Positions 1 to 64,000 of a stretch of 64,000 bases of DNA are shown one piece after another. The notes below the pieces were generated by a model. The model saw nothing but the letters and a program-made list of their open reading frames with translations. It did no database searches and was not told where the DNA came from. Both the position numbers and the translations under genes were made by a program. Origin of the DNA: Ceraceosorus guamensis (lineage: Eukaryota; Basidiomycota; Exobasidiomycetes; Ceraceosorales; Ceraceosoraceae); the NCBI RefSeq assembly GCF_003144195.1, contig NW_020290040.1, positions 41,049-105,048 of the forward strand. The letters are read 5' to 3'. How positions within the stretch are numbered: the stretch's first letter is position 1; every line of letters begins with the position of its first letter.

Positions 1-45
<45 letters not shown>
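1..45. repeat. poly-C tract at window edge
   Basis: An uninterrupted run of 45 C forms the left edge. On the coding strand of the neighbouring glycosidase gene it is poly-G, starting only 7 nt inside an intron that opens with GTACGTC. Either a real G/C homopolymer stopped the assembly here, or it is a sequencing artefact (two-colour chemistry calls dark cycles as G). Confidence 0.9.
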
Positions 46-46
<1 letters not shown>

Positions 47-52
47 ACGTAC

Positions 53-2191
53 CTCGTTGCTCTTGCTGAGATTGATGGCAACCCCGCCAAACTCGCTCAG
101 TATCAGCGGTTGCCCCGAATACTTGTTTTCGCTCCCCACAAATCCAGGTCGGCCAGCTTTGGGCCCCAACACCGTGTCCAAGCTTGCGCACGTCCTTTTC
201 AGTTCGGCATACTCTGCGTAGTCGTGAAAGGTGAACAGGTCGGTGGTGACGTGTTCCCAACCATCATTGTCCGAGATCAGTCTGGAAGGGTCGATGGACT
301 TGATGTGGTGGTACAGTGCGGCGATATGGCTGCGATGCGTCTCAGACGTTTGCAGCTCCGGCACGCCCCAAGACTCGTTGATAGGAGTCCACACTACTAC
401 GCTAGGATGGTTGACGTCCCGCCTGATGCTGGCGGTGAATTCTTCCATGAAGCGCAACGAGTAGGTGGAAGAGTAGTCGTAAGCGTTTGCCGCTTCACCC
501 CACACCAGGTAGCCAAGCCGGTCTGCCCAGTAGTGATAGTACTTCAATTAGAATTCATCACGTAAGCCCCAACAATCTTCGCGTGCGAGATGAGACGAAG
601 GTGCTCACGGGATCTTCCACCTTCTGGTGCTTTCGAGCGCCGCTGGCGAATAGACGTCATGATCAGCAAGATTGCGATGCTGGCTAGTCCTGAACCAACA
701 CTCACTTCATCCCGATCGACTTCATCTTCTCGATATCCACCTGATAAAGGGTCAGCTTGTCGACCGGTCAGCCGAGTTTTCCTGCTCGAGAGTAACATTA
801 CGACGCACCTTGAGGGCTTCAGCCGTCGGTGGAGTCAGACCGCTGTCAGGCCAGTAGCCCTACGCAAGAGGTGAGCACCGTCAGTCAGCCGGCTTCGTGG
901 GACTGGCGCTCCCTGTTGTACGCTCACCTGGTCAAGGTTCTGAGGAAGAGGGAGATCGAAAAGCATGTGATCTCTTCGAGTGAGCAATCCGTACAGATTG
1001 CGAGCTCTTCTGCAGTGCTCACCAAAGCCATGAAGTAAGGCTTGTTGTTTAAGCAGAAGCGTCCATCGATCACGCTGACCTTTCGCATTCCAGCATAGGT
1101 CCGTATGGTATCCAACACAATCGAATCGTTCTTCCTTTTTAGCCTGAGCGTAACATCGTACAGCGTCGGTGTCTCTGGGCTCCACAAGGCCATGCCATTC
1201 GTCCAAGCAAGTCGATGCACCTCGGGCGGAAAGGCCAAAGGTCCGCTCAAACTTGTGCGAGCCTTTTCGGGAGGCGAAGAAGCTGGAATGCGGACGCTGA
1301 TCACCGCCGAAGCTTCAGATGTGCTCGAGCCGACAGTCACTGTCGAAGCGCTGATGGTCGTGCCTAGCAGCGAAACTTCCACTTCGAGCTGCCCTTCCAA
1401 ACCTTTGTGCAGACCCAACGTCTCGGCTTGAACGCTCAGAGTGCCCGTGTCGATGTCTGGCACCAGCGTGAAATGCTCGATGCGGGCTCGAGGAACACGT
1501 TCCACCCAGACGCTTTGCCAGATACCTGCGGTCGATGAGAAGGAGAGATGCCGTGATGAGTCATGATTTTGGCTGTTGCGAGACAAGGTCTGTTCATTTG
1601 GCTGGCTGGCTCACCGGTGGTAGGATGGTAAAAGATGCTTTCTGGTTGAGCGCGCCAGTACTGCTTGCCACGAGGCTGGGTAAGGTCGTGTGGCGCGTCG
1701 CGAGCCCTCACTGTGACAGACGCGTGCGTCTTGTTGGCATCTTTGGCAGCTCGAAGCACGTCGGTTATGTCGGCGTGAAAGGGAACATGTCCACCTCGAT
1801 GCTCCACCACCAACTCTCCCTCCATCCACACTTTCGTCTCGTAGTCCACCGCTCCGAAGTGCAGCAGCACCCTCTCTTCATCCCGTATCGCCTCTTCTAC
1901 CAAGAGCTCTCGCATAGAAAATTGACGAGCGTACCACACCACTTCGCATGCTCTCTTATCGTTCAGACCCGAAGCTTGGGTCTGATGAGCAAAAGGAACA
2001 ATGATCTGCTTGTCCAGAGCGGGATGGACAGCACCTTGCGCACCTCCTCTATTCCAGCGCTCATCAATGCCTCGATCCTTCTCGTCAAAGGCAAAGGCCC
2101 ACGTGCCATTCAAGACTTTGTGAGGGTGATCTGGACGAATCCTGTCTGGTCTAGGGTACTCCGGGCGAGGAATGCCGGCCTTGTCGCTCAT
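53..2191 (-). CDS. Glycoside hydrolase family 2 (beta-galactosidase/glucuronidase-like), 3' part missing
   Basis: Likely hydrolyses terminal beta-linked sugars; the exact substrate cannot be told. The ATG at 2191 opens a sugar-binding beta-sandwich domain, followed by an immunoglobulin-like domain and a TIM barrel. The barrel shows the acid/base motif WTPINESWG and a nucleophile-type motif ILSEFGG, so both catalytic glutamates are present. Exons in frame: 1615-2191, 1023-1525, 928-939 (only 12 nt), 809-859, 706-740, 609-642 and 53-541, giving 567 residues. Joining them restores the family stretch GYWPDSGLTPPT...GARKHQKVEDP. The next intron starts at 52 and runs into the poly-C edge, so the C-terminus lies outside. 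No signal peptide is evident, suggesting an intracellular enzyme. Seven introns here contrast with one to four in most neighbours. Confidence 0.9.
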
Positions 2192-3367
2192 TGTACAGAG
2201 AGATGAGGGCTTGAGTCGTATGGTTGAGACTTGGATTCGGACGCTGATTGTTCTGCGGACGCTTGGCTGTGTCGCTGTATGCTCCTTGCTTGCATACCAG
2301 CTAGATGTTGTGATAGTTTAAAGCCTGGCTGTGCTGCAAGCGTTTCTAGTGCGCGAGATCGTGTTATAGTGTGCGAGGCGACCTGCAACGGCCTCGAGGT
2401 GAACAGTCACGAATCACGATCGCGAGTGTGAGTCTTTTGAAGGTCCGAGGTAAGAAGGCCCGCGCTGGCGCGGCGGTGTCATCTACCGCCCTAGCGTATA
2501 GCTGCAACCATGCAGGTGGAGGGCGACGCTGTGCGCTTCTCTCTGCTGCAACAGCACAACAATAATTGTGCACCATCACGAATCACGCGTGGAGACGCAC
2601 GGATCACTATGCGTCACAGTCGCACAAACACGATTGCTGTGATTCGCGCTCTGACAGAGATGGCAACAGCGGCAGCACAGCGGCGCGCGCGCATCGAGGA
2701 CAATGTGGACACGCGCGGATCTTGATGAATGTGAATTTCGGTGCGAAATTCAATCTCTAAGGAACACTGATGGAGCGCTTGCTAGATCATCTCGCACTTC
2801 GACGTCAGCAGACGATTCACACAAGCACAGCGGGCGCAACAGGGGGCGGCAAGGCGCCTTTGCAGCCCAGCCCAGCATGTACGCCAGCTAGGACGACGGC
2901 GATTGTAATCTCGCTTGTCGAGTGAGACCACGGGAGAGACAGGTGGCGCCACGCAAATGCTCGTGCTCCCAATCTTGAACGCGTCCAGCTTGATACGTTC
3001 GATCTATTACCTTCGAATGCTGTCGGATCGGGTAGCCAGAGAAGTGCGGCAAGGGTCAGGGGAGTGAGGTCTTCAGTACATGTGATGCGAGATCGAGATT
3101 CTTATCGTCAAATGCAGAACGGAGAAAGGAAGAGGTGGGCGAGATCGTAGGGATGGTGGGCTAGTATGGCCGCACGACGAAGACCGAAAGACCAAACAAA
3201 GGGATGTGCGGGCCAGTTGAGCCAAGGAAGTGTCGAGTATTTGTTCGCTCTTCTTACATGCCGCAATTTCCTGGCCACCCAAAGCACATTCGCGCGAGAT
3301 TTGATGTCACCGCCGTTTCTAAGCTCTGCCGAAGCGGGGGAAGAGAGGGTTCGCCAAAGATCCTCGC
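2192..3367. other. Intergenic, upstream of GH2 gene
   Basis: No gene seen. It holds two pairs of the 7-bp words discussed below: CAGTCAC+GAATCAC at 2404-2417 and CCATCAC+GAATCAC at 2573-2586. A short CG-alternating patch lies near 2684-2696. It should contain the GH2 promoter and the transporter 3' UTR. Confidence 0.6.
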
Positions 3368-5035
3368 TTAGCCCTTGTGGGTCTTGAAGGCGACCAGACC
3401 GCCTAGCGCAATAGCATAGCCGAAAATTTGCAGTCCTGTGATGGTGCTTCCCAAGAAGAAGACGGATGCGAGGATGAGCATGATGTCCTTGACGACGCCA
3501 GCCAGGGTGAGGGTGAGACTGCTAGCCGCTCCGATAAGGAAGACGGCGGCAATGTTGAGAGCAAATGCAACACCTGCGTTGGTGACGAGGACAAAAGGTC
3601 CGAGCCTAGAAATGTCCAAAAAGGGTGCCAGACCTTCGGTAAAGATCAATAGAGCCGTGTTGATGGCTGCGCAGACTGGCGCAAAGTAGTAGAGAGAGAC
3701 TAGAGGATCCATCTTGAGACCTTGCAGCAGCACTTGGATCATGACCAATCGAGAACTCTCGAAAGCCACTGCAGCAACTTGATAGATGAAACCCTCCATC
3801 GCGAATTCGATCTCTCCGTATGAGGCGATGGCCACGCCGAACGAGATGGATCCGACAATTACGACCAGCATGCCGCTCAGCTGCTTGAGGCCAAAGGCGA
3901 ACGAGATGAGCAGCACTGCAACAGGTGTAAAGGCCTTTCGTTTGAGAACGAGGGCTCGGCGTCAGTGCAAGCCGATCTGGGCGAGGTGCTTAAGAGGGCG
4001 AGAAGAGCTCACCTTGAGCATCTGGATGAAGCTGACACTGAGGGTCAAGTAAGCCATGTTGCTGGTGACCAGACTAGCAGAAAAGAGGGCACCAATGGGC
4101 AGAATGTTCTTGTACCATCTGTCGCTCGTCATTTCCACGTTTGCCAATCCGTCCAGCAGATGTGTGAATCGCGCCAGGAGACGAGTTCCCACAGTCGCAA
4201 ACGCCATGTGGAAGGTAGTCAGGAAGACGGGGTAGGGAAAGTTGAGTCCTGCCTTGGTGTCCAAAACATACTACAGAGGAAAAGCGGTGATGCTGGAAGT
4301 CAGCCTGCAATTCTTGGCAGCATCGACTTTTCAAAGGGGCGCTACTCGGCATGGACCTGTAAACTTGCCAAACACTTCCGAGGAGCAGTTGCTCTTCAAG
4401 CATGCCCTAGCTTCACGCGAGGAGCTCGATACAAAGGCTGAGGGCGCCGCTCAGCATACGCCTCGCTCGCGGGGTCACCTAAGCGATTGCGGCGAGACAA
4501 GCTTAGGTCACCACAACTGGCTTGCAGGCCGGAACTGCAGCCAGCTCGAAACTGCCGATTCTAGGCCCCCTCAACTTATTTCTGCTTCCGCTTCTGTGAG
4601 TCTCTGATCCGCGTTACATCGAGCCGACCTATACTTGGAAACACCAAAACGGCTTCCGATACTCGTTGTAGCAGCAGCGGCACGACTGATACGCGGCAGC
4701 TCACCTTGTTGTACACTGCGGAAGATGGCGAAGCGAAGCTAAAATCGTCAGACGAGCGTGGCTTGCATTACCCTTCCTTCTGCCCTCGGTCTTGACTCAC
4801 CGATCACACTGCTAGACAGAGCGATCCACAGACCAATGATCGCAACCGGGTGAATCTTCTTTTCTTGTTTAGCAGCTCCTCCGGGTAAGATTCCTCCACT
4901 GGAAGGATTGGGAGGACCTGAAACGCCCATACCGCTCGCGCCCGGTGTTCCGACTGAAGGCCTCAAACCGCCGTGTCCGTTGATCGGATCGTGCTTCTCG
5001 TCCCCAAGGGGAAGGGTCATGTGTTCCTTCGACAT
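3368..5035 (-). CDS. Triose-phosphate/nucleotide-sugar transporter family (TPT/DUF250) membrane protein
   Basis: A 356-residue multi-span carrier of the drug/metabolite transporter superfamily, of the kind that exchanges sugar phosphates or nucleotide sugars across Golgi, ER or other organelle membranes. The substrate cannot be inferred. Exons are 4801-5035, 4705-4715 (11 nt), 4013-4270 and 3368-3934, and all phases agree. The tiny second exon rebuilds the family motif YNKYVLDTKAGLNFPYPVF at the first helix. About 75 polar, Gly/Pro-rich cytosolic residues precede the first helix. Hydrophobic segments continue through VAVLLISFAFGLKQLSGM to LQIFGYAIALGGLVAFK, and the protein ends KTHKG. Intron 2 (4271-4704, 434 nt) is unusually long here. 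Fungal relatives include Sly41-like and S. pombe TPT proteins. Confidence 0.88.
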
Positions 5036-6194
5036 GATGAGCGGCGCTAAGGGTCGACGCGCGATAGCTTGCAGTGGTGGATGATCAGCTCAGACAGGCA
5101 AGATGAAGACAAAGAAGAGAGGCGATGCTTGAATGGCTGCAGCGTGGGGTTAGTGGTGGTGGTGGTAATGGTGGTGACGATGACACGCGGGTGTGGATGC
5201 GTGTAAGTTCGATTTTGGTCCAGATATAGAGGGGCAGGAAGAAGGGTTTGTGAGTACACGACTACCACAGCAGAACCTCCATTCGCGACTCTTGACTAGC
5301 ATATATAGCACTAGCTGCTTGCCTGCCTTGCCCATGCAGGGAACCCATACTCGCGACTTTGACCGAGTTACAGCGCAGAGTAGGAATTTCCGGCAAAATT
5401 CACAGACCACACCTGCATGCATGCATCAGCCAGCATCCAGCAAAAGCAAGTATAGTAGTACAGGGTAGTCACAGAGTAGCTACCTACACACACAGCTCGC
5501 TTACCCTGTATATAGCTGCATGCTGCCGAGGTCAGACAGAGCAGGCCCCCTCGCGCGGCTCCAAAATCTTGAATCGTATCCGGGAGTTTTGGCTGCGCAG
5601 ATGCATGCCCGTGCGCGTGCGCTTGATTCAAGATTGTGCTGAATCGAGAATAGAAAGGCAGCATCAGCGGTAGGACTATGCTTAGGCTCGCATGCATGCA
5701 GCGCGTCGACCCGCCTGTATATAGCGCAGCAGAATTCGACACGCCCCATGCATGCATGCGCCATCAAGTTCGGGCACACTCGCGAGTCTCAACATTCGTG
5801 ATTCTCGCGCAATGAGAGTCTCAGCTGATTTGAAAATGGCTTGTTGAAACGCGTGTTCAGTAGTGCTAAAGCGGCAAAGCCATCAAGAATAATACGCAAT
5901 CAGGTGAATCTTGGGGGTCTAAGCCGCGTCGGTCAGAGAAAATGATTTGCAATTTCGCACGCATCTCGCGCGTACAAAAGTCCAGAAAGTGTTTCAAATT
6001 CAAGGTCTCAGCTCGGTGCTGATGGGCCAGCTGCTGCTGGAGACATGCTGCATGGCCGTCATAGGCCGCGCGCATTCACGATTGCCTCGGGAAAATACAC
6101 TTCGCTGCTTCCGAAAGTGTCCGCTGTTGCTGCTGTGCTCTTCCGACAAAGCGCGCGTGGTGTATGATTCGGAGACGCAAAAGAGGAAACGCAG

Positions 6195-6195
<1 letters not shown>

Positions 6196-6226
<31 letters not shown>
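6196..6226. repeat. TGCG tetranucleotide microsatellite
   Basis: About seven and a half head-to-tail TGCG units in otherwise unique intergenic DNA. Such repeats usually vary in length between strains. Confidence 0.9.
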
Positions 6227-7122
6227 ATCCTGCATCGCGTTCTGTCCACAAGAATGACGCTAATCGGTCAATCCGCCACAACCCTTTATTTATGATCACC
6301 TCGACCTTGACTCCTCGAATAGAAACACTCGCGACACAGCCTGCTGGGAGTCAGTGAGTGTGAGTGCGAGGAGCACAAGGGCGGAACAAGGGCAAAGGCC
6401 TTTGCTGAGTGGCCGCGACGAGAGGATACCTCTCAGAGTCAAAGTGAGCATAAAGCTCAAATGTCGAACGTCGAATCGTGAATGGATGGCATAGCAAAGA
6501 ACTTTCTCGACCTAGCTGAACGATAGCGAAATCGAAATGCAGCCAGCAGCATGATAGAAGGATTCATGATTCCTTTGATGATACAGCCATTCGACGACGG
6601 ATGTCCATACACACACATGTACCTTTAGCGATAAAGCGCATGCTGGTCGTGCATCAATTGAGCAATCAAGTCAGGGTCTGATTTGGTTTCGGACACGTGC
6701 CCTTCTTTACTGGTCTCATGGCCTGTGTGTACGCTGCGACTCAAGACTTGATATTCTTTCCTTCGGCGTTGTGACTTCGAGGGGGCACTCGTTCGCTCGC
6801 ATGCCCGTGCGCAGGCTCTCAATCTACATCGCAAGTCAAGAAAGATGATCGAGGCCAGACGGCATATGCGCTAGCTGGTGTCCTTTGTCGATTCACGATT
6901 CGCAACTTGCTGCAAGTCCGCGGCAGCCCCCGCCCAAAAGTGTCCGCGCGGGCGGGAACTTATCGCGCACCTCTTTCTCATCCAAGCGGTGCTTCACAAC
7001 GCAATCAATCAAGCGAATCCTTATCGTCGCTCAAGCCCGCGGCACTGACCGGAGACGGCCAAGTTGGAGCAGTGTCAGACCGATGATGCCCAGCACGCAG
7101 AAGGAGCAGTGAACAATCATGG

Positions 7123-7123
<1 letters not shown>

Positions 7124-7154
<31 letters not shown>
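7124..7154. repeat. Poly-C tract, 31 nt
   Basis: An uninterrupted internal run of 31 C, about 470 bp beyond the THOC1 stop codon. It lies in contiguous sequence, unlike the tracts at the window edge and at the gap, so long G/C homopolymers probably do exist in this genome. Confidence 0.9.
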
Positions 7155-7157
<3 letters not shown>

Positions 7158-7623
7158 TTTCACCACTTTCCCTCTCGCTTTCACAATCAGAAGCGAGAGT
7201 GACAGGGCTTGGACTCTGAGCTCGATTCGGCGCCAAGTCCAATCTACTATTCACGATTTGGCTTTCAGCAACCTGCGACGCTCACAACAGGCGCTGCTCA
7301 GCTGCACTCAAGGCCGTGTTGCACCTCTGTCCGCAGGGCGCAATTCTCTCTTATCGCTGCTTCGAATCCGCTCGTCTAAAGTGCTGCAACCATCGGCGAT
7401 GTCGTTCGTTCTGGGTTGAGTCATTTGGGAAGCGCGCCTGACAATCACGCTTGCCAGACCAAGACGACGCAGTCGGATGTCATGTCCGTACTTGTATCAA
7501 GATTTCAGATGGAAGGCGCAGTATCGCGATGGGATTTGTGGTAGGCCACGTTCAGCTTACTCGCACCAAATCATTCGCGCGAAGGCTCGAGTATACAGAA
7601 TGTCTGCTGTGCAAACGTCGCGC

Positions 7624-10600
7624 TCATCCCGTCGACATGTCTACATCTTCTCCTCCTTTCGAATCTTTCGTTAAGGCCTTTGACTCATCCTCTGCACCAG
7701 CAGCGCCAGTATCAGCTTGACCAGTCTCTGTCTGCCGCTCTCCTTTCTCCTTCGGCGACGCATCTTCATCGCCCTTCTGAGCTTGCGCCTGACTGTCCAC
7801 TTCGATCTCAGCTCCCTGTTTTCCATCCGCCTTCTTGTCGCCTTCATCCGCAGTTGCGGTTGTAGACGCTGGTGTCGCACTCTTCTCAGGCTCCGGCGAG
7901 CTTTTAGGAACTTGCGGAACGTAGACCGGAACGGGTTCATTGGTGTCTTGTGCCTCGTCCGCGGTGCTTTTCCCTACTTTCTGCTCATCGACCAGGCGCA
8001 TGAGCGTGGTAATGTCATCGACGCGTATAGTGGACGTTAGCAGGTCGAGGTGCTGTCTGCTTGCCAGTCGCAGAGCTTTCCAAGCCAATGTTCTCCTCTT
8101 GTCCTCGATGGAACTCAGCAACGCATCTTTGCCCTCTATAGCCACCCTTGCCGTTTCCTCTTTCGACAGCTTGTCCACCTTTCCCCTCTCCTCGGCATTC
8201 TTTGGCAGAAGCGCTGACGGATCAGGCAGATCTTGTGGCGCTTCTCCCCATCCTAGCTGTTTTCTCCTCTTACTAGCATTGGCTTCTTGAGCCCGGACAA
8301 GCTTGGCATAGCCTTGCAACGTAGGTATGCGCAGCGGCATTTCCAGGTCGCCGAGTCCGTCATCCTCAACTTGCTCGCCATCAATGTCGCGTGTGCTTGG
8401 CTTTGGAGGTTCTAGCCCTTCCTCCCACAGATGGCTAAGCGCAGCGGTCCCGATCGAATGAGGATAGCTTGAAAGAGACTTGAGGAGGGGTTGGGAAGCT
8501 TTGGCGTACTCGATGATCTTTTCTGTACTCAAGGGAGCCAAGTCGATGGGCGGACAATTGTCTGCCTTCCACAGTACCCATCGAGACTCTCGCTTGAGCG
8601 TCTGAAGTACCGAATCGGAAAAGGTCTTGCCTTCAGGTGGAATCGCTTTGAGCTGAGCGATGATTTCTCGCCAGCAGCTCCTGATCCACCCGTCCTATCA
8701 AGTTGGCAGAAACTTTGATCAGCGACTGCAGAGAGTGATGGACTTTCACTTAACAGTCTCCAGGCACTCACATCCGCATCATCCAGCACAAACGTGATGG
8801 TCTGCAGCTGTTTGTTCTTCCAATCTTTCCACTTTTCCCTTTGTGTAGGCGTGAAAGAGAGCAGATATTGAAAGAGAATGAGCCACTGAACCAGCACGTG
8901 TCTTCTGAAGTTGGGATCTTTCAGCTTCAAGAGGCCCGGCATCTAGGTCAGCAATCCGAGCATCAGCGACGCGAACAGACGAGTTGCCCACCCACTTCGT
9001 ATTCCAGCAAATTCCTGCCAGTAAGATACTTTGGAAAGAAGTTCTTGCGAGTCTCAGGCAATGCTGGTGGAATCCCATCTTCGTCTGTCTGCATGGCATC
9101 TCCATCCTGTTGCTCCTTAGCATTCTCGCTTCTCTGCAGGCCAAAGTCCGCTCCAGCTTCAATCCTCCCATCCTTCAAATTCGTTCCGCCTAAAGAGCGT
9201 TTCGCATTCTCTTCCTCTTCTTTTCTTCTCGCAGCGTTTCTTGCCGCCTCGCTCTCGCTTCCCTTCGCACCAGCAAGTATCTTTTCCCGCTTGGCAGCCG
9301 CAGCAAACACTTTGAGCGTCAATTTCGTCGCTATCCTCAAGCCGGACATGGGGCCTTTGGATCCGTCCGGTGCAGGATCTTCTGCACCTTCGGGTACCGG
9401 AAATTGGAGACGGCTATCGGCGTCGAAGAGCAAAGAAGGATTGCTGAAGATGCTTTGCAACGACCAAAAAGTCGAGTAAAATTCTGGTGACGAACAGATT
9501 GCGGAGAGACCTTCGGTCGTGTTGAGATCCATCGAGGCTATCGAGGCTATAGAGGACTCCGCTTTAATTGCACCTTGCGCTTCCTCCGCCTTTGCTTCTA
9601 CGCCATCATCTTCACCTTGCATATCTTCCTTCTCATCTTGAGCCTTTCCCTCCTTGATCTGCGCCGGTAAAGGCTCAATTAGCGTCTTGTTGTCCGTGTT
9701 GAAATCGCCGCGCAAGTTCACTCCGCTCCTCTCCCCTAGAGGAAATACAGCTGACAATGTGCTCAAGACTCTTCCAGCAAAGATGGTCTGCTCTCTCGAA
9801 GGCTTAGCAAGCCTTCTCAAGAGATCATTGCACAATCTAAGCAGTGTCAAGCCTTTGCCTTTGGAAGGTGACAATCCCACTGTCAATTGATCCAGACGCG
9901 ACTCCATGTATGAGAAGAGTAAGGAGCAGCTCTTGATGGGCAGCGCTTCAAATGCTTCTTCGAGGATTTGAAGAGGGAGGGAAGCGTCCACAAGGTCTTT
10001 TGGGGACCCCACCAAATCGCAAAGTATCAGCGTCGCCATCAAGCTTTTTAGGCCTGTAAGCCCGACAACGCCGTCTTGTGGTTGACTCACCCGCATCTAC
10101 AAAGGCAAGCACCACGTCCAGTCTATCCGAAAGAGCTCTGGCTGAATCTGACGAAAGCTCCACTGGCCCCTTCACAGAAGCCATCCAGCACGTCATGGAT
10201 GGCGCATCAGCATTCTACTCGTGATGCGCATAATGCGCATGTCCCTAGCGAGCTCCCTGCTCACCTGATCGCTGTGCACCACCCTTGATCTCTTTTTCGG
10301 TCTTTCCTGGTCCAGCTCTTGCTTTTGCAGAGTAGATTGATTGGCGGGCACCTGGTCTAGCACCTCTGTTCTCAGCAAAGCTCCCACGTTCTCTTTCAAG
10401 CTCAATCGCAACCTCTCTCCTCCACTGATTGCCGACGTCTTCTTTGCTTTGGTATCGGAGGCGGTCCCGGCATCTTCGACGACTTGCTCCTCAGGAGGTA
10501 GAATGCCTCGGATGCGCGTTGCTAGATCTGAGACGATCGGAGCGAGGAGTGACTTGGCAGTGCGAGAGCTCGGTATCGATGCTGGTGAGTTGCTGGAGCT

Positions 10601-10780
10601 TGCGCTTGGTGTGGATGTCGAGGTGGATGTCGGTGCGGACGAGGAAACAGAGGCGGCCGAAAGTTGCTGTACCAAGCCGACGAGGGAAGAAGCGACCAGC
10701 TGGCTGATCTGTCGCGCTTGCATCATTCCTTCCGCGCTCGACACTTGCGCACCCAAGCCAGCCCCTTGTGATGTCGACAT
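7624..10780 (-). CDS. HPR1: THO complex subunit 1 (THOC1/Hpr1)
   Basis: THO is the nuclear complex that couples transcription to mRNP assembly and export and limits R-loops. Five exons (10265-10780, 10091-10214, 8996-10053, 8772-8942, 7624-8694) join in frame to 979 residues. Diagnostic THOC1 blocks: SYMESRLDQLTVG followed by KGKGLTLLRLCNDLLRRL, VFPLGERSGVNLRGDFN, PKYLTGRNLLEYE, and NFRRHVLVQWLILFQYLL. The start MSTSQGAG at 10780 is chosen because it opens the long frame; an in-frame Met 14 codons upstream (10822) is possible. The N-terminal 90 residues are Ser/Thr-rich, and the C-terminal 150 are charged and repetitive (Glu/Lys/Gln), probably disordered. Intron 1 is only 50 nt. A palindromic GTCACGTGAC lies 260 bp upstream of the start. 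Confidence 0.93.
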
Positions 10781-11497
10781 GGTATGATGGCGACACCGAC
10801 CAAAGGTTTCCGAGCGTGCCAATGGTCGAAGCAGCGCAGCAGATCGGCGCTGCCAAAGCTTCTCAAAATCGACACCGTGCCGCCGTCCTAATTGAGCTCG
10901 CGGCGGTCAGTCTGGTAGGTGAGCACAGGAGGAAGAGGGGAGAGACGGTGGTAATGTTGACCTCCTCTTTGGCAGACGAAGGTGCTGCATGGCGGATTCC
11001 TGAATGACTTGACGCGAGGACGGATTCATAGTATCGAAGGTCACGTGACACGCCCACTCGCAAGACTCAAGACTAACAATCAAAATCATTCACGATTGAA
11101 TAATTCATCAGATTTCACTGAAGTCTTTTGAGTCTCATCAGGCCGCCGGGAGAAACGCTTCTTGTCGACATCAGCTCGCGGAAGGGTTCAGGCCGGAACT
11201 GACTGTCATCAGGCCGTCAGCAGCTCCTCCTCCGCACCAAGCTCTTACGAGTGATCTATAACTGCTACTGACAAATGCTGCTGAGTGACACGTCCAATGT
11301 CATGGATGTAGATAGATGCGCGAAGGCAATCGTCGTTGATACAAATACAACACACGACGTGGCTTGACTCAAGACTCGAATTGGACAGCTTGACAGCCAC
11401 CGAGATGAGTGCATATAGGCGACTAGAGAGGTAGGCGAACGAGGTGGTTTTGTGTGCGCAACGAGAAACTCGCCTACGCAAGCGCACTCAAGACTCC
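10781..11497. other. Intergenic: THOC1 promoter side and SNU23 3' side
   Basis: No gene seen. Contains the palindrome at 11040-11049 and a TTCACGATTGAATAATTC patch near 11089. Confidence 0.6.
11040..11049. promoter_or_regulatory. GTCACGTGAC palindrome (Cbf1/bHLH-type E-box)
   Basis: A perfect 10-bp palindrome with a CACGTG core, 260 bp upstream of the THOC1 start codon. The sequence equals the well-known Cbf1-type bHLH site. Function here is inferred only from sequence and from its recurrence at 12769 and 55610. Confidence 0.5.
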
Positions 11498-12381
11498 TCA
11501 TCTCTTGCCAAACCCAGCAAATCCCATCTGGTTCATCATTTCCTCATCCCCGCCTCCACTCAAGCCCTTTTCCTCTTTCTCCATCCTCTTCTTCAACTCC
11601 TTCTTCTTGACCCGCCTTGCCTCTTTCTCCATCCTCTGCTGCTTCGCAATCGCTTCTATCCTCGCCTCGAAATCGTACGTCGTGCCCTTTGCTGCTCCAC
11701 CCGCTGCCTCCCTCTCGGCTCGGATGAGCATGATGCGTGCTCTCACTTGAGCCACGCTGGATCGAGCTACTTGGGTCGTCTGACCAATCCTGCGCAAATC
11801 TGTCTCGTCGCGTGGAGCAGCAGAGCGAGCCAGCAAGCACCAAAGCGCATGTAAGCAGTCCGATCAGCTCCTCAACTCCACCATGCATGCTTGGATGGAT
11901 AGCTTTACTTACGCATACGTCCGTTGATGTGGTCCAAGTATCCTATACTGTCTTTGCACGTCCTCTTGCACACATCGCAGTAGTACCCAGGTCCACCCCT
12001 TCTTCCATCCCCAAGCACATCCACCATCTGACTCTTTCCCACATCCTTGTCCAACTCCAACGCCTCTTTTCGCGCCTGTAACAGTTCCGTAGGTTTGGGC
12101 AAGTCCTCTTTACGCTTGAACGTGGGCTTCTTGCCTGTGCGAGAGTGCGCGACCAGATCAAGCGTCGCACGGCGAGGGAAAGGGTCAGGGAAAGATGAGG
12201 ATAAAGAGGCGACAAGACTGGACTCACCCTGCTGTATCCTCTGTTCATTCTCTTTAGCCCTCTCACGATCTTCTTCATCCCTAGCCTTGGCCCTATTCTC
12301 AAACTCCTCCTTGTCCCAGCGTCTCCTACTAGGTCCTACACCAGACCCTCCAGCAGCCGTGCCGCTCGCGATGCCCGACAT
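11498..12381 (-). CDS. SNU23: U4/U6.U5 tri-snRNP protein SNU23 (ZMAT2 family)
   Basis: A small zinc-finger protein of the spliceosomal tri-snRNP B complex. Three exons (12228-12381, 11913-12134, 11498-11799) give 225 residues, typical for the family. Visible features: the N-terminal RRRWDKEEF signature (residues 19-27); one C2H2 finger of U1-like type with Cys104, Cys107, His120 and His126 in YYCDVCKRTC...LDHINGRMH; the basic helix TQVARSSVAQVRARI; a DFEARI coiled stretch; and the conserved ending MNQMGFAGFG. The second finger histidine is created across the exon 2/3 junction, which supports that splice. The start at 12381 is chosen because the family motif follows at once; longer in-frame starts would add 59 unrelated residues. 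The promoter is shared with divergent DBP8. Confidence 0.93.
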
Positions 12382-12647
12382 GACTAACAGCAAGCTCACG
12401 ACGCTATTCGCTTGTTGGATGGCCTCTAGCAGACGGACGCGCTCGAGTGGACTCAGAATGCGTGGGCGTGCTTGAATGCGCTCGTGGCAGAGTGTACTCC
12501 AGTTAGCCTGGTCTTGCGCCGCGAGGTTGAAGGGTGAAAAGGTTCTTGGGAAAGCCAAGCTACGATTGAGCAGATGGAATCTGATCGACTGAGAGGGCTG
12601 GCACTGACATTTGAGTGATCAGTGTACGGTGCGTGTGTGAGCAGTCA

Positions 12648-12668
12648 GAGTCTTGAGTCTTGAGTCTC
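12648..12668. repeat. Three tandem heptads GAGTCTT/GAGTCTT/GAGTCTC
   Basis: Exactly three head-to-tail 7-bp units, 267 bp upstream of the SNU23 start. This is one of the cleanest members of a dispersed intergenic heptad family described in the findings. Confidence 0.7.
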
Positions 12669-12768
12669 TTGATCGTCTTGGCCTTGAATTTCGACTCTTG
12701 TGTGGGGATGAGCCTGTTGTGTATGTGCAGTAAGAGGGTCGTGAGTCACGAGCGTAAGGCAAGTCCGT

Positions 12769-12778
12769 GTCACGTGAC
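12769..12778. promoter_or_regulatory. GTCACGTGAC palindrome
   Basis: The same 10-bp palindrome as at 11040, 280 bp upstream of the DBP8 start and 388 bp upstream of the SNU23 start. Confidence 0.5.
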
Positions 12779-13057
12779 ATATATTCCTCAAAATAATTTT
12801 GGTATTGTGAATTTCTTGACTTGATTCGTGATTTTGACTGCAACTCGTCAATTGGAGACTCTTTCTGTGATTTAGGGATCGAAGCGACATACGAGCCATT
12901 CACCACCCACCGCTCGCCAACGGAGCCAAGGTTGGATGCCACTTGAGAACATTCCAGCGCAGCTTCTCACGTTTGGTCTTCGTTGCCTCCGACTTATCAT
13001 CACTCATCGTGGAAGTCTAAGTCTTTCACGAAGCCGAGAAGATCACTTGAAACGAGC

Positions 13058-15011
13058 ATGTCGACGCTTGCTAGGCCACTGGATGCACCTTCGACATCTC
13101 GAGTGGGTGCTGCAAATGCAACAGCGGCAGCTCTTGCGGCAAAGCGTGCTCAGCAAAGCGCTTCATTGGCAGTACCTCACAATGAAAATGCGGGGCATCA
13201 AAGCTCGGGGATGAAAGGTGCGCCCTCGAAGGCTAGGACCGAAGCTAGCATCACCTCCTTTACGCAGCTGGGTCTATCCGCGCGCCTAGAGCGAGCTCTA
13301 TCTGCCTTGCGCATCACCGTGCCGACGCCTATTCAAGCCTCAGCTTTACCTTCTATCTTTTCCTCCTCGGACATCATAGCCGGTTCCCCCACCGGTTCCG
13401 GCAAGACCCTCGCATTCGCACTTCCCATTCTCTCTTCGCTCGAGAAAGATCTGATAGCAGGTGCAGCAGTCATCCTAACGCCCACTCGAGAATTGGCTCA
13501 ACAGCTCTACGAACAGATCGTCGCTGTCGCGACGGGCGCTGCGCTGGGTGTCAATGTGGCCCTTGTGCTGGGCGGTCAGGATATGATGAGACAGGCTCAG
13601 CTGCTCAATCAGAGACCTAACATCGTCGTCGCCACCCCCGGAAGATTGGCTGACTTGCTTGGCAATGCAGATCACCAAGCTCTTAGCAGGTGCAAATACG
13701 TCGTGAGTAAAGGCAGCGCGATAGGTATCGCTCCTTGTTCTTCAGCCACGTTGATGCCTGCGATGCGTCCGCCTTCGCTGCCTTGCTTCACAGGTGCTAG
13801 ACGAAGCAGATAGACTTCTCACGCCCACATTCAGCGACGCGCTCTCCACAATCTTTTCCGCTCTTCCGCCCTCGTCTATGCGTCAGACGCTGCTGTTCTC
13901 AGCAACGCTGACCCCAGCCATCGAAGCGCTAGCTACAAAGCCTCGTTCAGCAGAAGAGAGGCCAGTTCGGGTATGCAGGATAGAAGGCCCAACCAGCACG
14001 CCTCCTCAGCTGGTGCAAAAGTACATCTTTGTACCTAGTCACGTGAGGGAACCATACCTCTATCACTTGTTGCTCAATGCGCCTTGTCCTAGTCGATCGA
14101 AAGGCGACGGTCGATCAAAATGGGAGGAAGAAGAAGCAAGTGGTATGGGCGAAGAGGACGAGGATGATTTGGAGAGCAAGGTGGTTCCTACAATCATCTT
14201 CGTCTCTCGCTGCCGAACCGCAGCTCTTCTTTGTCGCATGTTGGAAGAGCTTGGCATTCCGAGCACGACGTTGCATTCACATCTGCTCCAATCCGATCGG
14301 ACAGCCAATCTGCAATCTTTTCGAGCTCGCAAGATTCCCATACTCATCACGACGGATGTGGGCTCGCGAGGATTGGACGTGCCAGAGGTGGAGTTGGTGG
14401 TGAATTGGGATCTGCCTAGAGATTGGAGAGATTACGTGCATAGGGTCGGTAGGACGGCTAGAGCTGGACGAGAAGGAAGCGCAGTGAGCTTTGTAGGAGA
14501 GAGGGACGTGGAGCTGCTCAAGGGCATAGAACAAAACATCCGTGAGTCAGCTCGCTGCGTTTCCCCGAAAGCAGTCATGAAACCGAGGCGGCCTCTTTTC
14601 GACACATGCGCGCATCTTGACGGATCCCTGGCTGACTGATCGATGTGCATGCTCTTCTTATTTGCAGACGTCGAAATGACGGAGCACTCCATGCCGGAGG
14701 AAAAGGTGCTCGAGAGGCTCAATGCAGTGTCCACGGCCAAGCGGATCGCCAATCTGGTAAGTTTCCTGCATCTTGTCGCGTTGCATCCTCCTCTCCCAGC
14801 TTGCTCGCAATGTAATCTCATCAATGTTTGCATTTCCGCTCACATTCAACTTCGCGCAATTCTCCTTTTCCTCCTGGTTCGAAAGGAGCTGCACGATACC
14901 AAATTTGGAGCTAGACAGGAACACAACAAGAAGAAGGCGGCAGAGAGGGTAAAGATTGAAGAAAAGGGTCGCAGACGCAAAAAGTCAAAAGCGCCGAAAA
15001 GCGCTTCTTGA
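13058..15011 (+). CDS. DBP8: DEAD-box ATP-dependent RNA helicase DBP8 (DDX49)
   Basis: Nucleolar helicase needed for 18S rRNA maturation within the small-subunit processome. Four exons (13058-13702, 13794-14541, 14668-14756, 14886-15011) join in frame to 535 residues. Motifs in order: Q-motif region from FTQLGLS to TPIQ (residues 68-93), Walker A PTGSGKT (111-117), PTRELA, TPGRL, DEAD (218-221) completed across intron 1, SAT (251-253), RGLD, and HRVGRTARAGR. The C-terminal tail EEKVLERLNAVSTAKRIANL, then FGARQEHNKKK, matches Dbp8 rather than other DEAD-box families. An acidic insertion (EEEEASGMGEEDEDDLE) sits between the two RecA domains. The preceding 57 residues are Ala/Ser-rich. Confidence 0.94.
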
Positions 15012-15496
15012 GAGGTGTCGAGCGTAGTCTAGTGCTCGCGCCCAACCAGCCAAATTTGAACCTCATCACTTGCCGAAAAGCCCTGCTTGTATACCAGCTC
15101 GCGCACCAGTCACGAGAGCAGCACGCGAATGTCGAGGGAATCGAGTGCCTAGTTGCAATGTGATTGTGTTGTAGCATCTCCAAATGCTAACGAGCTCGGA
15201 GCTAATGAGATGAAGTATCATTTACAATCTGACGATGCTATGAGGAAAGGTATGATGAATCAGGGTTGCTACGTTCTAGAAGCGTCATGCAGGTACCATG
15301 CACAAGCATCAGGTGTCTCGTTGGGAAAAGAAAATGCTCGGGGACACCGGTTGGCAGTGCGAGTAAGACCACCGAGGGTTTTCTCAGACGCACTGGTGAT
15401 ACGTCGACGAGCGCGGAAGGGGGAGCCGCTCACAGCTCAGAGGCATCGCGTCGCGACATGTCTCGATGTTCCTGCAGGGCGTGAGGGGACGCCAGA
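15012..15496. other. Intergenic between convergent 3' ends
   Basis: About 485 bp between the DBP8 stop and the PH-protein stop. No gene or clear repeat seen; presumably the two 3' UTRs. Confidence 0.5.
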
Positions 15497-18400
15497 TCAG
15501 CACCTACGCTCCATCATACCAGGCCAACGCTTTGCACATCTCACCTCGGCAAGCATAGCTTCGAGCGCATCGGACGTGTCTTGCTGCTCTCTGCTACCGC
15601 GATCCCCAGCTTGGGGCAGGCCGAGAGGTCTGGGCGGACTGGCTCGACCTCTCGTAGCAGGACCTCCTCCCACAGCATCAGTGACCGATCGACGCTGAGC
15701 CTCTGCAATCTGCGCCGCTTCGCGTGCTCTCTCATCTACCGCCGTTCCTTCTTGCGCCCTTCTGCGTCTGCGACGACGAGGTAGCGTGATGAATTTCGGA
15801 AGCACTCGACTGTCCAGGTCCAGGGCGACGTTGGTCGAGGCTGCGTGTTGAAGCGGGCGGCGTCCGTCAGAAGTCGATGCTCCAATGCGCATGTGTCTCG
15901 CAGACACTCACCTTGGAAAGCTTCGATCCACTCCACGACGTGCCGGTCGTTGCGCGTCTGGAGGAGGAACTGTTCGCCCTCTACGCGTACACGCACCACG
16001 TGTCGTCGCTTGAGATAGTCCGCTGCCAAGCCGCTCTCGGCGTTCTGCAGCGTATAATTGCGCACAGCGTTATGCTTGCTCAGATCACTAGCGCTGGCAC
16101 TCGCGCTGCTGATCGCGTGTTGGCTGCCAAAAGGTCGATTATTGATCACGAGTTCGACGGCGTGGTTCAAGCCGCTGGTGCCATGTACGCCACTGGTGCT
16201 GCGCTCATTCATAACGCTGCTCGTCCCATTGCTGGAGCGCTTCTCGTCTCCATTTGGAGCTGGACTGCCATTCTGCCCCGCTGCGGGGGCAACTTCGTTC
16301 ATGGGCTCCTTGTGCACGTGAGCGCCGTCCATCTCACCCCAAGCACCCTTGCTTGCGTAACCCGCTGCAGAGAGATCGGTCTTGAAGAGCTTCAGACTAG
16401 TACCGTGCAGCACAAAATAGTAGCGCCTCCAGCTTCGATCCTTTGCCTGAACGCCGGGAGCTGAAAACTCCATCTTGCGCGGCAAGTAACCTTCGATGTG
16501 TACGCCACAAAAGTAAGAGGGGAGGCTCTCCTTGCCCTCCTCTTCGCGCGGCATGATGAGCTGCTTTCCTTCCGGTCTTTCGTGGATGATCGAGTAAGGT
16601 GGAGGTTCCTTACCGACCTCGAACATTGATTGCCGTCGGCGCATGCCTTGAGCGTCCGGCGCGTCCTTGCCTGGGAAGGGTGGAGGAGCCAGCGTGGCGC
16701 CGCCCTGTTGGGACGGGGAAGGAGAAGCTCGACCAGTGAAAAGACCGGGCGATGCAGGGAAGCTGGGCGGTGGCGTAGGTCTAATCGCCTCACGCCTCGA
16801 GCTCGCACTCAGATCCACAAGTGACTGGGACTTTTGAGAGTACAGGCCGGGACGCGAAGCACCTGTAGCACTCGCAGAAGGGCCGACAGAGGCGAATGCA
16901 TTAGCCCTAGGACTTGTGGGCGTTCCAGCGTTGCGAGAAGCTGGAGATGCTTCACGACTTGCGTCCGGCTTTTTGGCCAGGCCGGCAGGGATGCTCAGCG
17001 ATGCAGAGCTTCCAGAGGAAGTAACGGGTCTACGGAAAGAGCTGCCTCGAATGGAAGCCGGTTGACCATCCGCTCCCGTGCGCGAAGCTGGGGCACCAGT
17101 TCCCAATGCGATCGTATTCGTCGGATGCGAGGGCTGGTGCCCAGTTGATGGCTGTCTGGCCCGGGGAGTAGACGAAAGAGGATAACGTTGTCCAGGCGAC
17201 TGGTCTCTGGGCTTTGGAGTGGAAGATTGAGGATTTGATGGGCCATTCGCAGGGTGTGCAGGGTCCTTGGCACGGGGTGTAGACGAGAGAGGATGCGGCG
17301 CGCCGTTCACCGGTGGCAAAGCTGATGTGTCGCGACTAGGTGTCCCGACAACGGCGCTCTGGCCAGACCTGGTGGTGCGCACGCTCGCACTGGATGGTGC
17401 CCTAGATCTTGAAATTATGGAAGGAGAAGGCGGCGGTACGTCGGAGCCTGTTGGTGGTCGAGCACCCGTGGCAAGGCGAGGCTGAGCAGGGCGTTGCGAA
17501 AAGTATGAATCGTTGGTGGTAACGACATTCAAGGCTCTCGCGAGCGGCGTCGAGCTGACTGGCGTGCGGCCCGTTAGGGTGCGGGGAGTCTCGAGGGGTG
17601 AGAATTCGGCGAAACGCGTCCAGTTCTGACGATTCGAGGTGTCGACGCTTTGCGCGTCCCTCGAGATCGAGTTGGCGAGAGACTGGTCAAACCTCTGAGC
17701 GGGAGGCAGAGCTATACCAGCGGGAGGTGAAACCCGAGCGAGCGTAGCGGCGGTTACGGGCATAGACCCAGGCATCGTCGGCGAAGGCGAACGCTCATGA
17801 TCTGATTCATCTTCCGCATCCGTCTCGGATTCTGCCTCTTCAGTCTCTTCCGCCTCCGACCCACTGGGCGCATGATCATCCTCAGAGTCATCTTCGCTGT
17901 CGTCACCAGCATCCCCGCCTTCCTGGCTTTGTCTTCGTCCATCGTCGTCGTTGCCATCGCCCCCAGCACCACCATCTGGTGGCGCGCTGCCATTTCCAGA
18001 TCCATTTGGCTGGGTGTTGCGATTAAGTCGCATCGAGTCGAGCCGAGGAAGATGAGACAATCGTCCGCGACCAGCGGGCTGCCGGGCAGGTGTGCTCGCA
18101 GTAGGAGATTCACCACTTGCAGCTCTGTAGGTCGCTCCCTGCGCAGTGACCTCACCTTCCCTCGACGAGGCATTAGAATCCTGGCCAGATCGAGCATCGA
18201 GCGCAGCTTGCTCCTGATCGACGCCGAGCGCTGTAGGCCTTTGCTGGTGAAGCGCGCTTTGCTCGTCCGCCACGCTCAGCGCCGAGCCAAGTGGCTGTCT
18301 GCTGTCGACCGCTACCTTATCAAAGATGCCCACACGGCTCGGTTCAGCGCTGATCATCCGACCGCCATCTGAGCCGGACCGAGCGCATGGTGGTGCTGCG

Positions 18401-19664
18401 GCATGAGTGGAAGCCGAGGTGTGGTCCGTGCTACCCGACAAGGCAGAAGCTCTATCAGAGGGAGACGTAGCAGGTGAAGCGACAGGTGCAGGCATTCCGG
18501 TGATCATGCCAGAGCGCCCGTCGCGACCGCTTGATGGCGCAAGTGACGGCCTCCTTTCTCCTAGTGGCCCTTCATCCTCTCGCTGCATTCTTGTATGCGC
18601 ATGCATGGGGGGCGTCACAAAATTCGATTGTGCAGACACATTCCTAGTGCGTGCTGGCATCCCGAACGCGGTAGAGAAGACTCGTGTAGCCTCCTCTGTC
18701 TGCTCTAGAGTGGGTGAAGCCTGTCCCGACGAATCACCCAAAGCGAAGGGAGGATGAAAGGCGGACTGGGGTTCCGTGTATCTAGGTGACGAAGAGCCGC
18801 TTGAGCGTGCCGATTGCCCATTCTTGGCCATGCTGCCTTTCTTGCGAAAAATGCCCTTAACAGAGGCCACGCTTGCTCTTCTGGGTGTACTGCTGCATGG
18901 CCCTCCCTCGGCGTCGCTACCGTCTTCCAGTGCTGTCTGAAGGTTGTCGCGCGACCGACCGAACCAAGAAGCGGCGCTCCCGCGGCGTGGAGCGGCCGTC
19001 GAGACCTCGCTGGAAGTACGCCTATCGAAGCTGCGCAAGAAGGAGAAACTAGACCTCGAGCGCGATGCGTGAGGCGAGTTGCGAGACGCGACGGTCTGAT
19101 CCGATGCGTGATAGTCTGTAGGAGAGCTCAAGCGTTCCGTTTCGGCTTCGTCACCATCCAGATCCGAGGGGTCGATCTGTGCAGCGCCTGGCGTGTGCAA
19201 AAGCTCCGGTGATCCCACGGCGGCACTCGTTGGCAGCCTGCCCGGCACCGAATTGACAACGGCCACGTTCGATTTGACGTGCGCGTCTCCTCGCAAAGCG
19301 CTGCTGCCCAGTGCAGGCTTCAGGGACGCATAATTTGGCGCCACATGTACCTGATCCGCCTCTCGGCCCGCTACCAGCTCCAGCAATGATGGCCTCCGGG
19401 ATGAGTGTGACATCTCGGCTGGATCGGCGTGCAAGTCTGGTATCGCAGAGCCAGTGGCGTCGGTCTGTGGCGCTGTCACACTATTTGGATGAAAAGGAGC
19501 TGTCGAGCTAAGCAGCGCTGAACTGGAGATCTGACCGTTCAAACTGCCGGCGCCGCGCGGAGCAAGGATCGTTTCGTCGGCAGAGCGGCGTGAGGGTGAA
19601 GGCGTGCTCGAAATCACCCGAGATTGCTCGTTAGATGGACGCGTGGGCGTGCGATCATCTGGAG
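15497..19664 (-). CDS. Very large disordered protein with C-terminal PH domain
   Basis: Probable membrane- or cortex-associated adaptor. Coding runs 19664 to 15912, then 15840-15497 after a short intron (15841-15911). Roughly 1,100 residues of Ser/Pro/Arg-rich sequence come first, with repeated SSTPRA and RRPSL patches and an acidic block near 17790-17920 (EDDSEDD, EETEEAESE). The PH domain follows: GYLPRKMEF, RSWRRYYFVLHGTSLKLFKTD, a 75-residue insertion, then YLKRRHVVRVRVEGEQFLLQ and VVEWIEAFQ. The tail ASTNVALDLD, then LPRRRRRRR, resembles fungal PH proteins. Two start options exist. The open frame runs up to an ATG at 19824, with an internal Met at 19413 before SHSSRRPSL. Alternatively an acceptor at 19665 joins the exon at 20592-21426 in phase, giving 1,643 residues. 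I prefer the joined model. Confidence 0.8.
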
Positions 19665-20591
19665 CTGAATAGCGGACGGCCGTGCAGTGGTTGTGAACGT
19701 GAATGATTTGTTTGCGAATCGTCGGGCGCCATCGAAGTCGGACCAAGTCAGGACCATGCAGGAGAGTTGATTGTTTGAATCGCGATTGTTGATCGGGAGC
19801 GATTGCCGAAACGAGAGCAAACAAGCAGGTGATGAGTGGCAGAGGGTGCGGTTAGGTGGTGATGACCCACGAGACGGCCCAGAACAGTCGAGCCGCCGCG
19901 TCGTAGAGACGCGCGTTGAGGCAAATTGGACCGCAAAGCCGAATAAAGACAGGTCGCGTGCCCGAATAAACGCGATGCAGGGCGTGTGCATGCAGCAGTA
20001 AGCAGCGCGCCAGATTTGTTCATGCGAGCGGCAGAGCGGCGAGGTAGCGAGAGCGATCGATCCACCGAGCGGGGAAGCAGCAAAGAGCGGGATGTATGCG
20101 CCGAGCCAGAAAGGCGCACATCAGCAAAAGGGCAATCGCAAACGATACGATGTTCGAGAGCAAGGTCGTCGTGCAGCGCGATGCGGAGATGTCGGAGTTT
20201 CGTCGTGGTACCAGCGCGCGGCCGAAGAGAAGTCCGCGATCCACGATTGCAAGACGGAGAGATTGGTGGGAGCGACGGCCAAATCAGACAATGGTGAATT
20301 GCGAATGTCGAGGCCGGGGCGACGAGATAAATGTGGGGCAGGGATATGGGGAGAGGTTCGCATCAGACGTGAGTCAGCAAGCAGCGAATGGAGACACGCA
20401 AGCTGTAGAACGAACAGGCCATCTTGATTGGGATGGGCCATGGCGCCACAGCGAGCCAAGGTTCACGATTGCTTGGCGTGGACAGTCAGCCGCAAAGGTG
20501 CACGCGGCGCCCACCCCACCCACTGGCTTTCACACCTGGATTACAAGAATCTGCAGCAGGCAAACGACGATGCCTGTCCCCGACCACTCAC

Positions 20592-21426
20592 CGCACGACG
20601 CATACACGGATTGAGTTGTAGCTATCTGCGCTTCCTCCGACGCGCATTCAATCGGTGTTGCGCTCGCTGCAACTGCTTCTGCCGATGACCGGCTTCTCGT
20701 AGGGCTCGAAGGCAGCGAGAAAGTGACGTTGGGCTGAGGAATCGTGCCGGCAGGAACTGCCAAGGGGTGTAAAGGCAGACCACTCGAGGTCGAGCGCACG
20801 TGCCGGCTGCTACGCGACGATTGCTGAGGAGAGGTGGGAGTTGAAGGCCCAGCATCGATGGAGAATGACGAGCTTGCCCTGGCGCTGTTCTGCGCTGTCC
20901 GCGCGGAGGTTGCAGAACTTGGCGAAGTTGCGGATGTGGGGCTGATGAGCTTGCCCTGCACTGCGCGTGCGATGTTTGGGATGGAGATGGCTCGCAGCAT
21001 CGCTGCTTTGGCTTTGCCTTTCGAGAGAGAGTCTGCATTGGAATCTGCGCCGAGTGCAGTCTCGTAGCATGGAGGCGTCTCTGTACCCTCAGAGCCATTC
21101 GAGCGACTAGCTGCCTCTCCCGATCTCCGATCAGCGTGCGTCGGATTCGTAGCCGCCGGAGAACCTTGGGTCTTGTTGAGAGTAGAGACTGTCCGCAGCA
21201 ACCGACTCCTTTCTCGCTCCGTCATCACCACATTGTTCGCAGTGCGTCGAGCCCATCCACCCACATCCTCACTCTGCTGCAAAGAGCTCATGTTGGCCGG
21301 CTCCGAAGCAGCTTCTTGTCGTGCAGAAGAGCTGCTATTTCGTCGAGCTTCACTGCCCTTCCTGACCATGCCCTGAGCGCCTGCTCCGCCAGCCGCGAAC
21401 TGCTGCGGTGGCTGCGCGAATGCCAT
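20592..21426 (-). CDS. Probable 5' exon of the PH-domain gene (or separate disordered protein)
   Basis: An open frame of 278 codons from MAFAQPPQQF at 21426. It is Ser/Ala-rich with one conserved-looking stretch, MTERERSRLLRTVSTLNKT, and a PPCYE motif. It ends at a strong donor (GTGAGTGG at 20591) in phase 1. An acceptor at 19665 (CTATTCAG) continues in the matching phase into the PH-domain frame, which would create a 927-nt intron, about ten times the local norm. If unspliced, the frame stops at 20530 and would be a separate protein. Phase agreement and shared composition favour one gene, but the intron length is a real doubt. Confidence 0.55.
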
Positions 21427-23129
21427 GGCGTGCTGCGAATGCTGCGAAGCTGGTGGAGCGCAGATGAGCGCGAAGAATTCCTGCGACGTTCGAGTAGGGA
21501 TGCGTTGTTTGTTGCCTCTGTGTTGTTGCTGCTGCAAGATCGTCAAGTCGAGTAGAGAGCGGAAATGAACTTCGTTTCAGAGAAATGAGGTTGAGGAAGC
21601 CATGATGAAACGGCGTCGATGTTTGAGTGGGCTTCGATGTGCGCACTCTGACTGCTAGCTGCAGTCAGTCAGTCAGTGATGCGGAGAGAGGCTCTTTGGC
21701 CGGTGAGGCGGCAGAGTGTGAACAGGTTGTGTACTGCAGAAGGGCGAGAAGATCTCGTTCAGGGTGCTGCGATCTAACAACGCGGCAGATGAGAGTGTCG
21801 CGGTGATCAACCCTGCCAACCTGCAGCTGATGTTGAGCAAGGATGTGGAGCCCGGGGCGTCATAAGCTGGCAGATCATGTGAGCACGCGGCAGCGATTAG
21901 CTCGGAGTTACAACTGCCCTTTCGGCTCAACAATACCCTCAAAATTGTGACTTGCTGGATGATTCAAGGCGAGCACGACGGCAAGCAAGCAATCTTGAAT
22001 GCGAATACACTGTGACTCTTGAATGCAGCCTTTGTGCCGAAGAGCCCTGAATTCATTCCCGCATCTGCATGGCCGGCGGCCGATCGCAAATGCTGGGTGG
22101 TTTCATCCAATTAAGCAGCAGCCATGACCGTCGCAGCACAGGTACAGTAGCGCGATAGATGCTGAGACGCTAGCAACCCCCACAGGGTCATGCAATGGCA
22201 AATTTAATCACGAATCGATTGTGATAATTGCTGCATGGGTCGCTGAATTCGCATGCAGCAGCGCAGCGCCGCCACATCACCGCTGAAACCACATCAACAC
22301 GCCGGCGAATAGACGGCATGTCATATGATGCAGCGCGCGGATGCATCATCGATGCATCGATCGAGACGATGCGCGCGCAGTCAGCCCATTCGTGGTCTAA
22401 ACTCACGCCGCTTAAGCATCGAGAGGGACTTTGCGACTCGCAAGTCGTGCTTTCATGATGTCTCAAGAGTGGCAGTGTGGATGGGAATCAGCTGAGGACG
22501 CTGCTATGCTGAGTACATAGCCGCTTCCTCTCCCTCATTCACAGCTTTGGCGGAAAGCAAAGTTGGATGAACACGTGAGGTCGAGCCTGCATGCCCAAAT
22601 GGGAAAGGGCTTGCGCTCTCCACCACAACGCGATGCACGCTAAAAGATGACGTATCGCACTCCGCAGCCGGCGGGCGGACCGCTTTTGCTGGTGCTAGCG
22701 CACACTTGGTCGTGACTGGCCTTCTCAGTCTCCCTCATCCACAATTGAAGATTCTTAATTTCAACCCTCGTCACTCGTAAATTGTGCATGTACCTACAGG
22801 CGACGCTGGTGGAGAAGCGCGCAGTGGTATTCGTGATTGGACCGCAAGGACAAATGGAGCCTGGCTGCTTAAGCGAGAGTCGTGGGTACGTCGTTGGCGT
22901 TTCTGTAGGGTACTGCCTTACTGCTCAACAACCCTTTGAGGAGGCTGGGAGGTTACAGTAAGGCACACGGCACATGAACTCGCTGTGGCGTGTCTGCTGC
23001 ACGGAGCAAGATGCCGATTGCCAGCCAGCAAATTTCAAATTCATTCAGATCGGCAGCTGCGGACAGAGTAGCCTGGTCGCCGTGCGTTCATTAGCATCCG
23101 GGCGCTCTCTTCTGCTCACCAACGCCGTG
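21427..23129. other. Gene-poor intergenic region
   Basis: No supported gene. Contains TAATCAC+GAATCGA at 22205-22218, TATTCGTGATTGG near 22828, a CACGTG at 22572, and a GATGCATC-rich patch at 22340-22360. Upstream of the PH-protein 5' exon, so its promoter should be at the left end. Confidence 0.5.
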
Positions 23130-23711
23130 TCATCGGATGGAGAGCCGACGCGGCTTCCAATCATAAGGTTTAGAGACGAGAGACGACCTTGACTCCGCCC
23201 CTTCCCCGCTCCCAACGCCGAAGAAGAGTGACCTCAACAATTTGTGAACGTGAATAAAGCTCATCACCACTTCCACTTGAACCAGGGGCTCTGGTGTTAT
23301 GACGCCGGCCGACGCAACTCGCTGCAAAGCTTGCGCCACACGCCCTAGAAGCGAGCTCTGCTGAACGCCGGTGCTCTTACTCTTTACTATATGAGCATCG
23401 TGGCTCTCCAGCATGCTCGACCGTAATCCACTCGTGTCAATGACGTCGCTGGCTGCAACGCAGGGACCGCTTGCAAGTACTCACAACCATGCTAGCTTAC
23501 ATGTAGTCTTTGTGATTCAAGCCACATGCCATGGTCGGCAAATTATGGAGACCGGCAAGCTTGGCGGCTGCATGGGGGGGCAGTTCATGAGCCTGCAGGA
23601 TCTAAAATCTCGCTTACCATTGAACGCTTTGAGACGATGATGTCGCTTGCTGGCGCCAGAAGATGCGGACTGGCCGGACGCGGCGATTGCTGATGGGGCT
23701 GCATTCACCAT
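23130..23711 (-). CDS. Doubtful small hypothetical protein, two exons
   Basis: Not recognised. A two-exon model (23618-23711 and 23130-23452) joins in phase through a GTAAGC donor and a TTGCAG acceptor to 138 residues. The N-terminus is Ala/Ser-rich. It is followed by a possible amphipathic helix, LLGRVAQALQRVASAG, and then VVMSFIHVHKLLRSLFF. The only ATG placing this in frame is at 23711. The frame extends upstream without an ATG, so a further 5' exon is possible. Codon use is less biased than in neighbours and no family is recognised. It could be chance reading frames in a gene-poor stretch. Confidence 0.25.
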
Positions 23712-24349
23712 CGCTTCGGATCTAGGATAAGGACACTCCGATAGGTTCGGCTGCGTGACGTCCGAATGTTCCTGCTGCCGAACCACGATGGTCAATGTGC
23801 AATCACGAATAGTCTTGAGTCACGAGTAGCTCATTCTGCACTGGAGAGAGTGCTGGTAGACTGCGGCAACTCATCAGGAACAGGACATGATCCAAGAGGT
23901 GAAAGCAAATGAACACGGCGGGATCATACGATGTTTGTCTGCATCATCTGTGGCTTCGGATCCAAGCATGCGGATCTTGAATCAGGTGTGTGGAGGTGTG
24001 CGCGAACCTCGGTCCGATCTTCAATCCTTTCTTGATCCCCGTTGTCGTCGCACGCTAGTCGTACATCACACCTACACGACGACGAGAGCACTCAGAGTCA
24101 CAGTGCGATCACGCGTGGCCAACGGGGCTTTTCACAATGTATGCTTATACACAGCGCAGTCATTTTGATTCTTGTACCATCGTGAGTAGACGCCAAAATA
24201 GGATCAAAAGTCACATCGGGTACGTGAATCGAAGAGCAACACTGCCAGGCATGCTCGACGTGTGGGCAAATGTCCGGACGCGATTCACCACACGGAGGAG
24301 TACTTTGGTAGGCTCGAGAGAGCGGAGATTCTCCTCAGACTGCAGGTGA
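23712..24349. other. Intergenic
   Basis: No gene seen. Holds CAATCAC (23800) and GAGTCAC (23817) heptad words, the latter followed by another GAGT. Confidence 0.5.
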
Positions 24350-25268
24350 TCAGGACCGAGTGCTACTACTACTACTCTCGAAGGAGAACTTGGCGAACGT
24401 CGACTGGGTCGCTTGGCTGAGCGGTCCACATGTCATCACACCGACACGCCATTTCTGACCGCTCGCTTCGCACGAGGCCTCGTCTTGAAATGTCGCTGGC
24501 TGAACAAATCCTCTGATCTCGCGAATCTGCACGAGCTCAGAGGCTTGAGGTCGAAGAGGCAACTCTGACGCTTGTTGAACTGCCTCAGAGTATGCGATCG
24601 ACACGCTCAGATCAGGTCCATGTCTGGTCACCTGAACGTAGAGCCAATTCTGCTTCGAGAGCCCGACGGATGGCTTGGAAGGTGCGGTAGACCAATCAGA
24701 GTAGGGATTGGCAACAACGCAGCTATCGGGTGCATATCAGGTGTCTCGTCGTCAGATTGATTGCCCAGTACCATTGCACGCGACGAGACAGAAACTTCTT
24801 AGACCACCCGCTCACCCGACATTTTCCCGTCCCTCGTCAAATTCGACGCCTGCTTTCGTCCAGCTCGTGCTAGGCTCTCCGATGGTCTCACCAGCGTGGA
24901 CGAACAGAGCAGCCTGCTTGAACCTTGCAAGACGGCGAGGAGCAGGTTTGAGCTGGCGTTCGTCCGTCGCGCCTTTGCCCATGCTGTACGCATTCCACAA
25001 CTCACCTCTCATCCATCCCACACTGCATCCATACGCCCGCTGTCCAATTGGCCTCGCCGTCATCCACAGCGAGAGTGAGCGTAGGCCCCGTCCTCGCATT
25101 GACATTGTCAAGTGGCTGAGAACCTTTTGGCGTCCTCCACCAATCACTCGACCCTTTAGCAGTGAGATTGATCAAGTCTGCGCTGGCATCTCGCAGCTCT
25201 GCTGCTCCCAGCAAGCTCCACTTCTCAGAATCGAAGTCGACTTGCGCAGGATAATTGATGATGGACAT
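24350..25268 (-). CDS. DUF1349 domain protein
   Basis: A concanavalin/lectin-fold family common in fungi and bacteria; function is not established, though carbohydrate binding is suspected from the fold. Three exons (25006-25268, 24816-24923, 24350-24722) join in frame to 247 residues, nearly all domain. Family hallmarks: DSEKWSLLGAAELRD, the core SSDWWRTPKG, TGPTLTL, FKQAALFVHAGETIG, WTKAGVEFDEGRENVG, and CVVANPYSDWSTAP. The second junction is what creates ENVGCVVANPYSDW, strong support for that splice. The start at 25268 (MSIINYP) is the closest Met to the domain; an in-frame Met lies six codons upstream. No signal peptide, so probably cytosolic. It ends in a run of five serines. Confidence 0.85.
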
Positions 25269-25708
25269 GGTGCTGGCAGCGTTCAATCGTCAACGCAATG
25301 GCATGATCGTGACGGTAGAGCTGGAGAATCTAAATGCCGAAAAGAAAGCCAGGCGGGGCTTCGCGCTCTCTCAAGTGAGATTTGCATCATGCGCGACTGG
25401 GCACAGGCAAGCAGGACGCCGGAGTCGGCCCGATGAGCGGGGACCGCGACTGGTGCAGCCCGCTCTTCAAGGTGGACCTTTCTTGTGATGCACGCATGAT
25501 CCAGAAGCCTGAGGGCGTTTGGACACACACACACACACACACGCACGCACAAGCAGTCCCCATGACGGCCGAACGACTCGCCCGATGGGCTTGATTGTAG
25601 ATCACAAGCACAACTGGGCACAAGCGCGTTCAAAGACATGCACATTCTGCTAACAGCAAGAATATCTGAGGGGTCTTGCGTAGGGCGATCAAAATCGGCA
25701 CGAGCATC
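25269..25708. other. Intergenic with CA microsatellite
   Basis: Short spacer between DUF1349 (its promoter side) and the malate synthase stop codon. An AC dinucleotide repeat with trailing ACGC units occupies 25523-25550. No gene seen. Confidence 0.6.
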
Positions 25709-27873
25709 TCAGAGCTTGGACTCGACGCCAGACAGAGGCAGGGAGGGGTAAAGAGAGCTGGTCAAGAACTCGCTGGGAGACTTTTGTCTGAGGTCATTCT
25801 TGATGAATTGCTCAGCAATATCCAAGCTCCTGGAGCCCTTGAGCTTAGCCTTCTCCTCGGCCAAGACTTGGTCCACGTATTGGTTGGTGATGAGCTGACC
25901 ATCGTTGGTGGACTTGCCGTGGTACACCCAAGACCAGAGCAGGTAGCGGGATACTTCTCCTGTAGCAGCATCTTCCATGCTGTAGTTGACTGCCTTGCAG
26001 CCCAAGCCGTCGAGCCAGCTCTGGCAGTAGATGAGCAGAGCCTCGACGTTCTGCTGGACACCGCCTCGGGTGATAGCGCCTTCGACGACAGGGTTGAGCA
26101 GATCAACAGCAGTGGTAGTGACTTCATCACGACGGATGTGGTACTGGTTGGGACCCAGCATGTGTTTGTTGAAGACCTCGAGCGCGACAGAGACCAGTGC
26201 AGGGTGTGCGACCCAAGTTCCATCGTGCCCCTTCGTGACCTCGCGAAGCTTGTCAGCGCGGACCTTGTCCATAGCAGCATCGTTACGAGCCTTGTCATCC
26301 TTGATGGGAATAGTTGCGGCCATACCACCGATGGCAGCGACGTGTCGGTTATGGCAAGTCTTGATGAGCAGGTCCACATACGCGTTCATAAATGGAGCGG
26401 TCATGGTGACGTTGGCACGGTCAGGCAAAACAGCTGCCTTGTTGTAGCGCTGGCGCTTGATGAACGAGAAGATGTAGTCCCATCGACCGCAGTTGAGACC
26501 GGAGGAGTGATCGCGCAGCTCAAAGAGGATCTCGTCCATCTCGAAGACAGCAGTGATTGTCTCGATCAAGACCGTTCCTCGGATAGTGCCACGAGGGATG
26601 GAGATGTAGTCTTGCGCCAAGTTGAAGGCGTCATTCCATAGGCGTGCCTCGAGATGAGACTCCATCTTGGGCAGGTAGAAGTAAGGGCCGTAGCCAATTC
26701 GTACAAGCTCCTTGGCGTTGTGGAAGAAGTGGAGACCAAAGTCAAAGAGGGATCCGGAGATGGGTCTGCCATCAACTAGGAAGTGCTCCTCGTTCAGGTG
26801 CCAGCCACGAGGGCGGACGATCAGGGTGGCAGTCTGGCCGACGGGCTTCAATTTGTACTCTTTGTTGTTGGAAGACTGCTTGAAGTCAATCTTGCGGTAG
26901 GTAGCGAGGTTCATGTTGACCTGGCCATCAATCATGTTAGCCCAGGTGGGAGACGAAGCGTCCTCGAAGTCAGCCATGAAGGTGTAGGCACTGCGACAGG
27001 CCGAGTCAGCAAAGACGTTTTACATGTCAGTAAGAAATGCTGGTCCAGCTTGGATTGGGAAGGTCAAACAAAAGGGCGCGATCGCAACAGCTGGCTTTTG
27101 CCCTGCCAACACATAAAGCGCGCTTCCAGCGCGCCATTCATCGAGCTCACTAGCACGCTATCCCAAAGCGCCGACGCCCTTTGCGCCTCCAGATTGGAGC
27201 TCAAGTGATCCTTACTCACCCGCTGTTCAGAGCATTGATGACCATCTTCCTGTCAACCGGGCCAGTGATCTCGACACGCCTGTCACGGAGGCCAGGGGCG
27301 GGAGGGGCGCATTTCCAGGTCTTGTCCTCACGAATGTGAGCAGTGTGAGGCAGGAAATTGGGTAGTTGGCCAGCATCAAACCCTTGCTGACGCAGGACGC
27401 GATTCTGCAACAAGCGAATTCGGCGCTCGTCGAAGGATCGGTGGAGCAAAGCCAAAAACTTGACGGCATCGGGAGTCAAGATTCGCTTGTGCTCCTCCTT
27501 GAGAGGGCCTGATGAGAAGAGTGACACAGAAGGGGAATATGCACGTCAGCCCATCCGCGCCGCAAGTGAGAACCCCTTGTTTCAGAGTGCCTGCCGATAG
27601 GAACGCCTTGCGCCATAGCTCTCGCGGCGAGCCGCCGGTTCCTCGATATTGGTTTCGGAATGAAACAGGCACGCAGGCAGCGTCTGCCGGACTCGACCTC
27701 TCTTGTCTCGGCGCCAGGGGTGCCGCATGCCTTTCGTGATGTCCGGCACCGCAATAATATGGATACGGGACCCTCAACGTCCCGAAGGCGAAGACGCTCG
27801 CGAGCACGTTTCCACAGCAGCATGAATGTAAGGCGTACTCACCAGTGATACGAACGCCCTCAACTCCTGACAT
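25709..27873 (-). CDS. MLS1: Malate synthase, peroxisomal (glyoxylate cycle)
   Basis: Condenses glyoxylate with acetyl-CoA to malate, allowing growth on C2 compounds and fatty acids. Three exons (27843-27873 of only 31 nt, 27220-27508, 25709-26990) give 533 residues, the usual length. The family signature [16 protein letters not shown] is at 265-280, and [10 protein letters not shown] and [12 protein letters not shown] are conserved. The protein ends in SKL, a canonical type 1 peroxisomal targeting signal, so import into peroxisomes/glyoxysomes is expected. The start is fixed by the short first exon [10 protein letters not shown], in phase with [11 protein letters not shown]. Upstream lies a long promoter space with an AT repeat about 160 bp before the ATG. 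The gene is normally glucose-repressed and acetate-induced in fungi; nothing in the sequence proves that here. Confidence 0.96.
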
Positions 27874-30800
27874 GGTGAAAAGCTGAGCAAGGGTGTACGA
27901 GGGTGACTGATAGGTGGTGGGCGTGTAACAATCAACAGTGCGCGATCTATTAGATACGGACAGCTAATTTCTGATCGCGGGCGGGGTTGTGGAAAGAAGA
28001 CGTGTGAAATAAAGTTGCTTGGCAGGGTAGATATATATATATATATATTCGGTCAGAGGTCTCCCGCAGTGGCAGGGCGACACCCCACCGGTTCAGCGAC
28101 AAGTCCACATTTCACATTTCACGTTCGATGAGGGCGCGCATGATGATGCTCGACGAGCCGAGCTGCCTGAGCGCTGCCTGGCTGCCAGACCGCACACATG
28201 TTGGGCGGGCGATCGGGAATGCCGGAACCCGCCGCCATGAGAGCTCTACGCCTTTGGCGAGATGATCCGAGCGCAGGGCAGTGCAGGGCAACGCGGGGAG
28301 CGGCGAACGAGAGGCGGGCGAACCCTCTGCTGCTTCACCCTGCTTGGCCCTTGGCCCCTGCGCGCTTGCTGCTTGGTGACTTTGTCGAGCACAAGCTCGG
28401 GCACAAGACAGGCAGCTTGCTCTCATCGCCACGCTAATCAAAAATACTTCGTCGAGTGTAATCATTCATTCACATTACGATTCGTGATTGTGGCGAAGCT
28501 CTGAAGACGCTGTGTCAGGTGAGCCTTTGAGCACCCAGATTGCCCCAGCTCGTCCGGACAGGCTGGTGAATGCTGGCGGGCGACGCGCGGACACCAGTCA
28601 ATTTTGAGTCACGAATGAGTATCATTTCGGCACGACCGGCTTTGGTTTCAGCCACGCGAGACATGTACGCCTCGAGCACATGAATCCACAATCGAAATCG
28701 ACTCTTGAATGGCAAAGCCACACGAGCTTGAACTGGAGAGCGCTGGAGGTTTGTCAAAAGGTTGCTTACATCTGAAATTCAATCCATGTCAGTAACCGCG
28801 CGAGGTCTCAGAATTGAAAGCCTTCTCAACAAAAGCTCGATCCGAAGAGGTCGTCGGGAGCTCGTTATGTGCCTCGGACGCTGTGGTATTTGTGCTTGAT
28901 CCCTCGGGCGGGCCGCGAGCACCGGGCAATGCGGGATGACGCAGGCGCTTCGACCAAGCAGCCGGGATCACACGTGGCTATGGCCACGTCCGCCTATCCC
29001 GTGATCGCGATAGATAAATCCAAGATTCGAGAATATTCTTGCTCTGCCGGGCGTGGTGCGCCAAGGTCTGCTGGGCGACAAGGATAAATCAAGAGGGGAG
29101 CTGCAGTCAAACTTCGGCAGAATGAATCCTCGCCCTTCATCATCCTTGCTTTGAGGCAACCAAAAGTGCGATCGATCAAGGTGGAAGCTGTGGGGAGGTC
29201 GTCCATCGACGTGCGACGGATGCGCTCGATCCTGAAGCGACGCCTCAGACGCAAGGGGTCAGGTGAAAACGCGCGCGGAGAAAGGCGCGCGCGCTTGGCC
29301 CCTTGCCAGGCGCGAGCGAAAGATTATTCAAAATCATTCAAAGTTTCATCGGGCGTGACTCGTGAGTTTGGCATTCAATATTCGATTTGAGTCGCAGTGC
29401 GAGCCTGACACCACCTCCTGGCAGATCCGCTTGACCTGCTGATGCTGTTATTCTTGATCATTGTTGTGGTGCACCAAGTGGGCCTCTTGACCTTTGAGCC
29501 TCGGCCCTCGAATTCGCTATGGCCGACCCCTGGTCTCACGTGCTTAGCCGCCAGCCGCCAGCCGTTGCGCAGCAATCGCGACATGCTCGAGAGGTCAACG
29601 GTGCGAGGGCAAGGCGTAACGCCAAGATCTGAGGGGTGCCCTGCCCACGCATACAGTCGTGGGTACATGTAGCTTGCTCACGCCTTACCTACCGAGCTCG
29701 AGCCCGAGATGTCTCGTCGGCCAAGTGACAAGCTTATTTATGAATAGAGAGACGCTCGTACACGCAAAGTCGACTTGCGGTCTCGGGCTGAGAAGGCGGC
29801 CGTGCGCCCGACGCTAAGCGGCCGGTGTTCCTTACACACGCGCGCACATGCCCCGGCTGTATAGCTGTGCTGCGCTACTGCATGCCTGCACAGCATGCAT
29901 GCACAAGGGATCTTGCCTCGCATGACCGTCTCGTTTGCGAGCTCCACGCCTCACTCACACTCACCACTCACGACTGCACGCGCACCGGTGTTTTAATCCC
30001 TAATGTCGGATGCAGTCAGAGTCGCGAGTGCAGGTGCAGGTACCTACGCACGTCGTAAACATCACGAGCCCAACACTCACAGTGACATCACCTTTCGATT
30101 ATCGCAAGGGGCTTTCATCCGACCTGCGTGTCATGTCAAAATACTCTGCTCTCGACGTCATACGAAGCCTATCTAATCATCCTGTCGCGCGCGATTGACA
30201 ACAAAGGGGAGCGGGTTGGCCCCCTTCCTGTAGCTAACCCCCTCCTCCTCCTTGGCGCCATGGCTCGATGCATGCACCCTCCTTTCTCCAACCGTTGGAA
30301 CCGATGTGCGGACAGGATTGCAAGGAACGCCGAATACTCTACCGGCCTCCGAGTCCAAAGTAGCGGACGAGCCTCAACGGTCGGCGTGCAGTTGTTTAGC
30401 GCGAGAAAACGTAGACACCCTGCTACGCTACCCAGAACAGGCTCTTAGGATTTGGATCCGCTGTGACAAAGTGGCTTCACGGGCCAGGTAGGCCATTGCC
30501 CCTTTCACACTCAGACTGTGTGTCTGGCACAGCTCTGACCATGTGCGCCCTCGCCTGTTCAATGACGTGCTGGCCGACCTCGACCGCCCAGCTTTGAGCT
30601 CCCCCGGCGAATTCTTTCTGTTACGGTTCAACTGTTCGGTCATGGCCCTCTCAAGGCGTACTGTAGAGACACAAGAGACTAACAGGCGCTTCGATCCCAG
30701 GCCGAGCAAGCTTCGATCTTGACTATCTGGCCCTAAATCCTCTTGCGGTCAAATCTGCGTAGGAACGGTCGGCACCCTTTCAACGGTCGAGCCGTTAGAC

Positions 30801-31613
30801 CCTGGCTTGAAAGGCGTGTTGCTCTGTCCTGCTCTGCCCGCTGTCCGCTGCCCTGCGCATGCCTATGCTTTCCCTCTGAGACACTCACCCACCTGTGCGG
30901 CACCACCGGCTCGCCAGCCGAACTTCCAAGTTTCCGTCATGCCTCCTTCTTCTCTCACTCTACCTCCATCTATCTCTTCTATTTGACTCTTATACGGGCA
31001 TCCACCACCGCCACTTGCACATTCCGTCAGGTCTCAACACCGACGGAATCTCATTTTATGGTCAAGGCTCAAAAACCAATCCTCTACGTTGAACAACATC
31101 GTCGATAAGCCGCGACGATTCCTGTGGCGCTTGCCGTACACCCAGGTCTGCTCACTCTGCAACAGCTTGCAACCCCGACGCGCATTACCCGCGCGCGCGA
31201 CTGTTGTGGCTGGCGGAGAATCGTGCCCGCCCCGCCACCCAACCGATCGGAACATTTCAATCCGCTCTGCAAGTCAACAGCGAGACGCTCTTTAGAGGTC
31301 ACATTTTACGGCCTCACGTCACTACCTGAGGGTTCGGGATACTGCACTAGCATCGACATCCCCTCTCCAAGCAGCTCGATGCAAGAGCCTGCCATTTAGG
31401 TCGCTTGAAACACTCTGAGACACGAACTCTTGCCGCCGTTCATTTTCCTAGCGTTCATTGTCACTGCGAGTCAGTGCTTCAATATCGATACATACTACAG
31501 GACGGTACATCGATATTCCAACATTTTCGACGACCATCTCACGAGTAGAGCCAAAGCGCTGTCTCTCTTCAGGCTCCTTTTGAGGGAGCTGACCCCCCAA
31601 CAGCGTCACGATC
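27874..31613. other. 3.7-kb gene-poor region
   Basis: No frame looks coding: several short frames are built from the dispersed intergenic words (for example the reverse frame at 28515-28757). Contains an AT repeat at 28031-28048, a cluster GATTCGTGATTGTG near 28479, TTGAGTCACGAATGAG near 28603, and a pyrimidine-rich tract at 30940-30985. The last two kilobases before 31614 probably hold the promoter and leader of the next gene. Confidence 0.5.
28031..28048. repeat. AT dinucleotide repeat
   Basis: Nine AT units 158 bp upstream of the malate synthase start codon. Could serve as a TATA-like or nucleosome-poor promoter element; a similar repeat lies about 210 bp upstream of the inositol monophosphatase gene at 61815. 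Confidence 0.8.
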
Positions 31614-34451
31614 ATGCCCTCGGGTCACGTCAACCCGAAGGCCTCGCTGCATAGCATCACGCAACAGCCGGCAGCTGGGAGCGCTGGTGTGGAGACCAGG
31701 AGCTTCTCTGACAGTAGTCGACAAGCATCTCGATCATCCCCAGATCACAACGGTAACGGAACAGCTGCCAGGAGTCGACGCCCAAGTATCAGCGCCTTTG
31801 CAGCTGCGATGACGGTACGTTGCGCTGCTCTTCATACTTACTGTTGAGCCGCACTGATCAAAGCTCGGGATGTTGCCCTTCAATAGCCTTCTTCTCCCAC
31901 GTCGCGGATGCGAGCGAAGTTTTCCAACGTTCACGGACACTTGCCTTCGGTGAACGTCGGCGGAGGCGACGACAATGTGGCACCCGCCCCTCCTTCAGGC
32001 GTTCTCTTCCCATACACACCGATGTCCAGCTTGCCTTCTTCAGCCGTGATGCAAGTAGGTCCGCAAAGTGCTGGGGGGAACCGACGACCCGGCCTTCTTT
32101 CCCCCGGTCCTTCACACTTTGAGAAGATCCTTGCGGACAGAGCCGCGGCTTCGAAACACAAACACACCAATAGTGTGGACAGTGACAATGCTTCGCTCGC
32201 GAGCTTTGGCTGCGAGGGTGCCGTGGAGTTTGACCGACAGTACCGCAACATCACGAATGCCGACTTGGATCCCGGGGTTCGTGAAAGATTTCTTGACGGC
32301 ATTTTCATGAAGCTCACATCTAGGGCAGGCAAGAGCGGCTCCCAGTCACGCACCTCGCCCGGCTCCGCGAAAGGAAGACAAGGAAAGGTTCGCGCTCTCA
32401 AGCCTCACTTTCTGGATCTCACAGCAATCATCAACCCGGTACCACGAGATCAGCGCGATACCAGTGTGCAGACACCCAGCTCGACATCCAGCACTTCCAC
32501 GAGTGATTCACCCGTAAGCTGGGATGCCGATGTCCCTCAAGGTGTCTCGCCGACGGGTTCCACACCTCTTTTACGTTCTCGACGAAGTGCAGAGTCGCTT
32601 GCTGATGGCCGCCGTAGACGCAAGCAGAGCTGGTTCGGTGCAAATGTGGCCGGCGTGCCGCCCACCTCAGCAGACATGCGCGTCACGCAGAGCGCGCAAG
32701 AATACTCGTCGAGCTCACACGTGCCGACGCTGCCCGAGTGGGCCAAAAAGTCCAACATGTCGCGCTGCGACTTGCCAAAGAGCCAACTTGACGAGCCTCT
32801 GAGCCCTATCAGTCCCTTGGCTCGCAGCGCGCAGAGCAATAGCCAGTCTGCGTACCAGCCGAAGGACACTTCCACCATTCGTGGCCCTCGAGCACATGGC
32901 AAGGTCTCCGGAAGCCACTCGCGCGCTCGATCAATTCACGATGCATTGATAAGCGCCAATGTAGCACCGTCGCTTGATGCCAACAACGTCGCCATGACAC
33001 GTGCCGCCAGCTACGACGTCACTTCTGGCAACAGTGCACCGGCGCGCGGGTCTCAGCTCAAGCAGGAGCCCATGAACCATCTGCACAGCTTAATGCATCT
33101 CGATGGTCCGCTTCAGCCCGGTGTGGTCGTGCCCCGCAGCGGTCTTCCGTCCTCGCGTTCGTCGCCAAAGAAGGACTCGCGCAGAGGCGACGAAAATGTC
33201 AGCCCGAATGCGGGTAGGCACTCGCCGACCAAATGCAGAGATCAGGGAGCTGCCCCGTTCGCGCCGATCTCCAACGTGCACATGCAGCGAGGCGCTTCGG
33301 TGAATGAGCGACAGTATAGCAAGATTCAGAGCTCTCCGCCAAAAGTGACAGCCGTCCAACGTCAAGGAGCGGTCTCGCGCGGCTCACGCGGCTCTTTGAG
33401 CTCAGCGACGAGCGCGGAAGGTAGCATGCCACCAACGCCAGTGCGGAACTATGCCGAGCTTCCGCCCCTGAACGATGCCTCCACTTACGTCCGGGAAGGC
33501 TCTCTGCAGAAGCTTTACGAGTATTCGATTCCAGACAAACGAACAGAGCAACATGCGCAACACAGGCGTGGCTATTCGCGCGAACACATTGCAATCCAGT
33601 CTTCTCCGGTCAAGAGGCAGTCACATGCTCGACATGGCTCCGACACTACTCCTCGGCCCGTGAGATCGCGCGTCCTTCGCTCAGGCTCGGTCGTGCGCGA
33701 GGCGCCTACTCCTCATGTTGCATTGGCTTCACTCGAGAGTCCCACTCGCCAGAAGACTCCAGTCACGACCTTACAGAGCACCCTCAAGTCATCCCCCACC
33801 AGGGACCTTGGGCAGCCGGCTGCTTTTGCAGATGCAAACGCTCTGCACCAGCTTGGATGGACGGTGACTCAAGTTGGGCATGATCAGGCACCTGCGCCTC
33901 GCCTACAGGTGGCGAGACCTCGCGCTGCGACAGTATCATCTTCTGCTGCATCCGGATGTCACTACGGGTCTGAGGCCAACGGAGCCATGCGACAGCTTTC
34001 GCCGAAGGATGCCCAAATCTCGGGACAGGCCGAAGTACCCAGACGTCCACCGAACGAGCCCCTGCCTGCATTGCCCAAGCCGGAAGAGCACAGTCGAATC
34101 TCGTACTTGAGCACCACTTCCACCGACAGTCAATCCTCGAATTCTACCGCGGGTCTTTCGAATCACTATACTTACGGTTTGGGCCCGACCTCCATGGCCA
34201 AGTCTACAGGTGCGGCAGCGAGCGATTCGCCAGCCAGCAGCGACGGAAGCAACGCTAGTCCCCAAAGTCGCTCCAGAAGGCAGAACGCGTCTTCGAGAGG
34301 TGCGGAGTGGGCTAGCCAAATCGGCAGGACACTGTTCCACAAGCCATCGTTTTCACGCACCGTGGTCGATGGAGACGTGGAGGAGGGCCACCGTCAGGCC
34401 AGCAGCTTCACCGAAAGTCGCTTCCTGGCGCCTTTCGAGCAGCGCGCTTAG
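31614..34451 (+). CDS. Hypothetical Ser/Pro-rich disordered protein
   Basis: Not recognised. Two exons (31614-31814 and 31887-34451) join in phase 0 through GTACGT...CAATAG to 921 residues. The junction yields AFAAAMTPSSPTSRMRAK, a plausible continuation. The whole protein is rich in Ser, Pro, Arg and Gln, with no membrane segment and only short ordered-looking pieces such as EFDRQYRNITNADLDPGVRERFLDGIF. Numerous SP/TP sites (SSPKK, HSPTK, SSPVKR, LSPISPL, KSSPTRD) suggest a target of proline-directed kinases. RSIHDALISANV and EWASQIGRTLFHKPSF are other distinctive blocks. The C-terminus ends APFEQRA. Composition resembles fungal polarity or cell-cycle scaffolds, but no function should be assumed. 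Confidence 0.75.
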
Positions 34452-34963
34452 TTCGTAGCTTGCTCCCGCCTCGCGTCAAATCTCTCCTAGCTACCCCTGA
34501 CCCCAAATCAAGCCTATGATCCTGATTCGCTCAGTCTACTGTACGATCTCAGCTCCATCATCTGTACCCATCGTACGCCAACAAAGCTTACCACTCATCG
34601 GTCTCTGCACTACTCTGTACTGCCTCTTCCAGCCTATCTGTACCGTGCAGTTCCCATTTCTGATCCCCACGGGGACGACCCCCACAACACGCTCTCTGCT
34701 GATCCACCGCATCTTCTCACCGATCACGCGCCGCTTGGCGAATTCGGCATACACTCATTATCTCCGATCCCTTCATCATTATCACATCGACTCCAAGGCC
34801 GGACTGCCATGCCTCACTTGTAGCATAGACGCACAAAGCAGCACTTCATCTGCTTCACGCGCAATATCCAGAGATCCGCTATGATTTAAGTGCACTGATT
34901 GCGCGAGTGTAGCGTCTGAGATGTCTAGAAGGACCTCTTCGAGAGATGCAACGACAAGCTCTG
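34452..34963. other. Intergenic between convergent genes
   Basis: About 510 bp of 3' flanks of the disordered-protein gene and the acetyltransferase gene. No gene or repeat seen. Confidence 0.5.
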
Positions 34964-35858
34964 TCATGAGTCCAGGCCGAGCGATCTCAACCTGGTGATT
35001 CCCTCTCCTTCCAGCCTGCAAGTCCTCCACTCGTTCATCTTGTGCGCGCCAAGGACTGCCAGAAAGTCAAAAGTGCACACAGGTCCGCGCATCCCATGTC
35101 AGCAGCGCGGCGCGCGGCAAGGCGCAAAATGAGGCGGAACACTGACCCTTTGTGTAGAATGCGATGCTCGGCTCGTTCCATTCCAACACGTTCCAATCCA
35201 ACCTTGGACACCCCTCTCTTTCAGCTATAGCTCCTAATTCCCGGAACAGGGCTTTGCCGGCTCCTCTATTGCGCGCTTGAGGGGAGACGTAGAGATCTTC
35301 CAGAAAGAGAGAAGGCTGCGGATGCGCGTTGGAGGAGGCACGAGGGTCGAATGAGGGCAAGGTGCGCGAAAGAAGTTGCGGTGAGCCGCTGCTTCCATGC
35401 TTTGGCTATGATCGATCGAGAAGGCATTCGCTCAACTCACTTTGGCTGTCCAGGTCGAGAAGGTGTGGCAGTACTGCGGCGATATTGCGGAGGACGTGTG
35501 AGCGACCAAGCGACAACGCCAGTGATCAGCCGCCTTTCCGACCAGATCGATGGCTCAAATCAGCCCTCACACTCACAATGGCCATGCCGACGGCGTTTGC
35601 CTCAGCCCCTACGCCCCCCTCCTTGATCTCAGCTATAAGCGCACCTGCAAATCCCTTGTCGAAGATGTTCTCCTGCAGCAACTCGACCGTAGAATGATTC
35701 GACTCTGGCGCTTCTTCGTACTTTGCTAGGTCTGCTATGAAGCGCAAGAGGGTGGGAATGTCCGAGGGCTTTGCAGGGCGCACCACTAGGGAAGAGGAGG
35801 AGAAGGGCGCTGCACGAGATGAGGAGGGCGGGGGACCCGAGGCGAATGTGGGCGGCAT
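34964..35858 (-). CDS. GNAT N-acetyltransferase, SAT1 (diamine acetyltransferase)-like
   Basis: Transfers acetyl from acetyl-CoA to a small amine; relatedness to spermidine/spermine acetyltransferase suggests polyamines or thialysine, but the substrate is inferred. Four exons (35577-35858, 35441-35473 of 33 nt, 35147-35315, 34964-35055) give 191 residues, close to the usual 170. Motifs: VRPAKPSDIPTLLRFI, LAKYEEAPE, YCHTFSTWTAKPSLFLEDLYV created by the 33-nt exon, the acetyl-CoA loop RNRGAGK (120-126), WNVLEWNEPSIAFY, and the ending KMNEWRTCRLEG. The third intron uses a non-standard GTCAGT donor, but the join restores FYTKVLGA exactly. The 25 N-terminal Ser/Pro residues are extra. The promoter faces DHH1 and contains heptad arrays. 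Confidence 0.9.
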
Positions 35859-36953
35859 GCTGATCAGGAAGATTGCGGCGTGCTCTAGTCTGGTACTGCG
35901 CAGTGTCGACGAGGTACAGTCAAAGTCACGAACGTGGCGCGACGATGAGAAAGTTGAAAGGTAGAAGAAGCGTGTCCCCAGCTCCACATGCTAAGCTCTC
36001 ATCAGGAAGAAGTCGTCCACCACAACCTGCGCATGCATGCATGCATGCCCTGTATACTCATCAGCTCCAACCCACACTCGATAAGTAAGCGAGACTCGTG
36101 ACTTTAATCCCGCAACCGCTGCGTGATCAGAGAACATTCACGTGATACGCTTGCACCTCTGACCTCTCATGACGGCCGCGGGCGTCCTGCAACAGTCTAG
36201 CTTGAGTGACTAAAGAGTCAGGAATGAGATCATGAGTCTTGGATTTGAGTCTTGGATCACGAGTCTTGTGACAAAGTCACAAGTCACGGTTTTGTGTATG
36301 AGTCACAAGTGACAAGTCACGTGAGTGTACACCGCGGTACACCGCGGCCGGTAGCATCACCATCCGCAAGCACCAGCACCAGCGCACGGCCAGCAGCAAC
36401 AGCAGCAGCACGAAGCGGCCGCAGACACGCGCGCTCTGTAGCAACGGCCGGGATGCGCGCGCTGCTCTGGCATGTGCAGCAGGCGCCCACACCCACGCAC
36501 AAGCACCACAGCTACCACCATCACCACGAATACCTTCTCATCTATACAACGAAGCTTGCGAGGTCGCCTTTGCTATCAGCGACAAATCATCGCTTCGACT
36601 ACCACCTCGCTTACAACCATCGCACCCCGTGGCTTGCACGCCTACGCAGCTTCTCACCCGTACATTGCAAGCTGGTCGCATCCCTCGCTTGCAGACCAGG
36701 CGATTCACAACAAGCCTTTCGAGTGCAGGCGCCAGGTCCAGGCAGGATATCGCGTAGGCCCTCGCTTCTGCAGCCTCACCATCTCTAGCATACAGATTAA
36801 GCTAGGCACTCGACCACCCTTCTTCGAACGCACCTCTACCCTTTTCTCGACTGCGTTGCGCGTATCCAAAGCAGCTCCCACCTGCGCCTAGTTCCAGAAG
36901 ACGCAATTATTGCTGCAGCACTAGCACACACATCAAGCCCTTTCAACAAAGTC
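35859..36953. other. Bidirectional promoter region of the acetyltransferase and DHH1
   Basis: 1.1 kb between divergent starts. Contains GCATGCATGCATGCATGC at 36030-36048, TTCACGTGAT near 36136, the longest heptad array of the window (36234-36320) running into another CACGTG, a 10-bp tandem duplication (GTACACCGCG twice, 36327-36346), and a pyrimidine-rich DHH1 leader. Confidence 0.6.
36234..36320. repeat. Heptad array, GAGTCTT / GGATCAC / AAGTCAC / GAGTCAC units
   Basis: Seven-base units at 36234, 36247, 36254, 36261, 36274, 36281, 36300, 36307 and 36314, many directly abutting and in register. The array lies 376 bp upstream of the acetyltransferase start and about 630 bp upstream of DHH1. 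Confidence 0.65.
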
Positions 36954-38504
36954 ATGGCCACATCTTCTGCATCATCAGCTGCCCAGGATGCGCAATGGCG
37001 AGCAGAAGTAGCAGCGCGGGTCGAAAAGGATGGACGGCCGCAGACTGAGGATGTGACAGCCACCAAGGGCAACGATTTCGAAGACTATTTCCTGAAGCGA
37101 CCTCTGCTCATGGGCATCTTCGAGGCTGGCTTCGAACGGCCATCTCCGATTCAAGAAGAAGCGATTCCCATCGCTTTGACTGGTCGTGATATCTTGGCAA
37201 GGGCAAAGAATGGAACGGGCAAGACGGCGGCTTACGTCATTCCCTCTCTAGAAAGGCTCAAACCCGAAAAGAGTGCGATCCAAGCGGTCTTGCTCGTCCC
37301 TACCCGAGAGTTAGCCCTGCAGACTAGTCAGGTCGTCAAGACTTTGGGCAAGCATATGGGCATTCAGGTCATGGTCACCACCGGAGGAACCACTCTGAGA
37401 GACGACATCCTGCGTCTCTCTCAGACCGTACACATCCTGGTTGGAACTCCTGGGAGGATCTTGGATCTTGCGAGCAAAGGCATCGCTGATTTGACCCAAT
37501 GCTCGACTTTCGTGATGTGAGTTCGGAAAGGGAGTTCGGAAAGGGAAGAAATCCGAGATCCAGTTGTCAATGCTGATGCGCTCACCCCACCTGCATGTAG
37601 GGACGAGGCCGACAAGCTGCTGTCACCCGAATTCACGCCTGTCATGGAGCAATTGCTTGGCTTGTTGCCCCGCGAGAGGCAAGTCATGCTGTTTAGCGCT
37701 ACCTTTCCACTCATCGTCAAGGACTTTAAAGACAAGCACATGGTCAAGCCGTACGAGATCAACCTCATGGACGAGCTCACGCTACGAGGTGTGACACAGT
37801 ACTATGCATTCGTAGAAGAACGTCAAAAGGTGCACTGTCTCAACACGCTCTTCTCGAGATTACAAATCAATCAGTCCATCATCTTCTGCAACTCGACCAA
37901 CCGCGTCGAGTTGCTGGCAAAGAAGATTACTGAACTGGGTTACAGCTGCTTCTATTCTCATGCAAAAATGCTTCAAGCGCACAGAAATCGGGTGTTCCAC
38001 GATTTCAGAAACGGAGCTTGCAGGAACCTGGTCTGCTCGGATCTCCTCACTCGAGGTATCGATATTCAAGCCGTCAACGTGGTCATCAATTTCGACTTTC
38101 CCAAGAACGCAGAGACGTATTTGCATCGCATTGGTCGTAGCGGTCGTTTTGGTCACCTGGGTCTAGCCATCAACCTGATCACCTATGAAGATCGCTTCAA
38201 TCTGTATCGTATCGAGCAAGAATTGGGAACAGAGATCGCTCCCATCCCACCCACCATCGACAAACGCCTTTACGTTGCTCCTTCGCTCATCACTGAAGAT
38301 GACGGAAAGAATGCTAACGGGGCCAAGGCCCACCAAAACGGAGCGCCCGTCATCCCTCCTACGCAGAGGGCAATGCACCAGGCCATCATTCCCCAGAGTC
38401 AAGACTTCACTCAGAGCTCGGGAGGTAGGAGAGGCGGAGGCGGCGGCGGTCACGCGAGCGCTAGTGCAGCTGCAGGTGCTGCGCCTTCGCAGCCAGCAGC
38501 ATGA
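36954..38504 (+). CDS. DHH1: DEAD-box RNA helicase DHH1 (DDX6)
   Basis: Cytoplasmic activator of decapping and translational repressor, a core P-body protein. Two exons (36954-37516, 37601-38504) give 488 residues. Motifs: [26 protein letters not shown], Walker A AKNGTGKT (84-91), [28 protein letters not shown] with its Met completed across the intron, [44 protein letters not shown], and [13 protein letters not shown]. These are near-diagnostic for Dhh1/DDX6. The C-terminal tail after IDKRLYV is Gln/Gly/Ala-rich ([19 protein letters not shown]), low complexity of a kind linked to P-body condensation. The intron begins with a tandem duplication of about 13 bp just inside the donor. Confidence 0.96.
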
Positions 38505-41500
38505 GCGGACGGGTCGATTGCTGCGTCTGCCCAAGGTCTATGTACTCCAACTCTTCCGCCAATCGCCTTCTCCGCTCTTTCCCACCTCCTCCTCATGCAC
38601 CAGCATCCCACTGTCACGCCTGTGTGGAGCACCAATGCTTTCCCCACTCAGCTCGAGTCTCGACTCCACCCTTCGAACCCCTCTCGCCTTCAAGCTATTG
38701 AAAGAGGTCATCGATCGCCAAATTCAAAAGCCATCGATGACCGCCAAAGTGTATACGTGTACTACTAGACTGCTTCCTCTCGACCCATAGCCGGCAGCCG
38801 ATCATTCGCCTACGCGCCTTATCGACTCTCGACGACTCACGACACTGACCGGCCATCCTCTGCGGCCACTCCACTTCCTGATACGTGTGCTACTGCTGCG
38901 ACCTTCTAGTCGTACGGTGCTCGTGGTCAATCCGCCGACCGACGCCATAAACTCACACACGCGCTTGTCCATGAGTCCTGAAGATCGCACTGCGCCTTCA
39001 TCCTCAAAGTAGCCATACTTCCGACGAGGACGGTTCTTCGTGGGACCGTTCTGACCAACCTTTCCGCCATCCACCACCGCGCTTGGCGCTTCTTTTGAAT
39101 GCCGAGCAGCCAGCCACTCGATGCCAAGTCCCTAGCTACCGGTTTATTACCAGGTTGCGGACACCCCCAAGGTCGTCTGACACAATCTTCTCGCCCTCGA
39201 ACGACCTATAAGCTCTCTACACTGAGCGCCTCCTCCTCCCTACCTTTCGAGCATCAGTCTCGGATCCCCTCCCGTCTGTCGTGCACGCAAGCACTCCGCT
39301 ACGGTGTGCGCTGCACTTGCTCCGGCTTCACACTTCCCCTCTGCTCCACCCGAATCACCAACACAACAAAACACTCTCCGCCCCTCCTTTGCCACCATTC
39401 CAAACCCACTTCCCAGCTCTCCTCATCGTGCAAAGCTCCACCATCTCTTGCTTTGCCCCCACACCTATGCCACACACCACCTATGAGAAATAACTGAGAC
39501 TTCACCTGAAGCATGGAAGCCTGCGTTGCTCAATGTGCGACTCGTGCCGTGAGGGCCAAGCTGTAGTTCCGCGAGGAGATGCCCGATCCTACGCACGATT
39601 GAATAGTGTCAAGGACAATCGTGATGTCGATTGCGCTGGACGAAACATCTTGGCTGCTGGACTCTCTGCTTCTGCGCCATTTCTGTTTACAGGGACTTGT
39701 ACCTGTAGCGGCACCTTTTAGGTCAACGACGTGAAAGAAAGAGGTGCGCAATGCCCATTCATTTCAGCCTTGACCTTCAAATGCTGTGAGTCTCTGCAAT
39801 GTACTTGATCTTCGGACGCCAGGACTTTGCTATTGGACACTATTGTATCACTGCCAGCGTAGATTGGACCGTTGCGTCGGCTCGTGCCGCTATAGCCGTG
39901 CGCTTGCATGGCGATTGCATGGCTCGATCGCGAGCCTAGCAAAGCACTCTGCGTGACTTTATTTCGTACGTGCCGTGAGCATGCTGGATCACCAAACGGG
40001 AGCAAATCCCATCCATACACGATTTTGAATTTTGAATTGCATCAGCATCTAATTTGGGGAGAGAGGCGGAGGAGTGTTGGGGAGGGGGGNNNNNNNNNNN
40101 NNNNNNNNNNNNNNNNNNNNNNNNNNNNNGGGGGGGGAGAACTTGATCTTCTTCATCATGTGCAGTTTTGTCTAAATTGAGCTAAGGGAAAGAGTAACAA
40201 GTCTTTTTTGGGCAACTTGCTCCGTCAACGCGTTGGACCCATGCACCGCTCGGACGGTGTCATCTTACGGACGACGCTCCCGTCCCCATTCGCAAGCTCG
40301 AAGTTGTCCCGTCCCGCTGCTCGCTTCGTGTTGCAGAAGCGAGGACAATGACGAATGTAGGTACTTGTACCTGTACCGTTTGGTAAAGTTAGCGATCCCG
40401 CACAGCCGTCTGCTGCGGCAGCCAAAGGGGCACCGTTTGTTTCGCTGTTTGGCTTGCCGGGGCTGTAGGTACCTTGATAGGTAGTGCGGGTAGTAGGTAC
40501 AATCGTAGTGCATGTACCGGTAGTAGGGTTGGGAGTGGAGTCACCCGTGCTCGATCAAGATTCCCATGCGGTATGCGCATTCGTAATCAAAAGCAGCAGC
40601 AGGGCCGCTTGCAGCAGCTAGCTTAGATCAGGACGTAATTTCACGATGGACAAGGCCGCTCAAATTCCCCGACGGCCTGCCTCACTTCGAGTAGTAGGTG
40701 CGCACGGGGAGGATCCGCGCTAGGATGACAAGAAGAGCTCATCAGCGGAGAAGGTCAGGATTTCCATTCACTTGCACTGCGCACGGTATGATGTAGATCT
40801 GCCGGAATCTCCTAGATATCCAAGCCTGCTCAAGCTTGGCCGTGCAGCGAAAGACTCTTCTGAGTGCGCTTCCGGGGGCAATTTGGTCTCGGTGTCGACA
40901 TTTTGAAAGTGGCATTTATCGTCACTTGACCTTTCGGATTTCGAGTTCAAAATTCCACCTGGGGCAATAAGTTCGCTATGATATGCCCCTGCTCACTTAC
41001 GGATCACGATGGCCAAAAAAGCTTCCAATCCGCAACTCACACTTGCGCGCAACAGCCGCTCAGCAGCAGCACAGCAGGGGTGTTGGAGAGGGGCAGGCGG
41101 CAGGACATGCTTCCATCCGAACGGCGATCCCGCTGCAGCAGGCCCGCATGCAGCAGCAACAGCAGGACGAAAGAGAAATCTCCGCAAAAGACTAGCCTAG
41201 CCTTGCCGCCTAGCAGCGCATCAAGTTTTGCACTCCCGAAGCGCTGCTACATCGAGACGACGCCTGATGGCACGAAGTGAATGATCGTCTTCGACAAAGT
41301 GGCAAGCGTCGAAGGAGCGGAGTCTTGACGCCCTAAATCTGATCGAGAGCTACGGGGTTGGTCGTCCTGACGCGACGGACATAATGTGGGGAAGAGGCAC
41401 AGTAGAGTGTGAACAGTGCCTTCCGGCCCAGACCAGGTACATGCAGTCTTTACAGACACGCAGGACGAATGAAGATCACACATGTCGCTTCTTGACCCGA

Positions 41501-42062
41501 AGTGGTCTGAGTGTATACACACGCCAAGCGCTTTTGCAGCCGTTCAGACTTGCACGCCTCCGAATCACGAATGAGACAGAGGAAAGGAGCTGCAGCGAGG
41601 CGTGCCACTCACTGTGACTGCCGCTTCTCATGGAAGGGAGAGTTCATCGTGACGCTAGTGGAGTATTCTCCGCAGAGCGTCACCAAGTGTCAGCGTGCCT
41701 TTCGTCATGCACCTTTTATGATCCTTGACGAAGGGTCACACTCGCTGTCGAGGTCTCGCTTTGGAAGCCCTTTGCTCCCGATCTTGCCTGCTTTGTGTAG
41801 TCGGCACATCCGCAGAAGATGAAAAGCGGCGAACCCGTCAAAGCAGAGATGCGGTGAAGCCCCTCACCCGGCTCGCCACTTTCTCTCCACCTTACCGTTC
41901 CCCCACACGGATCATTCACCCTCCCCCAAAATTTATACTGCAAGAGCGCACCAGCTGGACTGGCAAACACATCGTACCCTTCCGATCATCCAAACGGTCA
42001 AGCGAAGCGCTCGGTAGAGAGCAAGACAAGATCAGATCTGCTGGTGCACACGGAAGCTCAGG
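38505..42062. other. 3.6-kb gene-poor region containing an assembly gap
   Basis: No frame is convincing. Contents: pyrimidine-rich sequence at 39190-39480, a poly-G-flanked gap at 40090-40129, GTAGGTACTTGTACC-like short inverted words at 40355-40520, and GAATCAC+GAATGAG at 41562-41575. A small gene hidden by the gap cannot be excluded. Confidence 0.5.
40090..40129. other. Assembly gap (40 N) inside poly-G
   Basis: Forty N flanked directly by G runs on both sides (GGAGGGGGG before, eight or more G after). The gap is therefore most likely a long poly-G tract that could not be read. Confidence 0.95.
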
Positions 42063-44425
42063 ATGCGAAGCAAATTGCAGAAGCTCTGCCTCGCATCGCT
42101 GATAGCTCTTGCCCAAGCAGTCTCAGCTGCCCATATATTCAGCCCCCTCGACACACCAGACAAACGCAGTCTGGGGGCAGGAGTCGGATTGAAAGTAGGT
42201 AACGTGCTCAGTCGAGGTCTGACACGGCGGTTTGAAGCTTCGCCTCCCGCAAGGTCAGACTTGCACTTGCCCGATGGTATCTTCACCTCTGCGGATCCCC
42301 TCGCGGCCTTGCGCACATTCTGGCACGACTTCTTGTGAGTCTTTGATCTTACCCAGCACGTACTCTTCGCGTTGTTATTGACAATTCTCTTTGCGTCTTG
42401 CTTTGGTAGTGTCTGGCAATTTCCTCAACATTATTTCATTCAGCTGTACGTCATTACTGGCGTGATCGGAGTCATCGCTGTTCTAGGAGCTATGGTGCTG
42501 GGCAGAAGGTTGTACACCAAGCAGCTATGGATCATCCGGATTCAAGAGACCGTCGGAGGCTGCAGGATCCTCGTTCCGCACACCATTCTTGCCTTCACGC
42601 TGGTCGCCTGCGTATTCATTGGCGTGTGGCTTGCCTTCACTTGGGTGGGATCGATGCCCTCGACTCGCACGCCAATGTGAACTCACTCGGCTTTGAACTC
42701 TCCGCGACACAGCTTCTCATCGGTGTTCATCATTGGGGAGTTACCCCAACGGTAGCAGGATGGATGATCCTTTTGCCGTGGCTGCCTCTATGGATCGCAG
42801 CCTGGTTAGGAGCCTGGGGCACTTTGTACGCTTCACCAGGCTGGCAATCGATGCGGTACCATGCAACCTCTTGGACCGACGCACGCAAGTGGATTCCGAA
42901 TCCTTTCATGTGCAATCTCATCCTCGTCGGCACCCCCTCGCTGCTGGTGGGCTGCACCGTCGGCATCACTGTCCCTTTTGGACTCAGATGGGACAAAGCG
43001 GTGCACATGTGGCAGATTTGGGATGGGCAGCAAGCTAACGCGAGCGGCAGCATAACTCCAGAAGTGCTGTCTCAAGCGTATGATATCTGGGAAGAAGCCG
43101 AGGACGCGATTTGGTGGTTGGGATTGGGATTCTTGGTCTGGTGCTTCTGGGCCTACGGATTTGGTTTGTTCTACTTCTTCGTCGGTTTTGAGCTTCAAAG
43201 AACCATCCGCAAGCAAATCAGGGAACAGCTGGCTCTTGGAGAACTCGCCAGAAAGGAAGGAGTCACTCCTCACAATCGGCCAGTGTGGACGGATGCGGAA
43301 GGCGATACTCGCTCCGAGGACTGTCAGAGCCCCGCCGAGGAAGCAGCGCTTGCCGAGACCGGCGTCGTGGACATTGCCGCTCCCGGCAAGCTCCAAAAAG
43401 ATGACGAGGAAGCCCAGTTTGAGGCGAACTCTCCGATCAGCTCGTCCACGCCTGCTCCGCAAGCTGTTGGGAAGGGCAATGTGCGCAAAGGAAAGGAAGC
43501 GGAGACGCACGCTGCAATGATCGAGCGTGCGCGTCAAGCCCAGACTTACCTCGACGAAGAAGCAGAGCTGCAAGCGCGCTCCACGTTCTGGCCACCTGTG
43601 CGCATGGACGGCAATGTTGGCGCACCGCGAACACATCGGTCGCGAGTCAAGCTGCTGAATGAAGCTCTGCGCAATCTGCTGACCATCTGGTCCAGCATCC
43701 TCATCGCCATCTTCCTCTACGCTGTAGCCGTGTCATACTGCGCTTCAGTGGCTATCGAGTGGACAGCAAGATCGGACGCCCCTCAAGCGATTGTGCGCGT
43801 CTATTCTGGGATTAATCTGGCTACGGGTTGGCTAAACTGCGTATGCGGTGGTCTGGTCCTCGTCATCATCTGGCTCAACGCTTTCGAACCAATCTTTTCT
43901 AGTCTACGGAGCGGAAATAGCACAAATGGCACCGTCGGCATGACCACGACTGAACGAGGAGCTCAGGGGATAGCGTCGAGAAGATACACGAGCAATGGCG
44001 CAGCAAATGGCAGTCGGAGAGCATCCAAGCCTTCGTCGTCACTTGGAGCCTTTGCCTTGGGCAGAAGACGACAGAACGCAGCAGGCTCGGACGCTGAAAT
44101 CGGAATGACGAGCACCAATTGGGCTTCGCAATCAGCTTCTCGAATCCGCTTCAGTGGCGCAGGGGCGCCCAACGAGATGGCGACGACACAACTGATTCCA
44201 GACCCTCATCACCGCCAAGACAATATACCCGAAGACGAAGACGAAGGAGCTTCATTCTCTCCCGACGTCGCCTTTCCGGGGGGCGATGCATCTCGCGAAG
44301 ACTTTGGAGGAGCTTCGTTCATATCCAATGCCGAGGCTTCTCGGTCAAATTCGATGGCAAAGACTCAACGAAGCGCTTCCACATTTCACTTTGATGATGA
44401 CGGCGAGAAGGGAATTGCAATGTAG
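42063..44425 (+). CDS. Orphan seven-transmembrane protein with signal peptide
   Basis: Not recognised; no motif of a named receptor or channel family. Three exons (42063-42334, 42410-42644, 42713-44425) give 739 residues. A cleavable-looking signal peptide (LCLASLIALAQAVSAAH, about 7-24) is followed by an 80-residue lumenal/extracellular part. Seven hydrophobic helices lie near 103-122, 147-169, 184-208, 235-258, 301-328, 491-519 and 532-560. Predicted inner loops are basic (RRLYTKQLWIIR) and an outer loop is acidic, fitting N-out/C-in. The fifth inner loop (331-490) is long and charged, and the tail (561-739) is Ser-rich. Intron 2 uses a GTGGGA donor; without it the frame ends early at 42680, so the join is needed for the longer protein. 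Likely a fungal-specific membrane protein. Confidence 0.8.
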
Positions 44426-44523
44426 CTCTGGTCTCTTCACTGGGCTCACGAGGCGGGTGACATTATTGTATTTTTGAGATTGTTATACTTGCTTTGCGAA
44501 TGCACCTCGATTCCCCCGAAATC

Positions 44524-47500
44524 TCAAAGCAGTGGTCCGCCCGCGCCGCAATTGCGAGCGAGCTGGCGAGCCAATCCGAACCTTGCCACGTCTAGCCTTT
44601 GTTTAGCAGCATCGACATCAATGTCGGCGAGGTCTCGCCGAAGCGCGGCTGTTTCCGTCACTGACTCGGCAGGAGAGAGGAGCCTCTCTACGTAACCCAA
44701 AAAGTGCTGCGTGTCGGCACTGGCGCCAGGTCCGCTGATGCTAGATAAGATTTGTTCCACGACACGCAAGAGATCGAATGTCTCCTCGGTAGTGAACAAG
44801 TTCTCCTCGCCTATCCGCAGTGGGAACTCTTCGAATCAGCCAATCGCTCACGAGCGAAGCTATTTGCAGCTGTGGCTAGAAAGCTAGGAGCAGGCAACTC
44901 ACTCTCGAGCAATGGTATGGCATCGATGATCAAGACTGCCCAAAAGCGCTCTGGGGCCACATTGCTTGTGAGGAGCAAGACGAGCAACTCTGCAGCTTCT
45001 CTCAGTCTTCTCTCGGCGTATAGGTGATGAAAGTCTCGATACCTGGCCAGGAACGCCAGCCTACCGGAGATCAAGCTTCTTCCGGATCCGTACTCCTCAT
45101 TCAATTCCACATTTTCATCTTGGGCGTCCACCTTCTCGTTGCTCTTCGAGGTGGGCAGACCATCCAAAAGACTTCTAGGGATGTCGTCCACCAATTTGCA
45201 AAACACGTCTGCTCCTCTGATCACGTATTCTTCAAGGATGGCATCCGCGATACGTCTGACTTGACGCGCGTCACCCGCCCGAACGCAGTACGCTATAGCC
45301 AGTCCATACTGGCCCGAAGCGGCTTTGTGCTTGGCCACCCTCTGAAGGGTGCAAGGGTACTTTGACTATGCTGAGCCTTCTGACCGCTCATTGTGGCATC
45401 GAAAAAAATTGGCACTCACTTTGCACACAGCTCGGGCCTCACCCTCAAGTCTGTGAGCCACACATGCGCCGAGCACCTGCTCCACTTCCCTAGCGAACGC
45501 GTTGCCCCTCTTCTCACTCTCTTCTTTCGCCCGTTGTGCTCTTCTCTCCTTCGCAGCATCCGGATCGTCCGAGTCCTCATCCATCTCCTCTTGCGCTCGT
45601 TCCCCTTCCAACTCTGCTAGTGTCTTGAGTGATAGCCGAGAATTGTAAATGGCATCTGTAGTAGTCGAGGACGACTTGGACTCGTCCAGAGGTACCGAGA
45701 GAATGATGTCTCGCATACGGACGCGGATGCGCTCTGTCGCTGATAGGGGTAAAGACTGCTCGGCAGATAAAATGCAGCCGAGATAGTCCACAGACAGGCG
45801 CCAAAGACCCGAATCGTCCAAAAGAGTCTCTGCGTATTGCTCAATCGCAATGCCCCGCGCGCTGTAGACGCAAGTCGAGGTCAGTGCGAACGCAATAGCA
45901 CGGTGAGCGCATGAAGGCGGCAAGCCGATGCAATCAGGGGTGGCCGATCATGGGACAACACTCACGTCTCGTCATCTGCGATGCCCGCCTTGTCGAGAAG
46001 ATCAATGAGGTGCACGGCGAGCCAAGCGTCGTACTGCAAAAGTTTTTGAACCAGCTGTATGCGAGGCAGAAGATTGAGAGACCACATCAATTGTGCCCAC
46101 AATGCCCGTTCGAAGCTTGTGCTGCGTGTGCTTATTGAAGCTGCTGCGTACTCACCTGGCTGGTCTCACCGCCTGCTATTAAGGACAGCAAACTTTCGCC
46201 ATCCGACGCCTGATCGATGGGCAACTCTTTGAGAATTTGCCGCATAGTCTCGCTGTGCGAAGCACGGTCTCTGCAGACGTCAGTCTTCGAAAATCAACGT
46301 AGTCACCCTGTGAAGGACAGACGTCATGTTTTCTCAAAAGCAGTGCTCAACTCACGGCACATTCTCCCTGCGCATGGTGGGAAGCACATACACTCCCCAA
46401 GCGCCCAGAGCTTCTTTCCAATCTTGACAAGCTTCGAATGTTCTGCCCGCCACACCCGCCACTATTTCCAACAAGCACCTGAATTGCGCTTCATACTCCA
46501 GCCTGGCATCTTCAGCTTCTTCGCTGGAGAAGCTTGCTCGTTTCTTTGATGCATCGAATCTACCGCTGCCTCCAGACGCTTCACCTTCGGCTTCGTCCGC
46601 ACCGCCAGCCAGTTCCAATTCGGCTCGATCCATGTCCTTTTCGAGTCTGGAGAGCAGAGCTCGAACACCGAGCACCCAGCTCCTTCGAGTGTTGACAAAT
46701 TGCCTTTCCGTACCAAAGCTGGTGGAGCGTGGAAGGGTGTCGAACAGCTCTGCCACCTCTACGGAGAGGCGAGCGATGGTGGACGATTGGTGAGTTGACA
46801 GACTACGCAGCAGTGTAGCTGCGCTCTTGTTGAATCCTCTGATGGTGAGTCGGAGAAGGTAGTCCCAGTATTGAGCGTGCTCGTAAGGCACGGCAGACGA
46901 AATGACTAGCCTTCCTTCCTCAGTGGAAGGAGCTGCGCGTGGCGGGTCAAGATGCTCAGCAAAGGGCAGAGTGAGAAGTGCTCCCACACGCATATGATCA
47001 TGAGCGCCTAACTCAGCGCGCCACTCACCTGGATCGATGATGTTCACCCAATTGAGCAGCTCCTCCCCGACGATTCCCATGCCTTCTCCGTCCTGTGGCA
47101 GATACATCGTCGTAGCCAGCGAGAGGATCTGTCTCGCTTCCGCGCAGCAGCTAGCTCTTCGCCTCAGGCCTTCCAGCTCCGCCTTTAATTCCTTTCTCGT
47201 CTCGTTCGAAGTGGCATTGGAAGAAGTCAACTCCGATAGCTCTTCTAGCCTGCTTCCCAACCGCCTCTGAAATGTGGTCAGATCGCGGGAGTAAAGGTTG
47301 GTGGATACTCTAGACAGGCGAGAGATGGTCTCGGCTGTAATCGAGACTGTTTGACGTGAGTGAGAGGCCGCTCCCAGAAAGGAGGATCTGCTGGAAAAGG
47401 CTTCGTCGCGCGCGCTAGACTGAGGCTGGATGATTTGCTTGAGATTGGAAAAGACTATGTAAGAAGAGACGAGAAACTGTCGAGGAGTGATCACGAGTAG

Positions 47501-47754
47501 GACGAGAAAGGCACCGCGGTTCGAGCGTGTCAGCATTACACGCGGTCACGTTGGTACCAGTAGGCACGTCAGTACAGCCACTCTCTGCTGACCGAACTTA
47601 CATTGACAGTGTCTTCATCGGCCCAATCACCCGCAAACATTCCACGCAGTAGAGTATCCCTCAGCGGCTCAGGTTTCCAGGCTAGCGGTTCCAGCATCTC
47701 CACTTGTTTCGGAGGCAGCTGAGATCGAGAAGAGGTCGAAGCAAAGTTGGACAT
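44524..47754 (-). CDS. NUP85: Nucleoporin NUP85 (Y-complex/Nup84 subcomplex)
   Basis: Structural scaffold of the nuclear pore, binding Seh1 in the Y complex. Seven exons (47602-47754, 46356-47476, 46156-46270, 45966-46054, 45420-45861, 44903-45341, 44524-44810) join in frame to 881 residues. Matches to NUP85: HAQYWDYLLRLTIRGF, LLQYDAWLAVHLIDLLDKA, LLDDSGLWRLSVDYLGCI, GLAIAYCVRAGD, GRLAFLARYRDFHHLYAERRLREAAELLVLLLTS (in two adjoining pieces), APERFWAVLIIDAIPLLE, and LFTTEETFDLLR. The final residues ARFGLARQLARNCG match the family end. Odd features are an acidic/charged insertion in the C-terminal half (EEMDEDSDDPDAAKERR) and a Glu/Ala-rich one near 46560-46650. It is tail-to-tail with the 7TM gene, only 98 bp between stops. 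Confidence 0.92.
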
Positions 47755-48164
47755 TGCGAATGTTGTAGGCAGGCGATACTTTGACTTGGAGAAACGTTGA
47801 GTATCCCTGATCGAACTGGTCGAGCAGTTGGACGGGTTTTGATTGGGCGTTGGGGTCGATCGTGCTTGCCTGCGCTTCGAGGTCGGGGTCAATTTGGTGC
47901 CTGACAATGTTGCGACGAGAAATACACATGAGCAGCTTGCTTGATCAGGACTGACGTGCTATGGTCGTTCGTCCGGAGGCAACAGGTCGGGTCACAGAGT
48001 TGTTGAGTGTGAGTCGAGCTCGGTTGCTTAAATGCATGACCTGCCTGCATGCTTCTTCTCGACCAAAGGCGCGCGTCGCCGGTGCGCGTTGGGCGTGCCT
48101 CAACCGATCACGTGAGAGCCCAATCACCAGACGGTCGAAAGCGAAGCAAGTACACAACAATGGT

Positions 48165-48185
48165 GAATCACGAATCTTGAATCAC
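48165..48185. repeat. Three tandem heptads GAATCAC/GAATCTT/GAATCAC
   Basis: Perfect head-to-tail 7-bp units about 410 bp upstream of the NUP85 start, followed by a further AATCTTGAATG. It mixes the CAC and CTT variants in one array, which links the two word families. Confidence 0.7.
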
Positions 48186-48500
48186 AATCTTGAATGAAGT
48201 TCCCATCAGGCTCGCCGCGCTCATTAAGACTCGTGGCGCCTGATCTCTCGGAACACACAGCACTCGGTCCTCTGTCCTGCTACCGTATCGCTGGGGCCCA
48301 TCAGTGATCAGTATGCAGCAGACCCACAATCGTGAAAGCGCAAATGCGGCTTCAAACATGGCAGCAATAAAGGGCGAAGAGCAAGGAGAAATTGAAAGCC
48401 ATTGTGCTCATGGGTCTTCTGAGGGTGACGTACGAATCAGACGTATGTGGGCAGATATGGTAGGAGAAAAGCGGAGTGTGAAGATCGCGCCGCTAGACTT

Positions 48501-48515
48501 GGGGGGGGGGGGGGG
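48501..48515. repeat. Poly-G tract, 15 nt
   Basis: An uninterrupted run of 15 G in the spacer about 200 bp beyond the SRP40 stop codon. It is a shorter internal relative of the tracts at 1-45, 7124-7154 and 40090. Confidence 0.9.
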
Positions 48516-48713
48516 CGACTTTGTGAATCGTATGGCGTTCAGCATTTGAGTCCTATGCGCTGCGGGAATGTCGGAATCAAGACCTATTCATCGTCGTACG
48601 TGAACTTGAAGGACCTGTTGAGCAGCGAAGAAGCAATGCTTCTGCAGTCAGCGCAGCTATCAAAGCGAACGTCAAGCGCCGATCCAGCGGGCGCACGCGC
48701 ATACGGGTGCCAC

Positions 48714-50746
48714 TTACTTGCTTCCCATGTCGATCGCTTCTCCACCAGCTCTGTAATTGCCCCTCTTCATCTTGTTCTTTGCCTTTGTAAAAGCTTTACC
48801 CTTCGCAGGTGCAAAGTCTGCCGCCGCTTTAGCTCCATAGCCAGAAGTTCCGGCCTGCATGATGTTCGTAGAACGCATAGGTCGGGTCAGCAAACGTTTC
48901 TTGCGCGAATCGATACGAGGTGCCAAAGACCTCCGCCTACTCACAAGGGCTCTGTATGACATGTCCCTCATGCCGTCGTGCGCGTACTCGACAGCGTCGG
49001 CCTTGATGCGCGAAAAGGGAACACCCGTTTGACGCTTTACCTTGCCGGTAGAGGTGTCGACGGAGGGCGAAGCGCTCAAGGACGGGAGTGAAGCCGTGGC
49101 TGCGGTGCTTGTTGCTACTACTGGTGTGCTCGTCTTTGGTTCCACTGCCAAGATGGCGGCGGCAGGCTTTGCCACTGATGCTGAAGATGACGACGAAGAA
49201 GAGGAAGAAGAAGAGGAGGAAGCAGAAGATGATGAGGAGGAGGAAGATGAGGAAGAAGAAGACGAGGAGTCGGAATCGGAATCGGAATCGGAGTCTGAGC
49301 CCGACTCAGATTCGGAACTGGAACTGGAGCTGGAGCTGTCGGACGAATTGGATTCAGAGCTCGAGCTCGAGTCAGAGCTGGACGATGCCGAATCTGATTC
49401 CGAAGCCGAGTCCGCCTTTGCCTTCTTGGCATTCGCCTTTGCGCTTTCCAGCTTCTTCTCCAGTAAAGCCTTTGCGACGCTCTTCTTCTTCGCCACAGCC
49501 GGCTGTGTTGCAGTCTCTGCTGGTCCAGTCTTCTCATTGGTCCTCTCAGAAGCTTTGACCACCCTGACAGGTGTGACTGCTGCTGCTCTTGCCGCTGCCA
49601 CTGCAGGACTCACTCCTGGCTCTTGCTTGATCTTGACCAGTGCAGCGTTTGCTTGTGCCTCCTTCTCTTGCGCATCCGTATCGGAGTCGGATTCAGAGTC
49701 AGAGTCAGAATCAGAATCAGAGTCAGAATCCGAGTCTGATTCTGAAGTCAAACTCGAGCTGGAACTCGATTCTGATTCGGTATCCGAACTGCTGCTGCTG
49801 CTGCTGCTGCTGGTATCGCTGTCGCTGCCGCTTTCGCTTGCCTGCTTGCTTTCTGAAGCCTGCTTCTTTTCAGCGTCCGCTTTCGCTGGTGAAGAGATTC
49901 CCGGATCTGAGGCATCATCGCTGGTAATTGTGGGGCTTGTAGCAGTCGTCACAACTGGCTGAGCTGCTTTGCGACCTGCTGAGCTTGGCGTTGGTTGTGA
50001 GGAGTCTTCGGATGAGGATGAGGATGAGGACGAGGATGAAGAGGAGGAAGAGGAGGAAGAGGAGGAAGAGGAGGAGGCGGAGCTCGAGCTTGAGCTTGAA
50101 TTGGAGCTGGACGATGAGGATGAGTCGCTGCTGCTGGATGAATCGCTCTCGTCACTGCTATCACTATCACTGTCCCCGTCCTTGTCGTCCGACTTGGCGA
50201 CTTGGCGCGTGCCTTGCTCCACCTTCGACGCAACGGTGGGCTCTTGAGGCACAGCACCCACTTCCATGTCCATCTCCACCTCTTCCAGTCCACTCAACAC
50301 TTCCTGAACCATGTCTGCCGATTTTCTAGCCCTCTTCGTCGGTCTACCATCCGAGCCATTTGTGGATCCGGACCCTGACTTGGACTCTGTCGCGAGAGCG
50401 GCGGCAGAGCCTGGAAAATGCACTGACAGAAAACTGTGCACGTAGGAAAGTGCGATTTTGACTATGCGATGAGATTTCGAGGCAAAAGTAAGCGGAGCGA
50501 GCGAGGGCAAAGGGACGCGCAAGATGCGCAAGAAAGTGCCGGGGGGCGATCGAGATGTTAAGCAATTAGCGACTCACATCCGTTCGAAGAGCTCTCGGTG
50601 GTGGCCGGGGATGATGGGACGACGACGTCTGACTCTGCTTGGTCAGACACTGCTTTACGCTTGCCCTTGCCCGTGCCCGCGCCTGGCGCCGTCGTTGTTG
50701 GTGCATGACCGCCTCCCGGGGCTAAAGCGGCTGCTCTTTTGACCAT
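48714..50746 (-). CDS. SRP40: Nucleolar phosphoprotein SRP40/NOLC1 (Nopp140-like)
   Basis: Chaperone-like nucleolar protein linked to snoRNP biogenesis and RNA polymerase I. Three exons (50578-50746, 48945-50461, 48714-48854) give 608 residues. The N-terminal part includes KIALSYVHSFLSVHF, similar to the LisH-like start of Nopp140. The middle alternates long Ser/Asp/Glu tracts (pure Ser runs above 15, and SESDSD repeats) with basic Lys/Ala/Pro spacers: classic casein kinase 2 substrate architecture. The C-terminal SRP40 domain (532-608) shows PFSRIKADAVEYAHDGMRDMSYRAL, then AGTSGYGAKAAADFAPAKGKAF, and KKxKRGxYRGG-like KNKMKRGNYRAGG. The last exon junction lies inside this domain and fits in phase. 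Ser tract lengths may be unstable because many codons are repetitive. Confidence 0.92.
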
Positions 50747-51485
50747 TGCGTAGGAAGAAGGCGGGTGGCTGAAAAGCTTGTATATGTATACTGACGACAA
50801 TGCTCGATTATCGCTTGTTGGAGGGCGTGACCTTGGGCAGCTTACCAGAGCAATACTCACGACGTCAAAGATTCGATACGTCGACGTGCGCAAGGTTGTA
50901 GAGAGCGCCAAAGTATCAAGGCACGCCCGCTTCCCATGTTTAATCGTGAATCGTGCATCATCACGAAAGGAAAAACCAAAAATCAAGAATTCAAGAAGAG
51001 CCGCGAGCCGCTTGCAGGCAATCAAAATACACGTGATTCTTGCACGAAAGATTAATCTCGTCACGTGTTTGTGCACATCACCTCGTGTGGGACCCAAGGC
51101 CAGCGCTGCTGCCGCCCGGTATGCTCGGACTCGTGACTCACGACTGGATGCTCTTTGAAATTTCTGATGAAATTTCGAGCCTGTGTAGAGCCAGCAGCAG
51201 TGAGGCCAGCGGCGGTGCACCTCCACGCCGTCGCCCATGGCACATGACCCCAGCCACAGGACTGACGACTAGCAGGGACACACACACACTCATCAGACTC
51301 ACACAAGTCTTGACTCATGACTCCAGAAGCCTTGCTGTTCGTCATCACACACATTCCACACGCGTCCAAGTCAGCTCCCGCAATCCGCTTCGCTACCACT
51401 ACGAAAGTCTCTCCTGCAACACCTTTGAGACCCCGCCCTCGTACCCGCCTCATACCCGCGCCACAATTTAATCTCACGCCACGCC
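50747..51485. other. Bidirectional promoter region of SRP40 and the ankyrin gene
   Basis: 740 bp between divergent starts. Contains AATCGTGAATCGTG at 50943, ACACGTGATT at 51029, GTCACGTGTT at 51060 and CTCGTGACTCACGAC at 51130. No gene seen. Confidence 0.6.
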
Positions 51486-52404
51486 ATGCCAGTCGCAGTC
51501 TCGCCCGCCGCTGCGCAGTCTTCCAATATCTGGATCGCAGCTGGAGAGGGGGATGATGAGAGGGTCACATACCTGATCGAAGTAGAGGGTGAGCTCGGAT
51601 CGACGACTGCGGGTGATCCTCATGCTGCGGTGTAGCGTGTGAAGGAGGTGCTCAATCCCCCTCTCGACTCCCTCTGCCGCCCCTCTGTCAGATATTTCTC
51701 CTACCGCACCCGACAGCAACACCTACACTCCGCTGCACGCAGCCGCATCCTACTCGCACAGCAGCACGCTCCAACTCCTCCTCGCTCATTCCAAAACTCC
51801 ATCAAACGCCGTCAACATTCAAGATTCGGATGGAGACACACCGTTGTTCGTGGTCGAAGAAGTTGCCATAGCAGAACTACTCATCAAGCATGGAGGCGAT
51901 GCTTTCCACAAAAACAAGGCGGGAGATACGCCGGCTGAAGTAGCAGAGGAGAATGGGTTTGAAGAGGTGGCGGAGTATTTGAGAAGTATAACGGGAGAGA
52001 AGAGACTTTATGAGAGACCTGGAGATGGGCCAGAGGATGAGGAAGAGAGTGAATTGACTTCGAGGTTGGAGGACGAGGAGGGAGCCAGCTTGACTCCGGC
52101 TGCTAGAGACCTCATCGACCAGAGGACGGAAGCGCTGATGAGTCAGGTAGAGTCCCTCTTATCTCGCGCTTCTTTGCGATCCGAAAGTGCCGACAGGGGA
52201 GAGTCTGGGGCAGAGTTGAAATTGACAAACGAAGAGGAGGAAGAGCTTAGGAGGTTGGTGGGCGAATCCGTCTTGGAGCAGATTAGAGAAGGTTGGGCGG
52301 GGAATGAAGGCCCCGGCCAGCAAGGAGAGGTGCAGGGTGAGAATGACAGCCGTCAAGTCAACGAGGAAACAAGGCCAGCTGGAAAGGAGCCTGAGCCAAG
52401 ATGA
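51486..52404 (+). CDS. Ankyrin-repeat protein with acidic C-terminus
   Basis: A small ankyrin protein of a widespread fungal family; the layout recalls YAR1, the chaperone of ribosomal protein uS3, but that identity is not proven. Two exons (51486-51588, 51692-52404) join in phase 1 to 271 residues. Three or so repeats are visible: NIWIAAGEGDDERVTYLIE, NTYTPLHAAASYSHSSTLQLLLAH, and VNIQDSDGDTPLFVVEEVAIAELLIKHGGD, then NKAGDTPAEVAEENGFEEVAEYL. The second half is acidic and probably disordered, with a helix EEEEELRRLVGESVLEQIREGW. The start at 51486 is the first ATG before the repeat and follows SRP40 on the opposite strand; if YAR1-like, both neighbours would act in ribosome assembly. Confidence 0.85.
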
Positions 52405-52806
52405 GGCAGGCATACAGGCCATCAAAAGATCAACGCGCAGCAAAATATAGAAATCTAATGCAGACCCTGCGTGTCGGTTGAGACGTCAAATATGCAAGCG
52501 CGTGCTCGAATACATTATGAGGAATTTGAAGCATTGCGGCTCTCGTCAGAAGCACACCGTGGCATCACTCCTGAAGATAGGCGGTGAAGGTAGGATCCGC
52601 AGGCTGATCATCTCGTATGACAAGAGCCGACTGGCTCGCGACACTACGCTCGATCTGCTACACTACGCTTCTCGCGATTGCTTGCTCCAGACCACGTCCC
52701 TGTCAGGATCGTAGCGAACGACGACCCCGCTCTGCATCGCGTGTCCTGCTCGCTGTCACGCTTTGACCAGCTTCACTGAATCTGTGTTATCGACGACGTA
52801 TGTGAC
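52405..52806. other. Intergenic between convergent genes
   Basis: About 400 bp of 3' flanks between the ankyrin and BCS1-like stop codons. No gene or repeat seen. Confidence 0.5.
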
Positions 52807-54921
52807 TTATACTGCGTCGTCCTTACCTGCTTGCTCTGAAAGCCATCTAGACAAAGTCTGAACGGCTTTCAGAGGTTCGTGCGGGTACTTTAACAAATGA
52901 CCCTGCAGCGCTGCGACGCTGACTCGTTCATTTGGTATAGCTTGCGCGAATGACCGTGCCTCCTTCTCCAGATCTTGCTCGTCCGAGCGGAGCTTCTCTA
53001 TTTGCGAGTGCGCCAAAGAGCCACTGTCGGTACGACGAGACGCTGGCTTGTACCAACGTAAAAAGAGCTCGTAGGCTTGAGAAGAAGTCGCATGTGTGAA
53101 GGCTAATTCGTAGTCCACTCGACCCTGCCGGAATTGTGAGCAAGAGCATGCGGTCAGCGGGAAAGAGGAAGATGTTGCAGCAATACACAACTCACCGGCC
53201 GGATAAGTGCCTGCGCATACAGAGGAACGAATGGTATCAATTCAACATGGCATCATGAGCACAAATATCCGCTTCACACTGTCTCTCACCTCGTCCAGAA
53301 CCTCCTTGCGATTGGTGCTGAGGACTAATATGCGGCCGTCTGTCGCTCCAACTCCATCAATTGCATTGAGCAAGCTCGACAGCGTTATGCCGGTGAGCTT
53401 TTGCTCTCTATTCGCAAAGGCCTACGAAAGGAAGAGAGCTGATTGGCGTCAATCTTGACGCAAAACTGTGCAGTCAGATGTTGCTCTTTCTCACCACGTC
53501 GACATCTTCTAGGAGCAAGATACTCCTTTCAGGAACCTTCTGCGCCAATTCCTGTGCATGAGAGAGTTTCGTCGCTGAGCCCACAAGCCATCGCAAAATT
53601 TCACGTTGATTCGGAACGCAGACGTACCTGAAACGTCGCATCGTCAATCTTGTTGTTTGACAGGGATATCGAGTAGATGTGCATGGATAGCTCACTGGCC
53701 ATGACGTGAACCATGGAGGATTTGCCACTACCCGGAATGCCTTGAAACAGATATCCGCGTCTCCAGGGTATGCCACCTGCAAGCATTCAGGTGATAGGAA
53801 GCTGAGCTTAGCGATGCCGCTTCTCTGGACACCGAAGAAACGTTACTCACGGTCATGATACCACCGCCTCGTTTCGTTGCTCAAAAACCACCTGACGTCG
53901 CCCAGCAAGCCCTCCTTCTGACCGATAGGCAGATGCACAGACTCGGCCAGCCGTTTGGAGCTACTATTGGACTCTGTCCATTGTCCGTATCGGTCCAACT
54001 GCCACACAATGCATTTGCCCAGCTCTTGATCAACATATTGCTCCTTGACATGCCTGATGAAGTTCCTTAGAGGGCTAGAAGAGAGTGTGAGGAACGAAAG
54101 AACCAAAGTCTGAGGAAGTCATACGGGGTCAGCTGAAATGAGGCCGAGTAGACAGCCGGCAATGCTATCACTTACTTCGTCCCATTCCGAATCGCCGACC
54201 AACGCTCTACTCCTCTTGGCCCATATATGCGTGCCCCTGAATTTGAAACTTCGACAGCGAAGCAAGGCGAAGAGATGAGACTTACTGCAGTCAAGGTGAT
54301 ACCTCGACCAAAGGCTAGCACTCACTGCATGCTCTCGTTTGGGAAGTACCAAACACCGCTCGCGCTTTCGCTCGCATTCGACGAGTCTTTAGCAGGGGCA
54401 AAGTCTTCCTCGGATCCGTATCCTGATAGCATGACATCTGGCCTTGTTCTCACCTCCACATCTCTAGGTTGAGAGATGAGATCGGTGTGGTGTGTGAGGT
54501 GGTACATGACCCACCTAGGGCGTCAAATGCATACGGCGGAGAGAAGCTGTCATCAGTTGAAAGCGACAGAGTCATGAACAGCTCAAGTTGGACGCACTTG
54601 TGTGCTTGATCCTTGCCGCGAAAAGTGGCGTTGACAAAGATCAACTGTTTGAGCGCGCCCACGATCGCATCCGAGATGGCTTTCGAGGCGGAAATGGCAG
54701 CTCCGGTGAGAGCGCCCATCGCCAACACCCTCACGCTGTCCCAAAATTGTTGAGATTTGAGAAGCTCTACATGAACGGAGATCACAAAGAGTATGGTTTA
54801 AATCACAAGACTGAGGGACGTCATTGCGGCCCTCAGGCAGGCCTGACTCACCGCTGATTCCGTGGATTCCAGAGCGGATGGACAGCGAAGAGTGCAGCCC
54901 TACGTTGCTGCTGGACGCCAT
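52807..54921 (-). CDS. BCS1-family AAA ATPase
   Basis: Relative of mitochondrial Bcs1, the inner-membrane AAA protein that translocates the Rieske protein into complex III; fungi also have paralogues of unknown role, so orthology is open. Ten exons join in frame to 476 residues: 54852-54921, 54598-54766, 54326-54514, 54176-54248, 53851-54109, 53628-53776, 53495-53551, 53290-53421, 53196-53210 (15 nt) and 52807-53124. A weakly hydrophobic Ala-rich segment (LAMGALTGAAISASK) near residue 38 may be the membrane anchor. The BCS1 domain includes FKFRGTHIW. AAA motifs: RGIPWRRGYLF, Walker A GIPGSGKS, Walker B SILLLEDVD, and ALIRPGRVDYE, in which the 15-nt exon encodes ALIRP. Fungal orthologues vary in intron number; ten exons is the highest in this window. 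Confidence 0.88.
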
Positions 54922-55510
54922 CTTGGCGAGCTCGAGAAGTTCCGGAATCTGTGGCTCAGGCCCAGCAAGCGCGGGCTTCAAAAAAATTCGGTGGCGAGAA
55001 TTGATGTCGAAGGAGCCTCTGATTGGTCTCTTGCTCTGACCGCGTGTACGTTCGACTCGCGCCAGTTATCGGGTCCCAACCCCGATCTTCCGCTCTCCAA
55101 TATAAGCTTCGGCTCTGCTCTGCCGTCACGAATGGCCTCAAGGATGATTCTTGATGCCTCGACGATTGCACCTGCTGCCACTCTACCACGAATAGCGTGC
55201 GATTGCACTCAAATTTGTCGATCTCCTGAAAATGCGGCGTCCTTCATGTGTATGCGTTGATGCGCTTTCTTGAAGATCCGGCCGAGTTGTCTCTTGCACA
55301 ACTGCTCGTGTCACTAGCGAGTCATGCCACAACTGTATTCGGGGCTGTGCAGTTGTGAATGGATTCATATGGTCTTGACCAGGCGTCTTCGAGACCTCGA
55401 TGAGTCATCAAATGTCGTGGGTCATACAGTCAAAATTGCACACACGGCGTACGGCGATCAGTTAGAAGTCAAGAGTCATTTCCGTGTCCGAGTCAACAGT
55501 CAAGAGTGGT

Positions 55511-55531
55511 GAGTCACGAGTCACAAGTCAC
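55511..55531. repeat. Three tandem heptads GAGTCAC/GAGTCAC/AAGTCAC
   Basis: Perfect 7-bp register; a further pair of GAGTCAC units is at 55664-55677. Both lie between the divergent BCS1-like and VAS1 genes. Confidence 0.7.
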
Positions 55532-55609
55532 ATATGATAGTCTTGAGTCGTCAAGTCACGCGTCAAGAGTCTCGAGTCAAAAAGTGTTCGCACGAGTGCT
55601 TCGCGCGCA

Positions 55610-55619
55610 GTCACGTGAC
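55610..55619. promoter_or_regulatory. GTCACGTGAC palindrome
   Basis: Third copy of the 10-bp palindrome, 252 bp before the first VAS1 ATG and 690 bp upstream of the BCS1-like start. Confidence 0.5.
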
Positions 55620-55870
55620 CCTGACGTTCCTGGGCATAAAATTTGATGGCCGTGCGCCGACCGGAGTCACGAGTCACGGAGGGTGACTCAGACTTGCGAG
55701 GAAAGGTTGCCTTGCTGCTTGCGCTCTCCACCGTCTTTGGTCCCTCACATCGACCTTCGCGCTGTCCTCCACTCCACCAGCAATTGAGCGTCATCGCTGC
55801 TTTGTAATTTCGGACATCTCTTACCTACACGTGATCAATAGTCTGCCCAGACATTTTGCTAGTCAAGTGT

Positions 55871-58800
55871 ATGCGCGGACTATTCGCACCACTCGGACGC
55901 TTTCGGTGCATAACTGCCGCTTCTTCTTGTCTTCCTGCCTCCAGACTCAGTGTCCTAGCGCCTAGAAGGCGACCGCGTCCTTCGCTGACGATCTCTCATC
56001 GACTAGCTCGCACCATGTCGGACAAAGTTCAGCCTCCTGCCGGCGAGCATGCTGCCGCTGCTCCTCCTGCGGCAGCAGGCGCCCCTCCCGTCGATCCCCA
56101 AGACGGAGACAAACCAATGACCAAGTCTGCCATGAAAAAAGCAGCCAAGGAAGCCGAGAGACTGGCAAAGTCTGCTGCCAAGCAAGCTGTTCGAGCTGCC
56201 AACAACCCTGCCGCAGCCGCAGGTGCAGCCGCTGGAGAGGGCAAGAAAGCAAAGGCAAAGAAGGAGAAGGCGGTTGAGGAGGAGTGGGTCAACAATACCA
56301 AATCGGGAGAAAAGAAAGGTGAGCACGTGGACGTGCAGCATACAGTCCGATGACTTAGCTCATGAGCACTGTCTGCATGGCTGCAATTCACAGATCTCTC
56401 TGGGCCCATGGAGTCTGGCTACAACCCTTCGCATGTAGAGGAGTCGTGGTACGAGTGGTGGGAAAACTCGGGCTTCTTTAAGCCTGCTGAACCCAGCGAG
56501 TCCGATCCTCACGACCCCAATAAGACCTTCGTGATCCCAGCGCCACCTCCCAACGTCACTGGAGCGCTCCACATCGGTCACGCATTGACCATCTCCATTC
56601 AAGACACGCTCATCAGATGGTACCGCATGCGAGGCTGGCGCGTACTTTTCAATCCCGGCTACGATCACGCTTCTATCAGCACTCAAGCCGTGGTGGAGAA
56701 GCGACTGCTCAAGCTGGAAGGGAAGACCCGTCATCAATATGGTCGCGAGGAATTCTTGCGTCGCGTGTACGACTGGTCCCAAGATTACAAAGGCCGCATC
56801 GGCGGTCAGACACGTCGTCTGGGCGCATCTTATGACTACAGCAGAGAAGCATTCACGATGGACGAAACTCGATCGAAAGCTGTCGTCGAAGCATTCTGCA
56901 AATTGCACGAGGAGGGCATCATTTACAGAGCCAGCAGACTGGTGAATTGGTGCTGCAAGCTCAACACTACCCTATCAACGCTCGAGGTCGACCAGAAGCA
57001 GTTGAGCGGGCGGACGTTACTCAACATTCCTGGCTACGACGAGAAGGAGAGGATCGAGTTTGGAGTGATTGTAAGCTTTGCCTATGAGGTAGCAGACTCT
57101 CCGACGGGCGAGCGTCTCGTGGTAGCGACGACTCGTCCCGAGACCATGCTCGGTGATAGCGCTGTGGCAGTCCACCCCAAGGATGCGCGATACACTCACT
57201 TGCACGGCAAACACCTCCTCCATCCGTTCCTTCCAGATCGCCGCATTCCTATTGTCACTGACGAGATCGCTGTCGACATGGAATTTGGAACTGGTGCCGT
57301 CAAGATCACCCCCGCGCACGATCCCAATGATTACGAAGTTGGCAAAAGGCACAATCTGGAATTCATCAACATTCTCAACGATGACGGCACGCTTAACCAT
57401 AATGCGGGAGAATTTGCGGGCGTCAAGCGCTTCACTGCTAGGCGGACCGTCGTCGAAGCCTTGAAAGCCAAGGGGCTGTATGTCGAGACCAAGGACAACC
57501 CGATGTCGGTCCCAGTGTGCAGCCGTTCGGGCGATATCGTGGAGCCACTCATCAAGCCGCAGTGGTGGGTCAGCTGCAAACCCCTTGCTGATGAAGCTGT
57601 GAAGGCCGTGGAAGAGCAAAAGATGACCATTGTGCCGGACACGAGCAAAAGAGAGTTCTTCAGGTGGATGGACATCATTCAGGATTGGTGCATCTCTCGA
57701 CAACTGTGGTGGGGACACCGCTGCCCAGCATACTTTGTAGATATAGAGGGCAAGGATCAGAATGTGAGTACGTGACTTGTGCACGAAGAATCCTGCATTG
57801 TTCTAACGGCCCTTGTATATTCCCGCAGCAAGACGATTCCAGCCAGTGGGTAGTGGGTCGCAATCTTGCCGAGGCAGAAGAGCGCGCCCGAAAATTGGCA
57901 GGTCCCAATGCCAGGTTCACTCTTAAGCAAGATGAAGATGTGCTCGACACCTGGTTCTCTTCTGGCTTGTGGCCTTTCAGTATCATGGGCTGGCCAGAGC
58001 AGACGCCGGACCTCCGACACTTCTACCCAAATTCTATGCTCGAGACAGGATGGGACATCCTCTTCTTCTGGGTTGCTCGCATGGTCATGCTGGGTGTGCA
58101 CTTTACTGGCAAAATTCCTTTCCAGGAGGTTTTCTGTCATGCTATGGTCCGAGATGCGCATGGACGCAAGATGAGCAAGAGCTTGGGGAACGTTATCGAT
58201 CCCATCGACGTCATCCAAGGCGCGCCCCTTCAGGCCCTTCATGATCAGCTCCGACAGGGCAACTTGGATGAGAAGGAGATTCTCAAAGCTCAAGCTGGAC
58301 AGAAGAAGGACTTTCCCAAGGGTATCCCGCAGTGCGGAACAGATGCGTTGCGCTTTGCACTCTGCGCTTACACTGCCGCAGGAAGAGACATCAACTTGGA
58401 GATTGCCCGTGTTGAAGGATACAGGAAGTTCTGCAACAAGCTGTGGAACGCGACACGATTTGCTTTGCTCAAGCTCGAAGGCGGCTTTCAGCCAGCGGAT
58501 GATGAGCACGTATCGGGCAAAGAGTCGTTGGCAGAAAAGTGGATCTTGCACAAGCTGGATGAGGCAGCCAAAGAAGTCAACAGCGCGCTGGGGCAGAGAA
58601 ACTTTATGAGCGCCACTTCTGCCGTCTACAACTTTTGGCTTTACGAGCTTTGTGATGTGTACATTGAGGCCATCAAACCTATCACGGACCCCTCAGCGGA
58701 AGACGCATCGGCCCGAGCATCAGCGCAGGAGACGCTGTACACAGCGCTCGAGTCTGGTCTCAGGCTGCTTCACCCCTTCATGCCTTTCGTTACCGAAGAA

Positions 58801-59483
58801 CTTTGGCAGAGGTTGCCTAGGCGCAAGAGCCACGTCGTCCCCAGCATCTCGCTGGCTGCGTTTCCTGAAGCTCAAAAGGTTAGGTCCAACTTAGCTGACG
58901 CACAAAGCTTCGAGAGTGTCATGGCCGCTGTACGAGGAATCAGAGCTCTTGCTGCTGATTACGGACTTGCGAAGGGCATCGAGGGTGAGTTGCCGACCTC
59001 GAAGTCCGCTATGGCTTTGATGCAGATCAGCACTGACGTTGTCCCTCTCTTTTCTGTTGACTCGCCGCAGCCTATGTGGAAGCCACTTCGGCGCAAGCTT
59101 ACGAAGTGTTCAAGTCGCAAGAGGCGATTTTGACTACGCTGATCAAGGGTTGCGACAGCGTCAAAGCTGCTTCGCCATCGAACAAAGCCGAGACGATTCC
59201 CGAAGGCTGTGCTGTGCAATCTTTGCCCTCTGCATCATGCAACGTTCATGTGCTCATCAAGGGCAAAGTGGATATTGAGGCGGAGCTAAGCAAGCTGGTG
59301 GCCAAGATGGAACTGAATACGAGCGGCTTGGAAAAAGTCCAAGCTCAGACGGAGAACAAGGAGGTGTGGGAAAAGACTCCTGAAGATGTTAGAAAGGGAG
59401 CTCTGGAAAAGTTGCAACACCTCAAGAGCGAGAGAGAGACGCTCGAGGGCGCAAAAGCTACGTTCGAAAAGCTGAAGGATTGA
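55871..59483 (+). CDS. VAS1: Valyl-tRNA synthetase, probable dual cytosolic/mitochondrial
   Basis: Class I aminoacyl-tRNA synthetase charging tRNA-Val. Four exons (to 56318, 56394-57763, 57829-58984, 59071-59483) join in frame. From the ATG at 56015 the protein is 1,080 residues. Signatures: HIGH within PPPNVTGALHIGHAL (161-164), the editing domain with VVATTRPETMLGD, DEDVLDTWFSSGLWPFS, and KMSKS within GRKMSKSLGN (672-676). The N-terminus of the cytosolic form is a Lys/Ala-rich helix typical of fungal ValRS, and the C-terminus is the family coiled coil. An in-frame ATG at 55871 adds 48 residues with many Arg and no Asp/Glu, like a mitochondrial presequence. That ATG has a weak context (T at -3), whereas 56015 has A at -3, compatible with leaky scanning as known for yeast VAS1. 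Confidence 0.95.
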
Positions 59484-59824
59484 ACAGGATTTCTGCGCAA
59501 AAGGCCTCCTCTTTCTCTCTTGTGCTTGCCAAAAATCCGCTTTTGCAGTCGCGAATTAGCAAATGGACAAAGAAAGCGGTTCGAACAAGAGTTGCATACC
59601 CCGAATGACTGATGCCACGATCGTGCTAGGAGTGCGTCACGTGGCGATGCGTTCGGATTGCGCGGTCTCAAGACAGAGCAGCTGTGGTCGAACTCTGTCC
59701 TCGAGAAGGAATTCATATACAGCCCAGCCAATTGTACCTCGTGCTGCGCGTGCTCTCATTTGATTGTCAGATGGAGCTTCCCAGATTGAGTGACTCCACG
59801 CTTTGTGAAGCATGGGATAGGCCT
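59484..59824. other. Intergenic between convergent genes
   Basis: Short 3'-flank spacer between VAS1 and the monophosphatase. Contains GCGTCACGTGGCG near 59636. No gene seen. Confidence 0.5.
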
Positions 59825-61606
59825 CTACGAGCCTTGTGGAGCGTTTGCAGTCTTGGCGTCTTCCTCTTCAATGGCGTACCTCACTCCCATCCTCCTGTAT
59901 TCCAAGCCCTGCGTCCTTTTCCACACTTGATGAACAGCCGCGCGCTGGGCAACATGTGCATCGGGACCCGTAGCTCCTCTGATTGCCAGTATCCTTCTAG
60001 CTCCCAAACTTGCGCGAGGCAGACCGGCATTGGGATATGTTTCTTCCTGAATAGCCAAACGTAGCCTTTCCTCTGAAGCTTTACTCCTCAGATCTGCCCC
60101 GACAGGCTGATCCGTGCTGCTGCTGGAGGACCAGAAACGGTTGTGTGGATTAGAAGGTCCGTTGGCGTCGGTCCAAACGCCACCAGATTCGAGCAGGAGC
60201 AAAAGAGCAGCGCTAATGTCCCACTCCCATACTGCTCCTTCCCAAACGATGTCCACACTTGCAGCTGCGCATAGCGTCAGATCCAGAGCTGCAGAGCCGT
60301 AAGATCTCAAGCCTCGTAATTGTGCGCCTTTGAGATCTTCTCGGGACTCGCACTCGGACTTGTGACAAGCAGAAGAAGTCGACGCGGACTTGACGCCTGA
60401 ACCGTCCCTCTCGATCCGACTCTCCTTGTTTAGTGCTAGGTTGTAAAAGGTGTCCCTCTTGCGCCGCAGATTGCCCGGTGCGCTGGTCGGCTGACCCTCG
60501 TAAGAGACGCTCTGCACCACATCACGTCTATCCTTGCCCCATTCTGAAGCAAAGAGCCATTCTGAAGAGCTATGGGAGAGGGGACGAGGCTGGAGTGGAA
60601 GTCTTTGGACGTTTGGGATCGAGGAGGATGAGGATGCAGGTGGACATGCGTTCGGCTCGAAGGATCTTGACCAGATTTGGATCAGTGAACGAAGTGCGCT
60701 TTTGGGGCTAGAGTCTGGAGCATCACTCTGTCCTGGAGATGCTTGTATGCGCTGGTTCAGATCAAGTTCTCGCACGAGATCCTCTGTGGGATCATATTGC
60801 CAAGCGCCCCACCCTCTTGCGCCGGACCACAGTGTACCGCTTCTGCCCAACATAGGAGCGTATACTACCCCAACGACCGGTAAAAGCTCTTCTTGATTGG
60901 CTAGAGATGACTTCTGAGCAGCGTTCAGACCTCGTGCCAAGCGCTCAGCATCAACGTCGTATGCTTTGGCTCGGCGCCTCACTAGGGGCTCTTCAAGGCT
61001 GTAGCCTGAACGGACGACGCTTAGCGAGATGCACACTAACGGATTGCCGTGGACGTAATTGACGGTGCCATCCAAGGGATCGATGATCCAAGTCGTGGCA
61101 GTCTGCACGCAGTGTAGCGGCGTCCAGGAAGTCAATACTGCTGCGACAATGATTTCTCAAGGGTCGCTGCGAACAACGAGCTAGGCCACGCATGCCACAT
61201 GACCCGGACTCACCGGGTCCAGCTTCCACTCCTTGCTTCCGCCCTTGGCATACGCTTCTTCGGCCAGGATGTGATGATCGGGATATCGTTGCCTGATCCT
61301 ATCCGTGATCAAGCGCTCCAGCATGAGATCCGTGCTGGTCACTAAATCCGTACTCCCAGCCTTTTCCTCCTGCGTGTAACCCTCATCCCATGTAGGATGC
61401 GAGCTTGCAGAGGCAGTCTGACTCGTGCTGGGTTGCAGACCCACTTCTTCTCCTAAAGGGTAAGGATAGTCAAAGGCAGAGGAAGATGCACCTCGAGTCC
61501 GAGAGATTTGGGAAGCTGTAGCGCCTCGAAGAGCTTCTCCTGCACTCAGTGCCAAATGCAGCGCAAAATCGTGCAGCTCTTCCAGCTCAGTCTTGTGCGA
61601 CGCCAT
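59825..61606 (-). CDS. Inositol monophosphatase family protein, enlarged
   Basis: Li-sensitive, Mg-dependent phosphatase fold that dephosphorylates inositol monophosphate or related substrates. Two exons (61214-61606, 59825-61102) give 556 residues, about twice the usual 260-330. Metal-binding motifs are intact: ILAEEAY (Glu116-Glu117), WIIDPLDGTVNYVHGNP with Asp139 and Asp142 formed just after the splice, and the C-terminal WDISAALLLLLESGG. The extra length comes from insertions: a Ser/Thr-rich stretch at 37-83, loops after VRSGYSLEEP and after YDPTEDLVRELD, and a long Ser-rich stretch (near 60340-60700) before RSYGSAALDL. Insertions lie between core elements, so the fold may persist. QutG-like or inositol monophosphatase roles cannot be told apart. 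An AT repeat sits about 210 bp upstream. Confidence 0.9.
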
Positions 61607-63061
61607 CTTATCTTTGAGTGGCTCGGTCTCGTGCCTCGCGCCTTTCTTCCTGCTTTGACCGACCTCTGATGGTGATCAGGAAGGGCAAATCTCTCTTTGC
61701 AGAGCTTCTGGCTAAGGTTGCCGTGCAGCGAGCGCGCGTCATTAAGAATCACCAATCGAACATCGCCGTCCGGCAAAACCATTCTCCCGCATCAGGTCAC
61801 GTACTCTTGACTACATATATATATATACTCACCACTCTTGACTCGTGACCGTATAGTCGACTTAGCGCGGCGAACACGCCACGCAGTCATCAAATCCTCA
61901 GTCAAGAGCCATACGGGTCGCGAGAGTCGTGAGTGCTCGGCGCCCTCGAATTGTGAATCGGCCGATAAAGCCGATAAACGTGTTTGGGACAGAGTCGGCC
62001 GAGAGACACGCACTCGGTTTTCAGCCTGAAGATTCTTGATTCAAATTGACATTCGATTCAGATTCAAATTCAACTAGATTTACGATTCCGGCTCATGCCG
62101 GACGAATTGCACATTTCAATGCGTTCAATACTTAGCGCTCACAGTTGCATGAGGATCGCGACAGCGAATCCTCGATTTGATCTTGAAGCGAGAGTTGTGA
62201 TCGTGAATAGATTTCACGGCGTCATTCTGGAATTTAAGCTTCCTCATGATATTCAATCAAGAATACAAGCTTGCTGATGATGTTCAAGATTCAGATTCTT
62301 CATTCTTCATTCAAAATTTGGATCACCACGCGGTAGCACGTGATAGAGATTTGCAGAGGGGGGCGCTTTGCTAGCTCATCATCATCAGAGGCTCGCGAGG
62401 CTGCATGTTGGTTGCGTGCGCGTTTGGGTGCAGAATCACGAATTGGGTGAAACAAGAATCGTTTGCACGAGATCGACGGAAATGAATGGCCATTTGGTTG
62501 TGCGATGATAAGGGTCCGCTCCAACGCCGAGTCGTGATTTGTGAAGCAGATTGAGTAGCTGTGCCATCACCTTCTTCACGACGATCCACGCCAAGTGCAG
62601 CGGCCCTTGCTTTGGCTTTAGTTGCTGTCACCTCTCGACTGTCCGGGGCCCGGCTCTGATCAGAAAAGGAGGAGTGACGAAGTCTCCCTACGCCATCTTA
62701 GCACCTTCGCCAAGTCCTCGAAGTGTCTGATCTGGACGTCCACCAATTCACCTTCAATCAGTCACCATCCGCATCTTAGGCCGGCGACCTTCTCTCAGCA
62801 CTCTCAACTCGCCATCCAGCAACGGAGCAGATGCAGCATTTCATCACAGCACTCGCACTTGCACTCATGGGGTTCAGCTGACTGCAACACCGATCTCACT
62901 TGTCCTGTCTTCTCTACAGCACCTGCACTTCATCGTCTAGCACTCTTACTTTGGGCCGCCCGCGCCTGACGCTTCCTGTATCGATCCACACATTCGGAGT
63001 CCCACGTTGCTTATAGCGCAAGTACCTGCCAAAGCGGCTCGGCTCCCTAGCTCAGCCCATC
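61607..63061. other. Bidirectional promoter region, AT-rich in part
   Basis: Between the divergent monophosphatase and SAPS starts. Contains an AT repeat at 61815-61827, CTTGACTCGTGAC near 61841, an AT-rich stretch full of GATTC/TTCAA words (62030-62310), CACGTG at 62337, and GAATCAC at 62432. No gene seen. Confidence 0.55.
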
Positions 63062-64000
63062 ATGTTCGTGAGTATGCTGCATCTCAATTTGGCGCAAGGA
63101 TCGCTGTCGCGAGTCAGAGACGTCTCAACTGACGCGACGCTTCTGCGCATACATACAGTGGCGATTTGGTTTCTCCTCCGCCTCTACGCTAGACTCTCTA
63201 CTGGACAGGCCCAACGTCACTTTGGAAGAGGTGCTAGATGAAGAGGAGCTGCTGCAAGAGTGCAAATCCCAAAATCAAAAGCTGGTGCAATTCTTGTGTC
63301 AGCCCCGGATACTGAGCAGACTTTTGGAGCATGTCACTGGAACGGCCCAAGTTGCGGGCGGAAGCGGCAAGGAATGGGAGGAGAAGGTCAGATTCAAGTG
63401 AGTGGGCATCCACAGGAGCCATGCCTAGATGCTCTCTCTTCTCACGCTCACACCATTCGCATGCACGCAATGCAGGTACCCATACGTCGCTTCGGAGGTA
63501 CTGTCGTGCGAAATTTGGTCTATTGTAGAGGCTGTGCTGGACTCGGACAATTTGTTGGAACCATTCTGGAATGCCGTATTGAGCAGCCGTGCGCTACCGA
63601 ATCAGCCAGCTACGCCTCAGCACATGCACCCCCTTTTCAAAGGTGTGCCCTGGGGTCCACCGCCCAAATCTGGCGGCAGTGAGAACCAGCAAGGCAGCAA
63701 CGCAACTGACGATGCTTCGGGAGATGGTTCCAGCGCCACCGACAACGCTCAAGGCAGCACTGGAGTGCTTGGACTGCAAGTCTCGGACACTGCGCTTAGC
63801 CAAGGCTCCCCCACCTCGGGACCATCTATCACCACTGCTAGAGAGAATGGACCAGGTAGAAGTGTCCTGGCCGGGTATTGGGCGAAGGTCAATGGTGTTT
63901 TCTTGGATCGAAAGCCTAAGGAGGTAAGCCGGGCAGGCGGGGCGCATGGATCCCTAGAAGCATTCGCTGACCACGCGTGTGACCTTGCAGATGCTCGACT
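63062..64000 (+). CDS. SAPS-domain protein (SIT4/PP6 phosphatase regulatory subunit), 5' part
   Basis: Regulatory subunit of the Sit4/PP6 serine/threonine phosphatase. Four exons begin in the window: 63062-63067 (only ATG-TTC), 63159-63397, 63476-63923 and 63991 onward, with all phases consistent. The hallmark FWRFGF is created by joining the 6-nt exon to exon 2. The family sequence follows: VTLEEVLDEEELLQECKSQN, KLVQFLCQPRILSRLLEHV, KYPYVASEVLSCEIWSIVEAVL, LLEPFWNAVL, and GYWAKVNGVFLDRKPKEML. A Gly/Ser/Asn-rich insertion (SENQQGSNATDDASGDGSSA and beyond) splits the domain. The gene continues past the right edge, so its length is unknown. Confidence 0.92.

Follow-up and report, generated by a model that had tools for sequence, protein, structure and literature searches.

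Cut-and-paste transposons of the Tc1/mariner type (Sleeping Beauty, Mos1, impala) leave footprints in which the target duplication lies around a few end bases, with the mismatch resolved to CAG or CTG. HIP1 of cyanobacteria is a very abundant, short, palindrome-like genomic word, and TGASTCA, which shares GAGTCA with the words considered here, is the Gcn4/AP-1 site. Among fungi, the EnSpm transposons of Puccinia end in CAC..GTG and duplicate 3 bp of the target (PMC12730594). The elements described here resemble Tc1/mariner footprints in combining a duplication with end-like bases and in having two apparently mismatch-resolved forms, but the duplication is ANT rather than TA and the main filler is 4 nt long. 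By duplication size and by the ends that their fillers suggest, they would be compatible with the CA..TG termini and 2–5 bp target duplication of CMCT-clade EnSpm/CACTA elements. Like HIP1 they are very abundant short words, but they concentrate upstream of genes and carry a matched internal duplication. Among the open-access papers listed for promoter motifs, transposons, footprints and Ustilago, no title or opening line of an abstract describes such elements. Two Ustilago maydis papers contain a string matching one of five 10-mers, in one case within a primer used to clone the downstream flank of pep4 (PMC7358432) and in the other as a string match (PMC2219887), neither of which is evidence alone. 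Ros1 binds a 14-bp Wor1-type motif, and the accessible text on it offers no link to sites of this kind (PMC4917244).

The original prediction was of a dispersed 7-bp tandem element, approximately GARTCWY, and the words behind it are real and far above chance. They are present where it placed them, and across the genome (199 contigs, 23.83 Mb) their counts far exceed controls: 108+101 copies of GARTCACGARTCAC against 0 for a reversed-pattern control, 3629 against 202 for GANTC-NN-GANTC, 572 against 175 for GANTC pairs with a 3-bp linker, and 172 sequence windows against 1 for four-unit arrays in 7-bp register. The comparison with shuffled sequence that it had proposed also bears out the enrichment, with 29 GANTC pairs 7 bp apart in non-coding sample DNA (3.6 in shuffles) and 5 in coding sample DNA (4.5 in shuffles). 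No spacing from ANTC to GANT other than 2 is enriched to a similar degree; the highest excess among them is 57 against 28.7.

The heptad itself was rejected as the unit, since only 15 of 125 four-nucleotide elements have at least 7 bases of 7-bp periodicity, so that complete heptad tandems make up the smaller part. The unit is instead ANT-filler-ANT, 10 bp (or 9 bp) long, in which both N are equal, and chains of the form ANT-f-ANT-f-ANT (f, filler), with one triplet and varying fillers, look like 7-bp arrays GANTCNN. The filler and pair statistics come from 102 kb of non-coding DNA, where the 4-nt fillers CACG, CGTG, CAAG and CTTG each occur 28–35 times between same-N ANT triplets (0.6–1.7 expected). 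Same-N ANT pairs number 260 at gap 4 (62.5 expected) and 172 at gap 3 (60.6 expected), where the fillers are CAC, GTG, CAA, TTG, CAG and CTG; different-N pairs are near expectation (225 against 191.0 at gap 4 and 200 against 187.7 at gap 3). The same-N excess is present in the window, the C1 tiles and the C2 tiles, each taken alone, and a hold-out set of 24.9 kb, kept apart from the main sample and counted with the overlapping units of arrays included, holds 27 and 24 same-N elements against 0.52 and 1.60 simulated. Genome-wide, the two N are both purine or both pyrimidine in 3168 of 3629 GANTC-NN-GANTC pairs, and on contig C1 they are identical in 81 of 97.

As in an excision footprint, a direct duplication flanks the filler at gaps 3 and 4, and strong use is limited to ANT: around the main 4-nt fillers ACT occurs 66 times (2.1 expected) and AAT 65 times (2.4), the next triplets after ANT being CGC (12 against 3.8) and CCG (8 against 1.6). 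The duplication is 3 bp long, and its flanks are near-random, resembling those of all ANT triplets (p > 0.05 at six of eight distances, p = 0.037 and 0.002 at the other two). Each of the ten main fillers is found in either orientation and can be read as i bases of CAM plus j bases of KTG (M = A/C, K = G/T), a composition that a few longer fillers, e.g. CAGTG and CACGTG, also fit. For longer CA..TG inserts the same-N/different-N ratio is 2.1–7.5 up to 25 bp, 1.1–1.5 at 26–100 bp and about 1 beyond, part of it due to chains.

The window (the whole stretch of 64,000 nucleotides analysed here) was searched with a strict set, a fixed list of 4-nt and 3-nt fillers between ANT triplets with matched N. 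Pfam matches in the sequence (Thoc1, Nup85, SRP40) are consistent with a fungus. Single elements with CACG lie between ATT triplets at 6074–6083, 6891–6900, 7249–7258 and 11088–11097, between AAT at 22206–22215, 23801–23810, 41563–41572 and 62434–62443, between ACT at 29966–29975, and between AGT at 55512–55521 and 55665–55674. Those with CGTG lie between ATT at 5794–5803, 12824–12833, 22829–22838 and 28480–28489, AAT at 6474–6483 and 50942–50951, ACT at 36094–36103 and AGT at 61925–61934. CAAG is found between ACT at 6739–6748, 11065–11074, 11367–11376 and 11486–11495, ATT at 5626–5635 and 51817–51826, AGT at 55467–55476 and 55498–55507, and AAT at 50981–50990 and 62255–62264; CTTG is found between ACT at 5288–5297, 61803–61812 and 61834–61843, AAT at 5565–5574 and 21991–22000, and AGT at 55539–55548. 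A rarer filler, CGCG, lies between ACT triplets at 5349–5358. Exact elements lie within a few bases of all eight places where single or reversed copies had been predicted, and in four of the seven arrays described as clear (those at 12648, 48165, 55511 and 55664). The arrays at 2404–2417 (AGT-CACG-AAT, whose middle bases differ) and 2573–2586 (CAT-CACG-AAT) are imperfect and outside the strict list, and the longest, at 36234–36320, repeats AGT around fillers that the strict set does not include, among them CACA and GACA.

Chains in the window comprise AGT-CAG-AGT-CTTG-AGT-CTTG-AGT (12643–12665), AGT-CTTG-AGT-CACG-AGT (23811–23827), ACT-CGTG-ACT-CACG-ACT (51129–51145), ATT-CTTG-ATT-CAA-ATT (62032–62047) and, with four fillers of three kinds at one triplet, AAT-CACG-AAT-CTTG-AAT-CAC-AAT-CTTG-AAT (48166–48195). 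Among 196 loci there are 26 chains, 23 with unlike fillers, and chains of two or three had a mean of 0 in 20 simulations. Successive elements share exactly the duplicated triplet, and the arrays arise by successive fillers at one triplet, the triplet being constant and adjacent fillers varying independently. The CAC and CTT variants do belong to one family, as had been proposed, but they are distinct fillers separating repeats of a single triplet and not variants of a unit.

We propose that the elements are footprints left by the excision of a cut-and-paste transposon that has CAM...KTG ends and duplicates an ANT target, a reading to which we assign a probability of roughly 0.55. A DDE-transposase-type enzyme would insert a DNA element at ANT, favouring sites upstream of genes and duplicating the triplet, and excision would leave at most three bases of each end (5'-CAM ... 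KTG-3'). The 3-nt overhangs may join by a 2-base overlap, with mismatch resolution giving CAMG or CKTG (CACG, CAAG, CGTG, CTTG), or alternatively by overlapping completely, which would yield CAM, KTG, CAG or CTG. Each event would add 7 or 6 bp in net terms, and repeat events at one site would build the chains. Several observations count against excision footprints. Some fillers fall outside the CAM/KTG model (GGTG/CACC 11, CAAA/TTTG 12), there is a mild same-N excess for every outer base pair (1.13–2.17, with TnA at 2.48 at gap 4) and at several other gaps, 12 of the 44 places where two fillers adjoin do not have one N throughout, and secondary insertions number 30 against about 10 expected at random, a threefold excess. 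Some chains hold five to seven fillers at a single spot, for which hot spots or local re-insertion would be needed.

By crude gene models, which supplied both the coding split and the upstream distances, the elements are dense upstream of genes and scarce in ORFs and downstream, with one four-nucleotide element in 72,369 bp of ORF DNA and no sites in eight convergent regions (7,061 non-coding bp). The placement of the arrays outside exons is upheld to this extent, but a looser coding mask gives a weaker excess (25 loci against 8.7), which also counts against footprints. An upstream bias had been predicted correctly, its distance had not: 12 elements lie in 8,921 non-coding bp at 200–600 bp upstream, against 57 in 22,244 non-coding bp at 600–1500 bp. 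It is doubtful that a promoter protein binding ARTC-NN-GART in homotypic upstream clusters, perhaps with a separate paralogue for each of the AATC..GAAT and AGTC..GAGT classes, explains these data. The clustering and gene-related distribution are as a binding site would show, and the 10-bp element is sharp (131 same-N copies where 4.5 are expected, and no more than 14 of any one-base neighbour), but equality of the base at positions 2 and 9, with all four bases, is unlike a binding profile, the 3-nt-gap class shows the same N matching, the overlap in chains is exactly the duplicated triplet, and, relative to the triplet, CAMG occurs about as often as CKTG.

Profile searches of the genome for transposases gave no match to PF13358, whose positive control did match, or to PF03184, which had no matching positive control, a difference from Tc1/mariner systems; PF02992 and PF18759 were also without a match, as were the control genomes. 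In the window and loci L001–L032 no intact inverted-end element stood out (the best matched at 12 of 16 bases, with no null set), which together with the latter searches may be a difference from EnSpm/CACTA, and the sampled DNA contained no paralogous pair or repeat carrying sites except loci overlapping one another. The missing matches (with a matching control for PF13358 only) and the long chains at single sites would suit another sequence-specific break-and-repair process that involves no transposon, in which a nuclease would cut ANT to leave 3-nt overhangs, fill-in would follow at both ends, and a short CAM-type piece would be added, possibly by a domesticated enzyme. This accounts for the same duplication and filler data, but we consider it unlikely, as the main fillers belong to a limited, fixed repertoire and carry CA or TG at an end, like transposon ends and unlike untemplated additions.

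Ordinary 6- or 7-bp microsatellite slippage with point mutation is very unlikely. In 103 of 125 four-nucleotide elements the 7-bp identity covers only 3–5 bases, and CAAG to CTTG takes two changes, the intermediate CATG being rare (three same-N copies). Neighbouring fillers within a chain match one another no more often than chance predicts (6 of 30 identical, permutation mean 4.2), so that the simple-sequence by-product allowed by the original prediction does not suit most elements. For a minority it may hold: among the matches listed, 14 of 32 four-unit arrays have one uniform linker, and such arrays, long examples of which include loci L005, L034 and L038, suggest slippage. The proposed Gcn4/AP-1 (bZIP) site is unsupported, as TGASTCA (51 copies against 33.6 in order-3 simulations) falls to 35 against 32.5 once all elements (192 loci in the same DNA) are masked and 16 of the 51 removed, although the remaining 35 exceed the 22.8 expected under an order-2 model of the unmasked DNA. 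Quasi-palindrome templated mutation predicts complementary N1 and N2, and equal N were found instead.

By extrapolation, the genome holds roughly 16,000 elements. More broadly, and tentatively, an enzyme of the host, a domesticated enzyme or an as yet undescribed mobile element might repeatedly write 6–7 bp insertions (ANT duplication plus CAMG, CAM or CAG) into promoters. Much of the promoter sequence in this fungus would then be a layered insertion record and would continually supply variation in promoters. If the footprint reading is right, a single mechanism would account for a conspicuous family of promoter words, and motif finders would have reason for caution, since a 'promoter motif' found very often could be a mutational scar. 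The genome would carry thousands of insertion records with no copy of the element seen so far, and 7-bp presence or absence would make promoter evolution in such fungi directly testable.

The heptad words (about GARTCWY) quoted in the original prediction were found in the sequence. Across the 23.83-Mb genome containing the window (199 contigs), GANTC-NN-GANTC occurs 3629 times vs 202 for the reversed pattern, GANTC pairs with a 3-bp linker 572 times vs 175, and four GANTC units in 7-bp register in 172 windows vs 1. The unit was defined in a 264-kb sample, comprising the window and 20 tiles (L009-L028) of contigs C1 and C2, with 102,368 bp left as non-coding after a coarse coding mask. ANTC and GANT half-sites are in strong excess at a spacing of 2 only (192 vs 34.8 in non-coding DNA; 42 vs 26.8 under the coding mask), the runner-up spacing reaching 57 vs 28.7 (non-coding). 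The linkers are AC, GT, AA and TT, with GC and TC weaker, and N is equal on both sides in 131 of 158 sites with linker AA, AC, GC, GT or TT (114 of 139 isolated ones) vs 14 of 34 with other linkers. Only ACT/AGT (66 vs 2.1) and AAT/ATT (65 vs 2.4) flank the fillers in strong excess, the next triplets being CGC (12 vs 3.8) and CCG (8 vs 1.6). Variants that differ by one base at a fixed position (18 in all) occur in 2 to 14 copies each (0.9 to 5.6 expected), with ratios peaking for changes at C and G. Of the 125 four-nt elements (two ANT triplets around a 4-nt filler), 103 show a lag-7 identity run of 3–5 bases and 15 a run of at least 7.

When C and G were removed from the definition and ANT pairs counted at gaps 0–20, pairs with the same N stood out at gap 4 (260 vs 62.5) and gap 3 (172 vs 60.6), with different-N pairs at 225 vs 191.0 and 200 vs 187.7. 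Same-N pairs are less strongly enriched at gaps 0, 1, 10 and 11, and less still at various other gaps; 9, 10 and 11 are the lengths expected of two fillers plus one triplet. The main fillers are CACG (35), CGTG (32), CTTG (30) and CAAG (28) at gap 4, followed by GGTG (8), CAAA (7), CGCG (6) and TTTG (5), and CAC (21), CAG (20), GTG (18), CAA (15), CTG (13) and TTG (10) at gap 3. All ten main fillers are at most three bases of CAM followed by at most three of KTG (M, A or C; K, G or T). We read the elements, with a probability of about 0.55, as excision scars of a mobile element inserting at ANT: insertion would duplicate 3 bp, and imprecise excision would leave behind at most three bases from the CAM...KTG ends, with overlapping of the ends following the logic of Sleeping Beauty and Mos1.

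The same-N excess holds separately in the window, the C1 tiles and the C2 tiles, and is weaker if the coding mask is dropped. In contig starts unused in the discovery (24,886 bp; L033, L034, L037-L040), same-N elements number 27 (four-nt) and 24 (three-nt) vs 0.52 and 1.60 simulated (overlapping units counted), and different-N elements 3 vs 1.68 and 8 vs 4.46; leaving out L034 and L038 because of their dense clusters gives 11 and 8 same-N elements vs 2 and 4 with different N. One control runs contrary to the scar reading, in that every outer pair is mildly enriched for same-N (1.13–2.17; TnA 2.48, gap 4), with ANT the top pair at both gaps (ratios 2.58 and 3.47). Bases flanking the elements resemble the flanks of all 5143 ANT triplets.

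Gene positions came from rough single-exon calling, which gave 56 ORFs in the 264 kb and certainly overlooked many genes. Against these calls, four-nt elements number 45 in 20,538 bp of upstream-only DNA (1000 bp) and 2 in 12,080 bp of downstream-only DNA (500 bp), with a single one in the 72,369 bp of ORF sequence. The upstream bias is less sharp for three-nt elements (28, 6 and 5); different-N controls number 4 upstream and 1 downstream (four-nt), and 11 and 3 (three-nt). No site falls in the 7,061 non-coding bp of convergent regions (n=8), compared with 24 in 10,925 bp of divergent regions (n=6) and 46 in 31,049 bp of tandem regions (n=22). The looser coding mask extends beyond ORFs and contains 25 loci vs 8.7 simulated. 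A protein binding site in promoters would account for the upstream clustering, but leaves unexplained both the second gap length and the matching of two positions whichever of the four bases they carry, and we think it improbable. The suggestion of Gcn4/AP-1 (TGASTCA) sites for a bZIP protein was not supported: once the elements are masked, 16 of the 51 copies disappear, and the remaining 35 compare with 32.5 in order-3 simulations, although they exceed an order-2 expectation of 22.8 calculated before masking. TGCATGC is enriched in the non-coding sample (115 vs 38.7; 113 vs 40.2 with elements masked).

A break-repair enzyme acting with no transposon is somewhat less probable than a binding site. 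Pure slippage is the least likely explanation, being contradicted by the independence of neighbouring fillers: 6 of 30 adjacent pairs are identical, where permutation gives a mean of 4.2 (P = 0.23). The ten main fillers alone give 192 loci with 222 fillers; with CGCG counted in, 26 of 196 loci are chains of two to four fillers (simulated mean 0 in 20 runs), 23 of them with unlike fillers. With N free, two fillers follow one another at 44 places, of which 12 lack one N throughout. Copies of AAT enclose CACG, CTTG, CAC and CTTG in the chain at window 48166-48195, and copies of ACT enclose CACG, CAAG, CTTG, CAAG and CTG in the chain at L038 8507-8543. By eye, 14 of 32 long arrays among the matches listed are uniform, so slippage probably adds copies later.

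The densest cluster observed (L038:8114-8560) packs 21 strict elements, with overlapping units included, into about 440 bp; it contains five CAAG units and the five-filler chain, and lies upstream of an open frame (8689-9732) without a Pfam match. L034:1727-1772 reads ACT(CAC-ACT)x6 with a final CGTG-ACT, a hexanucleotide counterpart to the heptad arrays. The longest array originally noted (window:36234-36320) has several AGT copies with CACA and GACA as fillers, besides longer pieces, and may consist of scars that have decayed or are of another length. Three-nt elements at window 49697, 49709 and 49769 are probably coding repeats rather than scars; hexanucleotide repeats (GAGTCA and GAAGAG types) occupy 49183-49777 within an SRP40-like ORF (48714-50312). 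The window opens with a run of 45 C (1-45) and has another of 31 at 7124-7154, both perhaps assembly artefacts.

Insertion at ANT with imprecise excision would explain the symmetric skeleton, matched N, both filler orientations and the chains together. According to a recent paper (PMC12730594), EnSpm of the rust Puccinia has CAC..GTG ends and 3-bp duplications, and the whole CMCT clade mostly CA..TG ends and 2-5 bp duplications. The scars are not assigned to this clade, since no mobile element was found by inverted ends in the window and loci L001-L032, nor any transposase in genome searches with four families (the positive control responding for one only). Excision footprints in general are of a known kind; searches of an open-access library brought up no description of promoters in which a single matched-duplication scar abounds while no element is visible. 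A scar that adds 7 bp net shifts the reading frame, which would account for the few elements in ORFs, and the promoter preference would need the added assumption of biased insertion. By extrapolation, about 180 excess non-coding loci per 264 kb, scaled to 23.8 Mb, would give the genome a total of roughly 16,000.
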